A DNA stretch of 64,000 nucleotides from Corynebacterium sp. SCR221107 (GCF_027886475.1 NZ_CP115670.1:1922001-1986000); one strand, 5' to 3'; positions 1 through 64,000 are shown, counted from the first letter of the stretch. Numbers and translations: made by a program. Notes: generated from the sequence alone by a model not told the origin.

Positions 1-474
1 ATGGGCAAGAAATGGCCGCGCCGGTCTCTTCCGTCAAAGTCCAATTCGGCCTACGGCGATGCCCTGCATTCAAGCCGCTTTGGAAGTTGGGATTATGACT
101 TAAGTTTCAAGCCTCTGGCTGGACACACCAAGTACATGGGCTGGCTGCGCAGCGTGGTCAAATCCCAGGAGCGTCTTCATGCCGGCAAGATCAACTGTGG
201 CGTGCCAGTCCTCACCCTGTGTTCGGCCGAGTCTTCCACCGGAAAGCCCTTTAGCGAAAGATCGCAATCTACCGACGCGGTGCTGAACGTGACCCAAATT
301 AGGCGATGGGCGCCATTCCTCGCCGATTCCAGCACGGTGGAGGCCATCCCCGGCGCTGTTCACGACGTATTTCTTTCCGCCCCCACTCCCCGAAGCCAGG
401 CATTTCGCACGACCGACCTATGGCTTGCCGCAATATTGCCCCCAGGAGCCATGAACTTCCCCGCCCGGTCCTAA
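1..474 (+). CDS. alpha/beta hydrolase, C-terminal part (5' end outside window)
   Basis: The reading frame is open to the left edge and stops with TAA at 472-474, so this is the 3' portion of a longer gene; the ATG at base 1 is probably internal. The visible part matches the end of an alpha/beta hydrolase of the serine-aminopeptidase/lysophospholipase type: a strand VPVLTLCSAESS followed by a region ending IPGAVHDVFLS, whose His would be the catalytic-triad base. The nucleophile Ser and oxyanion region must lie upstream. A hydrolase of this kind next to mycothione reductase is, from memory, a usual corynebacterial arrangement. The substrate cannot be inferred. Confidence 0.6.
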   Translation: MGKKWPRRSLPSKSNSAYGDALHSSRFGSWDYDLSFKPLAGHTKYMGWLRSVVKSQERLHAGKINCGVPVLTLCSAESSTGKPFSERSQSTDAVLNVTQIRRWAPFLADSSTVEAIPGAVHDVFLSAPTPRSQAFRTTDLWLAAILPPGAMNFPARS

Positions 475-957
475 CGCCAGCGACATCATCCTAGGCTGGG
501 ATGAGTGGAAGTCCAACCATTACTGGAGAAAAATCTGGGCGAAACGCAGGCACATTGACGCCCCTGATTCTATTGCACAGCAACGTCCTGGGCTCACTGT
601 GAAAAAGTACAGTAGCACAATGCCTTAGAATCGAGATTCCCTGCTGCTTCGAGATGACCGTGAGCGGTAGATGGAATTCTGCGCGTCTCTTGTACGTTTC
701 AGATAGCTGACGCCGAATTCACAATCAAGCTCAACTAACCTAGTCAGTTCCATTGCGCTTCTCGTCGAACAAGGACTCACCTGTTCACCACCTTCGTTCG
801 AGGGCATTGCTTTTCTATCGTGTAAACAATGAATACGAGCCCCGCACCGAAACCGCTGCGGCTCGAACAAGCGCTACGCTCAGCGAGCTTTACCTAATTT
901 TCAATTCAAAATAACTAGCCATCTTTATAGATCAAGGAAAAGGAAGCAGAAGACAGC
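475..957. other. intergenic region upstream of mtr
   Basis: This 483-bp stretch has no convincing gene. A minus-strand frame at 625-870 (81 codons, rich in Arg and Ser) has no Shine-Dalgarno sequence and low-complexity composition. The last 70 bp are AT-rich and probably hold the mtr promoter. Confidence 0.5.
926..932 (+). promoter_or_regulatory. candidate -10 element of the mtr promoter
   Basis: TATAGAT lies 26 nt before the mtr ATG inside an AT-rich stretch and fits the corynebacterial -10 consensus (TANANT). No good -35 hexamer is visible, which is common in this genus. A purine-rich AAGGAAG ribosome site follows at about 940. Confidence 0.3.
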
Positions 958-2364
958 ATGGCCAACTCCAAGCACTATGACCTTGTAATCGTGGGAACCG
1001 GCTCAGGAAATTCCATTCCGGGGCCAGAATTCGACAACAAGTCCATCGCTATCGTTGAAAAAGGAACTTTTGGTGGCACCTGCCTCAATGTCGGTTGCAT
1101 TCCCACCAAAATGTTCGTTCACGCTGCAGACCTCGCACACGACATTGCCGATGCCAAGCGTTTCGGCGTGCAGGCAAGCCTTAACGGCGTAGACTGGCCC
1201 AGCATTGTCTCCCGCGTGTTCGACAACCGAATCGACCCCATTGCCCGCGGTGGCGAAGAGTACCGCCGCGGTCCACGCACACCCAACATCGACGTCTACG
1301 ACCAGCACGCCACCTTTATTGCCCCCAAGACTCTCAAAACTGGTATCGGCGAGGAAAAATGGATCGTTACCGGCGATCAGATTGTCATCGCCACCGGCGC
1401 TCGTCCGGCGATCCCCGACTTTATTTCCGACTCCAACCTCACGCCAGGTGTGGACTATTTCACGAACGAGAATGTCATGCGCATGCCGGAGCTTCCTCAA
1501 TCGATGATTGTTCTCGGGGGCGGGTTCATCGCCATGGAATTCTCGCACATCTTTAGCTCCTTGGGCGTTGAGGTCAAACTCATCAACCGTTCCGACAAAG
1601 TTCTACGGGTCATGGATGAAGACATTTCGGCCCGCATGACCGAGATTGTCTCCGATCGCTATGAAACGCATCTGGGTCGACTCGTGAGCAAGGTGGAAAA
1701 GGTGGACGGCCTGATTGTTGCCACGCTTGACGACGGATCCCAGGTCAAAGCAGAAACCCTGCTCGTCGCGCTCGGTCGCATCCCCAATGGCGACCAGATG
1801 AACCTTGAGGCGGCAGGCATCGAACTCGATGGCGCTGTCATCAAAGTCGACGAGTATGGTCGCACCAGCGCGCAGGGAGTGTGGGCTCTAGGTGATGTTA
1901 GTTCCCCTTACCAGCTCAAACACGTTGCCAATGCCGAGATGCGAGCAGTTCGCCACAATCTCTTGCACCCAGACAATCTCAAGAAGTTGCCTCACGATGC
2001 CGTTCCGGCTGCAGTGTTTAGCAATCCGCAGATCGCAACGGTTGGCCTGACGGAGCAGCAAGCCAAAGAGGCCGGATACGACATCACAGTGAAGATCCAA
2101 AACTACAGCGACATCGCCTACGGATGGGCGTTAGAAGACTCCACCGGGTTTGCGAAGGTCATCGCCGATCAAAAGACCGGCAAGCTGCTTGGCGCACACA
2201 TCATCGGATATCAGGCATCAAGCCTCATCCAGTCCTTCGTTACCATGCTCGCCTTCGATATGGATGTACGCTCTTTTGCCACCGAACAGTACTGGATCCA
2301 CCCGGCGCTGACCGAGCTGGTGGAAAATGCACTCCTTGGCCTCGATGTCGATAACGCGCAATAG
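958..2364 (+). CDS. mtr: mycothione reductase
   Basis: NADPH-dependent flavoprotein that reduces mycothiol disulfide back to mycothiol, the actinobacterial counterpart of glutathione reductase; cytosolic homodimer. The 468-residue length fits the family. An FAD-binding GTGSGN lies at residues 13-18, followed by the redox-active pair Cys42/Cys47 in GGTCLNVGCIPTK. A second Rossmann motif (VLGGGFIAMEFS) near residue 185 binds NADPH, and the C-terminal dimerisation segment carries HPALTELVE with the His-Glu pair that assists the active site. The start is chosen for the AAGGAAG site upstream. A short GC hairpin with few Ts follows the stop. The glutathione and dihydrolipoamide paralogues are less likely given the genus and the match to Mtr-type motifs. 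Confidence 0.9.
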   Translation: MANSKHYDLVIVGTGSGNSIPGPEFDNKSIAIVEKGTFGGTCLNVGCIPTKMFVHAADLAHDIADAKRFGVQASLNGVDWPSIVSRVFDNRIDPIARGGEEYRRGPRTPNIDVYDQHATFIAPKTLKTGIGEEKWIVTGDQIVIATGARPAIPDFISDSNLTPGVDYFTNENVMRMPELPQSMIVLGGGFIAMEFSHIFSSLGVEVKLINRSDKVLRVMDEDISARMTEIVSDRYETHLGRLVSKVEKVDGLIVATLDDGSQVKAETLLVALGRIPNGDQMNLEAAGIELDGAVIKVDEYGRTSAQGVWALGDVSSPYQLKHVANAEMRAVRHNLLHPDNLKKLPHDAVPAAVFSNPQIATVGLTEQQAKEAGYDITVKIQNYSDIAYGWALEDSTGFAKVIADQKTGKLLGAHIIGYQASSLIQSFVTMLAFDMDVRSFATEQYWIHPALTELVENALLGLDVDNAQ

Positions 2365-2574
2365 AGCAATCCATCACCGCGAGAGCCCTTTCACAAAAGC
2401 CACACCATTCACTTAATCATCAGCCCCCACGGGGGCTTTGAGACCGACGAGAACGCTCCTGCATGGGCACAGATCTGGCGCGACGTCACCTACGTCGGTG
2501 TCGCTGGCACCGTCATCGGCGCTATCATCGCCGGCATCAACTGGCTGAAGTTCCAGGGCATCCTGCCTTACTGA
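2365..2574 (+). pseudogene. remnant: C-terminal end of a membrane protein, no start codon
   Basis: Directly after the mtr stop, and in the same frame, the reading stays open to TGA at 2572-2574. From about 2437 the translation looks like the true end of a protein: an acidic stretch FETDENAPAWAQIW, then a hydrophobic segment (YVGVAGTVIGAIIAGINWL) and the end KFQGILPY. There is no ATG, GTG with a ribosome site, or upstream domain. A good terminator for the plus strand follows at 2629-2669, as expected after a real gene end. I read this as the surviving 3' end of a transporter-like gene whose front was deleted; the family is not recognised. Confidence 0.5.
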
Positions 2575-2628
2575 TTGCCATGCGCAAGGGGTAACCTAGT
2601 CCCCAAGGCGCAGCTTGAATAGCTTGGA

Positions 2629-2669
2629 GCGGGCGGGGTCATCCATTTGAGGATGGCCCCGCCCGCTTT
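2629..2669 (+). terminator. strong hairpin, plus-strand terminator
   Basis: Sixteen paired bases (2629-2644 with 2651-2666, one G-T wobble), a six-base loop and TTT. A weaker interrupted hairpin (2581-2613) precedes it. It faces the end of cobQ but has no T-run on the minus side. Confidence 0.65.
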
Positions 2670-2721
2670 GCGTCTTTGTACTGCGGCCCAGACAACATGG
2701 GGGCAAAAGGCAGTATGCTAT

Positions 2722-4188
2722 CTAATCTTGGTATTTCTGGGACGGTTTCAGGCCGACAGCGACGGCCAAAGCATCAAGGTCCCAATGCGCCTCGATAACG
2801 TCGGCAAGCATGTCCAGCTGCGCTTCACGGGCGGCAGCGAAGCTGGTGTCATTGGCCAAAACGAATCCATAACGTCCGGAGAGCTCAGCAACCTCGCGCA
2901 GGAATTGTCTTCTGGACTCATCATGTTCCAGATGACCGTGCCGGTGGGTGCCGAAGCACGCACCGCTGCGCGATCCTTCCGCACCAATCCATGCGGGATC
3001 ACCCGAATATTCCACCCGACCGTGGTGCACCTCGTAGGCACCGTTGGGGTGGCGGATGAGGGTCTTTTCCGGGTGAAAAACGATGCGTGCGTCGAAGATG
3101 CCAAGCCCGTCAACGGGGTCGGGGCTCCCAGCCTCGACTGGATCGACGATGGTGGTACACATCATCTGGTAGCCGCCGCAGACCCCGAGAACCGGCTGCC
3201 CATTGCGCGCGCGATGCACGATTGCCTGTGCAATCCCCGTGTCTCTTATCCACTTGAGGTCGCTGAGCGTGGACTTGGAGCCGGGCACTACCGCAAGATC
3301 GGCATCGAGCACGTCGCGTGGGTCGTCGGTCCACACCACCGTGATTCCTGGCTCGCACGCCAACGCCTCGACATCGGTCGCGTTGGAGATCCGCGGCAGG
3401 CGCACGGCGGCGACCTTGAGCCTTTCCGTCCCCACGGGTGCCAACTTCGGGCCGACGGAGGTGCCTATGGCTGATTGCAGGGAATCTTCGGCATCTATCC
3501 ACAGCCCATTGACGAAGGGCAAGACTGCCACCGTAGGCACGCCGGTCATCGACTCCAGCTCTTCGAGCCCCGGTTTAAGGATCGACTCATCGCCACGGAA
3601 TTTATTGACCACGAATCCCTTGATCCTTGCCCGATCCGATGCGGAAACTATCTGGTGGGTGCCGTAGAAATGCGCCAGCACTCCCCCGCGGTCAATGTCA
3701 CCAACAAGAAACACCGGGAGATCGGCGAGCTCCGCGAGCCCAAAATTGGCGACGTCGGTTTCCCTCAGATTGATCTCCGCCGGCGAACCGGCGCCCTCAC
3801 AGATCACCAGATCATAGGCATCCTCCAGCTCTTCGAGGCAGGCCGCGGCCACCTCCCGAAGCTGGGTGCGGTGCTCGATGTAGTTTTTTGCCGAGACGTT
3901 GCCTCGGGCTTTCCCCTTGACTACTAATTGGCTGGTTCGATCGGAACCAGGCTTGAGCAGAATTGGGTTGAAGCTTGTCGACGGCACCAGGCCGCAGGCT
4001 GCAGCCTGCAGCGCCTGCGCGCGGCCGATTTCCCCGCCGTCTGGAGTAACCGCCGAGTTATTCGACATGTTCTGGGCTTTGAAGGGAGCAACCCTTAGCC
4101 CTCGTCTCGCAAAGGCCCTACATAATCCGGCAACGACGACCGACTTGCCCGCATCCGAGGTACATCCCGCCACCAAAAAAGCTGTCAT
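2722..4188 (-). CDS. cobQ: cobyric acid synthase CobQ
   Basis: Glutamine-dependent amidotransferase that amidates four carboxyls of adenosyl-cobyrinate a,c-diamide in cobalamin (B12) synthesis or remodelling. The 488 residues comprise an N-terminal dethiobiotin-synthetase-like ATPase domain ([17 protein letters not shown] at residues 6-22) and a C-terminal class I glutaminase domain with the nucleophile Cys337 in [11 protein letters not shown] and His residues in [10 protein letters not shown] near residue 420. No other cob genes are in the window, so it stands alone; some corynebacteria have only partial B12 pathways. The related MurT/GatD pair was considered, but the domain order and length fit CobQ. 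A copy of the CGTCGGCAAGCA repeat lies inside it (2799-2810), read as Leu-Ala-Asp. Confidence 0.9.
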
Positions 4189-4344
4189 AGGAAACTATCT
4201 TACAAACGGCAGCCTCAAGAACTGCCTCATCTCAAGGCCAACGCTGGCCTCGAGCACAGGTGGTTGCTCAACAGACCAGCGAGAAGCCGCCTTCGACTGG
4301 AAGCACCATGGTTGCCAACCACAGTGGGGAAGGCGACGGGTGAA

Positions 4345-4356
4345 CGTCGGAAAGCA
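4345..4356 (+). repeat. CGTCGGAAAGCA repeat, intergenic (map/cobQ)
   Basis: Exact copy of the window-wide 12-mer, 57 bp downstream of the map stop. No clear hairpin accompanies it. Confidence 0.8.
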
Positions 4357-4413
4357 CGATGCAACGCCAGCCAAGACCAGCCGTGTCCGTCTTGCGCTGC
4401 ATCATGGTGGGAC

Positions 4414-5283
4414 TTATTCGGTGGGCAGGGTGAGGATCTCGTTGCCATCCTCCGTGATGACGATGGTGTGCTCGAACTGAGCTGTGAACTTGTGGTCATC
4501 GTTTTGCACGGTCCAACCGTTGTCCCAAATCGTGTAATCGAGCGAGCCGAGATTGATCATCGGTTCAATGGTCAATGTCATGCCCGGTTCGAGAACATTA
4601 CGGTAAGCCTGGGAATCATAATGCAAGACCACCAATCCATTGTGGAAGGTGGGGCCGACCCCGTGACCAGTGAAGTCGCGCACCACGTTGTAGCCAAATC
4701 GCTTGGCATAGGCCTCGATCACCCTGCCGATGACGTTAATCTCGCGGCCTGGCTTTGCGGCGCGGATACCACGCATCATGGCTTCCTCGGTGCGCTCGAC
4801 CAGCAGGCGGTGTTCCTCGGAGACATCGCCAGCCAGGAAGGTTGCGTTAGTATCGCCATGCACGCCGTTCTTGAAGGCGGTGACATCGATATTGACGATA
4901 TCGCCGTCCTCAATCACCGTGGTATCCGGGATGCCATGACAGATAATCTCATTCAAAGAAACGCAACAAGACTTGGGAAAATCGAGGTAACCAAGCGTTG
5001 AAGGATAGGCGCCATGATCGCACATGTACTCATGGGCGATGCGGTCAATCTCATCAGTGCTTACCCCGGGAGCCACAGCCGCACCGGCGACCTTCAGTGC
5101 ATTCGCAGCAATAGCAGATGCCTCCCGCATAGCCTCGATGACCTCCGGGGTTTGCACGAAGGGCTCACCTTGGTTTTCTTTGACCGTTGGCTTCCACACG
5201 TATTCTGGGCGCGGAATGCTGGCCGGAACCTCGCGGATCGGTGTTGGTTTGCCTGGACGAAGCGGTGCACGATTGGCAGCCAT
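4414..5283 (-). CDS. map: type I methionine aminopeptidase with N-terminal extension
   Basis: Removes the initiator methionine from nascent proteins, a two-metal cytosolic enzyme. Metal-ligand motifs of the M24 fold are present: [19 protein letters not shown] (two Asp), [12 protein letters not shown] (His), [10 protein letters not shown] (Glu) and [10 protein letters not shown] (Glu). The first 40 or so residues are Pro-rich ([21 protein letters not shown]), the extension typical of actinobacterial MetAP-1c. The start is supported by AAGGAAATTTC immediately before the ATG. The divergent-looking 273 bp before it toward the PBP gene holds no gene. Confidence 0.93.
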
Positions 5284-5556
5284 GAAATTTCCTTACAACT
5301 GTCTTTTAAGTAAATGGGAACAATAATCCACCGGCGAGCGCACACGCCGCCGACTAGATGAGAGGCCAAATTCCTCTCACAACCCCTCGATTGTACTCGC
5401 CTACGCAAGCACTCACTCTAAAGCAGTGGCCTTCGGGCATCGCACCACTACTTCGATGCCGTTAGTGACAAACGGATGACGGTGGCCAGAAAGGGCGTTC
5501 CAACCCGGAAAGCTGCTGGCGCGGACGCTGACGATTACTCCTCGGCTAAGTCCCCG

Positions 5557-7467
5557 CTATTGACCAGCGACCATGGGGTCTGACTGAACCACTGCGGCTT
5601 CGGATTCCGCACCTTCAGGGCCCATCCCAACGACTGTTCCTGCACCACCGGCATTGAGCTCGTCCAAGCGGGTTAAGAACTTGTCCGTAATCGCCACCGA
5701 GGTCTCCGAACCGCCTCCGAGAACGACAAGAGTTGCGAAGGCAATATCATCGCGATACCCGGTAAACCAAGCGTGCGAGCCTTCGTTGATTTCTGCCTCA
5801 CCAGTTTTGCCATAGATCTCGCCGCCTGCTTGCATACCAGCAGCGGTACCACTGGTAACCACCGATCGCATGAGCGTGCGCAGTTGATTCAAGGTCTCGG
5901 GCTCCGGTGCAGCAACGTCGATGCTTGCGGTGGTCTCATGCCCTGAAATCAAGGTCGGCAGCGGGGTGTGGCCAGCCGCTGCCGTGGCAGAGACCAAGGC
6001 CATGCCGAAAGGCGAGGCCAAGTCCGCGCCCTGGCCATAGCCGGCCTCAGTTCGCTCGAGTTCGGTCTCCCCCTCCGGTATGGAGCCAGTGATGGTGGTC
6101 AGTCCCGGGATGTCATAGTCAACACCCAAACCAAAAGACAAACCCATAGCCTTGAGCTGTCCCTGGCCAAGTTGCTCAGAGATGTTTGCAAACGTGGTGT
6201 TGCAGGACTTTGCAAAAGCATTCGTTAGCGCAGTATCTCCCAGGGAAAACTGATTGTAGTTGTTAACGATTCGACCATAGATATTCATCGATCCCGGGCA
6301 TGGGACGATCGAATCGGAATTAAGCCCTTGATCCTGGATACCGGCCGAAGCCGTGATGATCTTAAACGTCGAGCCGGGTGGGTACTGTCCATTCAGCGCA
6401 ATGTCACCATCCTCGTCGGCCTTGTCAGACTGCGCCACGGCAAGGATCTCCCCAGTTGATGGGCGTATGGCAACCAGCATCGTCTTCATATCGGCGCGCA
6501 TATTCACTGCTTCCTCCGCCGCTCGCTGCACGTTGTGGTCCAAGCTGATGCGTACCGACGGAGCCACTGTCGGCGCGTGATAGTCCAACTGGCCAATGAC
6601 CGCACCATCGTGGTTTACCGCATCGATCTCCCAGCCGTTGGCGCCCTCGAGGTCGCTTTCCACAAGTTCTGCCACGCGGGATACGATGTCTGGTGCGAAG
6701 TTAGGATCAGTTGCTACCATCGCAGGCTCTTCGTTGAAAAAGACCTCTGGGCTGCGCTCCAATGTCGTCTTCAGCGCCTGCCCTTGCGCCTGGCTAACCA
6801 CTGCAACTGAGTATGTGCCGTTGGCGCCTTTGAGGTTATTTTCCAATTCGTCGGCATCAATCGTGCCGGCTGACTCATCATCGGCGCGGGCTGCATTGAT
6901 GGCATTGGCAACCGTCATTGCAGTGGAGCGAGCATTGCTTACCGCGTCGGTGTCCACGAGTACCCGGAACACGGTGCCCGGGCGCAAGACTTCCGCGCCG
7001 TCGGAGGAGATGACGCTGGCACGCTCGGCATTGACGGCACGTAACTCCAGATGCTGGTTGGCTCCCAGCTGCGGATGGATCAGTGAGGGCGCCCACCGAA
7101 TGCGCCATTGGTCGTTGATGCGATTCAACGTCATATTCGCTTCGTAAGTAAGCTCGCGGTCGCGTGGAAGATCCCAGGTGACGTTGTACCTCGCAGTAGC
7201 AACCGTGCCGTCGAGTTTGACATCCGTCAGCTCAGTCTCGACTCCCTCCGCCTGCAGACCATCCCAGCTCGCCGACAAGGTGGACGCGGCCTGGCTGGCG
7301 TTGTCACTTGCCTGGCCTGCAGCCTCGAAGTTCTGGGCCTGCCAATCGTCAAGGAACTGTTCAACGACAGGATTTGCCGAAGCCGGCTTGGGTGTGCAGC
7401 CAACGAGCTGGCCGGCAGCCACTCCCGCCACCAGCAGAACTGAGAGAAATCTCCGCATGAGCTTCAA
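5557..7467 (-). CDS. penicillin-binding transpeptidase, lipoprotein with MecA-like N-domain
   Basis: Class B penicillin-binding protein that cross-links peptidoglycan outside the membrane. Residues 1-24 form a lipoprotein signal with lipobox LVGC (Cys24), so it is lipid-anchored rather than held by a transmembrane helix. An NTF2-like domain as in MecA (residues ~32-140) and a dimerisation domain precede the transpeptidase domain, which has the active Ser in STFK (366-369), SCN (421-423) and KTG (554-556). A Ser/Glu-rich tail ends the 636 residues. The MecA-type N-domain is normal in corynebacteria and by itself says nothing about resistance. It lies between map and ispG, each separated by more than 160 bp. 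Confidence 0.9.
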   Translation of the reverse strand: MKLMRRFLSVLLVAGVAAGQLVGCTPKPASANPVVEQFLDDWQAQNFEAAGQASDNASQAASTLSASWDGLQAEGVETELTDVKLDGTVATARYNVTWDLPRDRELTYEANMTLNRINDQWRIRWAPSLIHPQLGANQHLELRAVNAERASVISSDGAEVLRPGTVFRVLVDTDAVSNARSTAMTVANAINAARADDESAGTIDADELENNLKGANGTYSVAVVSQAQGQALKTTLERSPEVFFNEEPAMVATDPNFAPDIVSRVAELVESDLEGANGWEIDAVNHDGAVIGQLDYHAPTVAPSVRISLDHNVQRAAEEAVNMRADMKTMLVAIRPSTGEILAVAQSDKADEDGDIALNGQYPPGSTFKIITASAGIQDQGLNSDSIVPCPGSMNIYGRIVNNYNQFSLGDTALTNAFAKSCNTTFANISEQLGQGQLKAMGLSFGLGVDYDIPGLTTITGSIPEGETELERTEAGYGQGADLASPFGMALVSATAAAGHTPLPTLISGHETTASIDVAAPEPETLNQLRTLMRSVVTSGTAAGMQAGGEIYGKTGEAEINEGSHAWFTGYRDDIAFATLVVLGGGSETSVAITDKFLTRLDELNAGGAGTVVGMGPEGAESEAAVVQSDPMVAGQ

Positions 7468-7564
7468 CGTATCACTCGCTGGCCCGCGCCACAGTTTGCC
7501 ACTCCCACCGCCTCACCGTAGGGGCACCGATGCAGCGGTGGGAGTATCAACGCCCCATTCACCA

Positions 7565-7597
7565 AGAGCCGCCACCAACGTACGTGGTGACGGCTCT
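7565..7597 (-). terminator. hairpin after ispG
   Basis: AGAGCCG and CGGCTCT arms with a further CACCA/TGGTG pair inside, 33 bp downstream of the ispG stop. There is no long T-run, so termination may be partial. Confidence 0.5.
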
Positions 7598-7629
7598 CTT
7601 GAGCTTAGCTGCACATGGCGCGCGACAGA

Positions 7630-8793
7630 TTACTTGGTGATGGACACCTTCGAGGGGCCGCCTTCCTTAATCTCCAAACCCTGCTCCTCAGCCAGGCGCA
7701 TGGCCTCTTCGATGAGAGTTTGGACGATCTGGGATTCCGGAACCGTCTTGATAACCTCGCCCTTGACAAAGATCTGACCCTTGCCGTTGCCGGAGGCAAC
7801 ACCCAAATCGGCATCGCGTGCCTCGCCCGGGCCATTGACCACACACCCCATGACGGCAACACGCAGCGGAATGTTCATGCCGTCCAGTGCGGCGGTGACT
7901 TCTTCGGCGAGGGTGTACACATCCACCTGTGCACGGCCGCACGAAGGGCACGAGACAATTTCGAGTCCGCGCTCGCGCAAGTTCAGCGACTGCAGAATCT
8001 GGTCGCCGACCTTAATCTCCTCCACGGGATCAGCAGACAAGGAAACGCGAATAGTGTCACCAATGCCCTGGCTAAGCAAAGCGCCGAAAGCCACTGCGGA
8101 CTTAATCGTGCCTTGGAAAGCCGGGCCAGCTTCCGTAACGCCAAGGTGCAGCGGATAGTCGGTCTTGGCGGCCAACTGGCGATAAGCCTCCACCATGATG
8201 ACAGGGTCGTTGTGCTTGACGGAGATGGCGATATCACCAAAGCCGTGCTCTTCGAAGAGGCTCGCCTCCCAAATGGCAGACTCGACAAGAGCCTCTGGGG
8301 TGGCCTTGCCGTACTTTTCCAGCAAACGCCTATCCAAGGATCCCGCGTTGACACCGATGCGAATCGGGATACCCGCATCTCCGGCAGCCTTTGCGACTTC
8401 CTTCACACGGCCATCAAATTCCTTGATGTTGCCGGGATTGACGCGGACGGCTGCACAGCCGGCATCGATAGCTGCAAAGATGTACTTCGGCTGGAAGTGA
8501 ATGTCGGCCACGACTGGGATCGGCGACTTCTTCGCGATGATCGGCAGGGCCTCAGCGTCCACGGTCTTAGGGCACGCGACGCGGATAATGTCGCAGCCAG
8601 ATGCGGTCAGCTGTGCGATTTGCTGCAGGGTTGCGTTGACATCGTGGGTCTTGGTGGTGGTCATCGACTGAACTGACACCGGGTAATCAGAGCCGATGCC
8701 TACGTTTCCAACCATGATCTGGCGCGTTTTGCGACGTGGCGCCAAGGTTGGAAGAGGTGCTTCTGGAAGACCAAGGCCGATGGGGGTAGACAC
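7630..8793 (-). CDS. ispG: 4-hydroxy-3-methylbut-2-enyl diphosphate synthase (flavodoxin/ferredoxin)
   Basis: Iron-sulfur enzyme of the non-mevalonate (MEP) isoprenoid pathway, converting MEcPP to HMBPP. The 387 residues are the usual bacterial length. The TIM-barrel part begins near [22 protein letters not shown], and the 4Fe-4S cysteines are in SCPSCGR and [11 protein letters not shown] in the C-terminal domain. The next minus-strand genes upstream are rip1 and dxr, so two MEP enzymes flank the membrane protease, the conserved actinobacterial order. The 155-bp upstream gap contains its own AT-rich promoter-like region with a 9-bp direct repeat. Confidence 0.95.
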
Positions 8794-8862
8794 GTGTATT
8801 GCTCTCCTTGAGGAACCCGTAGGCTTCTGCGAAACCTAGACGGAACCTAATTGAAGTTTTAA

Positions 8863-8895
8863 ATAGGTACTAGCCAATCTAGTTAGATAGGTACT
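8863..8895. repeat. direct repeat ATAGGTACT x2 upstream of ispG
   Basis: Two identical 9-mers at 8863-8871 and 8887-8895, 24 bp apart, in the AT-rich gap between rip1 and ispG. The spacing is close to two helix turns, so a regulator site is possible, but no known factor is recognised. Confidence 0.4.
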
Positions 8896-8948
8896 TCTTT
8901 GGATTCTACACTTCCCCACTAACTCGGCCTGTTGGCAACAAACGTTCT

Positions 8949-10157
8949 TTAGCCGAAGGCGCGAATTGGATTGACCACATCGGCCAGAATGACGATGACG
9001 CCCACTCCCACGAGCAGCGCGGCCACAGCCATCGTCAGTGGCATGAGCTTTTGATAGTCCGCCGGACCAGCCACTGGCAGCCCGCGAAGGCGACGGATAA
9101 AGTCCCTGACTTTTTCATAGAGCACCACCGCAATGTGGCCACCATCGAGTGGTGGAAGCGGGATGAGATTAAACACAGCCAAAAACAGGTTGAGGTTGGC
9201 AAGCAGAAGGAAGAAACTCGACCACATCGAGCGCTCAGCCAGTTCACCTCCAACGCGGGAAGCACCGACAACGCTCACCGGGCTATCGGCCTCACGCTCC
9301 CCACCGAAAATGGACGCCGCAACTCCTGGAATCTTGCCCGGAAATGCAGCAACCCCCTTCACAGTCTCCCCCATGAGGAATCCCATGTAGTGGTTGGCCA
9401 CCACGAAAGACTCCGTGGCACTCGATGGTTCAATGACAACGGGCGCATTGGATACCCCAATCGCACCAACGGCGACTTCGTTACCGCTCGAGTCCAGCCG
9501 GGATGCGGTAGCAACAGGTACAGCGATCTCTAGGTTGTCGCTGCCGCGGACAACCGAGAGGGTGATTGTTTCTCCCGGGCGTGCCATCACGTAGTCACGG
9601 AGAGCCACGAAGCTTTCCAGCTTTTCACCATCCACCGCGGTAATTTTGTCTCCCGGGAGAAGGCCTGCCTCACCGGCTGGCCCTGTTCCACTACATTCAG
9701 CGAGAGTTTGTGCATCTAGCTGGCGCGGTGCCACGCAGGTTACCTCACCGACGGTCGGAGTGTAGTCTGCCTTGGGATCGGCAAGTCCAGAGGTCAACGC
9801 CACCAAGTAGAAGATCACGAAGGCGATGATGAAATTGACAAAGACTCCGCCGAGCAGCACGATGATGCGCTTCCATGCAGGTTTATCCCGCATGGCGTAC
9901 GGTTCTTCCTCCTTGGTGACCTCATCTTGATTCGTCATTCCGGCGATATCGCAGAACCCGCCCAAAGGAATCAGCTTGAATCCGTACTCGGTGTGCCCTC
10001 GGGTAAAGGAAAAAACCTTGGGGCCAAAGCCAATGAAAAACCTGCGCACCCGCATGCCCGTTGCGCGTGCCGCCGTATAGTGGCCGGCCTCATGTACACC
10101 AATTGTTACGGCAATGCCGAGGGCAAACAGAAGGACACCAATGAGGTAGGAAATCAC
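8949..10157 (-). CDS. rip1: M50 site-2 protease (Rip1/RseP family)
   Basis: Intramembrane zinc metalloprotease that cleaves membrane-bound anti-sigma factors and similar substrates. The first transmembrane helix carries HEAGH (residues 22-26), the zinc ligands and catalytic Glu; the third ligand is in PPLDGGH near residue 345. A PDZ domain lies between (roughly residues 130-270). At least four hydrophobic segments are visible, and the length of 402 residues fits the family. It sits between dxr and ispG, as in mycobacteria (where Rip1 is Rv2869c). The ATG follows a weak ribosome site. Confidence 0.9.
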   Translation of the reverse strand: MISYLIGVLLFALGIAVTIGVHEAGHYTAARATGMRVRRFFIGFGPKVFSFTRGHTEYGFKLIPLGGFCDIAGMTNQDEVTKEEEPYAMRDKPAWKRIIVLLGGVFVNFIIAFVIFYLVALTSGLADPKADYTPTVGEVTCVAPRQLDAQTLAECSGTGPAGEAGLLPGDKITAVDGEKLESFVALRDYVMARPGETITLSVVRGSDNLEIAVPVATASRLDSSGNEVAVGAIGVSNAPVVIEPSSATESFVVANHYMGFLMGETVKGVAAFPGKIPGVAASIFGGEREADSPVSVVGASRVGGELAERSMWSSFFLLLANLNLFLAVFNLIPLPPLDGGHIAVVLYEKVRDFIRRLRGLPVAGPADYQKLMPLTMAVAALLVGVGVIVILADVVNPIRAFG

Positions 10158-10319
10158 AAAGAACCAATCATGTCAGGGACAATTCGCGCCGGCACCAGAC
10201 TCGGCCCAGGCGGCATGACAACAATTCAGTCGAGCACTCGACTCTACCGGCAAGGGTTGAGCAAACAAGGCGTGTCTTACCCTTCGGGGCACATCCACTG
10301 TCTTCGCTCACCCACCTAC

Positions 10320-11507
10320 TTATGCGAGCAAACGCGCCACCAGTTCATCGGCACGCCGTCGAGCCTCGGTTTCAACCGCGATGATGTCATCGAATGATGA
10401 GGGTACACCAGCAAACTGGGAAGCCTCCCCGACGATCTGTTCAACAACGTCGACGATCTGCGGGAATTTGATCCCACCGCGCAAAAACGACGCTGCCGCC
10501 TGCTCATTGGCTGCGTTGTAAACAGCCGGATGAGTCCCGCCAAGGCTTGCAACATGACGCGCCACCTCCACAGCGGGAAACGCTTCATTGTCCACCGGGA
10601 AGAATTCCCACGTGGATGCCGTTGCAAAGTCAAGGCTCGGCTGAGCCTTTGCGACCCGTCGTGGCCAATTCATCGCCAAGGAAATGGGAAGCTTCATCGA
10701 GGGCGGAGAGGCTTGTGCAATCGTTGCGCCATCGATGAACGTGATCATGGAGTGGACGATGGATTGCGGATGGACCGTTACTTCAATCCTCTCGGCCGGA
10801 ATGCCAAACAACAAAGTCGCCTCAATGAGCTCAAGACCTTTATTGACAAGGGTTGCTGAATTGAGCGTGTTCATCTGACCCATCGACCAAGTCGGATGTG
10901 CGGCCGCTTGCTGTGGGGTAACATCCCACATGTGCTCGCGAGTCCAACCCCTAAAAGGTCCGCCGGAGGCGGTAAGCACAAAACGATCAACCTCGTATTC
11001 GCTACCGGAGCGCAATGCCTGCGCCATGGCGGAATGCTCGCTGTCAACCGGAATAATCTGGCCCGGACGCGCCTGATTCACGACCCACGAGCCACCAGCG
11101 ACCAAAGATTCCTTATTGGCAAGCGCGAGATATGCGCCCGACTCAATAACCGCAAGTGTGGCCGCCAGCCCTAGCGACCCGACGAGGCCGTTAAGAACCA
11201 AGTCCACGGGTTGTTCTTTTACTAGGGTGGTCGCGGAATCTGGGCCATCCAATACAGTGCCACCCAGCGCTTCACTAACGACTGCAGCGGCTTTCAAGTC
11301 CGCAACAGCTACTTGGTTTCCGGAAAGTCCAAGTGCACGAGCCTGCTCGATAATTAAACTCGGGTTACGGCCACCAGCGGCTATACCTTTCACAATGAAC
11401 TTATCCGGATTATCGGCGATTACCTCTAAGGCCTGGGTTCCAATCGAGCCTGTACTACCAAGGATAAGCACTGTGCGCGCGCCGTCATTGACTTCGGTGC
11501 GTGGCAT
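10320..11507 (-). CDS. dxr: 1-deoxy-D-xylulose 5-phosphate reductoisomerase
   Basis: Second step of the MEP pathway: DXP to MEP with NADPH and a divalent metal, cytosolic. The NADPH-binding [15 protein letters not shown] begins about a dozen residues after the chosen ATG (MPRTEVNDG), giving 395 residues, the usual length. The frame is open a further 75 codons upstream to 11732, but that part has no family resemblance. The ATG I use lacks a clear Shine-Dalgarno sequence, so an upstream GTG or a leaderless message remains possible. Substrate-loop motifs such as [10 protein letters not shown] and the metal site DSEHSA are present. Confidence 0.92.
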
Positions 11508-12142
11508 GGTCGCGCCCGTAGTCGCTGAGATGATTGGATAAGCCCCGTTGGGATTGCTAGTGGTGAAAGAATCGTTGGTCACCACTTCATTATGAACCAT
11601 GCCAGCGACAACGGTGGCTTCGCATCTGCCGGCATTGACGACTTGCCCGACCATCGTGTGTGTTGCTGTGCCAGCGACTCCTGAAGCATTCCGGAAATGA
11701 AAGAAATGACGAAACTTTCTATGGCTACGCATAACGAGCCGTGCGTTTTAATTCCGAAGCACACCCGCCCCGCATTGCTTACCGACGCTTCAGTGCAGGT
11801 CCCAATGAAGCTGGTGCAGGTTCGCAGACAATGAGTTCGTCTATACAGGTGATCACGAACGCTCGATTCCCGGTCACGGAAAATGCTACCCAGTTCCCAC
11901 TTCCTTGATTACCCACGCTAGTCACCCCCTATTGTGTACGTACTTTAGGTTGATGCCTCTACGCGTCCTCGCACTTTATCGGGTTGCTCCGATTTTTCGC
12001 CTCCACTTGTCCCCAAGAATGTCGCTTTAAGCTGCCGGATATGCGAAAATAGCCGTTGAATCAATAGAGGACGTTGCACGTAGGCACGGCTTGCAGAAAA
12101 TCGCCTTGCACGTACGTCGCAAGTGAGAATGAGGAGAAGAAC
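11508..12142. other. 635-bp divergent intergenic region dxr / DUF2631 gene
   Basis: Apart from one repeat copy at 11776, I see no gene, tRNA or clear hairpin. The dxr frame continues into it without resembling protein of the family. It must hold the promoters of both flanking divergent genes. Confidence 0.5.
11776..11787 (-). repeat. TGCTTACCGACG repeat, intergenic
   Basis: Variant of the window-wide repeat with A at the variable position (T on the other strand), 269 bp upstream of dxr. Confidence 0.7.
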
Positions 12143-12568
12143 GTGGCTGGTTCCCACCACATCACCCCAGAGGTACACAACGGTGTATCCACTCTGGATG
12201 AGCCTTCAGCAGCCTGGGGTTGGCACAGCATCGGGCGCAATGCGATTCAGATTTCCGGTTGGATTTCCGTCCTGTTCCTGTTGGCATACAACTTCGGCAA
12301 CCACACAGGCCATGTTGAGACCATCTTCCTGTTCGTCTTCGCAGCAGTGATCGCTCTCGGCCTCATCCTCCAGCTTTTTGAGCCGAAAGGTTCCCAGGTC
12401 CGCACCCTGACCGCGCACAACAAGCCGATGGGTCACAAGGAGCCTGATTGGAATTACCTGCAGGCAACCTGCACCGGGCCCTACGCTGAACTGACCGATT
12501 CCCAGCTGCGTGCGCTCAACATCGAGCCATCCCGCGTCGCTCACCTTCGCTCCCTCCCCAAGGACTAA
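12143..12568 (+). CDS. DUF2631 small membrane protein
   Basis: Actinobacterial membrane protein of unknown function. I take the GTG at 12143 because GAGGAGAAG sits 5-6 nt before it; an in-frame ATG at 12074 would add 23 residues without a ribosome site. The 141-residue product has a hydrophilic start (AGSHHITPEVHNGVSTLDEPS), two hydrophobic helices (about residues 35-53 and 61-82) and a soluble tail with many His and Pro. It is divergent from dxr and followed by a strong terminator, so it is monocistronic. Confidence 0.8.
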   Translation: MAGSHHITPEVHNGVSTLDEPSAAWGWHSIGRNAIQISGWISVLFLLAYNFGNHTGHVETIFLFVFAAVIALGLILQLFEPKGSQVRTLTAHNKPMGHKEPDWNYLQATCTGPYAELTDSQLRALNIEPSRVAHLRSLPKD

Positions 12569-12617
12569 CCACGAACCGCTTTTTCGGGTAGGACCTTTCC
12601 AACCTCGAGGTTTCTAG

Positions 12618-12649
12618 AACGCTGTTTGTTTCTGCAGACAGCGTTTTTT
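12618..12649 (+). terminator. rho-independent terminator of the DUF2631 gene
   Basis: AACGCTGT pairs with ACAGCGTT around a 12-base loop, followed by TTTT (six Ts in total with the arm). Confidence 0.85.
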
Positions 12650-12773
12650 CATGCCCCCAATTCAAACTTGGGACACACCGCGCATCCCCCTGCGGAGGAT
12701 GATCCATTCAAGCTGGGGCAACCGAGGTTCCTAGCTCTACCTGAAAGACGATAGTTAGGTTGTGGCATTGAAG

Positions 12774-12785
12774 CGTCGGTAAGCA
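12774..12785 (+). repeat. CGTCGGTAAGCA repeat abutting rlmN terminator
   Basis: On the minus strand the terminator hairpin is followed within 3-4 bases by TTGCTTACCGACGC, so the repeat forms the terminator's T-containing tail. Confidence 0.75.
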
Positions 12786-12788
12786 AGG

Positions 12789-12826
12789 ACAACCGCCTGT
12801 ACCACCGTGTGGTGGCAGGCGGTTGT
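12789..12826 (-). terminator. terminator hairpin of rlmN
   Basis: ACAACCGCCTG pairs with CAGGCGGTTGT, with an inner CCACC/GGTGG pair, 17 bp after the rlmN stop. The repeat copy at 12774 follows it on the minus strand. Confidence 0.8.
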
Positions 12827-12842
12827 GCGTATGGAAATAAGG

Positions 12843-13940
12843 TTAGCGTTCTTCGGCGGCGAGCTGGCCGCAGGCGGCGGCGATCTCTTGCCCCTTGGTG
12901 TCACGCACGGTACACGGAACCCCCTGTGCGATCACGCGGCGCACGAACTCATCCTGACGCTCCTTGGGCGAAGCATCCCACTTCGAGCCCGGCGTTGGAT
13001 TAAGCGGAATGAGGTTAACGTGTACCTTCGAACCGAGCGCCTTGTGCAGCTTCTTGCCCAAAAGATCCGCGCGCCAGCCTTGATCATTGATGTCACGGAT
13101 GAGCGCATACTCGATGGATACACGCCGGCCGGACTTGTCCGCGTAATAGCGCGCGGCGTCGAGGACCTCGGCGACGGGATAGCGATTATTGACAGGCACG
13201 AGCGTATCGCGAAGCTCGTCGTCTGGCGTGTGCAAGGAAACCGCGAGGGTTACGGACAGGTCTTCGTCGGCAAGCTTGCGAATCAGCGGAGCTAGGCCCA
13301 CCGTGGAAACGGTGACGTTACGCTGTGAGATCCCAAAACCTTCCGGCACCGGCCGGGTGATCTGACGCACCGCGGACACCACTCGCTTGTAGTTGATAAG
13401 CGGCTCGCCCATGCCCATGAACACGATATTGGACAAGCGACCGCCCTCGGCAGCCATCGTGGCGGCGGCGGCACGGACCTGATCGACGATCTCGCCGGTA
13501 GAAAGGTTGCGATCAAGACCGCCCTGACCGGTCGCACAGAATGGGCATGCCATACCACAGCCAGCCTGGGAGGAAATACACAACGTCGCTCGGTCAGGGT
13601 AGCGCATCAGCACAGACTCCAGCAGCGTGCCATCATGCAACCGCCACAGCGTCTTTTGGGTCTCGCCGTCGTCGGCTTCCACCACGCGAACGGGAGTCAT
13701 CAGAGGTGGGAAAAGCCTGTCCGCAACGGCCTCACGCGCAGATTCCGGAAGATCAGTCATGGTACGCGGGTCCGCTTCCATGCGGCCGTAGTAATGTTTC
13801 GCCAGCTGGTTGGCGCGGAACTTGGGCAGGCCAATCTCTTGGAGTGCTTCCACCCGCTCATCCTGGGTAAGGTCAGCGAAATGCTTGGGAGGCATTTTGG
13901 CGCGCCCTGCGCCAAAATCGAGTGCTACTGGTTTTGCCAT
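12843..13940 (-). CDS. rlmN: dual-specificity 23S rRNA/tRNA adenine C2 methyltransferase RlmN
   Basis: Radical-SAM enzyme that methylates A2503 of 23S rRNA and A37 of some tRNAs. The cluster-binding CxxxCxxC is visible in [13 protein letters not shown], and catalytic Cys residues are expected at MACP-distant sites; one lies in [14 protein letters not shown] near the end. The start [12 protein letters not shown] gives 365 residues; the frame is open to 14168, but the extra codons include a translated repeat copy and do not look like protein. A repeat copy within the gene at 13265 encodes Leu-Ala-Asp. It converges on the DUF2631 gene, with a terminator for each strand between them. Confidence 0.93.
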
Positions 13941-14040
13941 AATGAAGCCATTGTCGCACGCCGGACTGCCCGTTGGCGAGTCCGCCCATGCACTGTGGCT
14001 ACGGAGCACGCCATTGCTGGTCGGTGCTGATATGCCGATT

Positions 14041-14052
14041 TGCTTTCCGACG
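14041..14052 (-). repeat. TGCTTTCCGACG repeat, intergenic
   Basis: Exact copy followed by CCCACA, matching the GTGGG variant of the extended motif (read on the other strand). It is about 100 bp upstream of rlmN. Confidence 0.8.
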
Positions 14053-14234
14053 CCCACAGGTCGGTCAGCACGAACCCCGCCCTTTTTTAGTTTCGGACTG
14101 CCAAAGGCAGCGGTGATAAAAAGACTCACCAGCCACATTGGGGTTACTTCCGCCGCCGAATCTTCCATGTTTTGGTAGGCTTCTCAACCAGCAGATGAGC
14201 ACACCACACCGTTGACCTTATCTTTTTCTTATGT

Positions 14235-14265
14235 TTGATTTTCACTTGTACGCTCCCGCTATCAT
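14235..14265 (+). promoter_or_regulatory. candidate promoter of the LapA-domain gene
   Basis: TTGATT at 14235-14240 and TATCAT at 14260-14265 with a 19-bp spacer, about 67 bp before the ATG. The spacing is slightly long. Confidence 0.3.
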
Positions 14266-14331
14266 TTGCACAGCCCACAGCGGTCGGTGATCCTTAGCGC
14301 CGACTGGCAACCATCGCGATTTTCAAGTTGA

Positions 14332-14844
14332 ATGGACGTCATGCGTAAGACTGATTCCCAAGGTTTCCCAGAGTTCAACGGCACCGGTGAGGCCAACGCC
14401 GAACCCCAATCCCCTGCCACCAATTCCTTCGAAGCCGCGTCGGAGTCCGCCCTTGCTCCCGAAACCAGCAACGCGAACCTGCCGGCCGTGGTCGAGCCCC
14501 CGGCCGGTGAGACAACCGAGGATGCCACTGTTTCCGAGAACCAGAATGGCAATCAGTCCCCGACTTCTGTTCCGACCAAGGTGGAATCGACTTTTGCCGG
14601 TGGCACCTGGATCGCACTAATCGTCGGCGCCTTGCTGCTTATCGTGCTGTTGGTATTTATCCTTCAAAACCAGCAGGCGGTAGCCATCTCCTTCTTCAAT
14701 CTCCATGTAAGCCTGCCTTCCGGTGTGGGCTTCCTGTTTGCCGCTATCTTGGGTGCACTTATCATGGCTCTCGTCGGCGGCATGCGTATGTTCCAGCTTC
14801 GTCGCCAGATAAAGAAGCTTCGCAAACTGCATCATCAAAAGTAG
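14332..14844 (+). CDS. LapA-domain (DUF1049) membrane protein
   Basis: The 170-residue protein has an acidic, Ala/Glu/Thr-rich N-terminal half (residues 1-85, probably disordered), then two transmembrane segments (about 93-112 and 127-150) separated by QNQQAVAISFFNLHVSLP, and a basic C-terminal helix QLRRQIKKLRKLHHQK. The QNxxxVxxxFF pattern and hairpin topology identify the LapA (lipopolysaccharide assembly protein A, formerly YciS) domain; in Gram-positives the role is unknown. ATG at 14341 is an alternative start. It ends at a bidirectional hairpin facing cdsA. Confidence 0.75.
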   Translation: MDVMRKTDSQGFPEFNGTGEANAEPQSPATNSFEAASESALAPETSNANLPAVVEPPAGETTEDATVSENQNGNQSPTSVPTKVESTFAGGTWIALIVGALLLIVLLVFILQNQQAVAISFFNLHVSLPSGVGFLFAAILGALIMALVGGMRMFQLRRQIKKLRKLHHQK

Positions 14845-14853
14845 ATGCTTAAC

Positions 14854-14891
14854 ACAACACCCCGCCGGGTCGTGACCCGGCGGGGTGTTGT
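14854..14891. terminator. bidirectional 18-bp perfect hairpin
   Basis: Arms 14854-14871 and 14874-14891 are perfectly complementary around a 2-base centre. It separates the convergent LapA-domain gene and cdsA and probably terminates both. T-runs are poor on both sides. Confidence 0.8.
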
Positions 14892-14912
14892 CGTTGTGAT
14901 TACAGGGTCTTC

Positions 14913-15791
14913 CTAGACCACGGAGATAAGGCTTAACAGCAGCCACGTCACCATCGCTGAAGGAAGCATGCCGTCGAGGCGATCCATGATGCCACCGTGT
15001 CCCGGCAGCATCGCCGACATGTCCTTGATGCCGAGCTCACGTTTGAACTGCGACTCGACGAGATCCCCCAGCGTCGCACAAATGACAAGAAGGAAGCCCA
15101 ACACCGCGCCCCACCACCAGTGGAACTGCAGGAGCAACGTCACGGTCAAACCACCGACGAGCATGCCACCGATGACCGACCCAGCAAAGCCCTCCCAGGA
15201 CTTCTTCGGGCTCACGGCCGGCGCCATCGGGTGGGAGCCGAACATCACTCCGGCGATGTAACCACCCGTATCAGAGGCAATCACGCACAGCATGAACGTC
15301 ACAATGAAGTAGGCACCCGGCACGGAGTCGGTCTCGAACAAAGACAGCATGGCCGCGAAGCTTCCGAACAGCGGGATCCAGGTCAGGACAAAGATCGCGA
15401 TCGACATGTCGCGCAAGTAATTCTTCGGCGCGGAGTTTCGCCCGTGATGGAAAAGCCTTCCGAACATGATAAGCAAGACGGAAGCGACATAGGCACTCAC
15501 GAGGCCTTTGGTACCGAACGGCCAGCTCATCCACACCATCAGCTGTCCGCCGAGCAAGAGTAGGGTGCGGTTAACCAGATAGCCGTGCTCACTCAGGCGC
15601 GCGGATACCTCCCAGGTAGCAAGTCCCACTGCAAATGCCACCAAGGGGTACCACCCGAAGGGAATGACGAAAATGCATAAAAGCACCAAGGCGCCTAGGC
15701 CGACGCCCACTGACACCGCAGCTTTCAGATCACGGCCGGCGGAGTTTTTCGGTTTGGGAAGATGCTCAAACCCATGCGTGGTCTGATTCAT
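14913..15791 (-). CDS. cdsA: phosphatidate cytidylyltransferase
   Basis: Integral membrane enzyme making CDP-diacylglycerol from phosphatidate and CTP, the branch point for phosphatidylinositol, phosphatidylglycerol and cardiolipin. The 292-residue sequence has 7-8 hydrophobic helices and the family signature near the end: SPKKSWEGFAGS followed by GDLVESQFKRELGIKDMSAMLPGHGGIMDRLD, with conserved Asp residues for metal and CTP binding. It lies downstream of pyrH and frr in the usual order, 96 bp after frr and separated by a strong hairpin. Confidence 0.93.
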   Translation of the reverse strand: MNQTTHGFEHLPKPKNSAGRDLKAAVSVGVGLGALVLLCIFVIPFGWYPLVAFAVGLATWEVSARLSEHGYLVNRTLLLLGGQLMVWMSWPFGTKGLVSAYVASVLLIMFGRLFHHGRNSAPKNYLRDMSIAIFVLTWIPLFGSFAAMLSLFETDSVPGAYFIVTFMLCVIASDTGGYIAGVMFGSHPMAPAVSPKKSWEGFAGSVIGGMLVGGLTVTLLLQFHWWWGAVLGFLLVICATLGDLVESQFKRELGIKDMSAMLPGHGGIMDRLDGMLPSAMVTWLLLSLISVV

Positions 15792-15820
15792 TGCTCACAT
15801 GCCTCCTTGTGCACATGTGA

Positions 15821-15861
15821 ATGGGCGAAAAGAAGGCATGTTCCTCCTTCTTTCCGCCCAT
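15821..15861 (-). terminator. hairpin between frr and cdsA
   Basis: Sixteen-base arms (15821-15836 and 15846-15861) with a single mismatch. It would end or attenuate the frr transcript before cdsA. Confidence 0.75.
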
Positions 15862-15887
15862 ATGCTTCGCTGTGGTCGATGAAGGCC

Positions 15888-16445
15888 TTAGACCTCCATC
15901 AACTCGCCTTCTTTCTTGGACACCAGTTCGTCGATTTGTGCGACGTACTTCGAGGTGACCTTGTCGAGCTCCTTTTCAGCAGCCTGAACCTCGTCCTCAC
16001 CGGCGTCGCCGTCCTTTTGGATCTTCTTGAGCTGATCCATTCCCTTGCGGCGCACGTTTCGAATGGCGATCTTGCCATCCTCGCCCTTGGAGCGGGCGAG
16101 CTTTGCCATGTCCTTACGACGCTCCTCCGTCAGCTGCGGAATGGTCACACGCAGCACCTGGCCGTCGTTGGTGGGGTTAACGCCGAGGTCGGAGTTGCGG
16201 ATGGCGTTTTCGATCTCATTCATCATGGACATCTCGTATGGCTTGATGAGCAGCATTCTCGCCTCGGGCACCGAAATGGTTGCCATTTGGGTGATCGGGG
16301 TGGGCACGCCGTAGTAATCAGCGATCACGCCGTTGAACATCGCCGGGTTAGCGCGACCGGTGCGGATGTTGGTCAGCTCGTCACGGGTGCGCTCCACCGA
16401 GGTGGTCATGTGCTCTTCTGCTTCGAACAGAATTTCATCAATCAT
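15888..16445 (-). CDS. frr: ribosome recycling factor
   Basis: Releases mRNA and tRNA from the post-termination ribosome together with EF-G. The 185-residue length is standard. The two-domain signature is visible: [34 protein letters not shown] at the N-terminus (note: long helix), the central [21 protein letters not shown] of domain II, and [19 protein letters not shown] leading into the C-terminal helix. It follows pyrH by 168 bp. Confidence 0.95.
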
Positions 16446-16613
16446 GGGAGTCGAGATTCCTTACAGTATTGTTGTCACGATCGGTCATCGTGGCACCAGG
16501 TGCGGGCACCACATATACATCCTTCACGCCTTCTTGCCACAGGCATCACAGACCTCAACCAAGGTGAAATAGTTGTCGAGCTGTAGTAGAAAGCGGGTGC
16601 TCTATCTAAAATA

Positions 16614-17339
16614 TCAGGACTTCACCAAAGTACCGATAGCTTCGCCCGCAACAGCGCGAGCAATATTGCCCTCCTGGAGGAGATTGAACACGAGGATCGG
16701 CATATTGTTGTCCATGCACAGGCTAAACGCGGTGGCATCCGCCACCTTCAGGCCCTTCTCGATGACCTCGCGGGGGGTAATCTCGCTGAACAGCTCCGCA
16801 TCCGGGTTGGTGCGAGGATCGTCAGAATAGACGCCATCGACAGCCTTTGCCATCAGCAGCACTTCGCAATCAATTTCCAAAGCACGCTGTGCCGCCGTGG
16901 TATCCGTGGAGAAATAAGGCATACCCATGCCAGCGCCGAAGATGACCACGCGTCCCTTTTCAAGGTGGCGCTTCGCCCGCAGCGGCAGGTATGGTTCGGC
17001 CACCTGAGCCATATTGATGGCCGTTTGCACCCGGCAGTCGATTCCCTCTTGCTCGAGGAAGTCCTGCAATGCCAAGCAGTTCATCACGGTTCCCAGCATG
17101 CCCATGTAGTCCGAACGATTGCGATCGAGACCGCGCTGCTGCAGCTGTGCGCCGCGGAAGAAGTTGCCACCGCCGATGACGACTGCGATCTCATAGCCTT
17201 CACGGGCAACGCTGGCAATCTGGCGGGCGACCCCAGATACGACGTCGGGATCGATGCCGACGGCCCCGCCACCGAACATCTCACCTCCAAGCTTTAGCAT
17301 GACGCGCTTGTATCCAGGACGTTGAGCAGCCTGCTCCAT
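16614..17339 (-). CDS. pyrH: UMP kinase
   Basis: Phosphorylates UMP to UDP, the hexameric bacterial amino-acid-kinase-fold enzyme. The start [12 protein letters not shown] gives 241 residues and has AGAAAGG upstream; the frame extends to 17483 but the extra 48 codons are unlike the family. Motifs visible are [10 protein letters not shown] (phosphate loop), [10 protein letters not shown], and [14 protein letters not shown] with the conserved Thr and the downstream [11 protein letters not shown]. It precedes frr and follows tsf, as usual. Confidence 0.94.
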
Positions 17340-17647
17340 GGGTTGATACCTTTCTTCCCTGTTGTAGGTTCGATCGCTTCGGAAATGGAAGTGCGGACCA
17401 GGGCCACTTCTGCCCCTGGAAAATGAAAGCCGCTGGGTTGCAACGACCCATGTACTTCCACAGTGAAGATCCTCACGCGCCATCGCGCGCTTGCTACGAA
17501 GCCACGAGTGGCTTCAAGCCGCAAGTTGGGCGATTGCGTTCATGAAGGGCGAGCACCGGCGGTTTCGTGGTGTTCGATCCGGCGACATCAACAAATCAGT
17601 CTACCTTTTCCGCCTTCAATTGCGCGAGTTTGCCACATATGACAAAA

Positions 17648-17692
17648 CCCGGTGCAAGGTCCCCGATTTTCTAGGAGGGATCGCGCACCGGG
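17648..17692 (-). terminator. terminator after tsf
   Basis: CCCGGTGC pairs with GCACCGGG, with partial inner pairing, followed on the minus strand by TTTT. It separates tsf from pyrH. Confidence 0.75.
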
Positions 17693-17745
17693 AGAGCAGA
17701 CCACTACTCAAGCGGATGTAGCCTCAGCTGGTCATCGTGCCAGAA

Positions 17746-18573
17746 TTAGTGTTGGCCAACCTCGAAGCGAGAGAAAGCGGTGATGGTGACACCAGCGTCT
17801 TCCATGAGCTTCTGAACGGTCTTCTTGTTGTCAGCAACGGAAGGCTGCTCGAGCAGGACAACGTCCTTGTAAAAGCCGTTGAGGCGACCCTCGACGATCT
17901 TCGGGATAGCCTTCTCCGGCTTGCCCTCTTCGCGGGTGATCTGCTCAGCGATGGAACGCTCCTTCTCAACGACCTCAGCCGGAACGTCCTCACGGGTCAG
18001 GTAGGAAGCCTTCAAAGCGGCAACCTGCATGGCGGCTGCGTGTGCAGCCTCCTTGGCAGCGTCACCCTCGCCCTCGTAGGCAACCAGGACGCCGACTGCC
18101 GGCGGCAGGTCAGCGGAGCGGTGGTGCAGGTAAACGGAGAGGTTTGCGCCCTCGAGGGTGACGGCGCGACGCAGCTCAAGCTTCTCACCGATCTTTGCGG
18201 ACAGCTCCTGGATGGCCTCTGCGGCAGTCTTGCCGTCGACGTCAGCGGCAGCGAGCTCCTCAGCAGAGTTAGCCTTGACTGCTGCAGCAGCGTCGGCAAC
18301 CTTCTGAGCGAACTCCTTGAACTCAGCGTTCTTTGCAACGAAGTCGGTCTCGGAGTTGATCTCAACCATGGTGTTGCCGGAAACGGCAATCAGGCCCTCG
18401 GTTGCGTTGCGCTCTGCGCGCTTTCCGACGTCCTTAGCGCCCTTGATGCGCAGGACCTCGACAGCCTTGTCGAAGTCTCCACCGGTCTCCTCCAGAGCCT
18501 TCTTACAGTCCAGCATACCGGAACCGGTGATCTCGCGGAGCTTCTTAACGTCAGCAGCGGTGTAGTTCGCCAT
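17746..18573 (-). CDS. tsf: translation elongation factor Ts
   Basis: Nucleotide-exchange factor for EF-Tu. The 275-residue protein begins [20 protein letters not shown], an N-terminal UBA-like domain with the signature [16 protein letters not shown]. The [10 protein letters not shown] motif (core domain, EF-Tu contact) follows, and it ends [25 protein letters not shown] site precedes the ATG. It pairs with rpsB upstream, but here the 359-bp gap between them holds a strong hairpin and a repeat copy. Confidence 0.95.
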
Positions 18574-18768
18574 TGTGGGGGCGATCCTCCTCTAGTTAGG
18601 GGTGTTTCTTAAAAGTTTCTCATTCAGGGTAGCGGGCATTACGCCAGCGCGCACGACTTAGACGGTGAAATCCGTCATTTTCTTCTAAAAGAATCCGAGC
18701 TACTCCCACAATCATCTCCACAGATCCTTCCTCAGTCACCGTGGTGCGAAAGGTGTGGGGACTATAGA

Positions 18769-18780
18769 CGTCGGCAAGCA
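18769..18780 (+). repeat. CGTCGGCAAGCA repeat between rpsB and tsf
   Basis: Preceded by CTATAGA, the TAGRCG form of the extended motif. It lies 57 bp beyond the rpsB terminator in the minus direction. Confidence 0.75.
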
Positions 18781-18836
18781 AGCACAACGCAAGGCCTGCG
18801 GCGAAGGAGAAAACGAGAAACCTGTATAAGGGCAAA

Positions 18837-18891
18837 CATGCCCTTCAGCCTCGGTGAAACAACGTGTGCGTTTACCGAACCGAAGGGCATG
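18837..18891 (-). terminator. two-part hairpin after rpsB
   Basis: CATGCCCTTC pairs with GAAGGGCATG, and TCGGT-AAAC with GTTTACCGA inside. TTTGCCCTT follows on the minus strand. It is probably a partial terminator or attenuator between rpsB and tsf; the rest of the 359-bp gap has no gene. Confidence 0.7.
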
Positions 18892-18932
18892 ACTTTCTTC
18901 GCAAGCGAAAAGCTTAATGCGGCGAAGGGGTT

Positions 18933-19745
18933 TTACTCAGCCTCGGCCGGAGCCTCAACCTTTGCGGCAACCTCTTCGGTAGCCTCAACCTTGGCAGCAG
19001 CCTCGATCTTCTCGGAATCGCCAGCAGCTTCCTTAGCGGCGGCCAGGGCGCGCTCTTCGCGAGCCTTCTTGCCCTCGATGACGGCGTGGGAGATCACGCG
19101 GGTCAGGATCTCGATGGAGCGGATGGAGTCATCGTTGCCCGGAACCGGGAAGTTGACAACGTCCGGATCGCAGTTGGTGTCGAGGATGGCCACAACCGGG
19201 ATGGAAAGCTTGTGAGCCTCGTTGACTGCGATGTGCTCCTTGTTGGTGTCGATGACCCACAGAGCCGAAGGAGCCTTCTGCATGTCAGCGATGCCGCCGA
19301 GAACGCGCTCAAGCTTGATGCGCTCGCGGTTGAGCATGAGGATTTCCTTCTTGGTACGACCCTCGTAGCCGTTCTCGGCCGCATCCATTGCCTGCAGTTC
19401 CTTCATGCGGTGCAGACGCTTGGAAACGGTCTGGAAGTTGGTGAGCATGCCACCCAACCAACGGTGGTTGACATAAGGCATGCCAACGCGCTCAGCCTCG
19501 GTAGCAACAGCTTCCTGAGCCTGCTTCTTGGTGCCGACGTAGAGGATGGTGCCGCCGTGAGCAACGGTCTCCTTGACGAACTCGTAAGCCTCGTTGATGT
19601 AGGTCAGAGTCTGCTGGAGATCGATGATGTAGATTCCGTTGCGGTCGGTCAAGATGAAACGACGCATCTTCGGGTTCCAACGGCGGGTCTGGTGTCCGAA
19701 GTGGACACCGGAGTCAAGGAGCTCTCGCATGGTTACAACTGCCAT
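18933..19745 (-). CDS. rpsB: 30S ribosomal protein S2
   Basis: Small-subunit protein required for S1 and mRNA binding. The 270 residues open with [27 protein letters not shown], the S2 signature (written here in two parts: [14 protein letters not shown] and [13 protein letters not shown]). The typical [14 protein letters not shown] and [15 protein letters not shown] motifs follow. A 40-residue tail of Ala, Glu, Lys and Val follows the core. AGAAAGGAAGC precedes the ATG. Confidence 0.95.
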
Positions 19746-20350
19746 GGTGCTTCCTTTCTAAAGTTCATATAGATTCGGTTACTTACATATTGCGCAGGTT
19801 CTCCCTACGCCCTAGCCGACATCACCGCGCCCGCACCCTGCCTTTCGGCGAGGGACCAACGCGCACGCGGTATCGCGATGCCTGCGCGAATTAAGCAGCG
19901 CCTTGTGCTTTTGCTTTCCGACGATCACCGCCGCAGCCAAATGCAAAGGCCACCTCCCCGGTACGAGCCCAGGGCGGCAGCCAAAAAGTCTTTTCCGACA
20001 CTGCTAACCGGCAAGTTTAGCCCAACCACCCCCAAATACCAAAAATCGCAACACTGTGCCAGAAATACATTTCGGCTCGCCGGTGGTGCTTTGATTTTTC
20101 CCAGGGCTATCCACAATGAGACAGGTCCGAGATGCAAGCACCCTTGTGTTTCGCCCACGTCTATGTTTGAGGTGCACCGAATTGGGAATTTCCCCAGCTA
20201 GCTTGCCCCTTAGTTGCATCCAATACGGCGTGCATCGGCCAGGCCGGAAGTGCTAGTTTTATTCACGATAGGCTTGGGTGGGGACACTTATCCACAAGCA
20301 GCCCCCAGGCGCGCGGGCAGTGACGAAAACATGCCGGTAGCAAGGAAACT
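19746..20350. other. 605-bp divergent intergenic region rpsB / M23 gene
   Basis: Holds the rpsB promoter and leader. The only recognisable elements are a repeat copy at 19912 with a T-rich flank and single DnaA-box-like TTATCCACA at 20288-20296. The several short frames seen are not convincing genes. Confidence 0.5.
19912..19923 (-). repeat. TGCTTTCCGACG repeat, upstream of rpsB
   Basis: Exact copy preceded by CTTT, the T-rich flank seen at terminator-associated copies, although no hairpin is visible here. Confidence 0.8.
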
Positions 20351-20899
20351 ATGGACGCCGTGCGCATCATCATGACCTTACTTATTCTCACCATTTTCCC
20401 GCCGCCGCACCACCTGGTGACTACCTCTGGGCAACGCGCCTTTTACCTTGCTGCAGACACTACCAATCCCTCCTTGGCAAACGCGGAAAGCTACGTTCAC
20501 CCGATAACGGGGAGCAGAAATGCCACAGGCATCGCTCGCGGATTCGATAAACCGGAGCACAACTGGCTTCCCGGCCATCGCGGCGTGGATCTTTTCGCCC
20601 CGGTCGGTACAACGGTACTCGCCGCAGGCGATGGCGTCATCGCCTTCGCGGGCACGGTCGCCGGCACCCCCATCGTTTCCATCGATCACCCCGATGGCCT
20701 GCGCAGCACGTACCAGCCGGTTAGCGCCAGCGTCACCGCAGGCCAAGAGGTAACCCGAGGCATGCCCATTGGCACCCTCCAAGCAACTGCCGACGGCTCG
20801 GCCGGGCTACACTGGGGCATCCTTGACGGCAAGGATTCCTACCTCAATCCCCTCGATCTGCTCACTCCGCCCCGGATCCGACTCAAGCCAGCGAATTAA
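20351..20899 (+). CDS. secreted M23-family peptidase-like protein
   Basis: The first ~30 residues are hydrophobic (IIMTLLILTIFPPP), an export signal without a clear lipobox. Residues ~45-180 form a LytM/peptidase M23 fold: GHRGVDLFAPVGTTVLAAGDGVIAF contains the HxxxD zinc ligands, and GLHWGILDG matches the last motif. That motif is usually HxH; here the first His is Gly, so one catalytic or ligand residue is missing, as in some corynebacterial homologues and in degenerate LytM regulators. It may cut peptidoglycan or regulate another hydrolase. Divergent from rpsB and convergent with xerC. Confidence 0.75.
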   Translation: MDAVRIIMTLLILTIFPPPHHLVTTSGQRAFYLAADTTNPSLANAESYVHPITGSRNATGIARGFDKPEHNWLPGHRGVDLFAPVGTTVLAAGDGVIAFAGTVAGTPIVSIDHPDGLRSTYQPVSASVTAGQEVTRGMPIGTLQATADGSAGLHWGILDGKDSYLNPLDLLTPPRIRLKPAN

Positions 20900-21080
20900 C
20901 CATCCCCATCCCCCTTGACGAAAACCACCCACACTTGTTTTCACACACGCCCCAACGCGAGGAACCAGGAGCTCTCCCCACGAACGCCTATCCGCCGCCC
21001 CATTAATGGGGCGGCTTTTTCATCTACCCAACGAAGCCTTTTTGACCCTGCACAGGACATCACCGGTGCCACTAGCAGTC

Positions 21081-22004
21081 CTAGGCGCGGGGATGGGCTT
21101 GTGTAAAAGCGTCTTTCAGACGTTGAGTACTGACATGGGTATAGATCTGCGTCGTCTGCAAGGAGGAATGGCCCAGCAACTCCTGCACCATGCGCAAATC
21201 CGCCCCGCCGTCGAGGACGTGGGTGGCCGCGGTATGCCTTAGATCGTGTGGCCCCAGCCCTTCAACGTCGACCTCTCGCCCTGCCTGCTCGACGATGCGA
21301 CGAACTTGGCGGGGATCAATCCGCGCCCCTCGAACGCCGACGAACAAGGCCTGCTCCCCCGACTTCGCCATGCGCGGGCGGACCTCCGACTGCCACTTAT
21401 CGAGCGCCTTACGGGCCTTGGCACCAAATGGTACAACCCGCTGTTTGTTGCCTTTGCCTGTTACTTTGAGGGTTCGCGCTCGCAAGTCGACGTCTCCCAC
21501 ATTTGCCCCCGTAAGCTCAGAAACTCGAATGCCGGTGGCGTACAGCAACTCCAAGATCGCGTGGTTGCGCACCCGTTGATCGCGCGCCTTCTGCTCATCA
21601 CCGCTTAACCCATGGCACACCCGCTCGGGTTCGACATCGCCTGCGTCACCATCGACATCCATCAAGGACTTCGCCTGTGCGACAGAAAGAACGGTCGGAA
21701 GGTGCCTGTTGGCAGCGGGCACGACCAGGCGGGCGGCAACGTCGTTCGGAATATATCCGCCGCGCACCAACCAGGTGCTAAACCCGCGTGCGGCGGCCGC
21801 CCTCCTGGCGAGCGTCGAGCGGGCTTTACCCTCGGCGACGGCATCAGCGAGCCATGACCGGAGGTTCGCGAGGGTGAATTCGTCCACCGATGTGTACAGC
21901 GTGGCGAATGAACACAAGTCAGATACGTAGCCTTTGACCGTGGCCTCTGATCGGCCTTGGACTAGAAGCAGGTGTTCGCCATAGTCTGCGACAAGTTCAC
22001 CCAT
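21081..22004 (-). CDS. xerC: tyrosine recombinase XerC
   Basis: Site-specific recombinase resolving chromosome dimers at dif with XerD. The catalytic set is complete: Arg in LLYATGIRVSELTG, HDLRHTAATH (His-x-x-Arg), His in ELLGHSSLQTT and Tyr in QIYTHV. The N-terminal SAM-like domain starts VADYGEHLLLVQGRSEATVKGY. I begin at the ATG at 22004 (307 residues, family length). The frame continues to 22286, and an ATG at 22154 has a better AAGG site, but codons in between coincide with a strong hairpin (22087-22137), suggesting untranslated leader. It lies downstream of dprA, as in other actinobacteria. Confidence 0.88.
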   Translation of the reverse strand: MGELVADYGEHLLLVQGRSEATVKGYVSDLCSFATLYTSVDEFTLANLRSWLADAVAEGKARSTLARRAAAARGFSTWLVRGGYIPNDVAARLVVPAANRHLPTVLSVAQAKSLMDVDGDAGDVEPERVCHGLSGDEQKARDQRVRNHAILELLYATGIRVSELTGANVGDVDLRARTLKVTGKGNKQRVVPFGAKARKALDKWQSEVRPRMAKSGEQALFVGVRGARIDPRQVRRIVEQAGREVDVEGLGPHDLRHTAATHVLDGGADLRMVQELLGHSSLQTTQIYTHVSTQRLKDAFTQAHPRA

Positions 22005-22086
22005 CTGTGAAATGGAGTCGTGCTGCTGCCCAGCGCGGGGCGTTGGATCGAGATTGTCTGGAGTGTTGCTTCCCACATACGGCAAT

Positions 22087-22137
22087 GAGGGCGAAGCGCC
22101 GCGGGAATCATATTTCTTCCCGGCGTGCTTCGCCCTC
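22087..22137 (-). terminator. strong hairpin between dprA and xerC
   Basis: GAGGGCGAAGC pairs with GCTTCGCCCTC, and the stem continues CCG-GGGAA/TTCCC-GG. It has no T-run, so it may be an attenuator or an mRNA-processing structure in the xerC leader rather than a full terminator. Confidence 0.6.
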
Positions 22138-22326
22138 GATTGTGACTCACCCATAGTGCATAACCTTAATGCGCTACCGACTAGCCGTCGCACCCGCCAC
22201 CCGGTATTTGACCGGGACTCGTGTGCGCCGGCGCAACTCAACGCGGCGCGGACGCTTCCGGGGACCAGCCCGAACCCCGACGGCATTTCTTAGTCTTGCC
22301 TCACCTACAGTACCTCGGTGGGTAAG

Positions 22327-23541
22327 TTATGCAACCCTAAGTGAAATATTTTTTCTTTGCCATTGGTTCTTTTCTCTTTCGACTAGTCCTTTCTTCTCGA
22401 GCTCGACGAGCAGATGCACCGCTAGGGCCACCGTTACTCCCGCTTCCTTGGCAACGGTGGAGGCTGTGTGTAGCTCCTGGCTCAAGGCGTCGTAAATGCG
22501 CAGCTCGTTCCTGCTCAGCGATTGCACCGGCGACTTGGCAAAGTCCAGCTCATACTGCGCGTCGGCGTCGACTTCGCCCATGCGGGATAACAGCGCGCGA
22601 ATGTCGTCGGCACTGGTGATAAGCTCCGCCTCGTGGTTGCGGATGCGGTGGTGACAGCCGAGGGAATTGACCGTGGTGATCGGTCCTGGCACCGCCATCG
22701 CCACCCTGCCCAAGCCGCTCGCCCAGCTCAAAGTATTCAGCGCTCCCGAGCGCCAGGCCGCCTCCACCACGACGGTGCCCAACGTCAACGCCGCCACCAA
22801 CCGGTTGCGGGTCAGGAATCTATGACGCTGCGGGGTCACCTCCGGTGGATACTCCGTGACCAGCGCCCCTCGTTGAGCGATCGCAGAAAAAAGCTGTTCA
22901 TTTCGCGAAGGATAGGAACGATCGAGCCCACACGCCGTGACACACACAGTGGGAACGGCCTGGTTCAACGCCTCCGAATGCGCCACGGTGTCCACCCCCA
23001 GTGCCCCTCCGGAGACGATGGTCCACTGATGCATAGCTAGTCCTTGCACCAGAGTTTGCGTTGCCTCGCGCCCGTAACTACTTACCGCGCGAGTTCCAAC
23101 GAAGGCCACCGACTGCGAAAGGATCTGATCAAGCCTGAGCGCACCGCGCACCCACAGTGCGTGTGGGGCCACCGCGTCGTCTTGATAGGAGCGAATGTGC
23201 GGGCTCATCCCCGAGCGCGCGAAACCGAATGCCTGATCAAGCTGCTCTCTGGGCCATTCCTCGTCTTGCGGGGTCACTAGCCGCCCGCCGAGATCGCCAA
23301 TGATTGTGAGGTCTTGTTTGGCACGATCCCACTCAAAACGCGACTGGGTTGCTGAAAGCAGACCCGGCCCCAGCCACGAAGAGCGGTTTTTGATTGCATG
23401 CGCGATCTCACTGGCACTTTTACCACTTGCAAGGTGGTCGTTGAGGTATGCGCTGGGGCCTTCGACGACCCGCGAGAGATAGGCCCAGGGCTCGTAGTCA
23501 ATGGTGTCGGATCCGGGCGCGGAAACAGTGGTAACGCTCAT
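22327..23541 (-). CDS. dprA: DNA-processing protein DprA
   Basis: Rossmann-fold protein that loads RecA on incoming single-stranded DNA in natural transformation; also kept by bacteria not known to be competent. The 404 residues include VAFVGTRAVSSYGREATQ and SGGALGVDTVAHSEAL, the nucleotide-like binding loops of the core, with the AVPGPITTVNSLGCH motif after them, and a C-terminal winged-helix-like domain (ELRIYDALSQELHTASTVAKEAG). It overlaps comM by 4 bp, so the two are translationally coupled. Confidence 0.92.
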   Translation of the reverse strand: MSVTTVSAPGSDTIDYEPWAYLSRVVEGPSAYLNDHLASGKSASEIAHAIKNRSSWLGPGLLSATQSRFEWDRAKQDLTIIGDLGGRLVTPQDEEWPREQLDQAFGFARSGMSPHIRSYQDDAVAPHALWVRGALRLDQILSQSVAFVGTRAVSSYGREATQTLVQGLAMHQWTIVSGGALGVDTVAHSEALNQAVPTVCVTACGLDRSYPSRNEQLFSAIAQRGALVTEYPPEVTPQRHRFLTRNRLVAALTLGTVVVEAAWRSGALNTLSWASGLGRVAMAVPGPITTVNSLGCHHRIRNHEAELITSADDIRALLSRMGEVDADAQYELDFAKSPVQSLSRNELRIYDALSQELHTASTVAKEAGVTVALAVHLLVELEKKGLVEREKNQWQRKNISLRVA

Positions 23542-25082
23542 GCCGCAACCACCAAATCCGCGCTGTCGTGCAGCTCCACCGCGCGCGCCACGTGGTCGAG
23601 CGTTGGCTTATCGACGCCGTCGAGGTCGCACAACGTCCACGCCAACCGCAGCGTACGGTCGCAGCCGCGCTGGCTTAACTGCCCCTGCGCCAAATGAGCT
23701 GCCAGCAAGGCTGTGCCTTCCTCATCGGCGGGGAAATGCCGCCGCAGACGAGGTGCTTCCACCGCGGCATTTGTCGGCGCAGCAACTCCTGTCCGCTCCC
23801 ACCGCTGGCTGGCTTTTTCCCGTGCCGCAGCCACTCGCTCGGCGATAGCTTCGCTCGGCTCAGTCTCGTGTGCACTCAGCACCGCGCCGCGAGCACGCGT
23901 TCGCACAAACATATCGATCCGATCCCGCAAAGGACCCGACAGATTATTCAAATAGGAAGCCCGTTGGGCAGAGCTGCACCGACACAGCGCCGGGTCTTCT
24001 GCAGCACACCGACAGGGGTTGGCGGCAAGCACGAGCTGGAAACGTGCCGGAAAAGTGACATCCTGGCGTGCCCGCGCCAACCGCACCGCGCCCTCCTCGA
24101 TCGGCGTACGCAAACAGTCTAGGATCTGGGCTGGAATTTCACTGACTTCGTCGAGGAATAACACGCCGCGATGTGCCTGCGTCACCGCACCCGGCACGGG
24201 TGTCCCCGCACCTCCACCCAACAGCGCCGCGCGCGTGACCGAGTGGTGCGGCGCCACAAACGGCGGCTGGTAGAAAGTCCCCGGTGGCCCTACATCACTG
24301 ATGGAACGAATCGCCGCAACCTCCAATTGCTGCGCCGGGGAAAGCGGCGGCATGATCGTCGGCAAGCGTTCGGCAATCATGGATTTGCCGGAGCCAGGTG
24401 GCCCGATAAGCATGAAATTGTGCCCGCCGGCGGCAGCAACTTCGGCGGCAAACTTGGCCTCCGGCTCGCCCGCCACATCCGCCATGTCCAGCGCCCGCTG
24501 CGCCGTGTGGGGCGTGCTGTGCGCCATGCTTGCCGACGTCGACCGCGCGCTGTCGAGGCCTACCTGCCCGTGCAGCCAAGCGACGATGTCTGAGAGGCTT
24601 TCCGCGATCAAGATCTCCACGCCGTCGACCAAGCACCCCTCCTGTGCATTCCCCGGGGACAGGATGGCCGTAGCAACGCCGTGTTCTTGTGCCGCCAGCA
24701 GCGCCGGAAGCACCCCCTTGACCGGACGCAAGCGCCCATCGAGCCCCAACTCAGCCAGCACCAGGGTCTCTGACAGGCGAACGCGCATGTCATAGTCGTC
24801 ACGCGCGGCGGCGAGGATCGCCAGACACATCGCCGCATCCAGCTGCGCGCCCGACTTTTTCAGCGAAGCCGGTGTCAGGGAAACAATTACTTTCGTCTTT
24901 GGCCAGGCGAGGAAGCTATTTTGTGCCGCTGTCTTCATTCGATCGCGCGACTCGGCGATGGCCGTGTCCCCCAGCCCCACGATGAACGTGCCGGGCAGGC
25001 CAGGACCCACATTGGCCTCGATCTCCACTAAGCGAGCCCCCACCCCGACGATAACGGCGGACAATGACTTAGCAAGAGCCAC
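23538..25082 (-). CDS. comM: ComM/YifB Mg-chelatase-like AAA ATPase
   Basis: In Vibrio, ComM is a helicase that promotes branch migration in natural transformation; the corynebacterial role is untested. The 514 residues have an N-terminal Lon-like domain (SLTPASLKKSGAQLDAAMCLAIL), an AAA core with Walker A IGPPGSGKSMIAERL, Walker B GVLFLDEV, and a Cys-rich insert NPCRCAAEDPALCRC as in Mg-chelatase subunits. A C-terminal domain ends LDHVARAVELHDS. Two repeat copies lie inside (24357-24368 and 24527-24538). It overlaps yraN by 14 bp and dprA by 4, forming a yraN-comM-dprA operon. Confidence 0.92.
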   Translation of the reverse strand: MALAKSLSAVIVGVGARLVEIEANVGPGLPGTFIVGLGDTAIAESRDRMKTAAQNSFLAWPKTKVIVSLTPASLKKSGAQLDAAMCLAILAAARDDYDMRVRLSETLVLAELGLDGRLRPVKGVLPALLAAQEHGVATAILSPGNAQEGCLVDGVEILIAESLSDIVAWLHGQVGLDSARSTSASMAHSTPHTAQRALDMADVAGEPEAKFAAEVAAAGGHNFMLIGPPGSGKSMIAERLPTIMPPLSPAQQLEVAAIRSISDVGPPGTFYQPPFVAPHHSVTRAALLGGGAGTPVPGAVTQAHRGVLFLDEVSEIPAQILDCLRTPIEEGAVRLARARQDVTFPARFQLVLAANPCRCAAEDPALCRCSSAQRASYLNNLSGPLRDRIDMFVRTRARGAVLSAHETEPSEAIAERVAAAREKASQRWERTGVAAPTNAAVEAPRLRRHFPADEEGTALLAAHLAQGQLSQRGCDRTLRLAWTLCDLDGVDKPTLDHVARAVELHDSADLVVAA

Positions 25083-25512
25083 GATCGACCCCCTTGACGT
25101 GACGGATGTGCGGTGCCATCCCTTCCGCGATTACCACGCCAATCACATCGAATCGAACCTGCAGCCACGGCTTGGGCTCGAGCCAGCGTGCGGCAGCCAA
25201 ACGAAGTCGACGCAGCTTGCGCGTGCTGACCGATTCCTCGACGCCAAAAGCTTTGCCGCGACGGGTTTTTACCTCCACAAAGCAGATCTCGCCGTCACCG
25301 GACTGGGCGATGATGTCGATCTCTCCCTCTTTGAACGCAACATTGCGCTCCAATATCCGGTAGCCATTTGATTTCAGGTAGGCCGCGGCATGGTCTTCGC
25401 CTAGGCCTCCTAGCTGTTGGCGCCCCGTCGGGGCGCACTTGCTGCCTCGCCCCCGCGGTGACGGCGAGGATGTTTGTTGCCTACACGTGCCGGTTGTGTG
25501 GTGTGTGCTCAT
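25069..25512 (-). CDS. UPF0102/YraN-family nuclease-fold protein
   Basis: Small PD-(D/E)XK-fold protein with unknown function, always close to comM-dprA in this group. The core LGEDHAAAYLKSNGYRILERNV, GEIDIIAQSGDGEICFVEVKTR contains the E-x(n)-D-x(n)-ExK nuclease-like residues. The start MSTHHTTGT follows AAGGATCC about 12 nt upstream, giving 147 residues; the frame runs open to 25623. The first 35 residues are low complexity. The gene is the first of the yraN-comM-dprA unit. Confidence 0.82.
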   Translation of the reverse strand: MSTHHTTGTCRQQTSSPSPRGRGSKCAPTGRQQLGGLGEDHAAAYLKSNGYRILERNVAFKEGEIDIIAQSGDGEICFVEVKTRRGKAFGVEESVSTRKLRRLRLAAARWLEPKPWLQVRFDVIGVVIAEGMAPHIRHVKGVDRGSC

Positions 25513-25703
25513 CTCACAAGGATCCTTATCTCCCCCTCGTGGGCTCATGCCGACGCAAAGGGGGTGCAAAGTGGTTGCGTACTGATACGTGAAGAAGTGC
25601 ATCCAAAGCCAGTGCCTGGCCACTCAAGAAATTCTTCTTCGACCACTTTTCTAAAAGGTGGCCCCTACCTGCGCAATCCCCCCATTCGAAAAAGCCCCAA
25701 ATG

Positions 25704-25740
25704 CTGTGGATAACTCCGATCCGAGAAAAGTTATCCACAG
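25704..25740. repeat. inverted pair of DnaA-box-like sequences
   Basis: CTGTGGATAACT (25704-25715) and AGTTATCCACAG (25729-25740) are perfect inverted copies, each containing the TTATCCACA DnaA-box consensus, around a 13-bp spacer. It is 192 bp upstream of yraN and 134 bp after the end of the DUF2469 gene. A near-twin lies at 37076-37113. Confidence 0.75.
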
Positions 25741-25823
25741 CTATTCTCCTTATTTTCAGGTATCGTTTGACAAATAGGCGAATTTTGCTATAATTCTTCG
25801 CTTTTTCGGGCAGCAACCATGGT

Positions 25824-25835
25824 CGTCGGAAAGCA
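25824..25835 (+). repeat. CGTCGGAAAGCA repeat at the DUF2469 terminator
   Basis: On the minus strand, hairpin, six Ts, then GCTTTCCGACGACC. The T-run runs straight into the repeat. Confidence 0.85.
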
Positions 25836-25859
25836 AAAAAGCCCTGCGAAAAGCAGGGC
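25835..25859 (-). terminator. terminator of the rnhB-DUF2469 unit
   Basis: GCAGGGC pairs with GCCCTGC around GAAAA (loop), followed on the minus strand by TTTTTT; 14 bp after the stop of the DUF2469 gene. Confidence 0.9.
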
Positions 25860-25873
25860 ACGTGCTAAGTGGG

Positions 25874-26179
25874 CTACTCCGGAATGATCAGCTCCGGCTT
25901 ATCCAGCTCCTCAATGTTGACATCCTTGTAGGTGATCACGCGAACGTAGCGCACGAAACGCGCCGAGCGGTACATGTCCCACACCCACGCATCCGACATG
26001 CGCACCTCGTAATAAACATCGTTACCTTGGGTGTGCGGAATGAGCTGGACGGCATTGGCCAGATAAAACCTCCGCTCCGTCTCCACGACGTAGGAGAACT
26101 GGCTAACCACATCGCGGTACTCGCGATACAGGGACAGCTCGACTTCGGCCTCATAATTGTCGAGTTCTTCTGCGCTCAT
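25874..26179 (-). CDS. DUF2469 protein
   Basis: Conserved 101-residue actinobacterial protein of unknown function. It starts MSAEELDNYEAEVELSLYRE and contains the characteristic ETERRFYLANAV and DVYYEVRMSDAWVWDMYR segments; acidic, soluble, no signal. It follows rnhB by 55 bp, so the pair is likely co-transcribed; the terminator at 25835 ends the unit. The rnhB-DUF2469-yraN order is conserved in mycobacteria and corynebacteria. There is no evidence for what it binds. Confidence 0.85.
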   Translation of the reverse strand: MSAEELDNYEAEVELSLYREYRDVVSQFSYVVETERRFYLANAVQLIPHTQGNDVYYEVRMSDAWVWDMYRSARFVRYVRVITYKDVNIEELDKPELIIPE

Positions 26180-26234
26180 TGCACTTGCCTCATTTACGTT
26201 TAGGAAACATTCACAGTGGGATCCTTTAGCTGAC

Positions 26235-26909
26235 CTATCCGGTGCTCATCTCCCCAGCCTCGGTGCCGAGGCAGCTAGCAAGCCACTGCCGGTGTGCAGC
26301 ACCCACATTCGCATAACTATAACGATGCTCAGGGCACCCACCGTGGAGGCTCACCGCAGTCATGTGCGCCTTCGTTCCGTAGCCCTTGTGACCAGCCAAG
26401 CCGTAGCCGGGATACTTCTCATCGAGTGCGAGCATGATCTGATCGCGATGATGCTTGGCCAGCACGCTGGCCGCGGCGATGCAACGCGCCGCGGCGTCCC
26501 CGCCGATGATCGGCAGCATGGAGGTGGCCATGCCGGGTACTTTCATAGCGTCGGTAAGCACATAACCCGGGCGCACCTCAAGCCTGGCCACTGCCCTGCG
26601 CATCCCGGAGATATTGGCATGCTGGATACCGAAGCGGTCGATCTGTGGGGCAGAAATGTCGACGATCGCCCACGCTAGCGCCTTGGCTTGAATGACGGGG
26701 AAAAGCTCGGCGCGGACCTTCTCGGAAAGCTTCTTGGAATCGGTCAGCCTCTCGAGCTCCTTAATGGGCCGATCGGGCAAGATACATGCCGCGATGGTGA
26801 TCGGCCCGCAACACGCCCCACGCCCGGCCTCGTCGACCCCCGCGACCGGGCCCAGCCCCGCCTTCGACAGCGCAACCTCATAGGTTCGCAACTGTTTGAG
26901 TGTGCGCAT
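26235..26909 (-). CDS. rnhB: ribonuclease HII
   Basis: Removes RNA from RNA/DNA hybrids and incises at single misincorporated ribonucleotides. VAGVDEAGRGACCGPI at residues 22-37 holds the Asp-Glu acidic pair; further acidic residues are in LTDAMKVP and ISAPQIDRF. Length is 224 residues, standard. A repeat copy at 26549-26560 spells Leu-Thr-Asp-Ala inside LTDAMK, the position of a conserved catalytic Asp. Confidence 0.93.
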   Translation of the reverse strand: MRTLKQLRTYEVALSKAGLGPVAGVDEAGRGACCGPITIAACILPDRPIKELERLTDSKKLSEKVRAELFPVIQAKALAWAIVDISAPQIDRFGIQHANISGMRRAVARLEVRPGYVLTDAMKVPGMATSMLPIIGGDAAARCIAAASVLAKHHRDQIMLALDEKYPGYGLAGHKGYGTKAHMTAVSLHGGCPEHRYSYANVGAAHRQWLASCLGTEAGEMSTG

Positions 26910-27124
26910 CGTTAGCTCCTCATACCGCCCAAGAAGGTTACAAAGCTAACAATATTCGCCAGCCCGCGGGTGCTGGCGTTGCACCACAGGCTATGGGCGG
27001 GGTTTTTAAGCCTGCACGGTGTGCGGGCATGCAAAAGGCCACCGTCGAAAAACGTTGCACGACAGTTTCCGACGATGGCCCGCAACAAGCCCACCTTCCC
27101 TATGTGGAAGGCGCGAAAAAAGGC

Positions 27125-27949
27125 CTACTCCTGAATGTCTATGGAATCGACTCCGCCAATCCGATTGAAGGGGAACAGGATAAACTGCACCTTTCCGCGG
27201 ATGTTTTCGCGGGGGATCGTTCCCTGGAACTCATCACCGAGGTGATAGCGGGAGTCAGCAGAGTTGGTACGGTTGTCCCCCATGACGAAATATTTGCCTT
27301 CGGGAACCGTGATTGGTCCGAAATAGAAACCGCCGCAGGCCTCCGAGCCCGTTGCAGGATCCACCGGATAGGTTGGCGGGTCAAGGATGTAGGAGCTGTC
27401 GATGACCTTCCCGTCCACCGTCACACCCGCGTCGCCTTCGAGGCATTGTACGGTTTGACCGCCCGTAGCGACGATGCGCTTGACAAGATCATTCTCATCA
27501 GGCGCCACGAGACCGACGACCGAACCTAAGTTCTGCAGGCCGCGAATGACGGAATTCTCGCTGCGCTGGGAGACATAACCCGCATTCCACGAATCAGTGC
27601 CCTTAAACACCACCACATCGCCCGCCTTCGGCTCACCCAGGGCGTAGCTGATCTTGTCAACGAAGATGCGATCACCCGTGCAGCCGGAGCAACCATGCAA
27701 GGTTGGTTCCATGGACGCCGACGGGATCATGTACACACGTCCGACGAAAGTCTGGAGCACCATGATGATCACCAAGGTCATCACGACAACGATGGGGATT
27801 TCCACGTACCAAGGGGCCGACTTGCCCTCTTGTTCCGTCTCGCCATTTTCCGTGTCGTCGTTGCGCTGATCCGGATCCTCCTGTGGCGTCAGGTCCTGCC
27901 CTTGGTGGGGATCGTGCGCATGAGCTCCAAATTGCGGTGTTGCATTCAC
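27125..27949 (-). CDS. lepB: signal peptidase I
   Basis: Membrane serine protease that removes Sec/Tat signal peptides. One transmembrane helix (IPIVVVMTLVIIMVLQTF) precedes the extracytoplasmic catalytic domain with the nucleophile Ser in MIPSASMEPTL and the general-base Lys in DLVKRIVATGG. A Cys pair (GCSGC) follows the Ser loop, and GDNRTNSADSRYH is box E. I start at GTG 27949 (NATPQFGAHAHD, 274 residues), with a soluble acidic N-terminus; the frame extends to 28138 and the ribosome site is poor, so the start is uncertain. Confidence 0.88.
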   Translation of the reverse strand: MNATPQFGAHAHDPHQGQDLTPQEDPDQRNDDTENGETEQEGKSAPWYVEIPIVVVMTLVIIMVLQTFVGRVYMIPSASMEPTLHGCSGCTGDRIFVDKISYALGEPKAGDVVVFKGTDSWNAGYVSQRSENSVIRGLQNLGSVVGLVAPDENDLVKRIVATGGQTVQCLEGDAGVTVDGKVIDSSYILDPPTYPVDPATGSEACGGFYFGPITVPEGKYFVMGDNRTNSADSRYHLGDEFQGTIPRENIRGKVQFILFPFNRIGGVDSIDIQE

Positions 27950-28108
27950 GCCGTCTAACTCTAGCAAAGCCACCACCAGCGATGCGTCGAGCGATCCCGA
28001 CCCGACAAAGAAACGCACCTGCCCCAGATATGTAGGGGCAGGAAGTGGGCAGGATGCGGGCAGAGTGCAAGACAGGATCCTGGGCACGGGAAGGTCGCTG
28101 ACCGTAGG

Positions 28109-28120
28109 CGTCGGAAAGCA
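28109..28120 (+). repeat. CCGTAGGCGTCGGAAAGCA repeat, long form, rplS terminator
   Basis: The full 19-base form spans 28102-28120. On the minus strand it follows the rplS terminator directly (TTTTTGCATGCTTTCCGACG). Confidence 0.85.
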
Positions 28121-28124
28121 TGCA

Positions 28125-28161
28125 AAAAGCCTGCTCAAACGGCACGTCCAAGCAGGCTTTT
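28125..28161 (-). terminator. terminator of rplS
   Basis: AAAAGCCTGCT (28125-28135) pairs with AGCAGGCTTTT (28151-28161), followed on the minus strand by Ts; symmetric, so it may also act on the plus strand. Confidence 0.88.
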
Positions 28162-28189
28162 AAAAAGGCTATCCGAAAAAGGGTGAAGC

Positions 28190-28531
28190 TTAGCGCTTTT
28201 CCTTGATCTTCGCTGCCTTACCACGCAGGTCGCGCAGGTAGTACAGCTTCGCACGGCGAACGTCACCGCGGGTGACAACCTCGATCTTTTCGATGTTCGG
28301 GGTGTGCACCGGGAAGGTACGCTCAACACCGATACCGAAGGAAACCTTGCGGACGGTGAAGGTCTCGCGAATGCCGTCGCCCTGACGGCGGATGACAACA
28401 CCCTTGAACAGCTGGGTACGGGTCTTGTTACCCTCGATAACCTTGACGTAAACGTTCAGGGTATCGCCCGGGCGGAAATCTGGGATGTCGTTGCGCAGGG
28501 AAGCTGCATCAACCTTGTCGAGAATGTTCAT
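28190..28531 (-). CDS. rplS: 50S ribosomal protein L19
   Basis: Large-subunit protein at the interface of the two subunits. The 113-residue sequence contains [22 protein letters not shown], the [27 protein letters not shown] signature (written in full it is the typical middle segment) and [22 protein letters not shown]. It is monocistronic here, with its own terminator, and diverges from the thiamine operon. Confidence 0.95.
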
Positions 28532-28706
28532 TCAACAAACCTTTACATTTTTAGGAAAGAGGACCCTAGCGGCACTTCCCACGACTGGGCGCTCGGCCGG
28601 TTCATATCCACAACAAATTCATCGCGACCACTCGGAAAAACAACGCACCGAGTAGACAACCTGAGCATTATCGCACAATCGCCCGCAAGGTTTCAAGTTT
28701 TTCTTT

Positions 28707-28718
28707 TGCTTTCCGACG
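28707..28718 (-). repeat. TGCTTTCCGACGCCTACGG repeat, long form
   Basis: Long form (28707-28725), the exact reverse complement of the copy at 28102-28120 and also preceded by TTTT. Confidence 0.85.
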
Positions 28719-28791
28719 CCTACGGCATGCGCCTTGGGGCACCGCCCCTGCGAGGGGTTACCCCTGATAATTAGTGTTTTTAGGGGGAAAG

Positions 28792-28823
28792 TTGTGATTT
28801 TTGGGTTCAGGGGTGATAAGAAT
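28792..28823 (+). promoter_or_regulatory. candidate thiC-operon promoter
   Basis: TTGTGA (28792-28797) and TAAGAAT (28817-28823), 19 bp apart, would start the transcript near 28830, just before the riboswitch. Confidence 0.35.
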
Positions 28824-28828
28824 GCAAG

Positions 28829-31471
<2,643 letters not shown>

Positions 31472-31472
31472 G

Positions 31473-31484
31473 CGTCGGAAAGCA
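31473..31484 (+). repeat. long-form repeat joining the thiE stop
   Basis: The repeat CCGTAGGCGTCGGAAAGCA spans 31466-31484 and includes the TAG stop of thiE (31469-31471). It is followed by AAGAAAACACATT before thiO. Confidence 0.85.
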
Positions 31485-31516
31485 AGAAAACACATTTCTA
31501 GCGAAAGGAATCCCTC

Positions 31517-32671
31517 GTGGCACACAATGCCACTGCGTGCGAACGCGTGTACGTCATCGGGGCCGGGATGGTTGGGCTAGCCACCGCCGTCGATCTCGCC
31601 GCCCACGGACACGCCGTGACCCTTATCGACCCGCACCCCGCCAGTGGTGCCACTTATCACGCGGGCGGCATGCTTGCGCCTGCCGCGGAGGTCGTTTACC
31701 GGCAGGATCCGCTGTTTCCGCTCATGCAGGCAGCAGCTCGGTGCCACGATGAGCTTTTCGACGTCGTCAGCACCCATTCGGCACGACCGCTGGGGCGTCG
31801 TACGGAAGGCACGCTGGTCGTCGCCGCCGACAAGGCCGACGCCGTACACCTTGCAGAATTAGCCGACTATCAATCCGCCCACGGCATGGGCGTTGAACCG
31901 GTGACGGTGCGGCAAGCACGCAAGATGGAAGCAGCGCTTTCCCCCCACATCGCAGGGGCGGTCAGCCTGCCCGGAGACACTCAAGTATTCCCCCGGATGT
32001 ATGCTGAAGCGCTCATCGATGCCTCCTGCAACCTTGGGACCCAATTTGTCGCCGAAGCCGTCTCCCGAGTGACCGACAACGTCATTGAGCTTGCCGACGG
32101 CTCCACCATCGCAGTTGGCGAGCACGATCACGTGGTGCTGTCCAACGGCCTCGGCGCATCGACAGTCACCGGTTGGTTTGGAAACGGCCCGCACCCGCTC
32201 AAGCTGCGCCCAGTGTACGGGGACATCGTGCGGGTCAAAGTGCCGAGATCACTCGACCCGATCATCACGCGAGTGGTGCGAGGATTTGTCGAGGACAGAC
32301 CCGTCTACGTCATCCCGCGCGTCGACGGCACCATCGCCATCGGCGCGACGAGTCGCGAAGACGAGCAGCCCGAAGCCAGCGTCGGCGGGGTATATCAGCT
32401 GCTTCGCGACGCCATCCGCCTGATTCCAGCACTTGAAGAATGCGCTCTGATCGAGGCCACCTGTGGCGCGCGCTCCGGCACCCCCGACGATCTGCCCTAC
32501 CTTGGCTACGTAAGCGAAAAGATCATTGTCTCCACTGGCTATTTCCGGCATGGAATTCTGCTATCAGCACTAGGCGCCCAGGTAACGCGCCAGCTCATTG
32601 GCAATCTACCCCCCACGATTGATATCACCGCCTGCCACCCGCTGCGGCACGCCACGGACTGCCGCCTGTAG
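31517..32671 (+). CDS. thiO: glycine oxidase ThiO
   Basis: FAD enzyme that oxidises glycine to iminoacetate for the thiazole ring. Start GTG 31517 with GAAAGGAATCC upstream; ATG at 31526 is a possible alternative. The FAD-binding VYVIGAGMVGLATAVDL is at the N-terminus, RPVYGDIVRVK lines the substrate side, and TGYFRHGILLSA is the conserved C-terminal FAD/substrate motif. The 384 residues are normal. It is located between thiE and thiS in the operon. Its stop TAG is also part of a repeat. Confidence 0.93.
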   Translation: MAHNATACERVYVIGAGMVGLATAVDLAAHGHAVTLIDPHPASGATYHAGGMLAPAAEVVYRQDPLFPLMQAAARCHDELFDVVSTHSARPLGRRTEGTLVVAADKADAVHLAELADYQSAHGMGVEPVTVRQARKMEAALSPHIAGAVSLPGDTQVFPRMYAEALIDASCNLGTQFVAEAVSRVTDNVIELADGSTIAVGEHDHVVLSNGLGASTVTGWFGNGPHPLKLRPVYGDIVRVKVPRSLDPIITRVVRGFVEDRPVYVIPRVDGTIAIGATSREDEQPEASVGGVYQLLRDAIRLIPALEECALIEATCGARSGTPDDLPYLGYVSEKIIVSTGYFRHGILLSALGAQVTRQLIGNLPPTIDITACHPLRHATDCRL

Positions 32672-32672
32672 A

Positions 32673-32684
32673 CGTCGGGAAGCA
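32673..32684 (+). repeat. CGTCGGGAAGCA repeat joining the thiO stop
   Basis: Preceded by CCTGTAGA, where TAG is the thiO stop (32669-32671). It has G at the variable position, the only such copy. Confidence 0.7.
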
Positions 32685-32702
32685 CAAGATAAGGACAACC
32701 TC

Positions 32703-34689
<1,987 letters not shown>

Positions 34690-34695
34690 TGTCCC

Positions 34696-34719
34696 CCTTG
34701 GTTACCCCCAAGGTTTTTT
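34696..34719 (+). terminator. terminator of the thi operon
   Basis: CCTTGG pairs with CCAAGG around TTACCC, followed by TTTTTT. It ends the riboswitch-controlled operon 7 bp after thiF. Confidence 0.9.
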
Positions 34720-34786
34720 ATTCAATGCTTCAACTGCCTTATGCTGTGCTCCACATCACTCGTTTAAGTATCAAGGAACACCAATA

Positions 34787-35620
34787 ATGTCATCGCCTGC
34801 CCCCGGTTATCTCACACCTGCGCCCAAAAAGATTCGTATCAGCGATCTCCAAAAACTTAAAGGACACCGTCCCTGGGCCATGCTGACTGCTTATGATTAC
34901 GCCAGCGCCAAAGCATTCGACGACGCGGGTATCGAATGTTTGCTCGTTGGCGACTCTGCTGCCAACGTCGTACTCGGTTACGAAACCACCACCAGCATCA
35001 CCGTAGAGGAAATGGCTATGCTCGGCGCCGCTGTCGTACGCGGAGCTGAACATGCTCTCGTTATTATCGACATGCCCTTCGGCACCTACGAAGCATCGGA
35101 TGAGCAAGCAGTTACAACCGCCACGACTTTGCTTCGCAAGACTGGCGCCCACATGGTCAAGCTCGAGGGAGGGGCACGCATCGCGTCTCGTATCTCCGCG
35201 CTGAAGGATGCTGGCCTGGCTGTGTGTGCGCACGTGGGATTCACGCCTCAATCCGTCAATAATCTCGGTGGATTTAGGGTTCAAGGACGCGATGACTCCG
35301 CTCAGGTACTTCGCGATGACGTCGCTGCCGTGGTCGCTTCTGGCGCAGACATGGTCGTTTTCGAAATGGTACCCGCCGCACTCGCCGCTGAAGTCACGAC
35401 GAATTGCCCGATACCTACCGTAGGAATCGGGGCGGGCGCGGGAACTGACGCGCAAGTATTAGTGTGGCACGATATGGCTGCGATGTACCCTCAGGGTCAT
35501 CGTCCGAAGTTTGTCGAGACGTTTGGCGATGTTGGGGTGGAATTACGCCAGGCTGCACAACGCTATCGGAAGGCAGTCGAGGAGGGGACCTTCCCTTCTG
35601 CACAGCACAGCTTTGCCTAG
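34787..35620 (+). CDS. panB: 3-methyl-2-oxobutanoate hydroxymethyltransferase
   Basis: Makes ketopantoate for pantothenate and coenzyme A. The 277 residues include LLVGDSAANVVLGYETT (metal-binding Asp), IIDMPFGTYE, VKLEGGARIASRI, GHRPKFVETFGDV. The panC gene, its usual partner downstream, is 1.6 kb away on the other strand with an HNH nuclease gene between. panB has its own short leader after the thi terminator. Confidence 0.95.
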   Translation: MSSPAPGYLTPAPKKIRISDLQKLKGHRPWAMLTAYDYASAKAFDDAGIECLLVGDSAANVVLGYETTTSITVEEMAMLGAAVVRGAEHALVIIDMPFGTYEASDEQAVTTATTLLRKTGAHMVKLEGGARIASRISALKDAGLAVCAHVGFTPQSVNNLGGFRVQGRDDSAQVLRDDVAAVVASGADMVVFEMVPAALAAEVTTNCPIPTVGIGAGAGTDAQVLVWHDMAAMYPQGHRPKFVETFGDVGVELRQAAQRYRKAVEEGTFPSAQHSFA

Positions 35621-35705
35621 TAATTGCTATCATCCCCAAGTAAACAGCACACGCTCGACAAGGAGGGGGCGCTGTTTCATGGCCAGGTGCCGTCAGCTGC
35701 GTTGT

Positions 35706-36959
35706 TTAGGCTGCTGCTCGTTGAGATGATGGGTTTTCGCCAGCATTCTGGCGGCGCTTGGTCCTTTTTCCTGCGGCGCGGGCTGCCGCCTTCGCTTTGC
35801 GGGCTTTCAGGCCAGCATAGGTTGGGCGTGTGGGGATTTTTTGTGTGGGAGAAATGGCCGTGGCCTCCGCCATCATGATCTCAGCCCAAGGGCCTTTGGG
35901 AAGGGTACGCTCGATGGTGCCGTCGGGCAGTGTCCAGGTGTCGATTCCGTTAGGCGCCATGCTGACTTCAAATACGCCGTTGGTTTTCTGGTCATGGCAG
36001 TGCGGGCAGAGGGCATGAAGGTTATCTAGACTTGTCGTTCCTCCCTTGCTAAAAGGAATAACATGGTCGATTTGGCAACAGTCGATGCTTGCAGTGCAGC
36101 CCGGCGCTCGACATCCTCCGTCGCGGGCTTTGACAAGCTCGCGAAGCTTTTTAGGGATGCGGTATTTTCTGGCCGCATGCCAGTTGCCGGTGAAGCTTGC
36201 TGGGTTGAGCATGGATAGGTCGGCAAGCTCGACGCCAGCAAGTTCCTCGGGGCGCAGCCAGCCGACGCCACGCAGGTAGACTTTGCCGGTGACGTCGAGA
36301 TAAAGGTTCAGCGTCGCCTGGGTTCCTGCCGTTTGCTTTCCGACGATCAACGCCAAAGCCTCTCCCAATTCGCAACCGTGCTCCTTCTTAATCTCCTCGA
36401 TCACCGCGATGAGCTTTGCACCTTGAACACGATCAACTGCAAAGGAGAAGCAGTAGTCATTGTTTTCATCGATGCGGGCCGACCCGCGCGGGGTGGCGGG
36501 TTTCGACTTTTCCGCCCTAATGTTATGTCTGTCCAAAATATTGCCAATACGCTGGGAAAAAGCGGCTGGCAAGATGAGCTCTTGACTGGCAAGACCAGGG
36601 GTGATGATTGCGGCGATGTCATCGTCGATAAGCGAAAGCACATCGCTATCGGTAACCTGCTTCAGGCGCCTGCCCAAGGCCGCAATTCGTGGTTCGTCCA
36701 ACACGAGCGCCTCGCGGGCAGCCGCAAGAGTCGCAGGCAGTTGGCACAACATAACCAGGCCTTGCACCAAATAGCGCACCGTGTCTCGCTTTTGGGACAA
36801 GGCCTGGGCCAACCCAATGGTGATTTTCTCCACGGTTTCGCCACTGCGCCACCGTTGTGCCACGGCAGGAAGCAAATCTTCCAGAATCCGAAGATTCGTA
36901 TTTCGGCGAAACCTCGCCTCTGCGGAGTCATCACTGGTGATGCGAAAACCGATGTTCAT
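35706..36959 (-). CDS. DUF222/HNH endonuclease (13E12-type)
   Basis: A 417-residue protein with an N-terminal helical DUF222 domain and a C-terminal HNH nuclease domain: CRAPGCTASIDCCQIDHVIPFSKGGTTSLDNLHALCPHCHDQKT contains the C-x4-C and C-x2-C zinc pairs and the active HNH residues (described here over residues ~290-330). A C-terminal basic tail (KAKAAARAAGKRTKRRQN) follows. Family members are multi-copy in mycobacteria and corynebacteria and have been linked to mobile elements. This copy separates panB and panC. A repeat copy at 36334-36345 is read VGKQ. Full-length, no frameshift; possible decoy or homing-like activity is only a guess. Confidence 0.85.
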   Translation of the reverse strand: MNIGFRITSDDSAEARFRRNTNLRILEDLLPAVAQRWRSGETVEKITIGLAQALSQKRDTVRYLVQGLVMLCQLPATLAAAREALVLDEPRIAALGRRLKQVTDSDVLSLIDDDIAAIITPGLASQELILPAAFSQRIGNILDRHNIRAEKSKPATPRGSARIDENNDYCFSFAVDRVQGAKLIAVIEEIKKEHGCELGEALALIVGKQTAGTQATLNLYLDVTGKVYLRGVGWLRPEELAGVELADLSMLNPASFTGNWHAARKYRIPKKLRELVKARDGGCRAPGCTASIDCCQIDHVIPFSKGGTTSLDNLHALCPHCHDQKTNGVFEVSMAPNGIDTWTLPDGTIERTLPKGPWAEIMMAEATAISPTQKIPTRPTYAGLKARKAKAAARAAGKRTKRRQNAGENPSSQRAAA

Positions 36960-37075
36960 GCTGCAGCTACCTTTCTGCTGACTGACGTTGAAACCCGTGA
37001 AAATAGTTGGTTTTTCAGGCAGGCTAAGCGAAAGGATTTTTCTTGTCCACCACCGTCAATCCGAAAGCGGGAAAT

Positions 37076-37113
37076 CTGTGGATAACTTCAATGGGCGGGA
37101 AAGTTATCCACAG
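37076..37113. repeat. inverted pair of DnaA-box-like sequences, second copy
   Basis: CTGTGGATAACTT (37076-37088) and AAGTTATCCACAG (37101-37113) are perfect inverted copies around a 12-bp spacer. The arms are the same as at 25704-25740 but one base longer. It lies upstream of the HNH gene and after panC's end. Confidence 0.75.
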
Positions 37114-37186
37114 CCAGAACCATCCCGGTGGGGTGATTAACACGCAAGATGCAGTTGTCAGGTAGGATGGCGACTTTCAACTTCGA

Positions 37187-38059
37187 TCAGGAAAGCTCGA
37201 CCGCGCAGTTGTCAATCAAGCGCGTGTTCCCAACGCGAGCAGCCACCAAAAGTCGGTTCTCCCCCACGGTTGGCTGCCCCAGGTCAGCGCTGCGCAACTC
37301 GAGGTAGTCCAGATCGATGTCTGGCTGCGCATCGATGACGGCGCGCGCTGCAGCGACAACGCGGCCGGCGTCGGCAAGCTGCACCCCGGAAAGCGCTGCC
37401 CCGGCGCGCAAGGACGCAGACAAGGCAGCGGCAAGGTCAGCCTGATCGGGCGTGAGATAGGCGTTGCGCGAGGACTTCGCGAGCCCTGAGGCTTCACGAA
37501 CGATAGGCGCACCGATGATCACGATGTCGAGGTTGTTGTCTTCCACCATCTGCCTGATGATCAACAGTTGCTGATAGTCCTTTTCCCCGAACACCGCGTG
37601 GGTGGCCTTGGTGATGTTAAACAGCTTGTTGACCACGGTCAGGACGCCGGCGAAGTGCGTCGGGCGTGTTTTACCCTCCAAGATGGCTCCGACAGGGCCT
37701 GGTTGGACGACGGTGCGCGGTCCGGCCGGATACATCGTGGCGGCGTTGGGAGCAAAGACGAAGTCGGCTCCGACCTCCGCAAGCTTTTCCACGTCCGCGG
37801 CCAGAGTGCGTGGATAAGCGTCAAGGTCTTCGCCGGCGGCAAATTGCAGCGGATTGACAAAGATGCTGACGACGACCACGGCGCCGTCGACGGCTTGCGC
37901 CCGCTTGACCAACGACAGATGCCCGTCGTGAAGCGCACCCATGGTGGGAACCAGGACCACGGGACGCATGCGGTGGTTACTCGCCTCAACGAGTGCTGCG
38001 CGGAGCTCACCAACAGTGGTCAGGACGGTGGGTGTCGTAGAAGGAGTTTTATTCGTCAT
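37187..38059 (-). CDS. panC: pantothenate synthetase
   Basis: Condenses pantoate and beta-alanine with ATP. The start [15 protein letters not shown] gives 290 residues; the frame opens 16 codons earlier without family signal. Motifs: [14 protein letters not shown] (HxGH), [28 protein letters not shown] with the KMSKS-like region, SSRNAYL. A repeat copy at 37369-37380 reads as Leu-Ala-Asp-Ala. It is 59 bp from tex, and on the opposite strand to panB. Confidence 0.93.
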
Positions 38060-38118
38060 TCCTGTGATATTAGGGCCCCACCGCCCGCAGCTTGTAACCG
38101 CTGCCACATGAGGGGGTG

Positions 38119-40446
38119 TTACCGCCCAAAACCGGCTTTCTTGAGGGCGTCGGCAAGCGAACCACTGCCGCCTACACTGTCTCGGCTGGTGCGGCGCGCC
38201 CGACCGTTGCCAGTCTGTCCGCCACCGTGCTCACCGCGCTGCTTGTTTCCTCGCTGCTGGCCGTTTCCAACATTCTTGCGTGCCGACGGCGCGCCGGGCT
38301 CGTCGCCTAAGCGCATTGAAAGCCCAATACGCTTCCTTTCGACGTCGACATCCATCACTTTGACCTTGACCACCTGGCCGGATCGGACGACGCTGTGGGG
38401 GTCGGCGACGTACCCGTCGGAAAGCGCTGAGACGTGAACGAGCCCATCCTGGTGCACTCCCACATCGACAAATGCGCCGAAGGCAGCGACATTGGTCACC
38501 GTACCCTCGAGGATCATGCCGGGTTTGAGATCGGAGACCTTTTCGACGCCGTCTTTGAAAGTTGCGGTTGAAAATTCTGGGCGTGGGTCGCGACCTGGCT
38601 TTTCAAGTTCCCCGATGATGTCCTTGACGGTCGGCACGCCGAAGGTGCCGTCAGCGAAGTCGGAGGGCTGCAGCTTACTCAAGACCGCTGTGTTTCCAAT
38701 CAACGAATTAAAGTCCTTGCCTGTCTGCGTGGCGATGCGACGAGCGACTGAATACGCCTCCGGATGCACAGCAGAAGCATCGAGAGGATCATCGCCTCCG
38801 TTGATGCGCAAAAAACCCGCACACTGTTCGAAGGCCTTAGGTCCCAGACGAGGGACCTTCAGCAGCTGTTTGCGGGTGGCAAAGCTGCCGTGTTCGTCTC
38901 GGTATTCCACGATGTTTTCGGCGATGGTCGGGGTAATGCCTGCAACCCTGGTAAGCAAAGGCACCGAGGCTGTGTTCAAGTCGACGCCGACCGCGTTGAC
39001 GGCGTCTTCGACCACCGCGTCCAAGGTGCGTGCCAATTTGGTCTGATTCACGTCGTGCTGATATTGGCCGACGCCGATGGACTTCGGATCGATCTTGACC
39101 AACTCGGCCAATGGGTCTTGCAGACGCCGTGCGATAGAGACTGCACCTCGCAGGGAGACATCCATATCTGGGAACTCACGCGCAGCGAGCTCGCTGGCGG
39201 AATAGACGGAGGCGCCCGACTCGGACACGACCACCGGCGTCGGGCGTGTGCCACCGGCCTGCTTGATGAGGTCGGCGACCTCACGCGCAAGCTTCTCCGT
39301 CTCGCGGCTGGCAGTACCGTTACCGATTGCCATGAGATCGACATGGTGGGTAGCACACGCCGTGGCAAGCGCCTGCACCGCCTGCGACCACTGGTTTTGG
39401 GGCTGATGTGGATAAACAATCAAGGTGTCGAGCACCTTGCCGGTGCCGTCAACGACGGCGCACTTGACGCCGTTGCGATAGCCCGGATCTAGCCCGATGG
39501 TGGCGCGTTGGCCGGCCGGTGCCGCTAGCAGCACGTCTTTAAGATTGCGGGCGAAGACGTCCAAAGCTCCTTCTTCGGCGCGTTCTTTCAGGCGCATGCG
39601 AACATCGAGACCAGAAGAAATCGACAGTTTGGTGCGCCACCCCCAGCGCACGGCGTCGGCAAGCCAGGGCGAGCTCGACGTGTCTAGGTCGAAGCGGGTA
39701 GCTATTGCGTGCTCGTAGATGGTCTCGTCACCTGCATCGAGATCGAGGTGTAAGACCCCCTCGGATTCGCCGCGCAACAAGGCAAGGATGCGGTGGCTCG
39801 GCAGCGTGGTAAAGGGTTCGCTGAACTCGAAATAATCTTTGAATTTCGCACCTTCGCGTTCTTTTCCTTCTACGACGCGCGCCCCCATGCTGCCAGTTTC
39901 AAACATGGTTTCGCGAATTTCACCGACGAGGTCAGCGTCGAGCGCGAAGCGGTCGATGAGGATGGCGCGCGCTCCATCGAGGACTTTTTTCGTATCTTCG
40001 AAGCCCTCTTTTTCGTAGCCGGCAGCAAGTTCGGTTGGATTGGCGCTGGGGTTGGAGATGAGGGCGTCGAGAAGCGGTTCGAGACCTGCCTCGCGTGCGA
40101 TGTCCGCCTTGGTCTTGCGACGCTTTTTGTACGGGAGGTAGAGGTCTTCGAGACGTGCTTTGGTGTCGCAGCCTTCAATGAGCGCGCGGAGGGTGACGGT
40201 GAGCTTGCCTTGCTCCTCGATGGCGGCGAGGATGGTCTGCTTCCGCTCGGCTAACTCGGTGAGATAGGTAGCTCGCTCCTCGATGGTGCGCAGCGCGGTG
40301 TCATCGAGGCCGCCGGTTGCTTCCTTGCGGTAGCGGGCGATAAACGGGACAGTGTTGCCTTCTTCGAGAAGCTGAAGCGCGGCTGCCACCTGTGATTCTT
40401 TGACCGATGTTTCCGAAGCGATAGTTCGAGCAATCATTCGGTGCAT
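38119..40446 (-). CDS. tex: Tex-family S1 RNA-binding protein
   Basis: Transcription-related RNA-binding protein (Tex/YhgF); role not settled. The 775 residues show the Tex N-terminal helical part ([39 protein letters not shown]), a YqgF/RNase H-like middle ([18 protein letters not shown]), a helix-hairpin-helix region, and a C-terminal S1 domain ([35 protein letters not shown]), followed by a basic Gly/Arg-rich tail. Three repeat copies (38148, 38415, 39654) lie inside and read LAD, LSD, LAD. The ATG at 40437 could be the true start. Confidence 0.92.
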
Positions 40447-40451
40447 TTTAC

Positions 40452-40463
40452 TGCTTGCCGACG
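40452..40463 (-). repeat. TGCTTGCCGACG repeat, just before tex start
   Basis: Its edge lies 5 bp upstream of the tex ATG at 40446, where a Shine-Dalgarno sequence would be expected; another reason to suspect the ATG at 40437. Confidence 0.75.
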
Positions 40464-40500
40464 CCCTCCTGTCCCCACCACGCCAAGGCTGCGTCCGAAG

Positions 40501-40869
40501 TTAAGGTTGCTGCCAGGCACAGGCAGCGGCGCCGCCGGGCTCGGTGGCGCCTTCCAGGGAAGTGCCATACCAGTAAGTACCGGGCGGCAATGCGGAAATG
40601 ACGGCCTTGGTGGCGTCGGCAAGCGAAAGTGCGGACCGGCCGTTGATGACAACCCTGTGTAACTGCTCGGCGATCGGTGGGCGGCCTTCATATTGGGAGA
40701 ACTGATTGACCAGCATGTTGTCCGGCTCGCAGGTCAGGTCGATGATGTCGGCGTGAATGGTGCGCACGAGGTAGCCTGCCGAAGCAAGCGTCGCCGGCAT
40801 GGTGTTTGACGCGCGGCTCCACTCCGCTGCGGTGAGCAAGACGTTGAGGTCGGTGGAAATCTCACGCAT
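40501..40869 (-). CDS. hypothetical protein, 122 residues, overlaps trmD end
   Basis: Starts at ATG 40869 overlapping the trmD stop by 8 bp, so co-translation is likely. The product is soluble, starts MREISTDLNVLLTAAEWSR and ends with Gly/Ala-rich CAWQQP; it includes LVNQFSQYEGRPPIAEQLHRVVINGRS. A repeat copy at 40614-40625 reads as Leu-Ala-Asp-Ala in SLADATKAV. I do not recognise the family; codon use looks like its neighbours, so I regard it as real. Confidence 0.6.
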   Translation of the reverse strand: MREISTDLNVLLTAAEWSRASNTMPATLASAGYLVRTIHADIIDLTCEPDNMLVNQFSQYEGRPPIAEQLHRVVINGRSALSLADATKAVISALPPGTYWYGTSLEGATEPGGAAACAWQQP

Positions 40870-41731
40870 TGGTGTCTCCTTCGAGTACCGCGCGATCGTT
40901 TGAGTCGAGTTGGACGCGCTCGAGCAACTCAGGTCGGACGGCGTTGGTCTTGCGCAAGGCCTGATCGCGACGCCAGCGCTCGATCCGCGCATGGTTTCCC
41001 GAGAACAACACCTCCGGCACGTCCAGCCCTCGCCACGAGCGTGGCTTCGTGTAGCTGGGGCCTTCGAGCAGCCCGTTGGAGAAGCTGTCATCCTCGTGGC
41101 TGTGACTATTGCCGAGCACGCCGGGGATGAGCCTGATAACTGCCTCCGCGATCACCAATACCGCTACTTCCCCTCCGATGAGCACGTAGTCGCCGATCGA
41201 TACTTCCCTGACTCGGTAGCGGTTGCGGGCGTCTTGCACCACTCTGTCATCGATGCCTTCGTAGCGACCACAGGCAAACGCGATATGGTCTTCGTTCGAC
41301 CACGTACGCGCATCGGTCTGCGTGAAAGGCGTGCCGGCGGGGGTGGGCACGATCAGCAACGGCCACGTGGGGTCTTCCCCATCGCGCACATCACGCCCGG
41401 CGTAGCCATCAAAGTCCGCGCCGACGAGGTCGTCATGACGCGGGGCGTTGCGGTGTTTTTCGGCGGACTGCAGCGACGCGGTTGCAGCGACCGGCCCCGT
41501 GCCCGCTGCGACGTCGTCAAGCGCTGGCCCCCACACATCCGGTTTCATCACCATGCCGGGCCCACCGCCATAGGGGGAATCGTCGACGGCTTGGTGGACG
41601 CCGGTGGCCCACTGACGCAGGTCGTGCACGCCGACGTCGATGATCCCTTTCTCGATGGCCTTACCCAAAAGGGCATGCCGCAGCGGGTCAAGGTATTCGG
41701 GAAAGATCGTAACGACATCGAGTCGTAGCAT
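40862..41731 (-). CDS. trmD: tRNA (guanine-N1)-methyltransferase
   Basis: Methylates G37 of tRNAs with a trefoil-knot SPOUT fold. The start MLRLDVVTIFPEYLDPLRHALLGK follows MLRRACIYSIRCTRRQPA, which belongs to untranslated upstream sequence; giving 289 residues. VDDSPYGGGPGMVMKPDVWG and ACGRYEGIDDRV with VREVSIGDYVLIGGEVAVLV form the SAM site and knot. Part of the rimM-trmD order after rpsP, typical of bacteria. A 50-residue insertion follows the GPGMVMKP motif, as in other actinobacteria. Confidence 0.95.
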   Translation of the reverse strand: MLRLDVVTIFPEYLDPLRHALLGKAIEKGIIDVGVHDLRQWATGVHQAVDDSPYGGGPGMVMKPDVWGPALDDVAAGTGPVAATASLQSAEKHRNAPRHDDLVGADFDGYAGRDVRDGEDPTWPLLIVPTPAGTPFTQTDARTWSNEDHIAFACGRYEGIDDRVVQDARNRYRVREVSIGDYVLIGGEVAVLVIAEAVIRLIPGVLGNSHSHEDDSFSNGLLEGPSYTKPRSWRGLDVPEVLFSGNHARIERWRRDQALRKTNAVRPELLERVQLDSNDRAVLEGDTNA

Positions 41732-41822
41732 GGCGGGTTGTCTCCTTGTGCAGCGAATTGAATAAATGCACGCCCTCCTCAACACATGTGCGAGCCCCAG
41801 GGACGTGCTTGCCGAGGTTCGG

Positions 41823-42326
41823 CTAGAGGTCTAGCAAGCCATCCGGCGGGGTGATCGTGCAGGTGCCGGCATCGAGGTCAACCTCGGGGACAATCTCGTG
41901 GACGAAAGGCACAAGCGCTTGCTTTCCACCGCAAAGCTCCACCTCGAGGATTTCGCCTGCCGGACCGTGCATGACCCCGGTGACGGTGCCAATGATGTCT
42001 CCGTCGAGCATCACCTTCAGCCCCTCGAGTTCGTAGTCGTAGAAGCCCTCTTCGCCCTCATCGCTTTCTAGTGGTGGGGCGAAAAACTTCGTGCCGCGTA
42101 AGGTGTCGGCCGCGGTGCGGTCGGGGATCTCTTCAAATTTGATCAAAAGGCGTCCTTGGTGGGCACGCACCGTTTGGATGGTCAGTTGGTGTTCCTTTTT
42201 GCCTTGGTTACCGTACAGAATCTCGCCGACTGCGTATCGAATCTCCGGCTCATCGGTGGTGACTTCTACCGCGACTTCCCCTTTGATGCCGTGGGATTTC
42301 ACCACCCGTCCAATCATTAATTCCAT
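41823..42326 (-). CDS. rimM: 16S rRNA-processing protein RimM
   Basis: 30S maturation factor that binds S19. A 167-residue protein with the RimM N-domain (MELMIGRVVKSHGIKGEVAVE, with the GRVVKxHGIKGEV motif) and a C-terminal PRC-barrel (YDYELEGLKVMLDGDIIGTV). Lies 91 bp upstream of trmD on the same strand and is likely cotranscribed. Confidence 0.94.
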   Translation of the reverse strand: MELMIGRVVKSHGIKGEVAVEVTTDEPEIRYAVGEILYGNQGKKEHQLTIQTVRAHQGRLLIKFEEIPDRTAADTLRGTKFFAPPLESDEGEEGFYDYELEGLKVMLDGDIIGTVTGVMHGPAGEILEVELCGGKQALVPFVHEIVPEVDLDAGTCTITPPDGLLDL

Positions 42327-42389
42327 GGGCTAAACCTTACCGTGCGCGCTGACGACTCCCGGGGTTGCACAGCGCAAGTCCTTGACTTT

Positions 42390-42401
42390 TGCTTGCCGAC
42401 G
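42390..42401 (-). repeat. TGCTTGCCGACG repeat between rimM and cupin
   Basis: Preceded by ACTTT and followed by CCCACC. It lies 64 bp upstream of rimM. Confidence 0.75.
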
Positions 42402-42538
42402 CCCACCGCGCCCGTACGGCGAAGCGCCTTTCATGCCAGCGCGCTCGCCTTCGGTGCACCAAGATCGCGCCATGCCGCGTGTGATATGGAAGTCTAGGTA
42501 CAAGATTGTCGCCACACTTTCATCGAAAGGATCTTTCC

Positions 42539-42982
42539 ATGAGTCAACAACCTCTAGGGCTTCCCACCAACACCCCCAGCACCTTCGGACAACCCAGCGT
42601 TCGAGCAGACTCCCCTGATGGTCAAATGACAGTTATCAAAACTGCCACCGCAGCCCCCGTGCCTCAGCCAGACAAGTCTCGCCCGTCGGCTGTGCGCTAT
42701 CTCCAGGGCGACGGTGCCAACGTGATCCTGTTTACCTTCACTCCGGGGCAAGCCCTCAAGGAGCATAAGGCTGCGCACCCCATCACCGTCGAGTGCGTCA
42801 AGGGAGCGTTGCAATTTGGATGCCAAGGCCAAGAGGTCCATCTCACGCCTGGCACAGTGGTCCACCTGACCGCCTATGTTGCCCACGAGGTGGTCTGCGC
42901 CCCGCAGCTTTCTGGGGTTGAGGACACTAACGTCTTGCTGCTTACGATGCTCACTGGCGAAAAGCACAGCGGTGAGAAATAA
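42539..42982 (+). CDS. cupin-domain protein
   Basis: Start ATG 42539 with GAAAGGATC before it. The 147 residues have a disordered Pro/Ser/Thr start (SQQPLGLPTNTPSTFGQP), then a single cupin barrel: FTPGQALKEHKAAHPITVECVKGALQFGC holds the first motif (two His, Glu), and PGTVVHLTAYVAHEVVCA the second (His). Function unknown; small cupins of this sort may be sensors or isomerases. Convergent with rpsP across a bidirectional terminator. Confidence 0.8.
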   Translation: MSQQPLGLPTNTPSTFGQPSVRADSPDGQMTVIKTATAAPVPQPDKSRPSAVRYLQGDGANVILFTFTPGQALKEHKAAHPITVECVKGALQFGCQGQEVHLTPGTVVHLTAYVAHEVVCAPQLSGVEDTNVLLLTMLTGEKHSGEK

Positions 42983-42987
42983 CAAAG

Positions 42988-43023
42988 GCGGGCGAAGCGA
43001 TCGCGATGATCGACTTCGCCCGC
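42988..43023. terminator. bidirectional hairpin cupin gene / rpsP
   Basis: GCGGGCGAAG pairs with CTTCGCCCGC and an inner CGATC/GATCG continues the stem. Confidence 0.85.
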
Positions 43024-43044
43024 GTGAGGTGTCGCGACGAGTAT

Positions 43045-43533
43045 TTACTCTGCGTCCTCGGCAGGTGCTTCCTCAGCGGCCTCTTCGGAAGCAGCCTCAG
43101 CCTCTGCGGCGGCAGCAGCCTCAGCCTTAGCAGCAGCCTCTTCCTTGGCCTTGCGACGCTTCTCGGTGATAGCCTCGGCGGTCGGACCCTCGTTGGCCTC
43201 GGCCAGCGCCTGGTTGAACAGCTCGAGCTTGGAAGGCTTCGGCTCGGCAACCTTCAGAGTGCCCTCGGCACCCTCGAGGCCCTTGAACTTCTGCCAGTCG
43301 CCGGTCACCTTGAGCAGGGCGAGGACAGGCTCGGTCGGCTGTGCGCCAACGCCCAGCCAGTACTGTGCACGCTCGGAGTCGATCTTGATAACGGACGGAT
43401 CCTGCTTCGGCTCGTAGATGCCGATGTTCTCGATGACCTTGCCATCGCGGCGAGTGCGGGAGTCGGCAACGACCACGCGGTAGTGCGGAGTACGGATCTT
43501 GCCGAGGCGCTGAAGCTTGATCTTAACAGCCAT
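43045..43533 (-). CDS. rpsP: 30S ribosomal protein S16
   Basis: Small-subunit protein. ATG at 43533 gives [24 protein letters not shown], the S16 signature; AAGAGG lies upstream. The 162-residue length is double the usual 80-90: the added C-terminal half is Ala/Glu-rich ([20 protein letters not shown]), a common actinobacterial extension. Confidence 0.94.
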
Positions 43534-43734
43534 GGTAAAAACCTCTTTTGGGTCACTGGGCAGTACAGTCACCGCCGCAGGAGTGCGACGGCCGGTTCAA
43601 CCCTTGGATTTCACTGCGTGTGACTCCACCGTGCGACCGTAGTCGTTGAGCGGCAATACGCAGCATGAATGATTTATGCGTTGAACCTCATGCGGCAAAC
43701 CCGCCAAAGCCCAACCTCGCCAACTATACACAGC

Positions 43735-43771
43735 ACCGCCCACGAACTCCAAAAAGGCGAACGTGGGCGGT
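43735..43771 (-). terminator. hairpin after ffh
   Basis: ACCGCCCACG pairs with CGTGGGCGGT around a 17-base loop, 39 bp downstream of the ffh stop; the repeat copy at 43792 lies between. Confidence 0.6.
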
Positions 43772-43791
43772 TGGGGCTGCCAACCTGTAGA

Positions 43792-43803
43792 CGTCGGAAA
43801 GCA
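43792..43803 (+). repeat. CGTCGGAAAGCA repeat 6 bp after ffh stop
   Basis: Preceded by CCTGTAGA (the same form as at thiO) and followed by AAGAAA. Confidence 0.85.
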
Positions 43804-43809
43804 AAGAAA

Positions 43810-45405
43810 TTACTTCTTGCCCTGTCCAAAATCGAGGTTATTGAGGTCGATGTTTTCTAGCCCCTTCGGCAGCTTCATGCCGCCGAGGCCCGGCATGCCA
43901 CCGCCCATGCCCATCTGCTCCTGCATTTTTTGCAGCTCGGCCATATTGGGCATGCCAGCACCCATGCCGGGCATCTGCTGGCGCTGCTTGACCGGCTTAC
44001 GCTTGCCATTTTTGCCCTTGCGCCCCTTGGGCTTCTTCTTGGTGGCCGAACGCCCCATAGGCCCCATGCCCATCTGACCGGCCATCTTGCCCATCATCTT
44101 CTTAGCCTCGAAGAAGCGCTCGACCAGCTGGTTGACCTCAGCGACGCTCACGCCGGATCCGTTGGCGATGCGCTTGCGGCGCGAAGCGTTCAAGATCTTG
44201 GGATCCTCGCGCTCGGCAGGAGTCATGCCTCGGATGATGGCTTGCACACGGTCAAGCTGCTTCTCATCGACCATGTCGGCAATCTGGTTCATCTGCTTGC
44301 CACCCGGCAGCATCTTCAAGATGTTGCCAATGGGGCCCATGCGCCGGATCATGAGCATCTGGTTAAGGAAGTCCTCCAGCGTCAGCTCACCCGTGCCAAG
44401 CTTCTGCGCGGTCTCCAGAGCCTGTTCCTGATCGAGGGTCTTTTCAGCCTGCTCGATAAGGGTGAGCACGTCGCCCATACCGAGGATGCGGCTGGACATG
44501 CGCTGCGGGTGGAAGACATCGAAGTCCTCCAGCTTCTCGCCCGTGGAGGCAAACAAAATGGGCTTGCCGGTGACCTCGCGGATTGACAGGGCCGCACCGC
44601 CGCGGGCATCGCCGTCGAGCTTGGTCAAAACAACACCGGTAAAGTCCACGCCATCACGGAAGGCCTGGGCGGTGTTCACCGCGTCCTGGCCGATCATGGC
44701 GTCGATGACGAAGAGCACCTCGTCGGGGTTGATGGCGTCGCGGATGTTGCGGGCCTGGGTCATAAGCACCTCGTCGATGCCCAAGCGGCCGGCGGTATCG
44801 ACGATGACGACGTCGCGTTGCTGACGGCGCGCCTCCTCGATACCGGCCTGTGCTACGGCCACGGGGTCGCCGTGGGAGGTGCCCATCTCGTGCTCGAGGG
44901 AGTCAATGGAGGTGCCGGGGTCGGGGGCAAAGGTGGGAACGCCCGCACGCTCGCCGACGATCTGGAGCTGCTGGACGGCGCCCGGGCGCTGCAGGTCACA
45001 CGCCACCAGCATCGGGGTGTGCCCCTGCTCGGTGAGGTATTTGGCCAGCTTTCCGGCCAAGGTTGTCTTACCTGCGCCCTGGAGGCCGGCGAGCATGATC
45101 ACCGTCGGCGGATTCTTCGCAAGGTTCAGACGGCGGGTCTCCCCGCCCAGGATCTCCGTGAGCTCCTGGTCGACGATCTTGATGATCTGTTCGGCCGGGT
45201 TGAGGGCCTTGGAGACCTCCACGCCGAGCGCGCGCTCCTTGATGCGTTTGATGAAGCCGCGTACCACGGGCAGCGAGACGTCGGCCTCGAGCAGGGCGAG
45301 ACGGATCTCACGAGCCACTGCGTTGATATCGGCCTCTGTCACCTTGCCCTTGGAACGCAGTCCGGACAGGGCTTGGCCGAGACGATCGGACAATGACTCA
45401 AACAC
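43810..45405 (-). CDS. ffh: signal recognition particle protein Ffh
   Basis: GTPase of the SRP that brings nascent membrane proteins to FtsY. The 531 residues have NG-domain motifs MLAGLQGAGKTTLAGKLAKYL (P-loop), DTAGRL, TKLDGDARGG, and a methionine-rich M domain with MGKMAGQMGMGPMG and QMGMGGGMPG, plus a basic linker KKPKGRKGKNGKRKPVKQ. Partner ftsY is at 50.4 kb in this window. Confidence 0.96.
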   Translation of the reverse strand: MFESLSDRLGQALSGLRSKGKVTEADINAVAREIRLALLEADVSLPVVRGFIKRIKERALGVEVSKALNPAEQIIKIVDQELTEILGGETRRLNLAKNPPTVIMLAGLQGAGKTTLAGKLAKYLTEQGHTPMLVACDLQRPGAVQQLQIVGERAGVPTFAPDPGTSIDSLEHEMGTSHGDPVAVAQAGIEEARRQQRDVVIVDTAGRLGIDEVLMTQARNIRDAINPDEVLFVIDAMIGQDAVNTAQAFRDGVDFTGVVLTKLDGDARGGAALSIREVTGKPILFASTGEKLEDFDVFHPQRMSSRILGMGDVLTLIEQAEKTLDQEQALETAQKLGTGELTLEDFLNQMLMIRRMGPIGNILKMLPGGKQMNQIADMVDEKQLDRVQAIIRGMTPAEREDPKILNASRRKRIANGSGVSVAEVNQLVERFFEAKKMMGKMAGQMGMGPMGRSATKKKPKGRKGKNGKRKPVKQRQQMPGMGAGMPNMAELQKMQEQMGMGGGMPGLGGMKLPKGLENIDLNNLDFGQGKK

Positions 45406-45450
45406 GGTTTCCTACTCCTTATTAATTGACCTCGCGTAAGCCACCGTAGG

Positions 45451-45462
45451 CGTCGGCAAGCG
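45451..45462 (+). repeat. CCGTAGGCGTCGGCAAGCG repeat after glnD
   Basis: Long form spanning 45444-45462, 24 bp after the glnD stop and before ffh. Confidence 0.8.
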
Positions 45463-45485
45463 CAAACAAGCTAAACACATACATG

Positions 45486-47630
45486 CTAGCGGTTTGCCAG
45501 CGCTTTGGACACTTCCCGCTCCACGACGGCGCGGTCGAAGCCCGGCTCGAGGGCACACTGGACGATCATGGTGGCGCCGGGGTTGTGCATTTTCAGCCAT
45601 CGAAGCCGCGGCAACACCCCGATGAGAGTGCCGAGCGCGCCACGCCGATCGGTGGTCCGAACCTCGAGGACGTCCTCGTCCCAGAAGGTGGCAGTTAGCC
45701 CTCCCCCGATCGGCGGGATCGCGGAAAACACCCCGGACAGGTAGGTCTGGCGCAGCTCGTCTTCGTCGTAGCCGGTGCCGAGCGTGTTGTATACGCGCAT
45801 CGACAGCTCGACGCGCCGGTCGTCGGGCACATCGGCGTCCTCCGGATGCACGACGAGGCTGGCCTCGTCAATGTTCCAGCTCTTATTCGCCAAGATGGCA
45901 AAGACGCGCACGCTTTCCCGCAGATAGCTTCCTCGCCAGCCGAGCGTTGCCGTCGTTTCGGCCTCAGAGGTCATTGCCCTTCGCTTATCGACGGCCAAGG
46001 TCAGCGGACCAGAGGTGGTCACCACCGGCGGGGTTGGGGTGATGCGGTTCAGGCGCGCCCGCGCGCGCGAGCACAGGGTGCGCAAGCCCATACGCAGTGC
46101 TGGGCTAAACACGCCAGGACCAGTACCCAGCGAGTCGGCCTCCACCAGTGCTTCCATGAGATCGACGGTCAGCACGTCGTAGCCGAGCGCGTCGAGCATG
46201 GCAGCCAGCGCCTCATCGGAGGTAGGGTCCATGGTGGTCGCGATCTGCGGGATGCGGGTGTGCTGCGCGACGAGCGTTTCCACTACCCGCTCGTCCTGAG
46301 GGCTAAGCCCCAAACGTTGCGCCGCCCGCTTGACGAACTCGGCACCGACCTCCTCGTGCGGGCGATCATAACCCTTTCCGATGTCGTGGTAGAGCGCCGC
46401 AAGGTAGAGCAAGTCAGGGCGGGCAACATTGACGCCCTGGGCGGCACAGTTGGCGACCACCACCAGCGAGTGCTGGTCGATGGTGTGAATGTGGATGGGT
46501 TCGCGAGGCATGAGCCCTCGAATGTGCTCCCACTCTGGAACCAGGCCGTCCCACAGTCCATATTCTTCGAGCTTGGCCACCACCCGGGCAGTGTTTTCTG
46601 AGGAGCTCAACACCGTGATAAAGTCGCTGGCGACCACGGGGGTCAAGCGCTCGGGAAGCGGTGGCACCGTCTGCAGTCTCTTCCACGTCGCCTCGGTCAC
46701 GGGCAAGCCCGTGCGTGATGCCGCGGCGGCCACGCGCAGCGGTAGGCCGGGGTCAGTGAGATCAGGCTTGCGCGAGAGCGTGATCTCCCCGTCCACGTCG
46801 ACGACGTCCGCGTCGATGGGCCTGCGGACGGTGCGTCGGATACCGGTTCGGCGAGGCAACACGTTGCGGGCGAGGTTGAGGGAGGTAGTCAACTCGTCGT
46901 CGATGCGTTTGGATGCCTGCGCAAGCGCGCGCGATAGCTCGTAGCGGTCGGCGTAGCCGAGGTCCAACGCGACATCCACGGCAAACTCAGGATCAAGCAC
47001 ATCGCGGGAGCGACCGGCGTGCATGTGTAACAGCGTTCGAGTGTCGAGCAGGAGGCGCCGTTCGTCGTCAAGCTGGGCGCGGTTGCAGAGGTTGGCCAGC
47101 GCGAGGGCGTTGATGAGATCGAGGTCGCGCAGTCCACCCCGGCCGTGTTTGAGGTCGGGGCGCGTCATCGTCACCACTGAGCCGGAGCGACGCCACCTGG
47201 CGATGGCCGTATCGACGACAGAGTTGAAGTTCTTCTTTACTTCACGCCGCCAGGTGTCGAGCACCATTCGTCGCGTCTTCAGCGAAAGCTCCTCGTCGCC
47301 CGCCACATGACGCAGGTCGAGTAGGGCAAGTGCTGCTGTCGCGTCCTCGGATATCATGGCCGCGCACTCGTCAGGGGTGCGCACGGAGTAGTCCAGGCGC
47401 ATCTTGGCATCCCAGATCGGGTACCACACTTGTTCGACTTCTGCTTGTTCGAGGTCGCCCGAGTGAATGAGGACCAGATCGAGGTCGGAGTACGGGGTCA
47501 TCTCGTCGCGGGCGAGCGAGCCGGTGGCTGCCAAGGCTGTGCCAGGGGGTAAAACCAAAGAACCCAGCAGGGACAAGGCCTTGTTGTTGGCCTCGGTCCT
47601 CAGCTGGGCTGGGTAGAAGGTGGTGTTCAC
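45486..47630 (-). CDS. glnD: PII nucleotidylyltransferase GlnD
   Basis: Senses glutamine and modifies GlnK; in C. glutamicum the modification is adenylylation rather than uridylylation. Start GTG 47630 (NTTFYPAQLRTEANNKAL), giving 714 residues; the frame is open to 47750. The nucleotidyltransferase domain has GSLARDEMTPYSDLDLVLI (GSxxxR and DxD), the HD domain has YLAALYHDIGKGYDRPHEE, and two ACT domains fill the C-terminus. It follows glnK by 137 bp in the amtB-glnK-glnD set. Confidence 0.94.
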   Translation of the reverse strand: MNTTFYPAQLRTEANNKALSLLGSLVLPPGTALAATGSLARDEMTPYSDLDLVLIHSGDLEQAEVEQVWYPIWDAKMRLDYSVRTPDECAAMISEDATAALALLDLRHVAGDEELSLKTRRMVLDTWRREVKKNFNSVVDTAIARWRRSGSVVTMTRPDLKHGRGGLRDLDLINALALANLCNRAQLDDERRLLLDTRTLLHMHAGRSRDVLDPEFAVDVALDLGYADRYELSRALAQASKRIDDELTTSLNLARNVLPRRTGIRRTVRRPIDADVVDVDGEITLSRKPDLTDPGLPLRVAAAASRTGLPVTEATWKRLQTVPPLPERLTPVVASDFITVLSSSENTARVVAKLEEYGLWDGLVPEWEHIRGLMPREPIHIHTIDQHSLVVVANCAAQGVNVARPDLLYLAALYHDIGKGYDRPHEEVGAEFVKRAAQRLGLSPQDERVVETLVAQHTRIPQIATTMDPTSDEALAAMLDALGYDVLTVDLMEALVEADSLGTGPGVFSPALRMGLRTLCSRARARLNRITPTPPVVTTSGPLTLAVDKRRAMTSEAETTATLGWRGSYLRESVRVFAILANKSWNIDEASLVVHPEDADVPDDRRVELSMRVYNTLGTGYDEDELRQTYLSGVFSAIPPIGGGLTATFWDEDVLEVRTTDRRGALGTLIGVLPRLRWLKMHNPGATMIVQCALEPGFDRAVVEREVSKALANR

Positions 47631-47727
47631 TTTTCTAACTATTGTCCTTCTGCATGGAAAGTTTTCCCTGCGGTACTTTCTCAAAGCGCAAGCGGGGGCA
47701 CATACGCTGCACGATGGCTGCGTAGGG

Positions 47728-47739
47728 CGTCGGCAAGCA
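47728..47739 (+). repeat. CGTCGGCAAGCA repeat between glnK and glnD
   Basis: Preceded by GCGTAGGG, a near long form; 28 bp after the glnK stop. Confidence 0.75.
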
Positions 47740-47767
47740 TGCGCCTTCAAGCACGAGCAAGTTCTAA

Positions 47768-48121
<354 letters not shown>

Positions 48122-48373
48122 TTAATAAGTTTGTGAGGCAATCTCCCCGCGCAGGCGAACACGGGATTGTCAGCCTCCAACTTAAGATCGCCTGGGGCTT
48201 AGCAGCCGCGGTGTTTCACGACTGCCCAGCGTGATCCGCATGCATTCCACAATACGTGCTGTTCACAGCTTACGCATGAACACCTACGATGTGACATCGA
48301 ATCTCTAGTTTCATTCACGCCCCGCCGCCTGTGGGTTTCCGTAACAGTTACGCATGTGACGGTTACGCTTCCG

Positions 48374-48385
48374 CGCTTTCCGACG
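48374..48385 (-). repeat. CGCTTTCCGACG repeat next to a hairpin
   Basis: It directly abuts the perfect hairpin at 48386-48409. Confidence 0.75.
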
Positions 48386-48409
48386 GCTACCTGGCGACCG
48401 CCAGGTAGC
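48386..48409. terminator. hairpin between amtB and glnK
   Basis: GCTACCTGGC and GCCAGGTAGC, 10 bp perfect around GACC, with the repeat next to it. A second imperfect hairpin, TGCCTTCC (48442-48449) with GGAAGGCA (48484-48491), is just after the amtB stop. No T-run, so read-through into glnK is plausible; the 396-bp gap has no gene. Confidence 0.6.
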
Positions 48410-48502
48410 GGGATGTGACAAGTGAGTTTTTGAAGTTAGCATGCCTTCCCCAGAGTTGGGATTGTACGGAAGGGATGTACTGAGGAAGGCAAGTGTGTGC
48501 GC

Positions 48503-49819
48503 TTAGCGAATCTCGGGCCCTGCGGTGTCGTAGGCGGATTCACCGTGCTGGTGGAAGTCGATGCCGAAGGACTCTTCTTCATCGGTAACCCGCCAGCCCA
48601 TGGTGGCCTTGATGGCGTAAGCGATAATCGCTGCGATAACGCCAGCGAAGATGCAGGCGACCAGGGCGATGACGATCTGAACCACGAAGAGCTTGAAGCC
48701 GTCTGCGCCGCCGCCGGTCAAGAGGCCGGAGCCGTCCGCGAGGAGGCCGACGCCGATGGTGCCCCACAGTCCAGCGACCAGGTGCACGCCGACAACGTCC
48801 AAGGAGTCATCGAAGCCGAACTTGTACTTTAGGCCAACACCGTAGGCGGAGAGGACACCGCCGATAGCACCTAAGATGATGGAGGTCACCGGGGTCAGGG
48901 CACCTGCTGCCGGGGTGATGGCAACCAGACCCGCGACAATGCCGGAGGCGGCACCCAGCGAGGTGGCGTGACCGTCGCGGATCTTTTCAACCAGCAGCCA
49001 GCCCAGCATCGCGGCAGCCGTTGCGGCGGTGGTGTTGACCCACGCCAGGCCAGCCAGGCCGTCGGCGGCAAAAGCGGAACCGCCGTTAAAGCCAAACCAT
49101 CCAAACCACAGCAGGGCCGCGCCGAGCATGACGAATGGGAGGTTGTGCGGGCGCTGTGGCACGCGTGGGAAGCTGCGGCGCTTGCCGATGATCAAGGCCA
49201 GAACCAGCGCGGTGATACCTGCGGAGATGTGGACGACGGTGCCACCGGCGAAGTCGATCGGAGCGATGTTTGCCTCGCCGTCGGTCGTGCCGAACATCCA
49301 TGCCGCAAAGCCGGTCTCAGCGTGTCCGAGAAGGCCGCCGCCCCAGACCATGTGTGCCAGCGGGAAGTAGACAAACGTTGCCCACAAACCGGCGAACACC
49401 ATCCAGGAGCTAAACTTCACGCGCTCGGCGAGAGCACCAGAAATCAGTGCCGTCGAGATAACCGCGAAGGTGAGCTGGAATCCGACGTCGATAATGTTGG
49501 CGTAGCCGGCAGCGCCTGCAATGTAGTTGCCGTCGGCGTCAGTAATGGAATCCTTCAGGCCGAAGAACTCGAAGGGATTGGCGAAGATTCCTGCGACGTC
49601 CTGCGTACCGTAGGACATCGACCAGCCCCACAGGACGTAAATGACCGATACCAGTCCCAATGTACCGAAGGACATCATCATCATATTCAGCACGGACTTC
49701 TGCCGGGACATACCACCGTAGAAGAAAGCCAGTGCGGGGGTCATGAGCAAAACGAGTGATGCTGAGATCAGCATCCAGCTTGAGTTTCCTGAAGCCAATG
49801 CGACATCATCTGGAGTCAT
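48503..49819 (-). CDS. amtB: ammonium transporter AmtB
   Basis: Trimeric ammonium/ammonia channel of the Amt/MEP/Rh family. 438 residues with 11 hydrophobic helices. The start MTPDDVALASGNSSWMLISASL leads into the first helix; WGGGLLGH and DFAGGTVVHISAGITAL (twin-His-proximal Asp-Phe-Ala-Gly-Gly-Thr-Val-Val-His) and GFDDSLDVVGVHLVAGLWGT (second His of the pore) are present. Followed by glnK and glnD; two AmtR-like boxes precede it, so it is expected to be induced under nitrogen limitation. Confidence 0.96.
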   Translation of the reverse strand: MTPDDVALASGNSSWMLISASLVLLMTPALAFFYGGMSRQKSVLNMMMMSFGTLGLVSVIYVLWGWSMSYGTQDVAGIFANPFEFFGLKDSITDADGNYIAGAAGYANIIDVGFQLTFAVISTALISGALAERVKFSSWMVFAGLWATFVYFPLAHMVWGGGLLGHAETGFAAWMFGTTDGEANIAPIDFAGGTVVHISAGITALVLALIIGKRRSFPRVPQRPHNLPFVMLGAALLWFGWFGFNGGSAFAADGLAGLAWVNTTAATAAAMLGWLLVEKIRDGHATSLGAASGIVAGLVAITPAAGALTPVTSIILGAIGGVLSAYGVGLKYKFGFDDSLDVVGVHLVAGLWGTIGVGLLADGSGLLTGGGADGFKLFVVQIVIALVACIFAGVIAAIIAYAIKATMGWRVTDEEESFGIDFHQHGESAYDTAGPEIR

Positions 49820-50002
49820 GTCGGGGCCTCCCCTTCTCTTAACACTCTGAAGACGCTTGATGCGCCCTCACCTATTTTTTTTGATTTCGCTACTCGTGAG
49901 TGTGGCCCGAAATTCGGTCGTCCCACCTAGGCATGAAGTGCGGCTAAGCAGGGTCGAATCTGTTGCTGGCCACGCCCTTTTCGGCGTCCTCACGGTTTTT
50001 AA

Positions 50003-50019
50003 CTATAGACCAACAGATA
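50003..50019 (-). promoter_or_regulatory. probable AmtR box 1 upstream of amtB
   Basis: CTAT-N6-ACAGATA matches the AmtR consensus (tttCTAT-N6-AtAGat/aA) at the conserved positions; it lies 184 bp upstream of the amtB ATG. In C. glutamicum AmtR represses amtB-glnK-glnD under nitrogen sufficiency. Confidence 0.65.
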
Positions 50020-50026
50020 TAAATTT

Positions 50027-50043
50027 CTATAAAACAACCGATA
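50027..50043 (-). promoter_or_regulatory. probable AmtR box 2 upstream of amtB
   Basis: TTTCTAT-N6-ACCGATA, the same arrangement with a weaker second half, 24 bp from box 1. Two boxes in front of amtB are also seen in C. glutamicum. Confidence 0.5.
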
Positions 50044-50284
50044 ATTGCGAGGACCGTCACTCGACATTGAAACCCCAGCACCCCACCGGAACCTGGCCAC
50101 CCCGACCATCACCGCAGCTCAGATTACCTATCGGTCACTAGATACAAACCTTCTTTCCTCCCGCCGGTCCAGCATGAAGCGACTGGGTAACATCCCCCCG
50201 CGCTACCCCTGCCCCGCCCCGCAGCGGAAGGCAAAACGATACTTCCCTCCAACAACCGTTCCAACTTGGGCACGCCTGAGCAAC

Positions 50285-50326
50285 AAAAAGCAGCGTGCCG
50301 ACGCACAATAAACGTCGCCACGCTGC
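50285..50326 (-). terminator. terminator of ftsY
   Basis: GCAGCGTG (50290-50297) pairs with CACGCTGC (50319-50326), with CGACG/CGTCG inside, followed on the minus strand by TTTTT. It is 79 bp beyond the ftsY stop. Confidence 0.85.
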
Positions 50327-50404
50327 CAGTAAACAATTACCCTAAGCCAAGGGATAAGCATCCTCGCGGTCTCCCCGCGCAATGCTTAGGAAGATGCAAT
50401 CGGA

Positions 50405-52267
50405 TTACACCCCACCGAGTAAGGCATCCACGAATCCTTCAACCTCAAACGGCGCAAGGTGGTCGGCACCTTCGCCGAGCCCCACGAGTTTCACGGGCAC
50501 CCCGAGCTCGTTTTGAACACTAAAGACAATGCCGCCCTTCGCGGTGCCGTCGAGCTTCGTCAAGGCGACACCAGTGATTTGTACCGCCTTGGCAAACTCC
50601 TTGGCCTGCATCATGCCATTTTGGCCGGTGGTGGCGTCAAGTACGAGCAGAACTTCGTCGACCACTGTCTTCTTTTCGACCACTCGTTTGACCTTGCCAA
50701 GCTGGTCCATGAGGTTAGCGGAGTTGTGCAGGCGTCCGGCGGTATCAATAAGCACGACGTCGGCACCGCGACTAATTCCCTCGCTGACTGCGTCGAAAGC
50801 CACCGATGCGGGATCGGCGCCTTCCTTGCCACGCACCGTCACCGCGCCTACCCGTCGACCCCACGTTTCGAGCTGGTCGGCTGCCGCCGCACGGAAGGTA
50901 TCGGCCGCACCGAGCACCACGCTGTGCCCCATCGACACCAATACGCGCGCAAGCTTGCCGGTGGTGGTCGTCTTTCCTGTGCCATTGACACCGACAACGA
51001 GGATGACGGCCGGCTTGCCCTCATACGGCATGGCTTTGATGGAACGGTCCATCTCGGGATGCGCAGCCTTAATGAGGCATTCGCGCAGCATCGCGCGCGC
51101 CTCCGCCTCGCTGGTAACGCCACGCTCGGCGATCATCTCACGCAGCTCATCGACGACGGTGGCGGTCGTTCCAGAGCCCAGATCAGCCTGCACGAGCTGA
51201 TCCTCGATGTCTTCCCAGGCATCGTCGTCAAGGTCGCCTGCTGAGATCATGCCCAAGACAGACTTGCCGAACACGTTTTGCGAACGCGACAGGCGACCAC
51301 GCAAACGCCCGAGGCGACCTGCCGCCGGATCAATTTCGTCAAGCTCGGTGCCCGCCGAGGTCGGTGTGGGCTGGGTCGGTGCATCCACTTCGTGCCTTGC
51401 CGACGCAGCCGCCTCCGCAACAGCAGCTGCCGCAGCAGCCGCTTCAGCAGCTTCTTTCGCCTGTGCCTCCGCCTTCGCCTCTTCCTCCGCAGCGGCCTTC
51501 GCCTCGGCCTCGGCCTTCAGGCGTGCTTGCTCGGCAGCCTTTGCCGCCGCCTCGGCTGCTGCCTTTTCTTTTGCGGCTTCTTCTGCGGCGGCCTTTTCCT
51601 TGGCTACCCGACGAGCCTCTGCCTCAGCTTTGGCCTTGGCCTCCGCTTCTGCAGCGTCCTGGGCGGCCTGAGCTTCAGCCTGGGCCTGGGCCTCTGCCTC
51701 GCTGCGCGCTTTTTCTTCTGCTGCCTCTTTCGCCGCCTTGGCCTCGGCGGCCTTCTTCTCCGCTTCCTCTTTCTCGGTTAGGCGACGCGGTGCTGCCTCT
51801 GCTTCTGCCTTAGCCTCCTTTTCTGCCTGTGCTGCTGCCTGTGCTTCGGCGTCGGCAACAGCCCTCTCCTGAGGGTGGTCTTCCGGAGTTGGATCGGGAG
51901 TGAATTCCTCCAGCTGTTCGAAGGTACCCGGCGCGGCCTCATCGTCCTTGTGTGGCTGCGCGCTGGCTACGTCGTTAAGCGTGCTACCGCCTGGGGTCTG
52001 CAGCGGCGGGGAAACCGGGATCTTTTCGGGCTCCGGCTTGGCGGGAGCGAAGTTGAACCCCCCTTGGGCTTGGTAATTTCCAGACTTTTCCTGCTGGGTG
52101 AGTTCCTTTTGTTCCTTTTCTTCCTTTGGAGTGAAGCTGACCTTCTTGGCCTTGTTGCGGTTGAGTCCCACGACCAAGACTACGACGGCCAACACCACCA
52201 CGGCGACAACGATGCCGATAATCACAGAGGTATTCATGCCATCCATACTGGCATTAACGGCAAGCAT
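50405..52267 (-). CDS. ftsY: SRP receptor FtsY with long acidic coiled-coil A domain
   Basis: Membrane-associated GTPase pairing with Ffh. The ATG at 52267 has AAAGG 5 nt before it. A single N-terminal helix (VIIGIVVAVVVLAVVVLVVGL, residues ~14-34) anchors it. Residues ~40-310 are an Ala/Glu/Lys-rich, probably coiled-coil acidic domain, and the NG domain follows with VVGVNGTGKTTTTGKLARVL, DTAGRL and TKLDGTAKGG. The A domain is long compared with the usual ~200 residues. Confidence 0.94.
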   Translation of the reverse strand: MLAVNASMDGMNTSVIIGIVVAVVVLAVVVLVVGLNRNKAKKVSFTPKEEKEQKELTQQEKSGNYQAQGGFNFAPAKPEPEKIPVSPPLQTPGGSTLNDVASAQPHKDDEAAPGTFEQLEEFTPDPTPEDHPQERAVADAEAQAAAQAEKEAKAEAEAAPRRLTEKEEAEKKAAEAKAAKEAAEEKARSEAEAQAQAEAQAAQDAAEAEAKAKAEAEARRVAKEKAAAEEAAKEKAAAEAAAKAAEQARLKAEAEAKAAAEEEAKAEAQAKEAAEAAAAAAAVAEAAASARHEVDAPTQPTPTSAGTELDEIDPAAGRLGRLRGRLSRSQNVFGKSVLGMISAGDLDDDAWEDIEDQLVQADLGSGTTATVVDELREMIAERGVTSEAEARAMLRECLIKAAHPEMDRSIKAMPYEGKPAVILVVGVNGTGKTTTTGKLARVLVSMGHSVVLGAADTFRAAAADQLETWGRRVGAVTVRGKEGADPASVAFDAVSEGISRGADVVLIDTAGRLHNSANLMDQLGKVKRVVEKKTVVDEVLLVLDATTGQNGMMQAKEFAKAVQITGVALTKLDGTAKGGIVFSVQNELGVPVKLVGLGEGADHLAPFEVEGFVDALLGGV

Positions 52268-52386
52268 TTACACCTTTAACGCCCCCACATGAGCAGACGA
52301 CAGAGTTCATGTGAGGGGAGGGCACGATAACCACGCTGCTCAAAAAGTGGGCGGGAGGTGGTCACCGCAACCGTAACCAGTCGGTA

Positions 52387-55300
52387 TTAGCCGCCAATTC
52401 CTTGGTGTTTGACGGCCAAGACCATAGCTTCGGCAGACACGAGATCGGAGGTGACCAGATCTGGGACGATGTCAGCCAGTTTTGCCCAACCACCTGTGAC
52501 TGCATCCAGGGTCTTCGTGGAGGTAATGAGGCCGTGGGCGTGCATGCGGGCAGCGAGGGCGAGCACGAGCGAGACCACCGGTGCCAGCGACCAGACGTTG
52601 TCCCGGGCATCGGTATCTACCCCATCGAGCTTGTCGAAACGAACGCGGGCCATCGCGTACAAGGTGCGATTCGTGCTGCGCAATGTGCGCAACAAAGTAA
52701 CCGCCGGCTGGATGAGGGATTCGCTCGAAAGCAGGCGTGACAACTGCTCACGGTGATTGAAAGTCTCAAAAACAGCCAGAAGACGCGAGCCATCATCCAT
52801 GATCGCGCCCGGAACGATGTTGGCGCCTGCGAAGAACATATCCAGGAGGTTTCTTTGCTGGGCCGCGTCCATGCTGGCGATTGCCACGGTGGAACGGTCG
52901 ATACAGGCGGTGTCCAAGGTGGTGTCGCGGCCGGTTCGCAAAATATCGATGAGGTTGTCACCCGCCAGCTCCGATAGCTGTGCCAAAAGCGCCTTGACCT
53001 GCGGGTTGATGGCTCGAGCGGCAAACGCCGCTACGACCGAGTCGGCCAACTTGCGCGCCTTCGGATTGGCAGGCAACTCCGCTGGGTCGTCCTCGGGCTC
53101 TTGACTGAGAATGCGGTCGATCTCGCCCATGATTTCCAAGGCGCCGATCCACGTGGCTCGGTGGAAATCCTCCGCCTCGCCATCGGTGTCCTCTGACAAG
53201 AACACACAGCGTGCCAACGAGGTTTCCACAATCTTACCGGGCTGTTTCTCGGCGGGCACCAGACTGTTCGATAAGCCCGCAAGCGCTGCGAACGGCTGCG
53301 CGCGTAGCACGGCATGGACCGCCTTGCGGGCAGGTCCGGTTGCCTGCCCCATGGTGACCATGTCCCACAACAGCGGCATGACGCTGGCGTCTGTCGGCAC
53401 CTCCTCGCTTGCACCAGACAAGAATGCAGCCAGGTCTTTCAGTTGTGGATCCGGGTCGGCGAAGTAGCCCTCCTGATTGATGATGAACGCCGATTCGCCT
53501 GGGGCGACTGGGGCGTGCAGCGTCATGAAGCGATCGAGGGTATGCAGGCTCACGGCGAGCGCGCCCGCGCCCACCAAGGAATCGGGAAGTTCGATTGCCT
53601 CATTGGCCACTGCGAGGGTGCGCGCCGGCGCCCACGGTGCTGTCAGCGGCCATACCCAAGCACCGACGTTTTCGCCGACGCCGGGGGCTACGAGGCGCTT
53701 CGGGTTGTCTGGGTCCGCGGAAACGGTAATCTCTGCTGTGCTCTGGATGTCGGCGAGAGCCACCGATACGCGGCGGTCGGTCCGCGGATCCGTCCATTCA
53801 AGGTCAATACGTCCCGACGGCATGACCGCCGCCGAGGTGGCGATCCCCTTCAGCGGAGCCAGGTAGGTAAACCCTCCGTCGTTGGAGTGTAGCTTCGTCG
53901 TCTTCACAGGTGCACCATGATGGTTGCGCACAGCCACCTTCGGGTCGATGAGTGAACCGGCGGCACGAATGCGCAGCTTTCCCTCGGGGTCAAGCACACG
54001 GGGACGCAACATCAAACGGCTTGCCCGCCACATTGGGGGCTCAGTCGTCACTGGAAGCTCGAAGGTAAGCCGGGGCGGACTGAAGCGAAGCGGAAGTTGG
54101 TCGCCTTCCTCGGTGGCCACCAAGAAATCAGCGCCGGCGTCGAGCGGGCCGACGACGACGGTGGCAGGTTCGCTGAGGAATTCCTTCTCCCCCGGCTTCA
54201 TGGTGAGAACTGCATCAGACAGGCCGCCTCCGGAAGGGATGCGGAAGGATCGGCTTGCCCCCGAGATGTCGATGACAGCGCGCGCGCCTTCCACGATGGC
54301 AAATTCGTGGCGGAAGGATTCATTGCGCGGCCCGCGCACGCGCACGAGGTACTCGCCCACCCACGGGGCGTCGTAAAGCTCTGGGTCGAACACATGGAAC
54401 ACTCCGCCTTCGGCCGGTACTTCCAACGGTTCTGGCTGGGTGATTTCCTCGCCCGCGTTGGACACTCCTGCGTAGGAAGAAATCGACAGGTACCAGGTTT
54501 CAGTTTGACCCGACAACGTCGGCGGGAACTCTGCCAATAGCGACTGGTTGTACACCTCCAAGCCGGATGAGGAGTTGAGACAGTCGATTGGCTGGCCGGG
54601 GTTGCGGAAGATGACGCGCTGGCGCGGGTCGATGGAGCGCACCGTATCCATGGACACATTAGCCCCCGGTGCGACCGCTGCCAGTGAGGCTGCCGACTCC
54701 ACGTTAAGGGCGTGGCAGCGCCAACCATCCCAGCCCTCGACGGCGCTGGTGGCGTCGGCAAGCAAATCGGTACCGGCAACGACGTCGCGCAGGCTGACTT
54801 CCTCGGGGACAATGACGCGGAGGAATTGGTGGTGCAGGCTGACCTTGTCGGTGACGTTGTTGCCGCTGCGCGTAAAGATAAGGATCGCGTCATCGGAGTT
54901 GATCACCGGCACCGTCCAGGTGATCCCGTGCGTCAGGTCCTGAACAGTGACCTCGCGAACTGGATGATCAAGGGTGATGTCGAGTGACTCGGAGAAGCCG
55001 GAGGTGTCCCCCCACACGCTGCCGGTGCGATACACCTTCGTCGTGCCTTCCACGGACACACGCCAGGTCACCTCGGGGGGCAGCCCCTCTTCGGCTTCGG
55101 GGAGGCGCTGCTCGGGCAGACGCAGGCAGATGCGGCCACGGTTGTCGTCGAAAAGGATGCGCGGGCGCATTTCGCGGCTGGCCACGCCCACGGCGGATTC
55201 GCGGTTGACCGTGCCCACTGGACGCTCACGTAGCTCTCCTGCCACTGTTTCCTCGATCTGCGCTGGCAGGACGGGGCTCAGCTTCGAACGGTTGCGGTCG

Positions 55301-56010
55301 AACCATGAGTCAGGGTGGATGAGGGCAAACTCGCGCAGCGCTAGCACACCTGCCAGGATCTCTCGTGCTGACTCCACGCCGAGGTTGATCGCCGTGGCGA
55401 AGTAATTCTCGCCCGCAGCGGCCCCGATGACCGGCAGCAAGGTTGCTACCTTTTCGTCGGCCGACGTTGCAGCACCAGCAGACACATCTGCATCCGCCTC
55501 GTCATCGCTGGTCAGTGGCAGGTGCGTGTCGATCGTCTCGAGCAAACCGGGTAGTTCGTTGTTGAGCAGCCCGGCATGAATCGCTAAAAGCGACAAGACG
55601 TCGAGTCCTTCTGGGTGAATGAGGTCGAAGGAATCAAGGGCGCCGGGGACAAACTCCTCGATGAGCTGGTCAGCTTCGGCGAAACCTTGCGGATCCAGTC
55701 CTAATCCGCCTAGGAATTCGGCGGCGAAATGCTCTGGGTCAACTAATTCCTGTGCCCGCGAGACCAGCGCGATGAGCGTCAGCGCCGGCGAGAGCCCCAT
55801 GAGCGCCTTGAGGTTGGAGCCTGCCGCTAACTGGCGGGAAAGGAAGATGCCGTAGAGGCGTTCGATGCGCTCGAGTTCGTCCAATCGAAGGCCGACGTGT
55901 GCGACGGTATCCACACCACCTAGCTTTTGTGCCAAGACTAACTCGCTGGTCGATGCCCAGCCCAACAGACTGTCCTGCATATCGGTGATTGGATGCACAG
56001 GCTCACTCAT
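52387..56010 (-). CDS. 1207-residue conserved protein of unknown function between ftsY and smc
   Basis: ATG at 56010 with AAGGGGAG 6 nt before it; the frame continues to 56154 without sense. The product has no signal peptide or transmembrane segment. Residues ~1-330 and ~880-1207 are helical; the middle (~330-880) is rich in strands and Gly/Pro, as in tandem beta-sandwich domains (e.g. TWRVSVEGTTKVYRTGSVWG). No nucleotide loop, zinc motif or nuclease motif is seen. Its position between ftsY and smc recurs, from memory, in C. glutamicum; I do not recognise the family. A repeat copy at 54753-54764 reads as Leu-Ala-Asp-Ala. Confidence 0.75.
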   Translation of the reverse strand: MSEPVHPITDMQDSLLGWASTSELVLAQKLGGVDTVAHVGLRLDELERIERLYGIFLSRQLAAGSNLKALMGLSPALTLIALVSRAQELVDPEHFAAEFLGGLGLDPQGFAEADQLIEEFVPGALDSFDLIHPEGLDVLSLLAIHAGLLNNELPGLLETIDTHLPLTSDDEADADVSAGAATSADEKVATLLPVIGAAAGENYFATAINLGVESAREILAGVLALREFALIHPDSWFDRNRSKLSPVLPAQIEETVAGELRERPVGTVNRESAVGVASREMRPRILFDDNRGRICLRLPEQRLPEAEEGLPPEVTWRVSVEGTTKVYRTGSVWGDTSGFSESLDITLDHPVREVTVQDLTHGITWTVPVINSDDAILIFTRSGNNVTDKVSLHHQFLRVIVPEEVSLRDVVAGTDLLADATSAVEGWDGWRCHALNVESAASLAAVAPGANVSMDTVRSIDPRQRVIFRNPGQPIDCLNSSSGLEVYNQSLLAEFPPTLSGQTETWYLSISSYAGVSNAGEEITQPEPLEVPAEGGVFHVFDPELYDAPWVGEYLVRVRGPRNESFRHEFAIVEGARAVIDISGASRSFRIPSGGGLSDAVLTMKPGEKEFLSEPATVVVGPLDAGADFLVATEEGDQLPLRFSPPRLTFELPVTTEPPMWRASRLMLRPRVLDPEGKLRIRAAGSLIDPKVAVRNHHGAPVKTTKLHSNDGGFTYLAPLKGIATSAAVMPSGRIDLEWTDPRTDRRVSVALADIQSTAEITVSADPDNPKRLVAPGVGENVGAWVWPLTAPWAPARTLAVANEAIELPDSLVGAGALAVSLHTLDRFMTLHAPVAPGESAFIINQEGYFADPDPQLKDLAAFLSGASEEVPTDASVMPLLWDMVTMGQATGPARKAVHAVLRAQPFAALAGLSNSLVPAEKQPGKIVETSLARCVFLSEDTDGEAEDFHRATWIGALEIMGEIDRILSQEPEDDPAELPANPKARKLADSVVAAFAARAINPQVKALLAQLSELAGDNLIDILRTGRDTTLDTACIDRSTVAIASMDAAQQRNLLDMFFAGANIVPGAIMDDGSRLLAVFETFNHREQLSRLLSSESLIQPAVTLLRTLRSTNRTLYAMARVRFDKLDGVDTDARDNVWSLAPVVSLVLALAARMHAHGLITSTKTLDAVTGGWAKLADIVPDLVTSDLVSAEAMVLAVKHQGIGG

Positions 56011-56246
56011 GTGTTTCTCCCCTTGGGTAGATGATTTATCGTCCGCTTCACAGTGTTTCATTACCGCGCCCCCACCGCAGTGCGGCAAATCAGATGAGTC
56101 TTTAAGAAACTCTTTGACGAGGCGCTGGCGTGGACCCATCAATTTAAAGCACAAAGCACCATTTTTAGCACGAGCGACGGGTCCGTTTCGCTCCGGGGTA
56201 ACCGAGATCGCACTTCGGTGCTACCGCACTGGTGCGCACCAATTCG

Positions 56247-56258
56247 TGCTTTCCGACG
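56247..56258 (-). repeat. TGCTTTCCGACG repeat between smc and the 1207-residue protein gene
   Basis: Followed by CCCAG; lies 24 bp after the smc stop (in the minus direction). Confidence 0.8.
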
Positions 56259-56281
56259 CCCAGAGGTTGCCTGCAGCGCGC

Positions 56282-59200
56282 CTACCTTGTGCCTTCCGCG
56301 TGGTCATTGTCCGCGTTCGTGGTTGCCGCTTCGTGTGATGGTGGCTCATGTAATGGTGGCTCGGAAGGCTTCTCCACAGCGCGCATGCGCTGGGAGATCA
56401 CCCTGGTCACGCCGTCGCCACGCATCGTCACGCCATAGAGGACGTTGGCCACGTCCATCGTCGGCTTTTGGTGGGTGATGACGATGAGCTGTGAATCGTT
56501 GCGCAGTTGTTCAAACAGGGCGATCAAGCGGCGCAGGTTCACGTCGTCAAGCGCGGCCTCGACCTCGTCCATGACGTAGAACGGCGACGGGCGCGCCCTA
56601 AAGATCGCGACCAGCATCGCGAGCGCGGTCAGCGACTTCTCGCCGCCGGACAGCAGCGAAAGCCGTTTGACCTTCTTGCCCGGCGGGCGTGCCTCAACCT
56701 CGATGCCTGTCGCCAGCATGTCATCGGGATCGGTAAGCACCAGGCGGCCTTCGCCACCCGGGAACAGCGTGTCGAAGACCCTCGGGAATTCAGCCTCCAC
56801 ATCATGCCAGGCGTCGGTAAACAATTGCAGGATTCGATCGTCGACGTCGTCGATGACACCGATCAGGTCCTTGCGCGCCTGCTCGACGTCGGCAAGCTGC
56901 GTGGATAAGAACTCGTAGCGTTCCTCTAAGGCCTTGAACTCCTCGAGGGCCAAGGGGTTCACCTTGCCCAGCGCCGTAAGGTCCTTTTCGGCCTGCTTCG
57001 CGCGGGCTCTTTCGGCCTGCACATCGAAATCGGGGCCCGGAGTGTAATCCTGCAAGATGTCGGCAACGGAGATGCCTAGTTGTTCAACAAGCTTGGCCTG
57101 AGCTTCCTCCATGCGCACCTGGGCCTGCGATTGTGCGATTTCCATGGCATGCGCGTTATCACTAAGGCGATCGAGCTGGCTGCGCAGCGCATGGACGGCA
57201 TCCTTACTTCGGGCGACTTTTGCTGTGCAGGCATTGCGCGCGGCCACTGCCTGCTCCCGCTCGGCGGTAGCACGTTCGAGCGCATCGCCGACTCGGGCAC
57301 CCACCTCGCTGGACTTGCGGGCCACCACCTCAGCCAACGCCGCCTGTTGCCGCCTGCGTTGCATCGTCTGCTCGTGGCGGGCTTTGGCTTGGCGCTCGTG
57401 GTGTGCTTGCCGACGCAGACTGTCGCCGCGTCCGCGCGCCTGATCTGCTTTGTCGCGCGCCGACTGCAGCGCCAGGCTCGCCTCCATCTCCATCGCGCGT
57501 ATCTGGGCTAGCGCCGCGGCGGCCTCGTCGCGCTCGGCGGTCGACGGCTCCAGGTCTGGCTCGTCGTCGTTGACACGGGCAAGCCGGTCGCGGGTGTGCT
57601 CCAATTGTTCTTTAAGCTGTGCAAGCCGAACGTCGGAGTCGGTAGCGCGCGCCGCGATGCGCTCGTGCTCCTGCATCTGCGATTGCAGTTGCTTGGACAG
57701 CCGCGCGTGGTCACGCTGGAGTGCCTGAATCTGCGACTCCTGATCGCGCAGCGCTGCCGTCGCTCGCGCGGCGTGGACTCGTGCATCGCTGGCGGCAGTC
57801 TGGGCACCATCGAACGTGCCCGACAGCTCCTCAAGCTGGGCTCGGGCGAGTGTGAGCGCCTGAGTGGCCTGCTCGATGTCGGCGAAGATCTCCACGGAGG
57901 TCGTTACCGTTTTCCCGAGCTGAATCCAGCCATGTCCCGCTAGGATTCCCGAGGTTGTCACAGCCCGCAGGCGTGGTTCTGCCTCAATGACTGCCCTGGC
58001 CTGGGCGAGCGATTCGGTGACCACGACGTCGGCAAGCAGACGGGTGATGGCAGCCTCAACGTGGGGTTGTAGCCGCAGGGCGTCGAGTAGCCAGGTCACC
58101 CCCGCAGGCAGGTCTATATCTAGGCGCCATCCTTGCCCTGGCGTGGATTCTATAAACGTGGTGCGCGCGATGTTGAGCTCTTCCGCACGAGCAATCACCT
58201 CATCAAGCTCGCCGGTGACCGCTTCGGCGACACTGCCTAGGGCCGCTGCGGTGGCTTGTTCGAATCCTCGCTCCACCCCCATCGCTTGCGACAGCGTGCC
58301 AAAAGTGCCCAGCGCCTCAAATTCTCCCGATTGAGTTGGGTTCGGGACCGTCGACTGCAAAGTTTCAATGCGCGACTCGAGGCGAGAAACATCACGTTCC
58401 CTATCGCGCTGGTGGGCACGCAGTTGTTCCAAGCGTTTATCGGCGGCCTCCGACTCGGCAGCAGCGCGCACATGTGCCTCGCGCGCACTCGCCGCCTCGG
58501 CCTCGTATTCGTCAAGCGCGTCGGTGACGGATTGCAGCTCTTGTTCGAGTGCGCGCACGCGGGCACGGGATTGTTCCACCACCTCCTCGTGGCGGGCAAT
58601 CTCGTTCTCAACGCCTGTCACCTGGGCGCTCAACGACTCCTCGGCAGCGACCAAGCGAACTACGCCTTCGCGGCGATCGGCGATCGCACGCACCCGAGCG
58701 AGATGCTCCCGATCGGCCTCGTGGGCAGCCTGCTCGCGGTCGGCGCGTTCCTCGCGAATTCCTTCGAGACGTTCGGAGGCGATCTCCACGGCCTGCTCGA
58801 GTTGCTCGAGTTCGGCATCTGCCCGGTCGGCGCGAGCGGCCAACTCATCGGGGTCGGGGCCAAGGTATTCCACGATCTGCAGACCCTCGACGCGATCCCT
58901 GGCGATACGCATCGTGGCAGCCACGCGTTCTGCTAGGGCGGAAAGCTCGAACCAGAGTTGCTGGGCTTGCTCGGCGGCCGGTGTTGCTAGCGCTAGTTCC
59001 TGTTCGGCTTCGAGCTGGTGTCCTGTCGCTTCCTCGAGCTGTTCAGTAAGAGTTTCGACCTGCTCGAGAAGCATCTGGGCCTGCGACTGGGTATTGGCGA
59101 GCTTTTCTTGCAGCTCGACGAGCTGGTGGCCTGCGAGCTTCAGGCGGGCATCACGCAGGTCCGCCTGAACCGTAGCGGCGCGCTTGGCGGCCTCCGCTTG

Positions 59201-59830
59201 GCGGGCCAGGGGCTTGAGCTGGCGGCCGAGCTCCTTGGTCAGATCGGTGAGGCGATCGAGGTTCGCCTGCATGTTGACCAGCTTGCGTTGGGCTTTTTCC
59301 TTGCGGCGGCGGTGCTTGAGCACACCCGCAGCCTCCTCGATATAGGCACGCCGATCCTCCGGGCGCGACTCGAGAATTAGGGCAAGTCGCCCCTGCCCCA
59401 CGATGACGTGCATTTCACGACCGATGCCGGAGTCTGACAGCAGCTCCTGGATGTCCATGAGTCGGGCTTTTGCACCGTTGATCTCGTACTCGCTGGCGCC
59501 GTCGCGAAACATGCGCCTGGTAACCGATACTTCACGGTAGTCAATCGGCAGCGCGCCGTCGGAGTTGTCGATCGTCAGTGTTACTTCGGCGCGGCCGAGC
59601 GGCTTCCGATCGCCTGCGCCGGCGAAGATGACATCTTCCATCTTTCCGCCGCGCAGCGTCTTTGCGCCCTGCTCGCCCATCACCCACGCGAGCGCATCGA
59701 CGACGTTGGATTTCCCCGATCCATTCGGGCCGACCACGGCGCAGATGCCGGGCTCGAATTTCAGGGTCGTCGCAGACGCGAAGGACTTGAAACCTTTAAG
59801 CGTCAGCGACTTGAGATACACCCGTGTCAT
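56282..59830 (-). CDS. smc: chromosome segregation protein SMC
   Basis: Dimeric ATPase of condensin that organises and segregates the chromosome. ATG 59830 (MTRVYLKSLTLKGFKSFA), 1182 residues. Walker A GPNGSGKSN is near residue 32, followed by the Q-loop region and LILESRPEDRR. Two coiled-coil arms flank a hinge near residue ~520-600 (TVPNPTQSGEFEALGTF), and the C-terminal half has signature LSGGEKSLTALAML and Walker B FYVMDEVEAALDD. Three repeat copies (56887, 57404, 58027) lie inside, two of which read LAD. Confidence 0.96.
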   Translation of the reverse strand: MTRVYLKSLTLKGFKSFASATTLKFEPGICAVVGPNGSGKSNVVDALAWVMGEQGAKTLRGGKMEDVIFAGAGDRKPLGRAEVTLTIDNSDGALPIDYREVSVTRRMFRDGASEYEINGAKARLMDIQELLSDSGIGREMHVIVGQGRLALILESRPEDRRAYIEEAAGVLKHRRRKEKAQRKLVNMQANLDRLTDLTKELGRQLKPLARQAEAAKRAATVQADLRDARLKLAGHQLVELQEKLANTQSQAQMLLEQVETLTEQLEEATGHQLEAEQELALATPAAEQAQQLWFELSALAERVAATMRIARDRVEGLQIVEYLGPDPDELAARADRADAELEQLEQAVEIASERLEGIREERADREQAAHEADREHLARVRAIADRREGVVRLVAAEESLSAQVTGVENEIARHEEVVEQSRARVRALEQELQSVTDALDEYEAEAASAREAHVRAAAESEAADKRLEQLRAHQRDRERDVSRLESRIETLQSTVPNPTQSGEFEALGTFGTLSQAMGVERGFEQATAAALGSVAEAVTGELDEVIARAEELNIARTTFIESTPGQGWRLDIDLPAGVTWLLDALRLQPHVEAAITRLLADVVVTESLAQARAVIEAEPRLRAVTTSGILAGHGWIQLGKTVTTSVEIFADIEQATQALTLARAQLEELSGTFDGAQTAASDARVHAARATAALRDQESQIQALQRDHARLSKQLQSQMQEHERIAARATDSDVRLAQLKEQLEHTRDRLARVNDDEPDLEPSTAERDEAAAALAQIRAMEMEASLALQSARDKADQARGRGDSLRRQAHHERQAKARHEQTMQRRRQQAALAEVVARKSSEVGARVGDALERATAEREQAVAARNACTAKVARSKDAVHALRSQLDRLSDNAHAMEIAQSQAQVRMEEAQAKLVEQLGISVADILQDYTPGPDFDVQAERARAKQAEKDLTALGKVNPLALEEFKALEERYEFLSTQLADVEQARKDLIGVIDDVDDRILQLFTDAWHDVEAEFPRVFDTLFPGGEGRLVLTDPDDMLATGIEVEARPPGKKVKRLSLLSGGEKSLTALAMLVAIFRARPSPFYVMDEVEAALDDVNLRRLIALFEQLRNDSQLIVITHQKPTMDVANVLYGVTMRGDGVTRVISQRMRAVEKPSEPPLHEPPSHEAATTNADNDHAEGTR

Positions 59831-59941
59831 TCTAGCAGCAGCCAGGCCCAGCCCAACTTCACCCAAATCAGTCCGAGACGACCCCTTCCGAACCCGGCCA
59901 GCTGCGCGTCGACCTGCGTCGTCGGAATGAAAATGAAACGG

Positions 59942-60238
59942 TCACCTCATCTGGAACCCGCTTTCGCCCTTGGCCTGCGACCACCGCTCGATGACGGTAT
60001 CCACGTGCCCTGGGCGTCGAGGCACCTCCTGATCCGGCGCCGAAAGCCTGCGCAGCAGCTCACGCATCGTGTGGTAATCACCTTCGGCCACGACGCACAC
60101 CCGGCCATCGATGAGGTTTGTTGCCGAGCCGCGCAGCCCTAGTTCCATCGCCTGCGAATACACCCACCAGCGAAAGCCAACTCCTTGCACGGTGCCATGC
60201 ACCCACGCGGTCAACCTCGCTACGTCGTCGCTTCCCAT
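59942..60238 (-). CDS. acyP: acylphosphatase
   Basis: Hydrolyses carboxyl phosphate bonds; small cytosolic alpha/beta enzyme. 98 residues with VHGTVQGVGFRWWVYSQA (the phosphate-loop Arg) and GLRGSATNLIDGRVCVVAEG (conserved Asn). Located between smc and mutM, the usual actinobacterial position. ATG is preceded by AAGGAAGG. Confidence 0.93.
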   Translation of the reverse strand: MGSDDVARLTAWVHGTVQGVGFRWWVYSQAMELGLRGSATNLIDGRVCVVAEGDYHTMRELLRRLSAPDQEVPRRPGHVDTVIERWSQAKGESGFQMR

Positions 60239-60308
60239 CGTGTGTCCTTCCTTTTTTATGTTTTTCGCCTATTCCTCAAGGCGTCGGTGGCCAATTGGTC
60301 CTGCCTTT

Positions 60309-60320
60309 TGCTTTCCGACG
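60309..60320 (-). repeat. TGCTTTCCGACG repeat, upstream of acyP
   Basis: Preceded by CTTT. Paired with the copy at 60482 in opposite orientation, 161 bp apart in the 303-bp gap, which holds no gene. Confidence 0.8.
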
Positions 60321-60481
60321 TTTCCAGGCCGTAACTTCCCCGCGCCGTTTCCACCATCGCCGCTTATGTTTCCCTTAATCTACGCCCTGCTACGCACTCT
60401 TTCATCAAACTCGCGGTGGTGCAGACACCACCTGGTGCCCGGTGGCCTCGATCGCGAGTACTACGAGTGCGAGCCGATAGG

Positions 60482-60493
60482 CGTCGGAAAGCA
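60482..60493 (+). repeat. CGTCGGAAAGCA repeat at the symporter terminator
   Basis: Preceded by CCGATAGG and followed by A6. On the minus strand: hairpin, T6, GCTTTCCGACG. Confidence 0.85.
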
Positions 60494-60524
60494 AAAAACC
60501 CGCAACCAAAAGGCTGGCTGCGGG
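60493..60524 (-). terminator. terminator of the AGCS symporter gene
   Basis: CCCGCAACC (60499-60507) pairs with GGCTGCGGG (60516-60524) with one mismatch; TTTTTT follows on the minus strand, running into the repeat. Confidence 0.88.
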
Positions 60525-60541
60525 TAGCAAGCAAGTAAAAG

Positions 60542-62017
60542 CTAGGAATCGTGGACGGAGGTAATAACCTTGCCACCGCGGTGGGTGACCGGATCAGAGC
60601 CATCCCAGCAGCTGATGTTTGCGACCTCGGGAAGCATGTCGCGGTGGAAAACCGGGTCGTAGCCTTGGGCCTTTTGCAGCGAGAAATTCTTTAGCAGCTT
60701 CACGGCCACTCCCCCGAGCGGAACGATGGCGATCAAGTTGATCAGCACCATGATGGCCGCGAACGTATCCCCCAGAGCCCATACCAACGGAACAGAGCCG
60801 ATGGCACCACCGAACACGCACAACATCACGATGACGCGGAATGCCGTCATGACGGAGGTGGATTGGGTGAAGTACTCCAAGTTCGCCTGCGCAAGGTAGT
60901 AATTGCCAATCACCGAGGAAAACGCGAGGAAGAACAAGATCAGCGTGATGAAGTGGATACCCCAATCTCCCACCTCTGCGGCCAGGGCTTGCTGGGTCAA
61001 AGAGGCGCCTTGCACCTTCTGCCCATAGGTGGGGTTATTGAGCAAAATGATGAAGGCAGTAACAGAACAGACGAGGAGAGTGTCGAAGTATACGCCTAGC
61101 GTTTGAACCAATCCTTGCTTGACCGGATGGGACACCGTCGCGGTTGCCGCAGCATTCGGGGCGGAGCCCTGACCTGCTTCGTTGGAGAACAAGCCACGAC
61201 GCATGCCGTTCATGAAGGCCGCGCCGACGGTGGCTCCGGCGACTTCCTTCAAGCCCAAGGCCTGGCCGACGATGTCGGCAAACATGCCGGGAATCTTGTC
61301 CACGTTCATGACTACAACAACGATGCCGATGACAACGTACAGGACCGCCATGACGGGAACAATGACCTGCGTAAAGTTAGCGATGCGGTGGACGCCGCCG
61401 AAAATGATCGAACCCGTGATCGCAGCCAAGATAATGCCAACTGCTGCCTTGAAGCCTAGGGAGTCAGTGTTAAACGAGGTGCCCACGGACTCCGCAATCG
61501 AGTTGGCCTGGATGGCGTTGTACACGAAGCCATAGGTGATGGTGATGGCAAAGCCGAAGATAACCGCCAAGCCCCGCCAGTTGAGGCCTTTGGTCATGTA
61601 GTAGGCAGGCCCGCCGCGATAGGTGCCATCCGGTTCCTTTTCTTTCCACAGCTGCGCAAGCGTCGACTCCACGAAGGCGGTGGCGCCACCTAGCAGGGCG
61701 ATCATCCACATCCAAAAGACAGCGCCCGGGCCCCCCAAAGTGATTGCAACGGCAACGCCGGCGACGTTGCCCGTGCCCACGCGCGAGGCAGCCGAAATCG
61801 TAAAGGCCTTGAACGCAGAAATCCCCTGGACGTCGGTGTCCGGGTCGACGACCTCGTTGCGCTCGGTCACTGCCCGAAACATCTCCGGAATCATGCGGAT
61901 CTGCACGACGATGGTGCGCACGGCGAAGTACAACCCCGCTGCGATCAGCAGCCACGGGATGACCAACCAGAGGTTGTCGTTGATCACCCCGGTAATGAAG
62001 TTTTCAAAACTTGTCAT
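60542..62017 (-). CDS. alanine/glycine:cation symporter (AGCS family)
   Basis: Sodium- or proton-coupled uptake of alanine/glycine. 491 residues with about 10-11 transmembrane helices. AGCS motifs are visible: GTGNVAGVAVAITLGGPGAVFWMWMIALLGGATAFVESTLAQ (described in part), GGPAYYMTKGLNWRGLA and EAGQGSAPNAAATA. ATG 62017 opens MTSFENFITGVINDN. No strong substrate prediction beyond small neutral amino acids. Confidence 0.92.
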   Translation of the reverse strand: MTSFENFITGVINDNLWLVIPWLLIAAGLYFAVRTIVVQIRMIPEMFRAVTERNEVVDPDTDVQGISAFKAFTISAASRVGTGNVAGVAVAITLGGPGAVFWMWMIALLGGATAFVESTLAQLWKEKEPDGTYRGGPAYYMTKGLNWRGLAVIFGFAITITYGFVYNAIQANSIAESVGTSFNTDSLGFKAAVGIILAAITGSIIFGGVHRIANFTQVIVPVMAVLYVVIGIVVVVMNVDKIPGMFADIVGQALGLKEVAGATVGAAFMNGMRRGLFSNEAGQGSAPNAAATATVSHPVKQGLVQTLGVYFDTLLVCSVTAFIILLNNPTYGQKVQGASLTQQALAAEVGDWGIHFITLILFFLAFSSVIGNYYLAQANLEYFTQSTSVMTAFRVIVMLCVFGGAIGSVPLVWALGDTFAAIMVLINLIAIVPLGGVAVKLLKNFSLQKAQGYDPVFHRDMLPEVANISCWDGSDPVTHRGGKVITSVHDS

Positions 62018-62285
62018 AGTGGGAGATGCTACCGGTTAGCAGCACTGGAGAATAAAATCAATCGACCGTTTGAAATTAAGGGATCCGTCAACCAGAACTC
62101 CTCCCTTGTACCGCACTCCCCGCTAGAGCAGGTAGACCGATAAAGTCTCAATCCACCTCACTCGGTCACGACAGGCAAGGAATATTCCACACCCGTCCAA
62201 AAATACCCCCACATACCCCCACCGATTATCGTGCGAGGGGGCCCTAAATTATCACTGCGTCTTCATCAATATCGAACAACGCAGC

Positions 62286-63188
62286 TTAATGGAGCCGCTG
62301 GCACGCCGGACACAGATGACTAGAACGGTTACCGAACTGTTCTTTGACGATGAGCGTGCCACACCGCGCACACGGTTGCCCCTGCTGCCCGTAGGCATCG
62401 AGCTCAATGTCGAAATATCCGGACTGACCGTTGACGTTGACATACAGTTCGTCGAAGCTGGTGCCGCCCTTAGCCAACGCTGCGGTCATGACCTCAATGC
62501 CATTAAGGAGCAGGGACTGAATGACCGGAACGGCCATTCGATTGGCCTTTTGCCTTGGGTGAATCTGCGTGCGCCATAGCATTTCGTCTGCGTAGATGTT
62601 GCCGATTCCGGAGACCACCTCCTGATCGAGCAGGAGCTTCTTTATGTCGGTTTTGCGACGCTTCATACGACGCGCCAGCGCAGAGATGTCGACAGTGCGA
62701 TCCAAGAGATCGGGGGCGATATGCACAAGCGATAAAGGAACGTCCCCGTTCGCGGTCTCCATGATGTCGCTGGGCTGCCAGTAACCAAAGGTGCGCTGAT
62801 CGACGAACCAGATCTCTTGACCGTCGGAAAGCGTGGCCCGAATCCGCAAGTGCCGGAGATTCTTGTCGTCAAGCCCCGCATGGTTGGGTTGAAGGGGCAG
62901 CTCGTAGCGCGATTGGATCTCGTCGGTGTTTTTTATGAGCATCTGGCCGCTCATGCCGAGGTGCACGACCAACGCCGCCCCGTCGTCAAGCACAAACCAC
63001 ATGAACTTACCGCGTCGTTCCACGGAATGGATCTCATGGCCGGCAAGAAAGGCGGCGACCTCCGCGTCGCTGCCCTCATAGTTGCGGATGGCGCGCGGGT
63101 TAAATACTTCCACGTTATTAAAGCGCGCACCCTGCACATGATCGCTAAGTCCCCTGCGGACGACCTCCACCTCGGGTAGTTCGGGCAT
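62286..63188 (-). CDS. mutM: formamidopyrimidine-DNA glycosylase
   Basis: Excises 8-oxoguanine and formamidopyrimidines with AP-lyase activity. The N-terminal PELPEVEVVRRGL supplies the catalytic Pro2 and Glu3; a Lys in EIHSVERRGKFMWF is the third residue. The C-terminal zinc finger is CARCGTLIVKEQFGNRSSHLCPAC. A repeat copy at 62822-62833 lies within (LSDG). It follows rnc (window edge) in the usual order, with 313 bp between them. Confidence 0.95.
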   Translation of the reverse strand: MPELPEVEVVRRGLSDHVQGARFNNVEVFNPRAIRNYEGSDAEVAAFLAGHEIHSVERRGKFMWFVLDDGAALVVHLGMSGQMLIKNTDEIQSRYELPLQPNHAGLDDKNLRHLRIRATLSDGQEIWFVDQRTFGYWQPSDIMETANGDVPLSLVHIAPDLLDRTVDISALARRMKRRKTDIKKLLLDQEVVSGIGNIYADEMLWRTQIHPRQKANRMAVPVIQSLLLNGIEVMTAALAKGGTSFDELYVNVNGQSGYFDIELDAYGQQGQPCARCGTLIVKEQFGNRSSHLCPACQRLH

Positions 63189-63501
63189 GGAAGGCTCCTT
63201 TGCATGAAGACGCTACAAGATTGAAGGCACAGCTCAGCGCGGCAGATTCACTGCCTGCCGCGACAAGGTTGTGCCTCCAGCCTACAAACCTCGTTTCGAC
63301 TCTGTGGGCAAATTACGCCGAAATCCCGCACCCAGCGCCATCAAAGCCCCCTGACCGGTACGCCTGCGGGCACTCGACTCATGGCACAGGATCTGCACAA
63401 CAATGATGAGGGTCACTGGGCTTTACATGAGCGTGCCGCCGTCCCAGTGAAGCCAGATTGAAAGACAAGAATCCCGCGGAGCACCCTACGCACAAGCGCG
63501 A
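63189..63501. other. intergenic region rnc / mutM
   Basis: I find no gene, hairpin or repeat here. It is unusual because rnc and mutM often overlap or nearly touch. Confidence 0.4.
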
Positions 63502-64000
63502 TTAGGCGTTTTCCGGAGTTTCCCCCGCGTCGTGCGGCTGGCCAGCGGTCGCCGTCTTCTTCAGCTTCCCGAAGGTGATGTCGTCGGCGAGCGCACCGAC
63601 GGCAACATGTGCCGCCGCCTGCTCTGCAAGTTTCTTATTCGTCCCCTGCCCCACACCGAGCTTTTCTCCGCCGACATACACCACGGCGGTGAAGGTCTGC
63701 TCATGCTCTGGGCCGGTGGAGCTCGCCTCGTAGACGGGCATCTCCAATTTGCGTTCCGCAAGGCGCTCCTGCAAGGTGGTCTTCCAGTCCTGATGGCGAC
63801 CCGTTGCCGAGGCGACGTCGATCTTGTGTTGGAAGAGCCGCAAGACCGTATCGCGGGCGACCTCGAAGCCGTGGGTGCGGTAAATCGCTCCCAAGATCGC
63901 TTCGGTGGTGTCGGCCAGAATCGAGTCTTTATCGCGGCCGTCGGTGACGATTTCCCCCTTACCGAGCAAAATGTATTGTCCGAGCGAGATCTCTCGGGCA
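63502..64000 (-). CDS. rnc: ribonuclease III, 3' part (continues past window)
   Basis: Double-stranded-RNA endonuclease for rRNA processing. The frame is open to the right edge; the missing N-terminal part would hold the catalytic Glu/Asp set. Seen here: SLGQYILLGKGEIVTDGR, then DSILADTTEAILGAIY (the RNase III signature, with Asp and Glu), and a dsRNA-binding domain DWKTTLQERLAERKLEMPVYEASST...GVGQGTNKKLAEQAAA at the C-terminus, followed by a polar tail. Confidence 0.92.
   Translation of the reverse strand, partial: AREISLGQYILLGKGEIVTDGRDKDSILADTTEAILGAIYRTHGFEVARDTVLRLFQHKIDVASATGRHQDWKTTLQERLAERKLEMPVYEASSTGPEHEQTFTAVVYVGGEKLGVGQGTNKKLAEQAAAHVAVGALADDITFGKLKKTATAGQPHDAGETPENA

Follow-up and report, generated by a model that had tools for sequence, protein, structure and literature searches.

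A repeated word around dprA and comM

The window, i.e., the whole 64-kb stretch of Corynebacterium DNA analyzed here, contains dprA and a gene of the comM/YifB family, together with many copies of a short word (Table 1). We found 40 exact copies of CGTCGGNAAGC, 25 on the plus strand and 15 on the minus strand, against a mean of 0.32 and a maximum of 3 in 100 dinucleotide shuffles of the window. The initial annotation had reported 37 copies, with about 0.2 expected; the repeat is real and the excess over chance was confirmed, although the total had been set too low. All of its 25 plus-strand coordinates were exact, the 12 on the minus strand were each one base too low, and three more minus-strand copies (18420, 30000 and 32089) had been overlooked. 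Of the 40 copies, 36 have A or C at position 7 and 26 have A at position 12. According to our own gene caller, 20 copies are located between genes, the same number as first counted, and 20 inside genes (15 antisense, 5 sense) instead of 17.

Table 1. Copies of the core word, tolerated variants and genes located in the window.
Feature	Position	Strand	Remarks
core CGTCGGCAAGC	2799..2809	+	genic antisense
core CGTCGGAAAGC	4345..4355	+	intergenic
core CGTCGGTAAGC	11777..11787	-	intergenic
core CGTCGGTAAGC	12774..12784	+	intergenic
core CGTCGGCAAGC	13265..13275	+	genic antisense
core CGTCGGAAAGC	14042..14052	-	intergenic
core CGTCGGAAAGC	18420..18430	-	genic sense; overlooked earlier
core CGTCGGCAAGC	18769..18779	+	intergenic
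core CGTCGGAAAGC	19913..19923	-	intergenic
core CGTCGGCAAGC	24357..24367	+	antisense within comM-like gene
core CGTCGGCAAGC	24528..24538	-	sense within comM-like gene
core CGTCGGAAAGC	25824..25834	+	intergenic
core CGTCGGTAAGC	26549..26559	+	genic antisense
core CGTCGGAAAGC	28109..28119	+	intergenic
core CGTCGGAAAGC	28708..28718	-	intergenic
core CGTCGGCAAGC	30000..30010	-	genic antisense; overlooked earlier
core CGTCGGAAAGC	31473..31483	+	intergenic
core CGTCGGCAAGC	32089..32099	-	genic antisense; overlooked earlier
core CGTCGGGAAGC	32673..32683	+	intergenic
core CGTCGGAAAGC	34530..34540	+	genic sense
core CGTCGGAAAGC	36335..36345	-	genic sense
core CGTCGGCAAGC	37369..37379	+	genic antisense
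core CGTCGGCAAGC	38148..38158	+	genic antisense
core CGTCGGAAAGC	38415..38425	+	genic antisense
core CGTCGGCAAGC	39654..39664	+	genic antisense
core CGTCGGCAAGC	40453..40463	-	intergenic
core CGTCGGCAAGC	40614..40624	+	genic antisense
core CGTCGGCAAGC	42391..42401	-	intergenic
core CGTCGGAAAGC	43792..43802	+	intergenic
core CGTCGGCAAGC	45451..45461	+	intergenic
core CGTCGGCAAGC	47728..47738	+	intergenic
core CGTCGGAAAGC	48375..48385	-	intergenic
core CGTCGGCAAGC	54753..54763	+	genic antisense
core CGTCGGAAAGC	56248..56258	-	intergenic
core CGTCGGCAAGC	56887..56897	+	genic antisense
core CGTCGGCAAGC	57405..57415	-	genic sense
core CGTCGGCAAGC	58027..58037	+	genic antisense
core CGTCGGAAAGC	60310..60320	-	intergenic
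core CGTCGGAAAGC	60482..60492	+	intergenic
core CGTCGGAAAGC	62822..62832	+	genic antisense
variant CGTCGTCAAGC	1725..1735	-	tolerated form
variant CGTCGACAAGC	3973..3983	-	tolerated form
variant CGTCGATAAGC	23606..23616	-	tolerated form; within comM-like gene
variant CGTCGATAAGC	31006..31016	-	tolerated form
variant CGTCGAAAAGC	31753..31763	-	tolerated form
variant CGTCGAGAAGC	34047..34057	-	tolerated form
variant CGTCGTAAAGC	34396..34406	-	tolerated form
variant CGTCGATAAGC	36623..36633	+	tolerated form
variant CGTCGTGAAGC	37924..37934	+	tolerated form
variant CGTCGAGAAGC	40065..40075	+	tolerated form
variant CGTCGTCAAGC	41512..41522	+	tolerated form
variant CGTCGATAAGC	45983..45993	-	tolerated form
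variant CGTCGTCAAGC	47063..47073	+	tolerated form
variant CGTCGTTAAGC	51970..51980	+	tolerated form
variant CGTCGTAAAGC	54369..54379	+	tolerated form
variant CGTCGTCAAGC	56542..56552	+	tolerated form
variant CGTCGTCAAGC	62981..62991	+	tolerated form
dprA, DNA-processing protein (transformation/recombination mediator)	22327..23541	-	ORF; TIGR00732 200.4 bits, cut-off 191.15; PF02481
comM/YifB-family AAA ATPase	23538..25082	-	ORF; TIGR00368 432 bits, cut-off 362.4

The word is not palindromic and its positions 1, 4, 5, 10 and 11 are sharply specific (T at position 5 was seen 0 times vs. 2.1 expected), while A or T is tolerated at position 6, each being 18-22 fold enriched there. With this tolerated form included, CGTCGDNAAGC is found 1,398 times genome-wide against 60 for the control. 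The flanks, C-N-G-T-R-R-R upstream and an A-rich 3' side, carry modest information, little of it farther out than about 7 bases on the 5' side and 5 on the 3' side.

Distribution over the genome

The genome-wide count proposed by the initial annotation gave 1,012 copies of CGTCGGNAAGC in 3.04 Mb compared with 24 of the reversed pattern, the word being neither near its expected number nor confined to the window. The two strands are nearly equal, 503:509 in this genome and 15,745:15,709 summed over 201 genomes, so that the description of the repeat as "oriented" is unsupported genome-wide. Polarity with respect to replication was not significant either, with 136 leading and 162 lagging copies in 864 kb (p = 0.15; 121:137 when the window is left out), and the counts of 40 sampled stretches gave no evident concentration at the origin or terminus. 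The spacing of the copies is random (CV 1.00). The excess of inverted pairs that is usual for the Neisseria uptake sequence (DUS) was not found: gaps under 150 bp numbered 15 where chance predicts 13, and 10 of them separate inverted copies, a figure that also speaks against a terminator-type inverted repeat.

Of 298 sampled copies, 126 were outside called genes or crossed a gene edge, in a sample where non-coding DNA made up 20%. Among the 172 genic copies, 114 shared one antisense frame. This preference would fit a by-product of coding, with frequent codon pairs (Val-Gly-Lys in sense, Leu-x-Asp in antisense) as its source. However, codon shuffling of 120 kb, preserving all called proteins and codon usage, gave 1.1 copies where 52 are seen, and the many copies outside genes do not fit either. 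An RNA element, e.g., a terminator, agrees poorly with the 47 sense and 31 antisense copies between genes of the same direction, and Rfam gave no match at the gathering threshold within the window. We regard a coding or RNA origin as extremely improbable.

Chi and KOPS are also short, abundant and chromosome-wide words, from which this one differs in the lack of significant strand polarity. A signal that orients FtsK, or another polar segregation signal of the KOPS kind, might be suspected from the 25:15 strand bias of the window, but the bias follows gene direction, fitting the antisense preference of genic copies in a region with mostly minus-strand genes, and with balanced strands genome-wide and no significant arm polarity in the sample we give this idea virtually no credence. 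A recombination hotspot similar to Chi, read by the end-processing enzyme AdnAB (or RecBCD), appears improbable to us. Chi sites are abundant and depleted from foreign DNA, and genome G000 codes for two adjoining proteins with PDDEXK nuclease domains that are AdnAB-like (open frames of 1,050 and 1,156 residues). On the other hand, known Chi sites have a strong leading-strand bias, not found here, RecC was absent from the 29 genomes searched, and PDDEXK_1 proteins were detected in all 29, word-bearing or not. Neither intergenic enrichment nor a dialect switch between related species is a known feature of Chi.

A short non-palindromic word over-represented along the chromosome, in both orientations without significant replication polarity, enriched in permissive sequence and found in genes too, has these traits in common with the class of uptake sequences.

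Conservation and dialects

In pairwise comparisons between close relatives, based on 18 reference sites and on six genomes for two loci and five for a third, the word was retained in 378 of 400 cases and permuted words in 826 of 1,523. Restricted to the same antisense frame the figures were 233 of 250 and 124 of 277. Judged from these comparisons, the word is held in place at the level of the DNA.

Extending the count to related corynebacteria, as had been suggested, we found at least 100 copies of CGTCGGNAAGC in 112 of the 201 genomes of the genus sampled. Ten others held at least 195 copies of CATCGNNAAGCA, a dialect that differs by one base, and only 9–77 of CGTCGGNAAGC; reciprocally, CATCGNNAAGCA did not exceed 49 in any of the 112. 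Both words were near background in 49 genomes. Dialects among related species, another trait of uptake sequences as a class, are thus observed. Elsewhere in the family, genera other than Corynebacterium had counts of up to 4.7 times the control (131 vs. 28 in one 4.5-Mb genome), a point to be set against the uptake reading.

Scarcity in mobile DNA

The 40 sampled stretches contained a mean of 6.45 copies, compared with 0 in a 20-kb stretch of conjugative type coding for a relaxase, a coupling protein and a type I methylase, and 2 in a BREX/integrase stretch, one of them within the integrase gene. Eight Corynebacterium plasmids had a single copy in 316 kb, where only 13 would be expected if the chromosomes of their host species carried an assumed 100 copies per 2.5 Mb. 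In this small sample, mobile or newly acquired DNA is depleted of the word, as in the uptake-sequence class. Short and numerous copies could be remnants of some repeated or mobile element (REP- or MITE-like), yet they are rare in the mobile DNA sampled rather than derived from it, carry little information in the outer flanks, lie within many different genes and are conserved point by point at orthologous sites, making this origin barely credible.

Competence machinery

The search for comEA, comEC and pilus genes proposed at the outset found all of them: the genome has comEA, comEC, dprA and a tad locus (Tad/Flp pilus) with minor-pilin-like genes. ComEC was detected in 200 of 201 genomes, a prepilin peptidase in 199 of 201 and a TadA-type ATPase in 69 of 69, and the comEA and comEC frames were open in every one of 25 loci inspected, of which 14 belonged to genomes that carry neither of the two words. 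The competence machinery typical of the uptake-sequence class is therefore present, but equally so where the word is absent, and it is no proof of a role; the caution of the initial annotation about dprA and comM was right. No gene whose presence tracks the word was found among the genomes compared. By position only, TadE-like, Rv3654c-like and DUF4244 pilin proteins and ComEA are candidate receptors, with few independent dialect changes from which covariation could choose among them. The literature matches listed included no report of natural transformation or of an uptake sequence in Corynebacterium.

That competence genes fail to separate carriers from non-carriers would suit a non-polar site for a chromosome-organizing or nucleoid protein, or a word comparable to HIP1, the cyanobacterial word of unknown function, kept by chromosomal selection. 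The random genome-wide spread, the strong conservation and the rarity in recently acquired DNA would fit as well. We consider it unlikely nevertheless, given that 49 genomes have both words near background and that the one-base dialects hardly overlap, both unusual for an essential chromosome function, and that the word is non-palindromic, sharply specific and without evident concentration at the origin or terminus.

Comparison with known uptake sequences

The DUS of Neisseriaceae is described as a non-palindromic word of about 10 bases with thousands of copies, intergenic and genic, whose dialects differ by a few bases following phylogeny and whose distribution has been used to find conjugative islands (PMC3630211, PMC7371117). 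The Corynebacterium word is alike in word type, dialects and intergenic and genic location. It differs in number (about 1,000 copies against several thousand), in the lack of an excess of close pairs, in the pilus (Tad/Flp instead of type IVa) and in the phylum, and while ComP is the receptor there, no ComP-like receptor was identified here. By eye, GCCGTCTGAA, given for the DUS in PMC6370729, has 7 of 8 bases in common with CGTCGGAA. The essential DUS core is CTG, according to PMC3630211, and its T falls at position 5, where it is not tolerated, so the likeness is probably due to chance. The word differs, then, from the neisserial DUS proper (the GCCGTCTGAA family with its CTG core and ComP).

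The USS of Haemophilus influenzae, according to PMC7811141, consists of a core with flanking preferences including AT-rich segments, is maintained by molecular drive and is under-represented in newly acquired segments and constrained coding sequence. The core with an A-rich 3' flank found here resembles the USS of Pasteurellaceae, from which sequence and host are unrelated; the flank information is modest here and the receptor is unproven in both, ComN being the predicted one for USS (PMC12616744). Within the Actinomycetota, Micrococcus luteus has the same kind of gene set: PMC6370729 and PMC4322843 describe Flp pili as required for its transformation, and homologues of comEA and comEC without a comGA-F cluster. 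The terms "uptake sequence" and "uptake signal" have 0 occurrences in PMC4322843.

A probable DNA uptake sequence

The initial proposal of a DNA-level signal similar to DUS and USS held in every prediction tested at the sequence level: abundance, strand symmetry, intergenic enrichment, no significant replication polarity, depletion in the small sample of mobile DNA, conservation of orthologous copies and dialects among relatives. Distribution, conservation, dialects and scarcity in mobile DNA are properties of the DUS/USS type, a signature that the known systems share (PMC7811141, PMC3630211), and for this reason we judge an uptake sequence the most likely explanation. The word is, with good probability, a DNA uptake sequence that acts as a self-tag for natural transformation.

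From these observations and the genes present we infer biased uptake, a receptor and molecular drive, which might operate as follows. A surface part of the uptake machine, most plausibly a Tad/Flp minor pilin or ComEA, would bind double-stranded DNA best when it carries CGTCGDNAAGC, helped more weakly by the upstream C-N-G-T-R-R-R and the downstream A-rich flank. Bound DNA would be pulled across the cell envelope, one strand entering via ComEC and passing from DprA to RecA, with preference for DNA of the same or like-tagged species. Uptake bias plus recombination would amount to molecular drive, word-bearing alleles being re-imported more often; copies would build up at sites where their cost is low, between genes and in one antisense frame within them, be retained at orthologous places and stay rare in DNA transferred by other means. 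A change in receptor preference would let the whole genome drift to a new dialect CATCGNNAAGC, and loss of the preference would let the words decay.

As far as the literature surveyed goes, this is most likely the first uptake sequence outside the Gram-negative families Neisseriaceae and Pasteurellaceae, and the word would be a tag for self-recognition that most of the sampled relatives carry either unchanged or with one letter altered.

Abundance and core of the word

The 11-base word CGTCGGNAAGC was found 40 times in the window, 25 on the plus strand and 15 on the minus strand, against a mean of 0.32 in shuffled sequence; in 17 further copies position 6 is A or T. The 25 plus-strand coordinates of the initial annotation were all exact. 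Its 12 minus-strand copies are real too, but each had been placed one base low and three others were overlooked. It had also proposed to measure the word against shuffled genomes and to count it genome-wide and in related corynebacteria. Besides the excess just mentioned, the window's genome (a single contig of 3,043,024 bases) has 1,012 copies, 503 + 509 on the two strands, against 24 for the reversed control, i.e., the pattern read backwards, and at least 100 copies are present in 112 of the 201 Corynebacterium genomes analyzed below. If position 6 is relaxed to D (A, G or T), the genome has 1,398 copies against 60 for the control.

To describe the layout we used 40 stretches of 20 kb across the chromosome together with the window, in total 864 kb of 3.04 Mb, which hold 298 copies where 4.2 are expected (71x). 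Over the same 864 kb, the forms with A or T at position 6 reached 22x and 18x their expectation and all the remaining single-base changes 0–5x. Practically no change is tolerated at positions 1, 4, 5, 10 and 11, with slight tolerance at 8 and 9, and we therefore write the functional word as CGTCG-D-N-AAGC. Upstream of the 126 copies located outside genes the preferred bases were C at -7 (74%), G at -5 (66%) and T at -4 (65%), followed by purines at -3, -2 and -1 (about 90, 92 and 79%), while the successive positions downstream of the core were A in 80, 59, 44, 53 and 42%. Copies within genes have the same flank preferences, although weaker.

Placement along the chromosome

The chromosome arms were delimited by eye from the GC skew, which puts the origin close to base 1 and the terminus at about 1.62 Mb, and genes were called with our own hexamer caller and no standard program. 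The leading strand carries 136 copies and the lagging strand 162 (p = 0.15, not significant; 121:137 without the window). Polarity is not significant here or in the 503:509 of the whole genome, and RecC was found in none of the 29 genomes of the genus searched, which speaks against KOPS and Chi. PDDEXK_1 matches were present in 29 of 29 genomes searched; two such proteins of the window's genome appear in the table. The gaps between copies are random-like, with a CV of 1.00. Pairs less than 150 bp apart number 15, of which 10 are inverted, against an expectation of 13; for lack of an excess, a terminator or inverted-pair element was rejected.

Outside called genes lie 125 of the 298 copies, and one more is located across a gene edge, when non-coding DNA makes up about 20% of the sample; this share may be an overestimate, in which case the intergenic enrichment would be conservative. 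The richest per kb were the convergent gaps (22 copies in 17.5 kb), with 20 copies in 38.0 kb of divergent gaps and 78 in 105 kb of gaps between genes of the same direction. Of the 172 genic copies 124 are antisense, and 114 share one frame, in which the coding strand reads Leu-(NCC codon)-Asp. The 25:15 strand bias of the window is explained by genic copies being mostly antisense and its genes being mostly on the minus strand.

Apart from the word, we found in the window two close inverted pairs of TTATCCACA, which we take to be a DnaA-box-like nonamer. No Rfam family, TPP riboswitch included, reached the gathering threshold anywhere in the window, despite the presence of a ThiC gene.

Coordinates of the loci discussed in the text (L-numbers are DNA stretches; G000 is the window's genome)
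Feature	Reference	Positions	Description
Inverted pair of TTATCCACA	window	25705-25739	minus then plus, ~26 bp apart, intergenic by our own gene calls
Inverted pair of TTATCCACA	window	37077-37112	minus then plus, ~26 bp apart, intergenic by our own gene calls
ThiC gene	window	28930-30789	
L006	genome	760001-780000	
L004	genome	456001-476000	
BREX BrxC-like ATPase and Eco57I/N6 methylase genes	L004	8000-19500	phage integrase gene nearby
ComEC	L047	10646-12052	short form, 468 aa; only the Competence domain found by Pfam at the threshold used
Two adjacent PDDEXK_1 proteins	G000:C1	731393-735438	AdnAB-like, frames of 1,050 and 1,156 aa

A signal at the DNA level

The initial annotation regarded the repeat as a DNA-level signal, and this was upheld when synonymous codons were permuted, leaving the called proteins and the codon usage unchanged, while a first-order Markov chain generated the replacement for non-coding DNA. 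Over 120 kb, 8 such shuffles gave 1.1 expected copies against 52 observed. Codon bias is contradicted by this protein-preserving shuffle.

We have also compared close relatives with 87–97.5% identity, six genomes at two loci and five at a third. Counted pairwise, the word was intact in 378 of 400 comparisons, versus 826 of 1,523 for permuted words of the same letters, and for copies in the antisense frame the figures were 233/250 versus 124/277. There were 18 reference sites, 17 of them alignable to at least one relative. Fixed-base changes in some relative affected five of the 17; in two of them the new base is the A that position 6 tolerates, and in one it is that of the other dialect (see below). 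The free position 7 was variable among relatives.

Scarcity in mobile DNA

The 40 stretches have a mean of 6.45 copies, and the sole one with none, L006, codes for a TrwC-type relaxase, a TraG/TraD coupling protein, an M23/SLT cell-wall enzyme, an rve transposase and a type I methylase with a specificity subunit, i.e., it is a conjugative-type island. Pfam was applied to four of the six lowest stretches (7 proteins of L006, 4 of L004, 4 of L027 and 2 of L035, leaving out L022 and L036). One of the two copies in L004 is inside a phage integrase gene, L027 (two copies) has a Mu-type transposase amid ordinary genes, and the nature of L035 (one copy) is not clear from Pfam. L006 and L004 are clearly islands. 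Density along the 40 stretches correlates positively with G+C (Spearman 0.45, p 0.0035), which may partly mirror the same low-count islands.

In 316 kb from eight Corynebacterium plasmids, four of which were represented by their first 50 kb only, there were a single copy of CGTCGGNAAGC and three of the dialect word CATCGNNAAGC. For CGTCGGNAAGC the density seen in the window's genome would predict 105 copies, and a density of 100 per 2.5 Mb would predict 13; as these densities stand in for those of the plasmids' own hosts, the scarcity is supportive only.

States of the word in the genus

Among the 201 genomes, which are part of a larger genus, CGTCGGNAAGC reached at least 40 copies in 140 and was at or below 30 in 58, with a mean of 10 and a maximum of 27 for the reversed control. 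Summed over all of them the two strands had 15,745 and 15,709 copies. An unbiased k-mer search revealed in four of the first seven low-count genomes (G111, G094, G144 and G053) a one-base dialect, CATCGNNAAGC. Of its copies, 50 of 88 are in the same antisense frame as the main word, and in the two genomes tested it exceeded the codon-shuffle null (34 vs 1.7 in G111, 40 vs 6.2 in G144). The dialect form CATCGNNAAGCA, tallied from the larger values only, was found in 195–413 copies in ten of the 201 genomes, where CGTCGGNAAGC had 9–77, and never above 49 in genomes with at least 100 CGTCGGNAAGC. Intermediate or mixed cases for the dialect were G084 (62), G138 (87) and G143 (413 plus 77 of the other word). 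Neither word (CGTCGGNAAGC at most 30 and CATCGNNAAGCA below 60) was present in 49 genomes.

A possible third dialect, CGTCGGACTT in G152, was not conspicuous when set against the codon-shuffle null over 140 kb, and neither was any other in G014, G171 and G162. The composition of G147 and G039 (70–75% G+C) is too biased to judge dialects. In word-free G147 (70% G+C) GCGGCGTCC was over-represented (73 vs 19 codon-shuffled; loci L064-L066, L085 and L105-L107), being either another chromosome word or an effect of G+C bias.

Elsewhere in the family, over 140 genomes from 30 other genera, the word reached at most 4.7x the control (131 vs 28), and the largest count was 147 vs 55. This excess is far under that of the carriers, the genomes rich in the word, and may be explained by coding in G+C-rich genomes. 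A TadA alignment scan of named species gave one Corynebacterium among 80 loci, so the dialects are not linked to species names; the best named TadA match, a Corynebacterium MAG (L110) with 57% identity, has four word copies in 21 kb. The assignment to the genus draws on this match, on plasmid matches and on the initial annotation.

We placed these states on a tree of the helicase located beside the tad locus (23 rows, 21 genomes and two outgroup rows, the backbone partly open). The genus splits into two deep branches; carriers of CGTCGG appear in both and those of CATCG inside one, and the word-free genomes are scattered. For CATCG this tree requires two changes, though a single origin is still compatible. 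This placement suggests that CGTCGG is probably old, with CATCG derived and loss of the word repeated.

Competence and pilus genes

DprA and a ComM/YifB-like protein, recognized by the initial annotation in the window, were confirmed there. It had pointed to comEA, comEC and pilus genes elsewhere as worth looking for; they are present in the genome, but their presence does not follow the word. ComEA (helix-hairpin-helix, TIGR00426 above cut-off) and ComEC (PF03772 as its single Pfam domain at the threshold used) are encoded side by side. A Tad/Flp locus that adjoins a DECH helicase gene codes for Ssd/TadZ, TadA, two T2SSF proteins, a DUF4244 pilin, an Rv3654c-like protein and, just below the model cut-off, a TadE-like protein.

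ComEC was detected in 200 of 201 genomes, prepilin peptidase in 199 of 201 and a TadA-type ATPase in 69 of 69, and the comEA and comEC frames were open at 25 of 25 loci, including 14 that belong to genomes with neither word. Being universal or nearly so where searched, ComEC, TadA, prepilin peptidase and comEA were discarded as genes discriminating the carriers. The length of ComEC gave no clean split by eye, nor did the metallo-beta-lactamase motif HxHxDH, absent from the ComEC frame in all 25 loci. The machinery genes make a role in uptake possible and do not by themselves demonstrate it. Competence without uptake preference is the usual case according to PMC7811141, and finding the machinery in species that lack the word is therefore no contradiction. 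Micrococcus luteus, the studied case in Actinobacteria, has the same kind of parts according to two papers (PMC6370729, PMC4322843).

A putative uptake sequence

The word is likely a DNA uptake sequence, a putative role that we propose because of its abundance, strand symmetry, lack of polarity and preference for permissive positions, and also because it is scarce in mobile DNA, kept at orthologous sites and divided into dialects that hardly overlap. From this analysis, the likeness of its behaviour to that of uptake sequences is well supported. According to three articles (PMC7811141, PMC3630211, PMC7371117) these traits are those of uptake-sequence systems and those predicted by molecular drive via biased uptake. 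By sequence the word differs from both the neisserial DUS and the Haemophilus USS. At least one of the tested features disagrees with each of the alternatives Chi, KOPS, terminators, RNA elements, mobile repeats and codon bias. A chromosome-binding protein without polarity, or a word like HIP1 with no known function, we consider rather improbable beside an uptake sequence.

Corynebacteria are diderm, like the Gram-negative bacteria with DUS and USS. On balance we lean towards a third, independently evolved uptake-sequence system, the first in a phylum of Gram-positive lineage, in which a Tad/Flp pilus machine located at the mycolic-acid outer envelope would read the word. It would be ancestral to much of Corynebacterium, and would have switched dialect at least once and been lost repeatedly, which would partition the genus into gene-exchange groups. 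Uptake preferences are shown by two families, Pasteurellaceae and Neisseriaceae, both Gram-negative, as stated in a 2020 article (PMC7811141). Among the matches listed from the open literature, by titles and the starts of abstracts, none reported an uptake sequence in any actinobacterium, Corynebacterium included, which is no proof of absence, and none reported natural transformability of Corynebacterium species.

If the proposal is true, biased DNA uptake would have evolved again, with a different pilus and a different envelope. The word would then mark the partners of gene exchange in a genus whose members come from soil, food, skin and the clinic. It would also provide a means of detecting foreign islands and of predicting natural transformability species by species.
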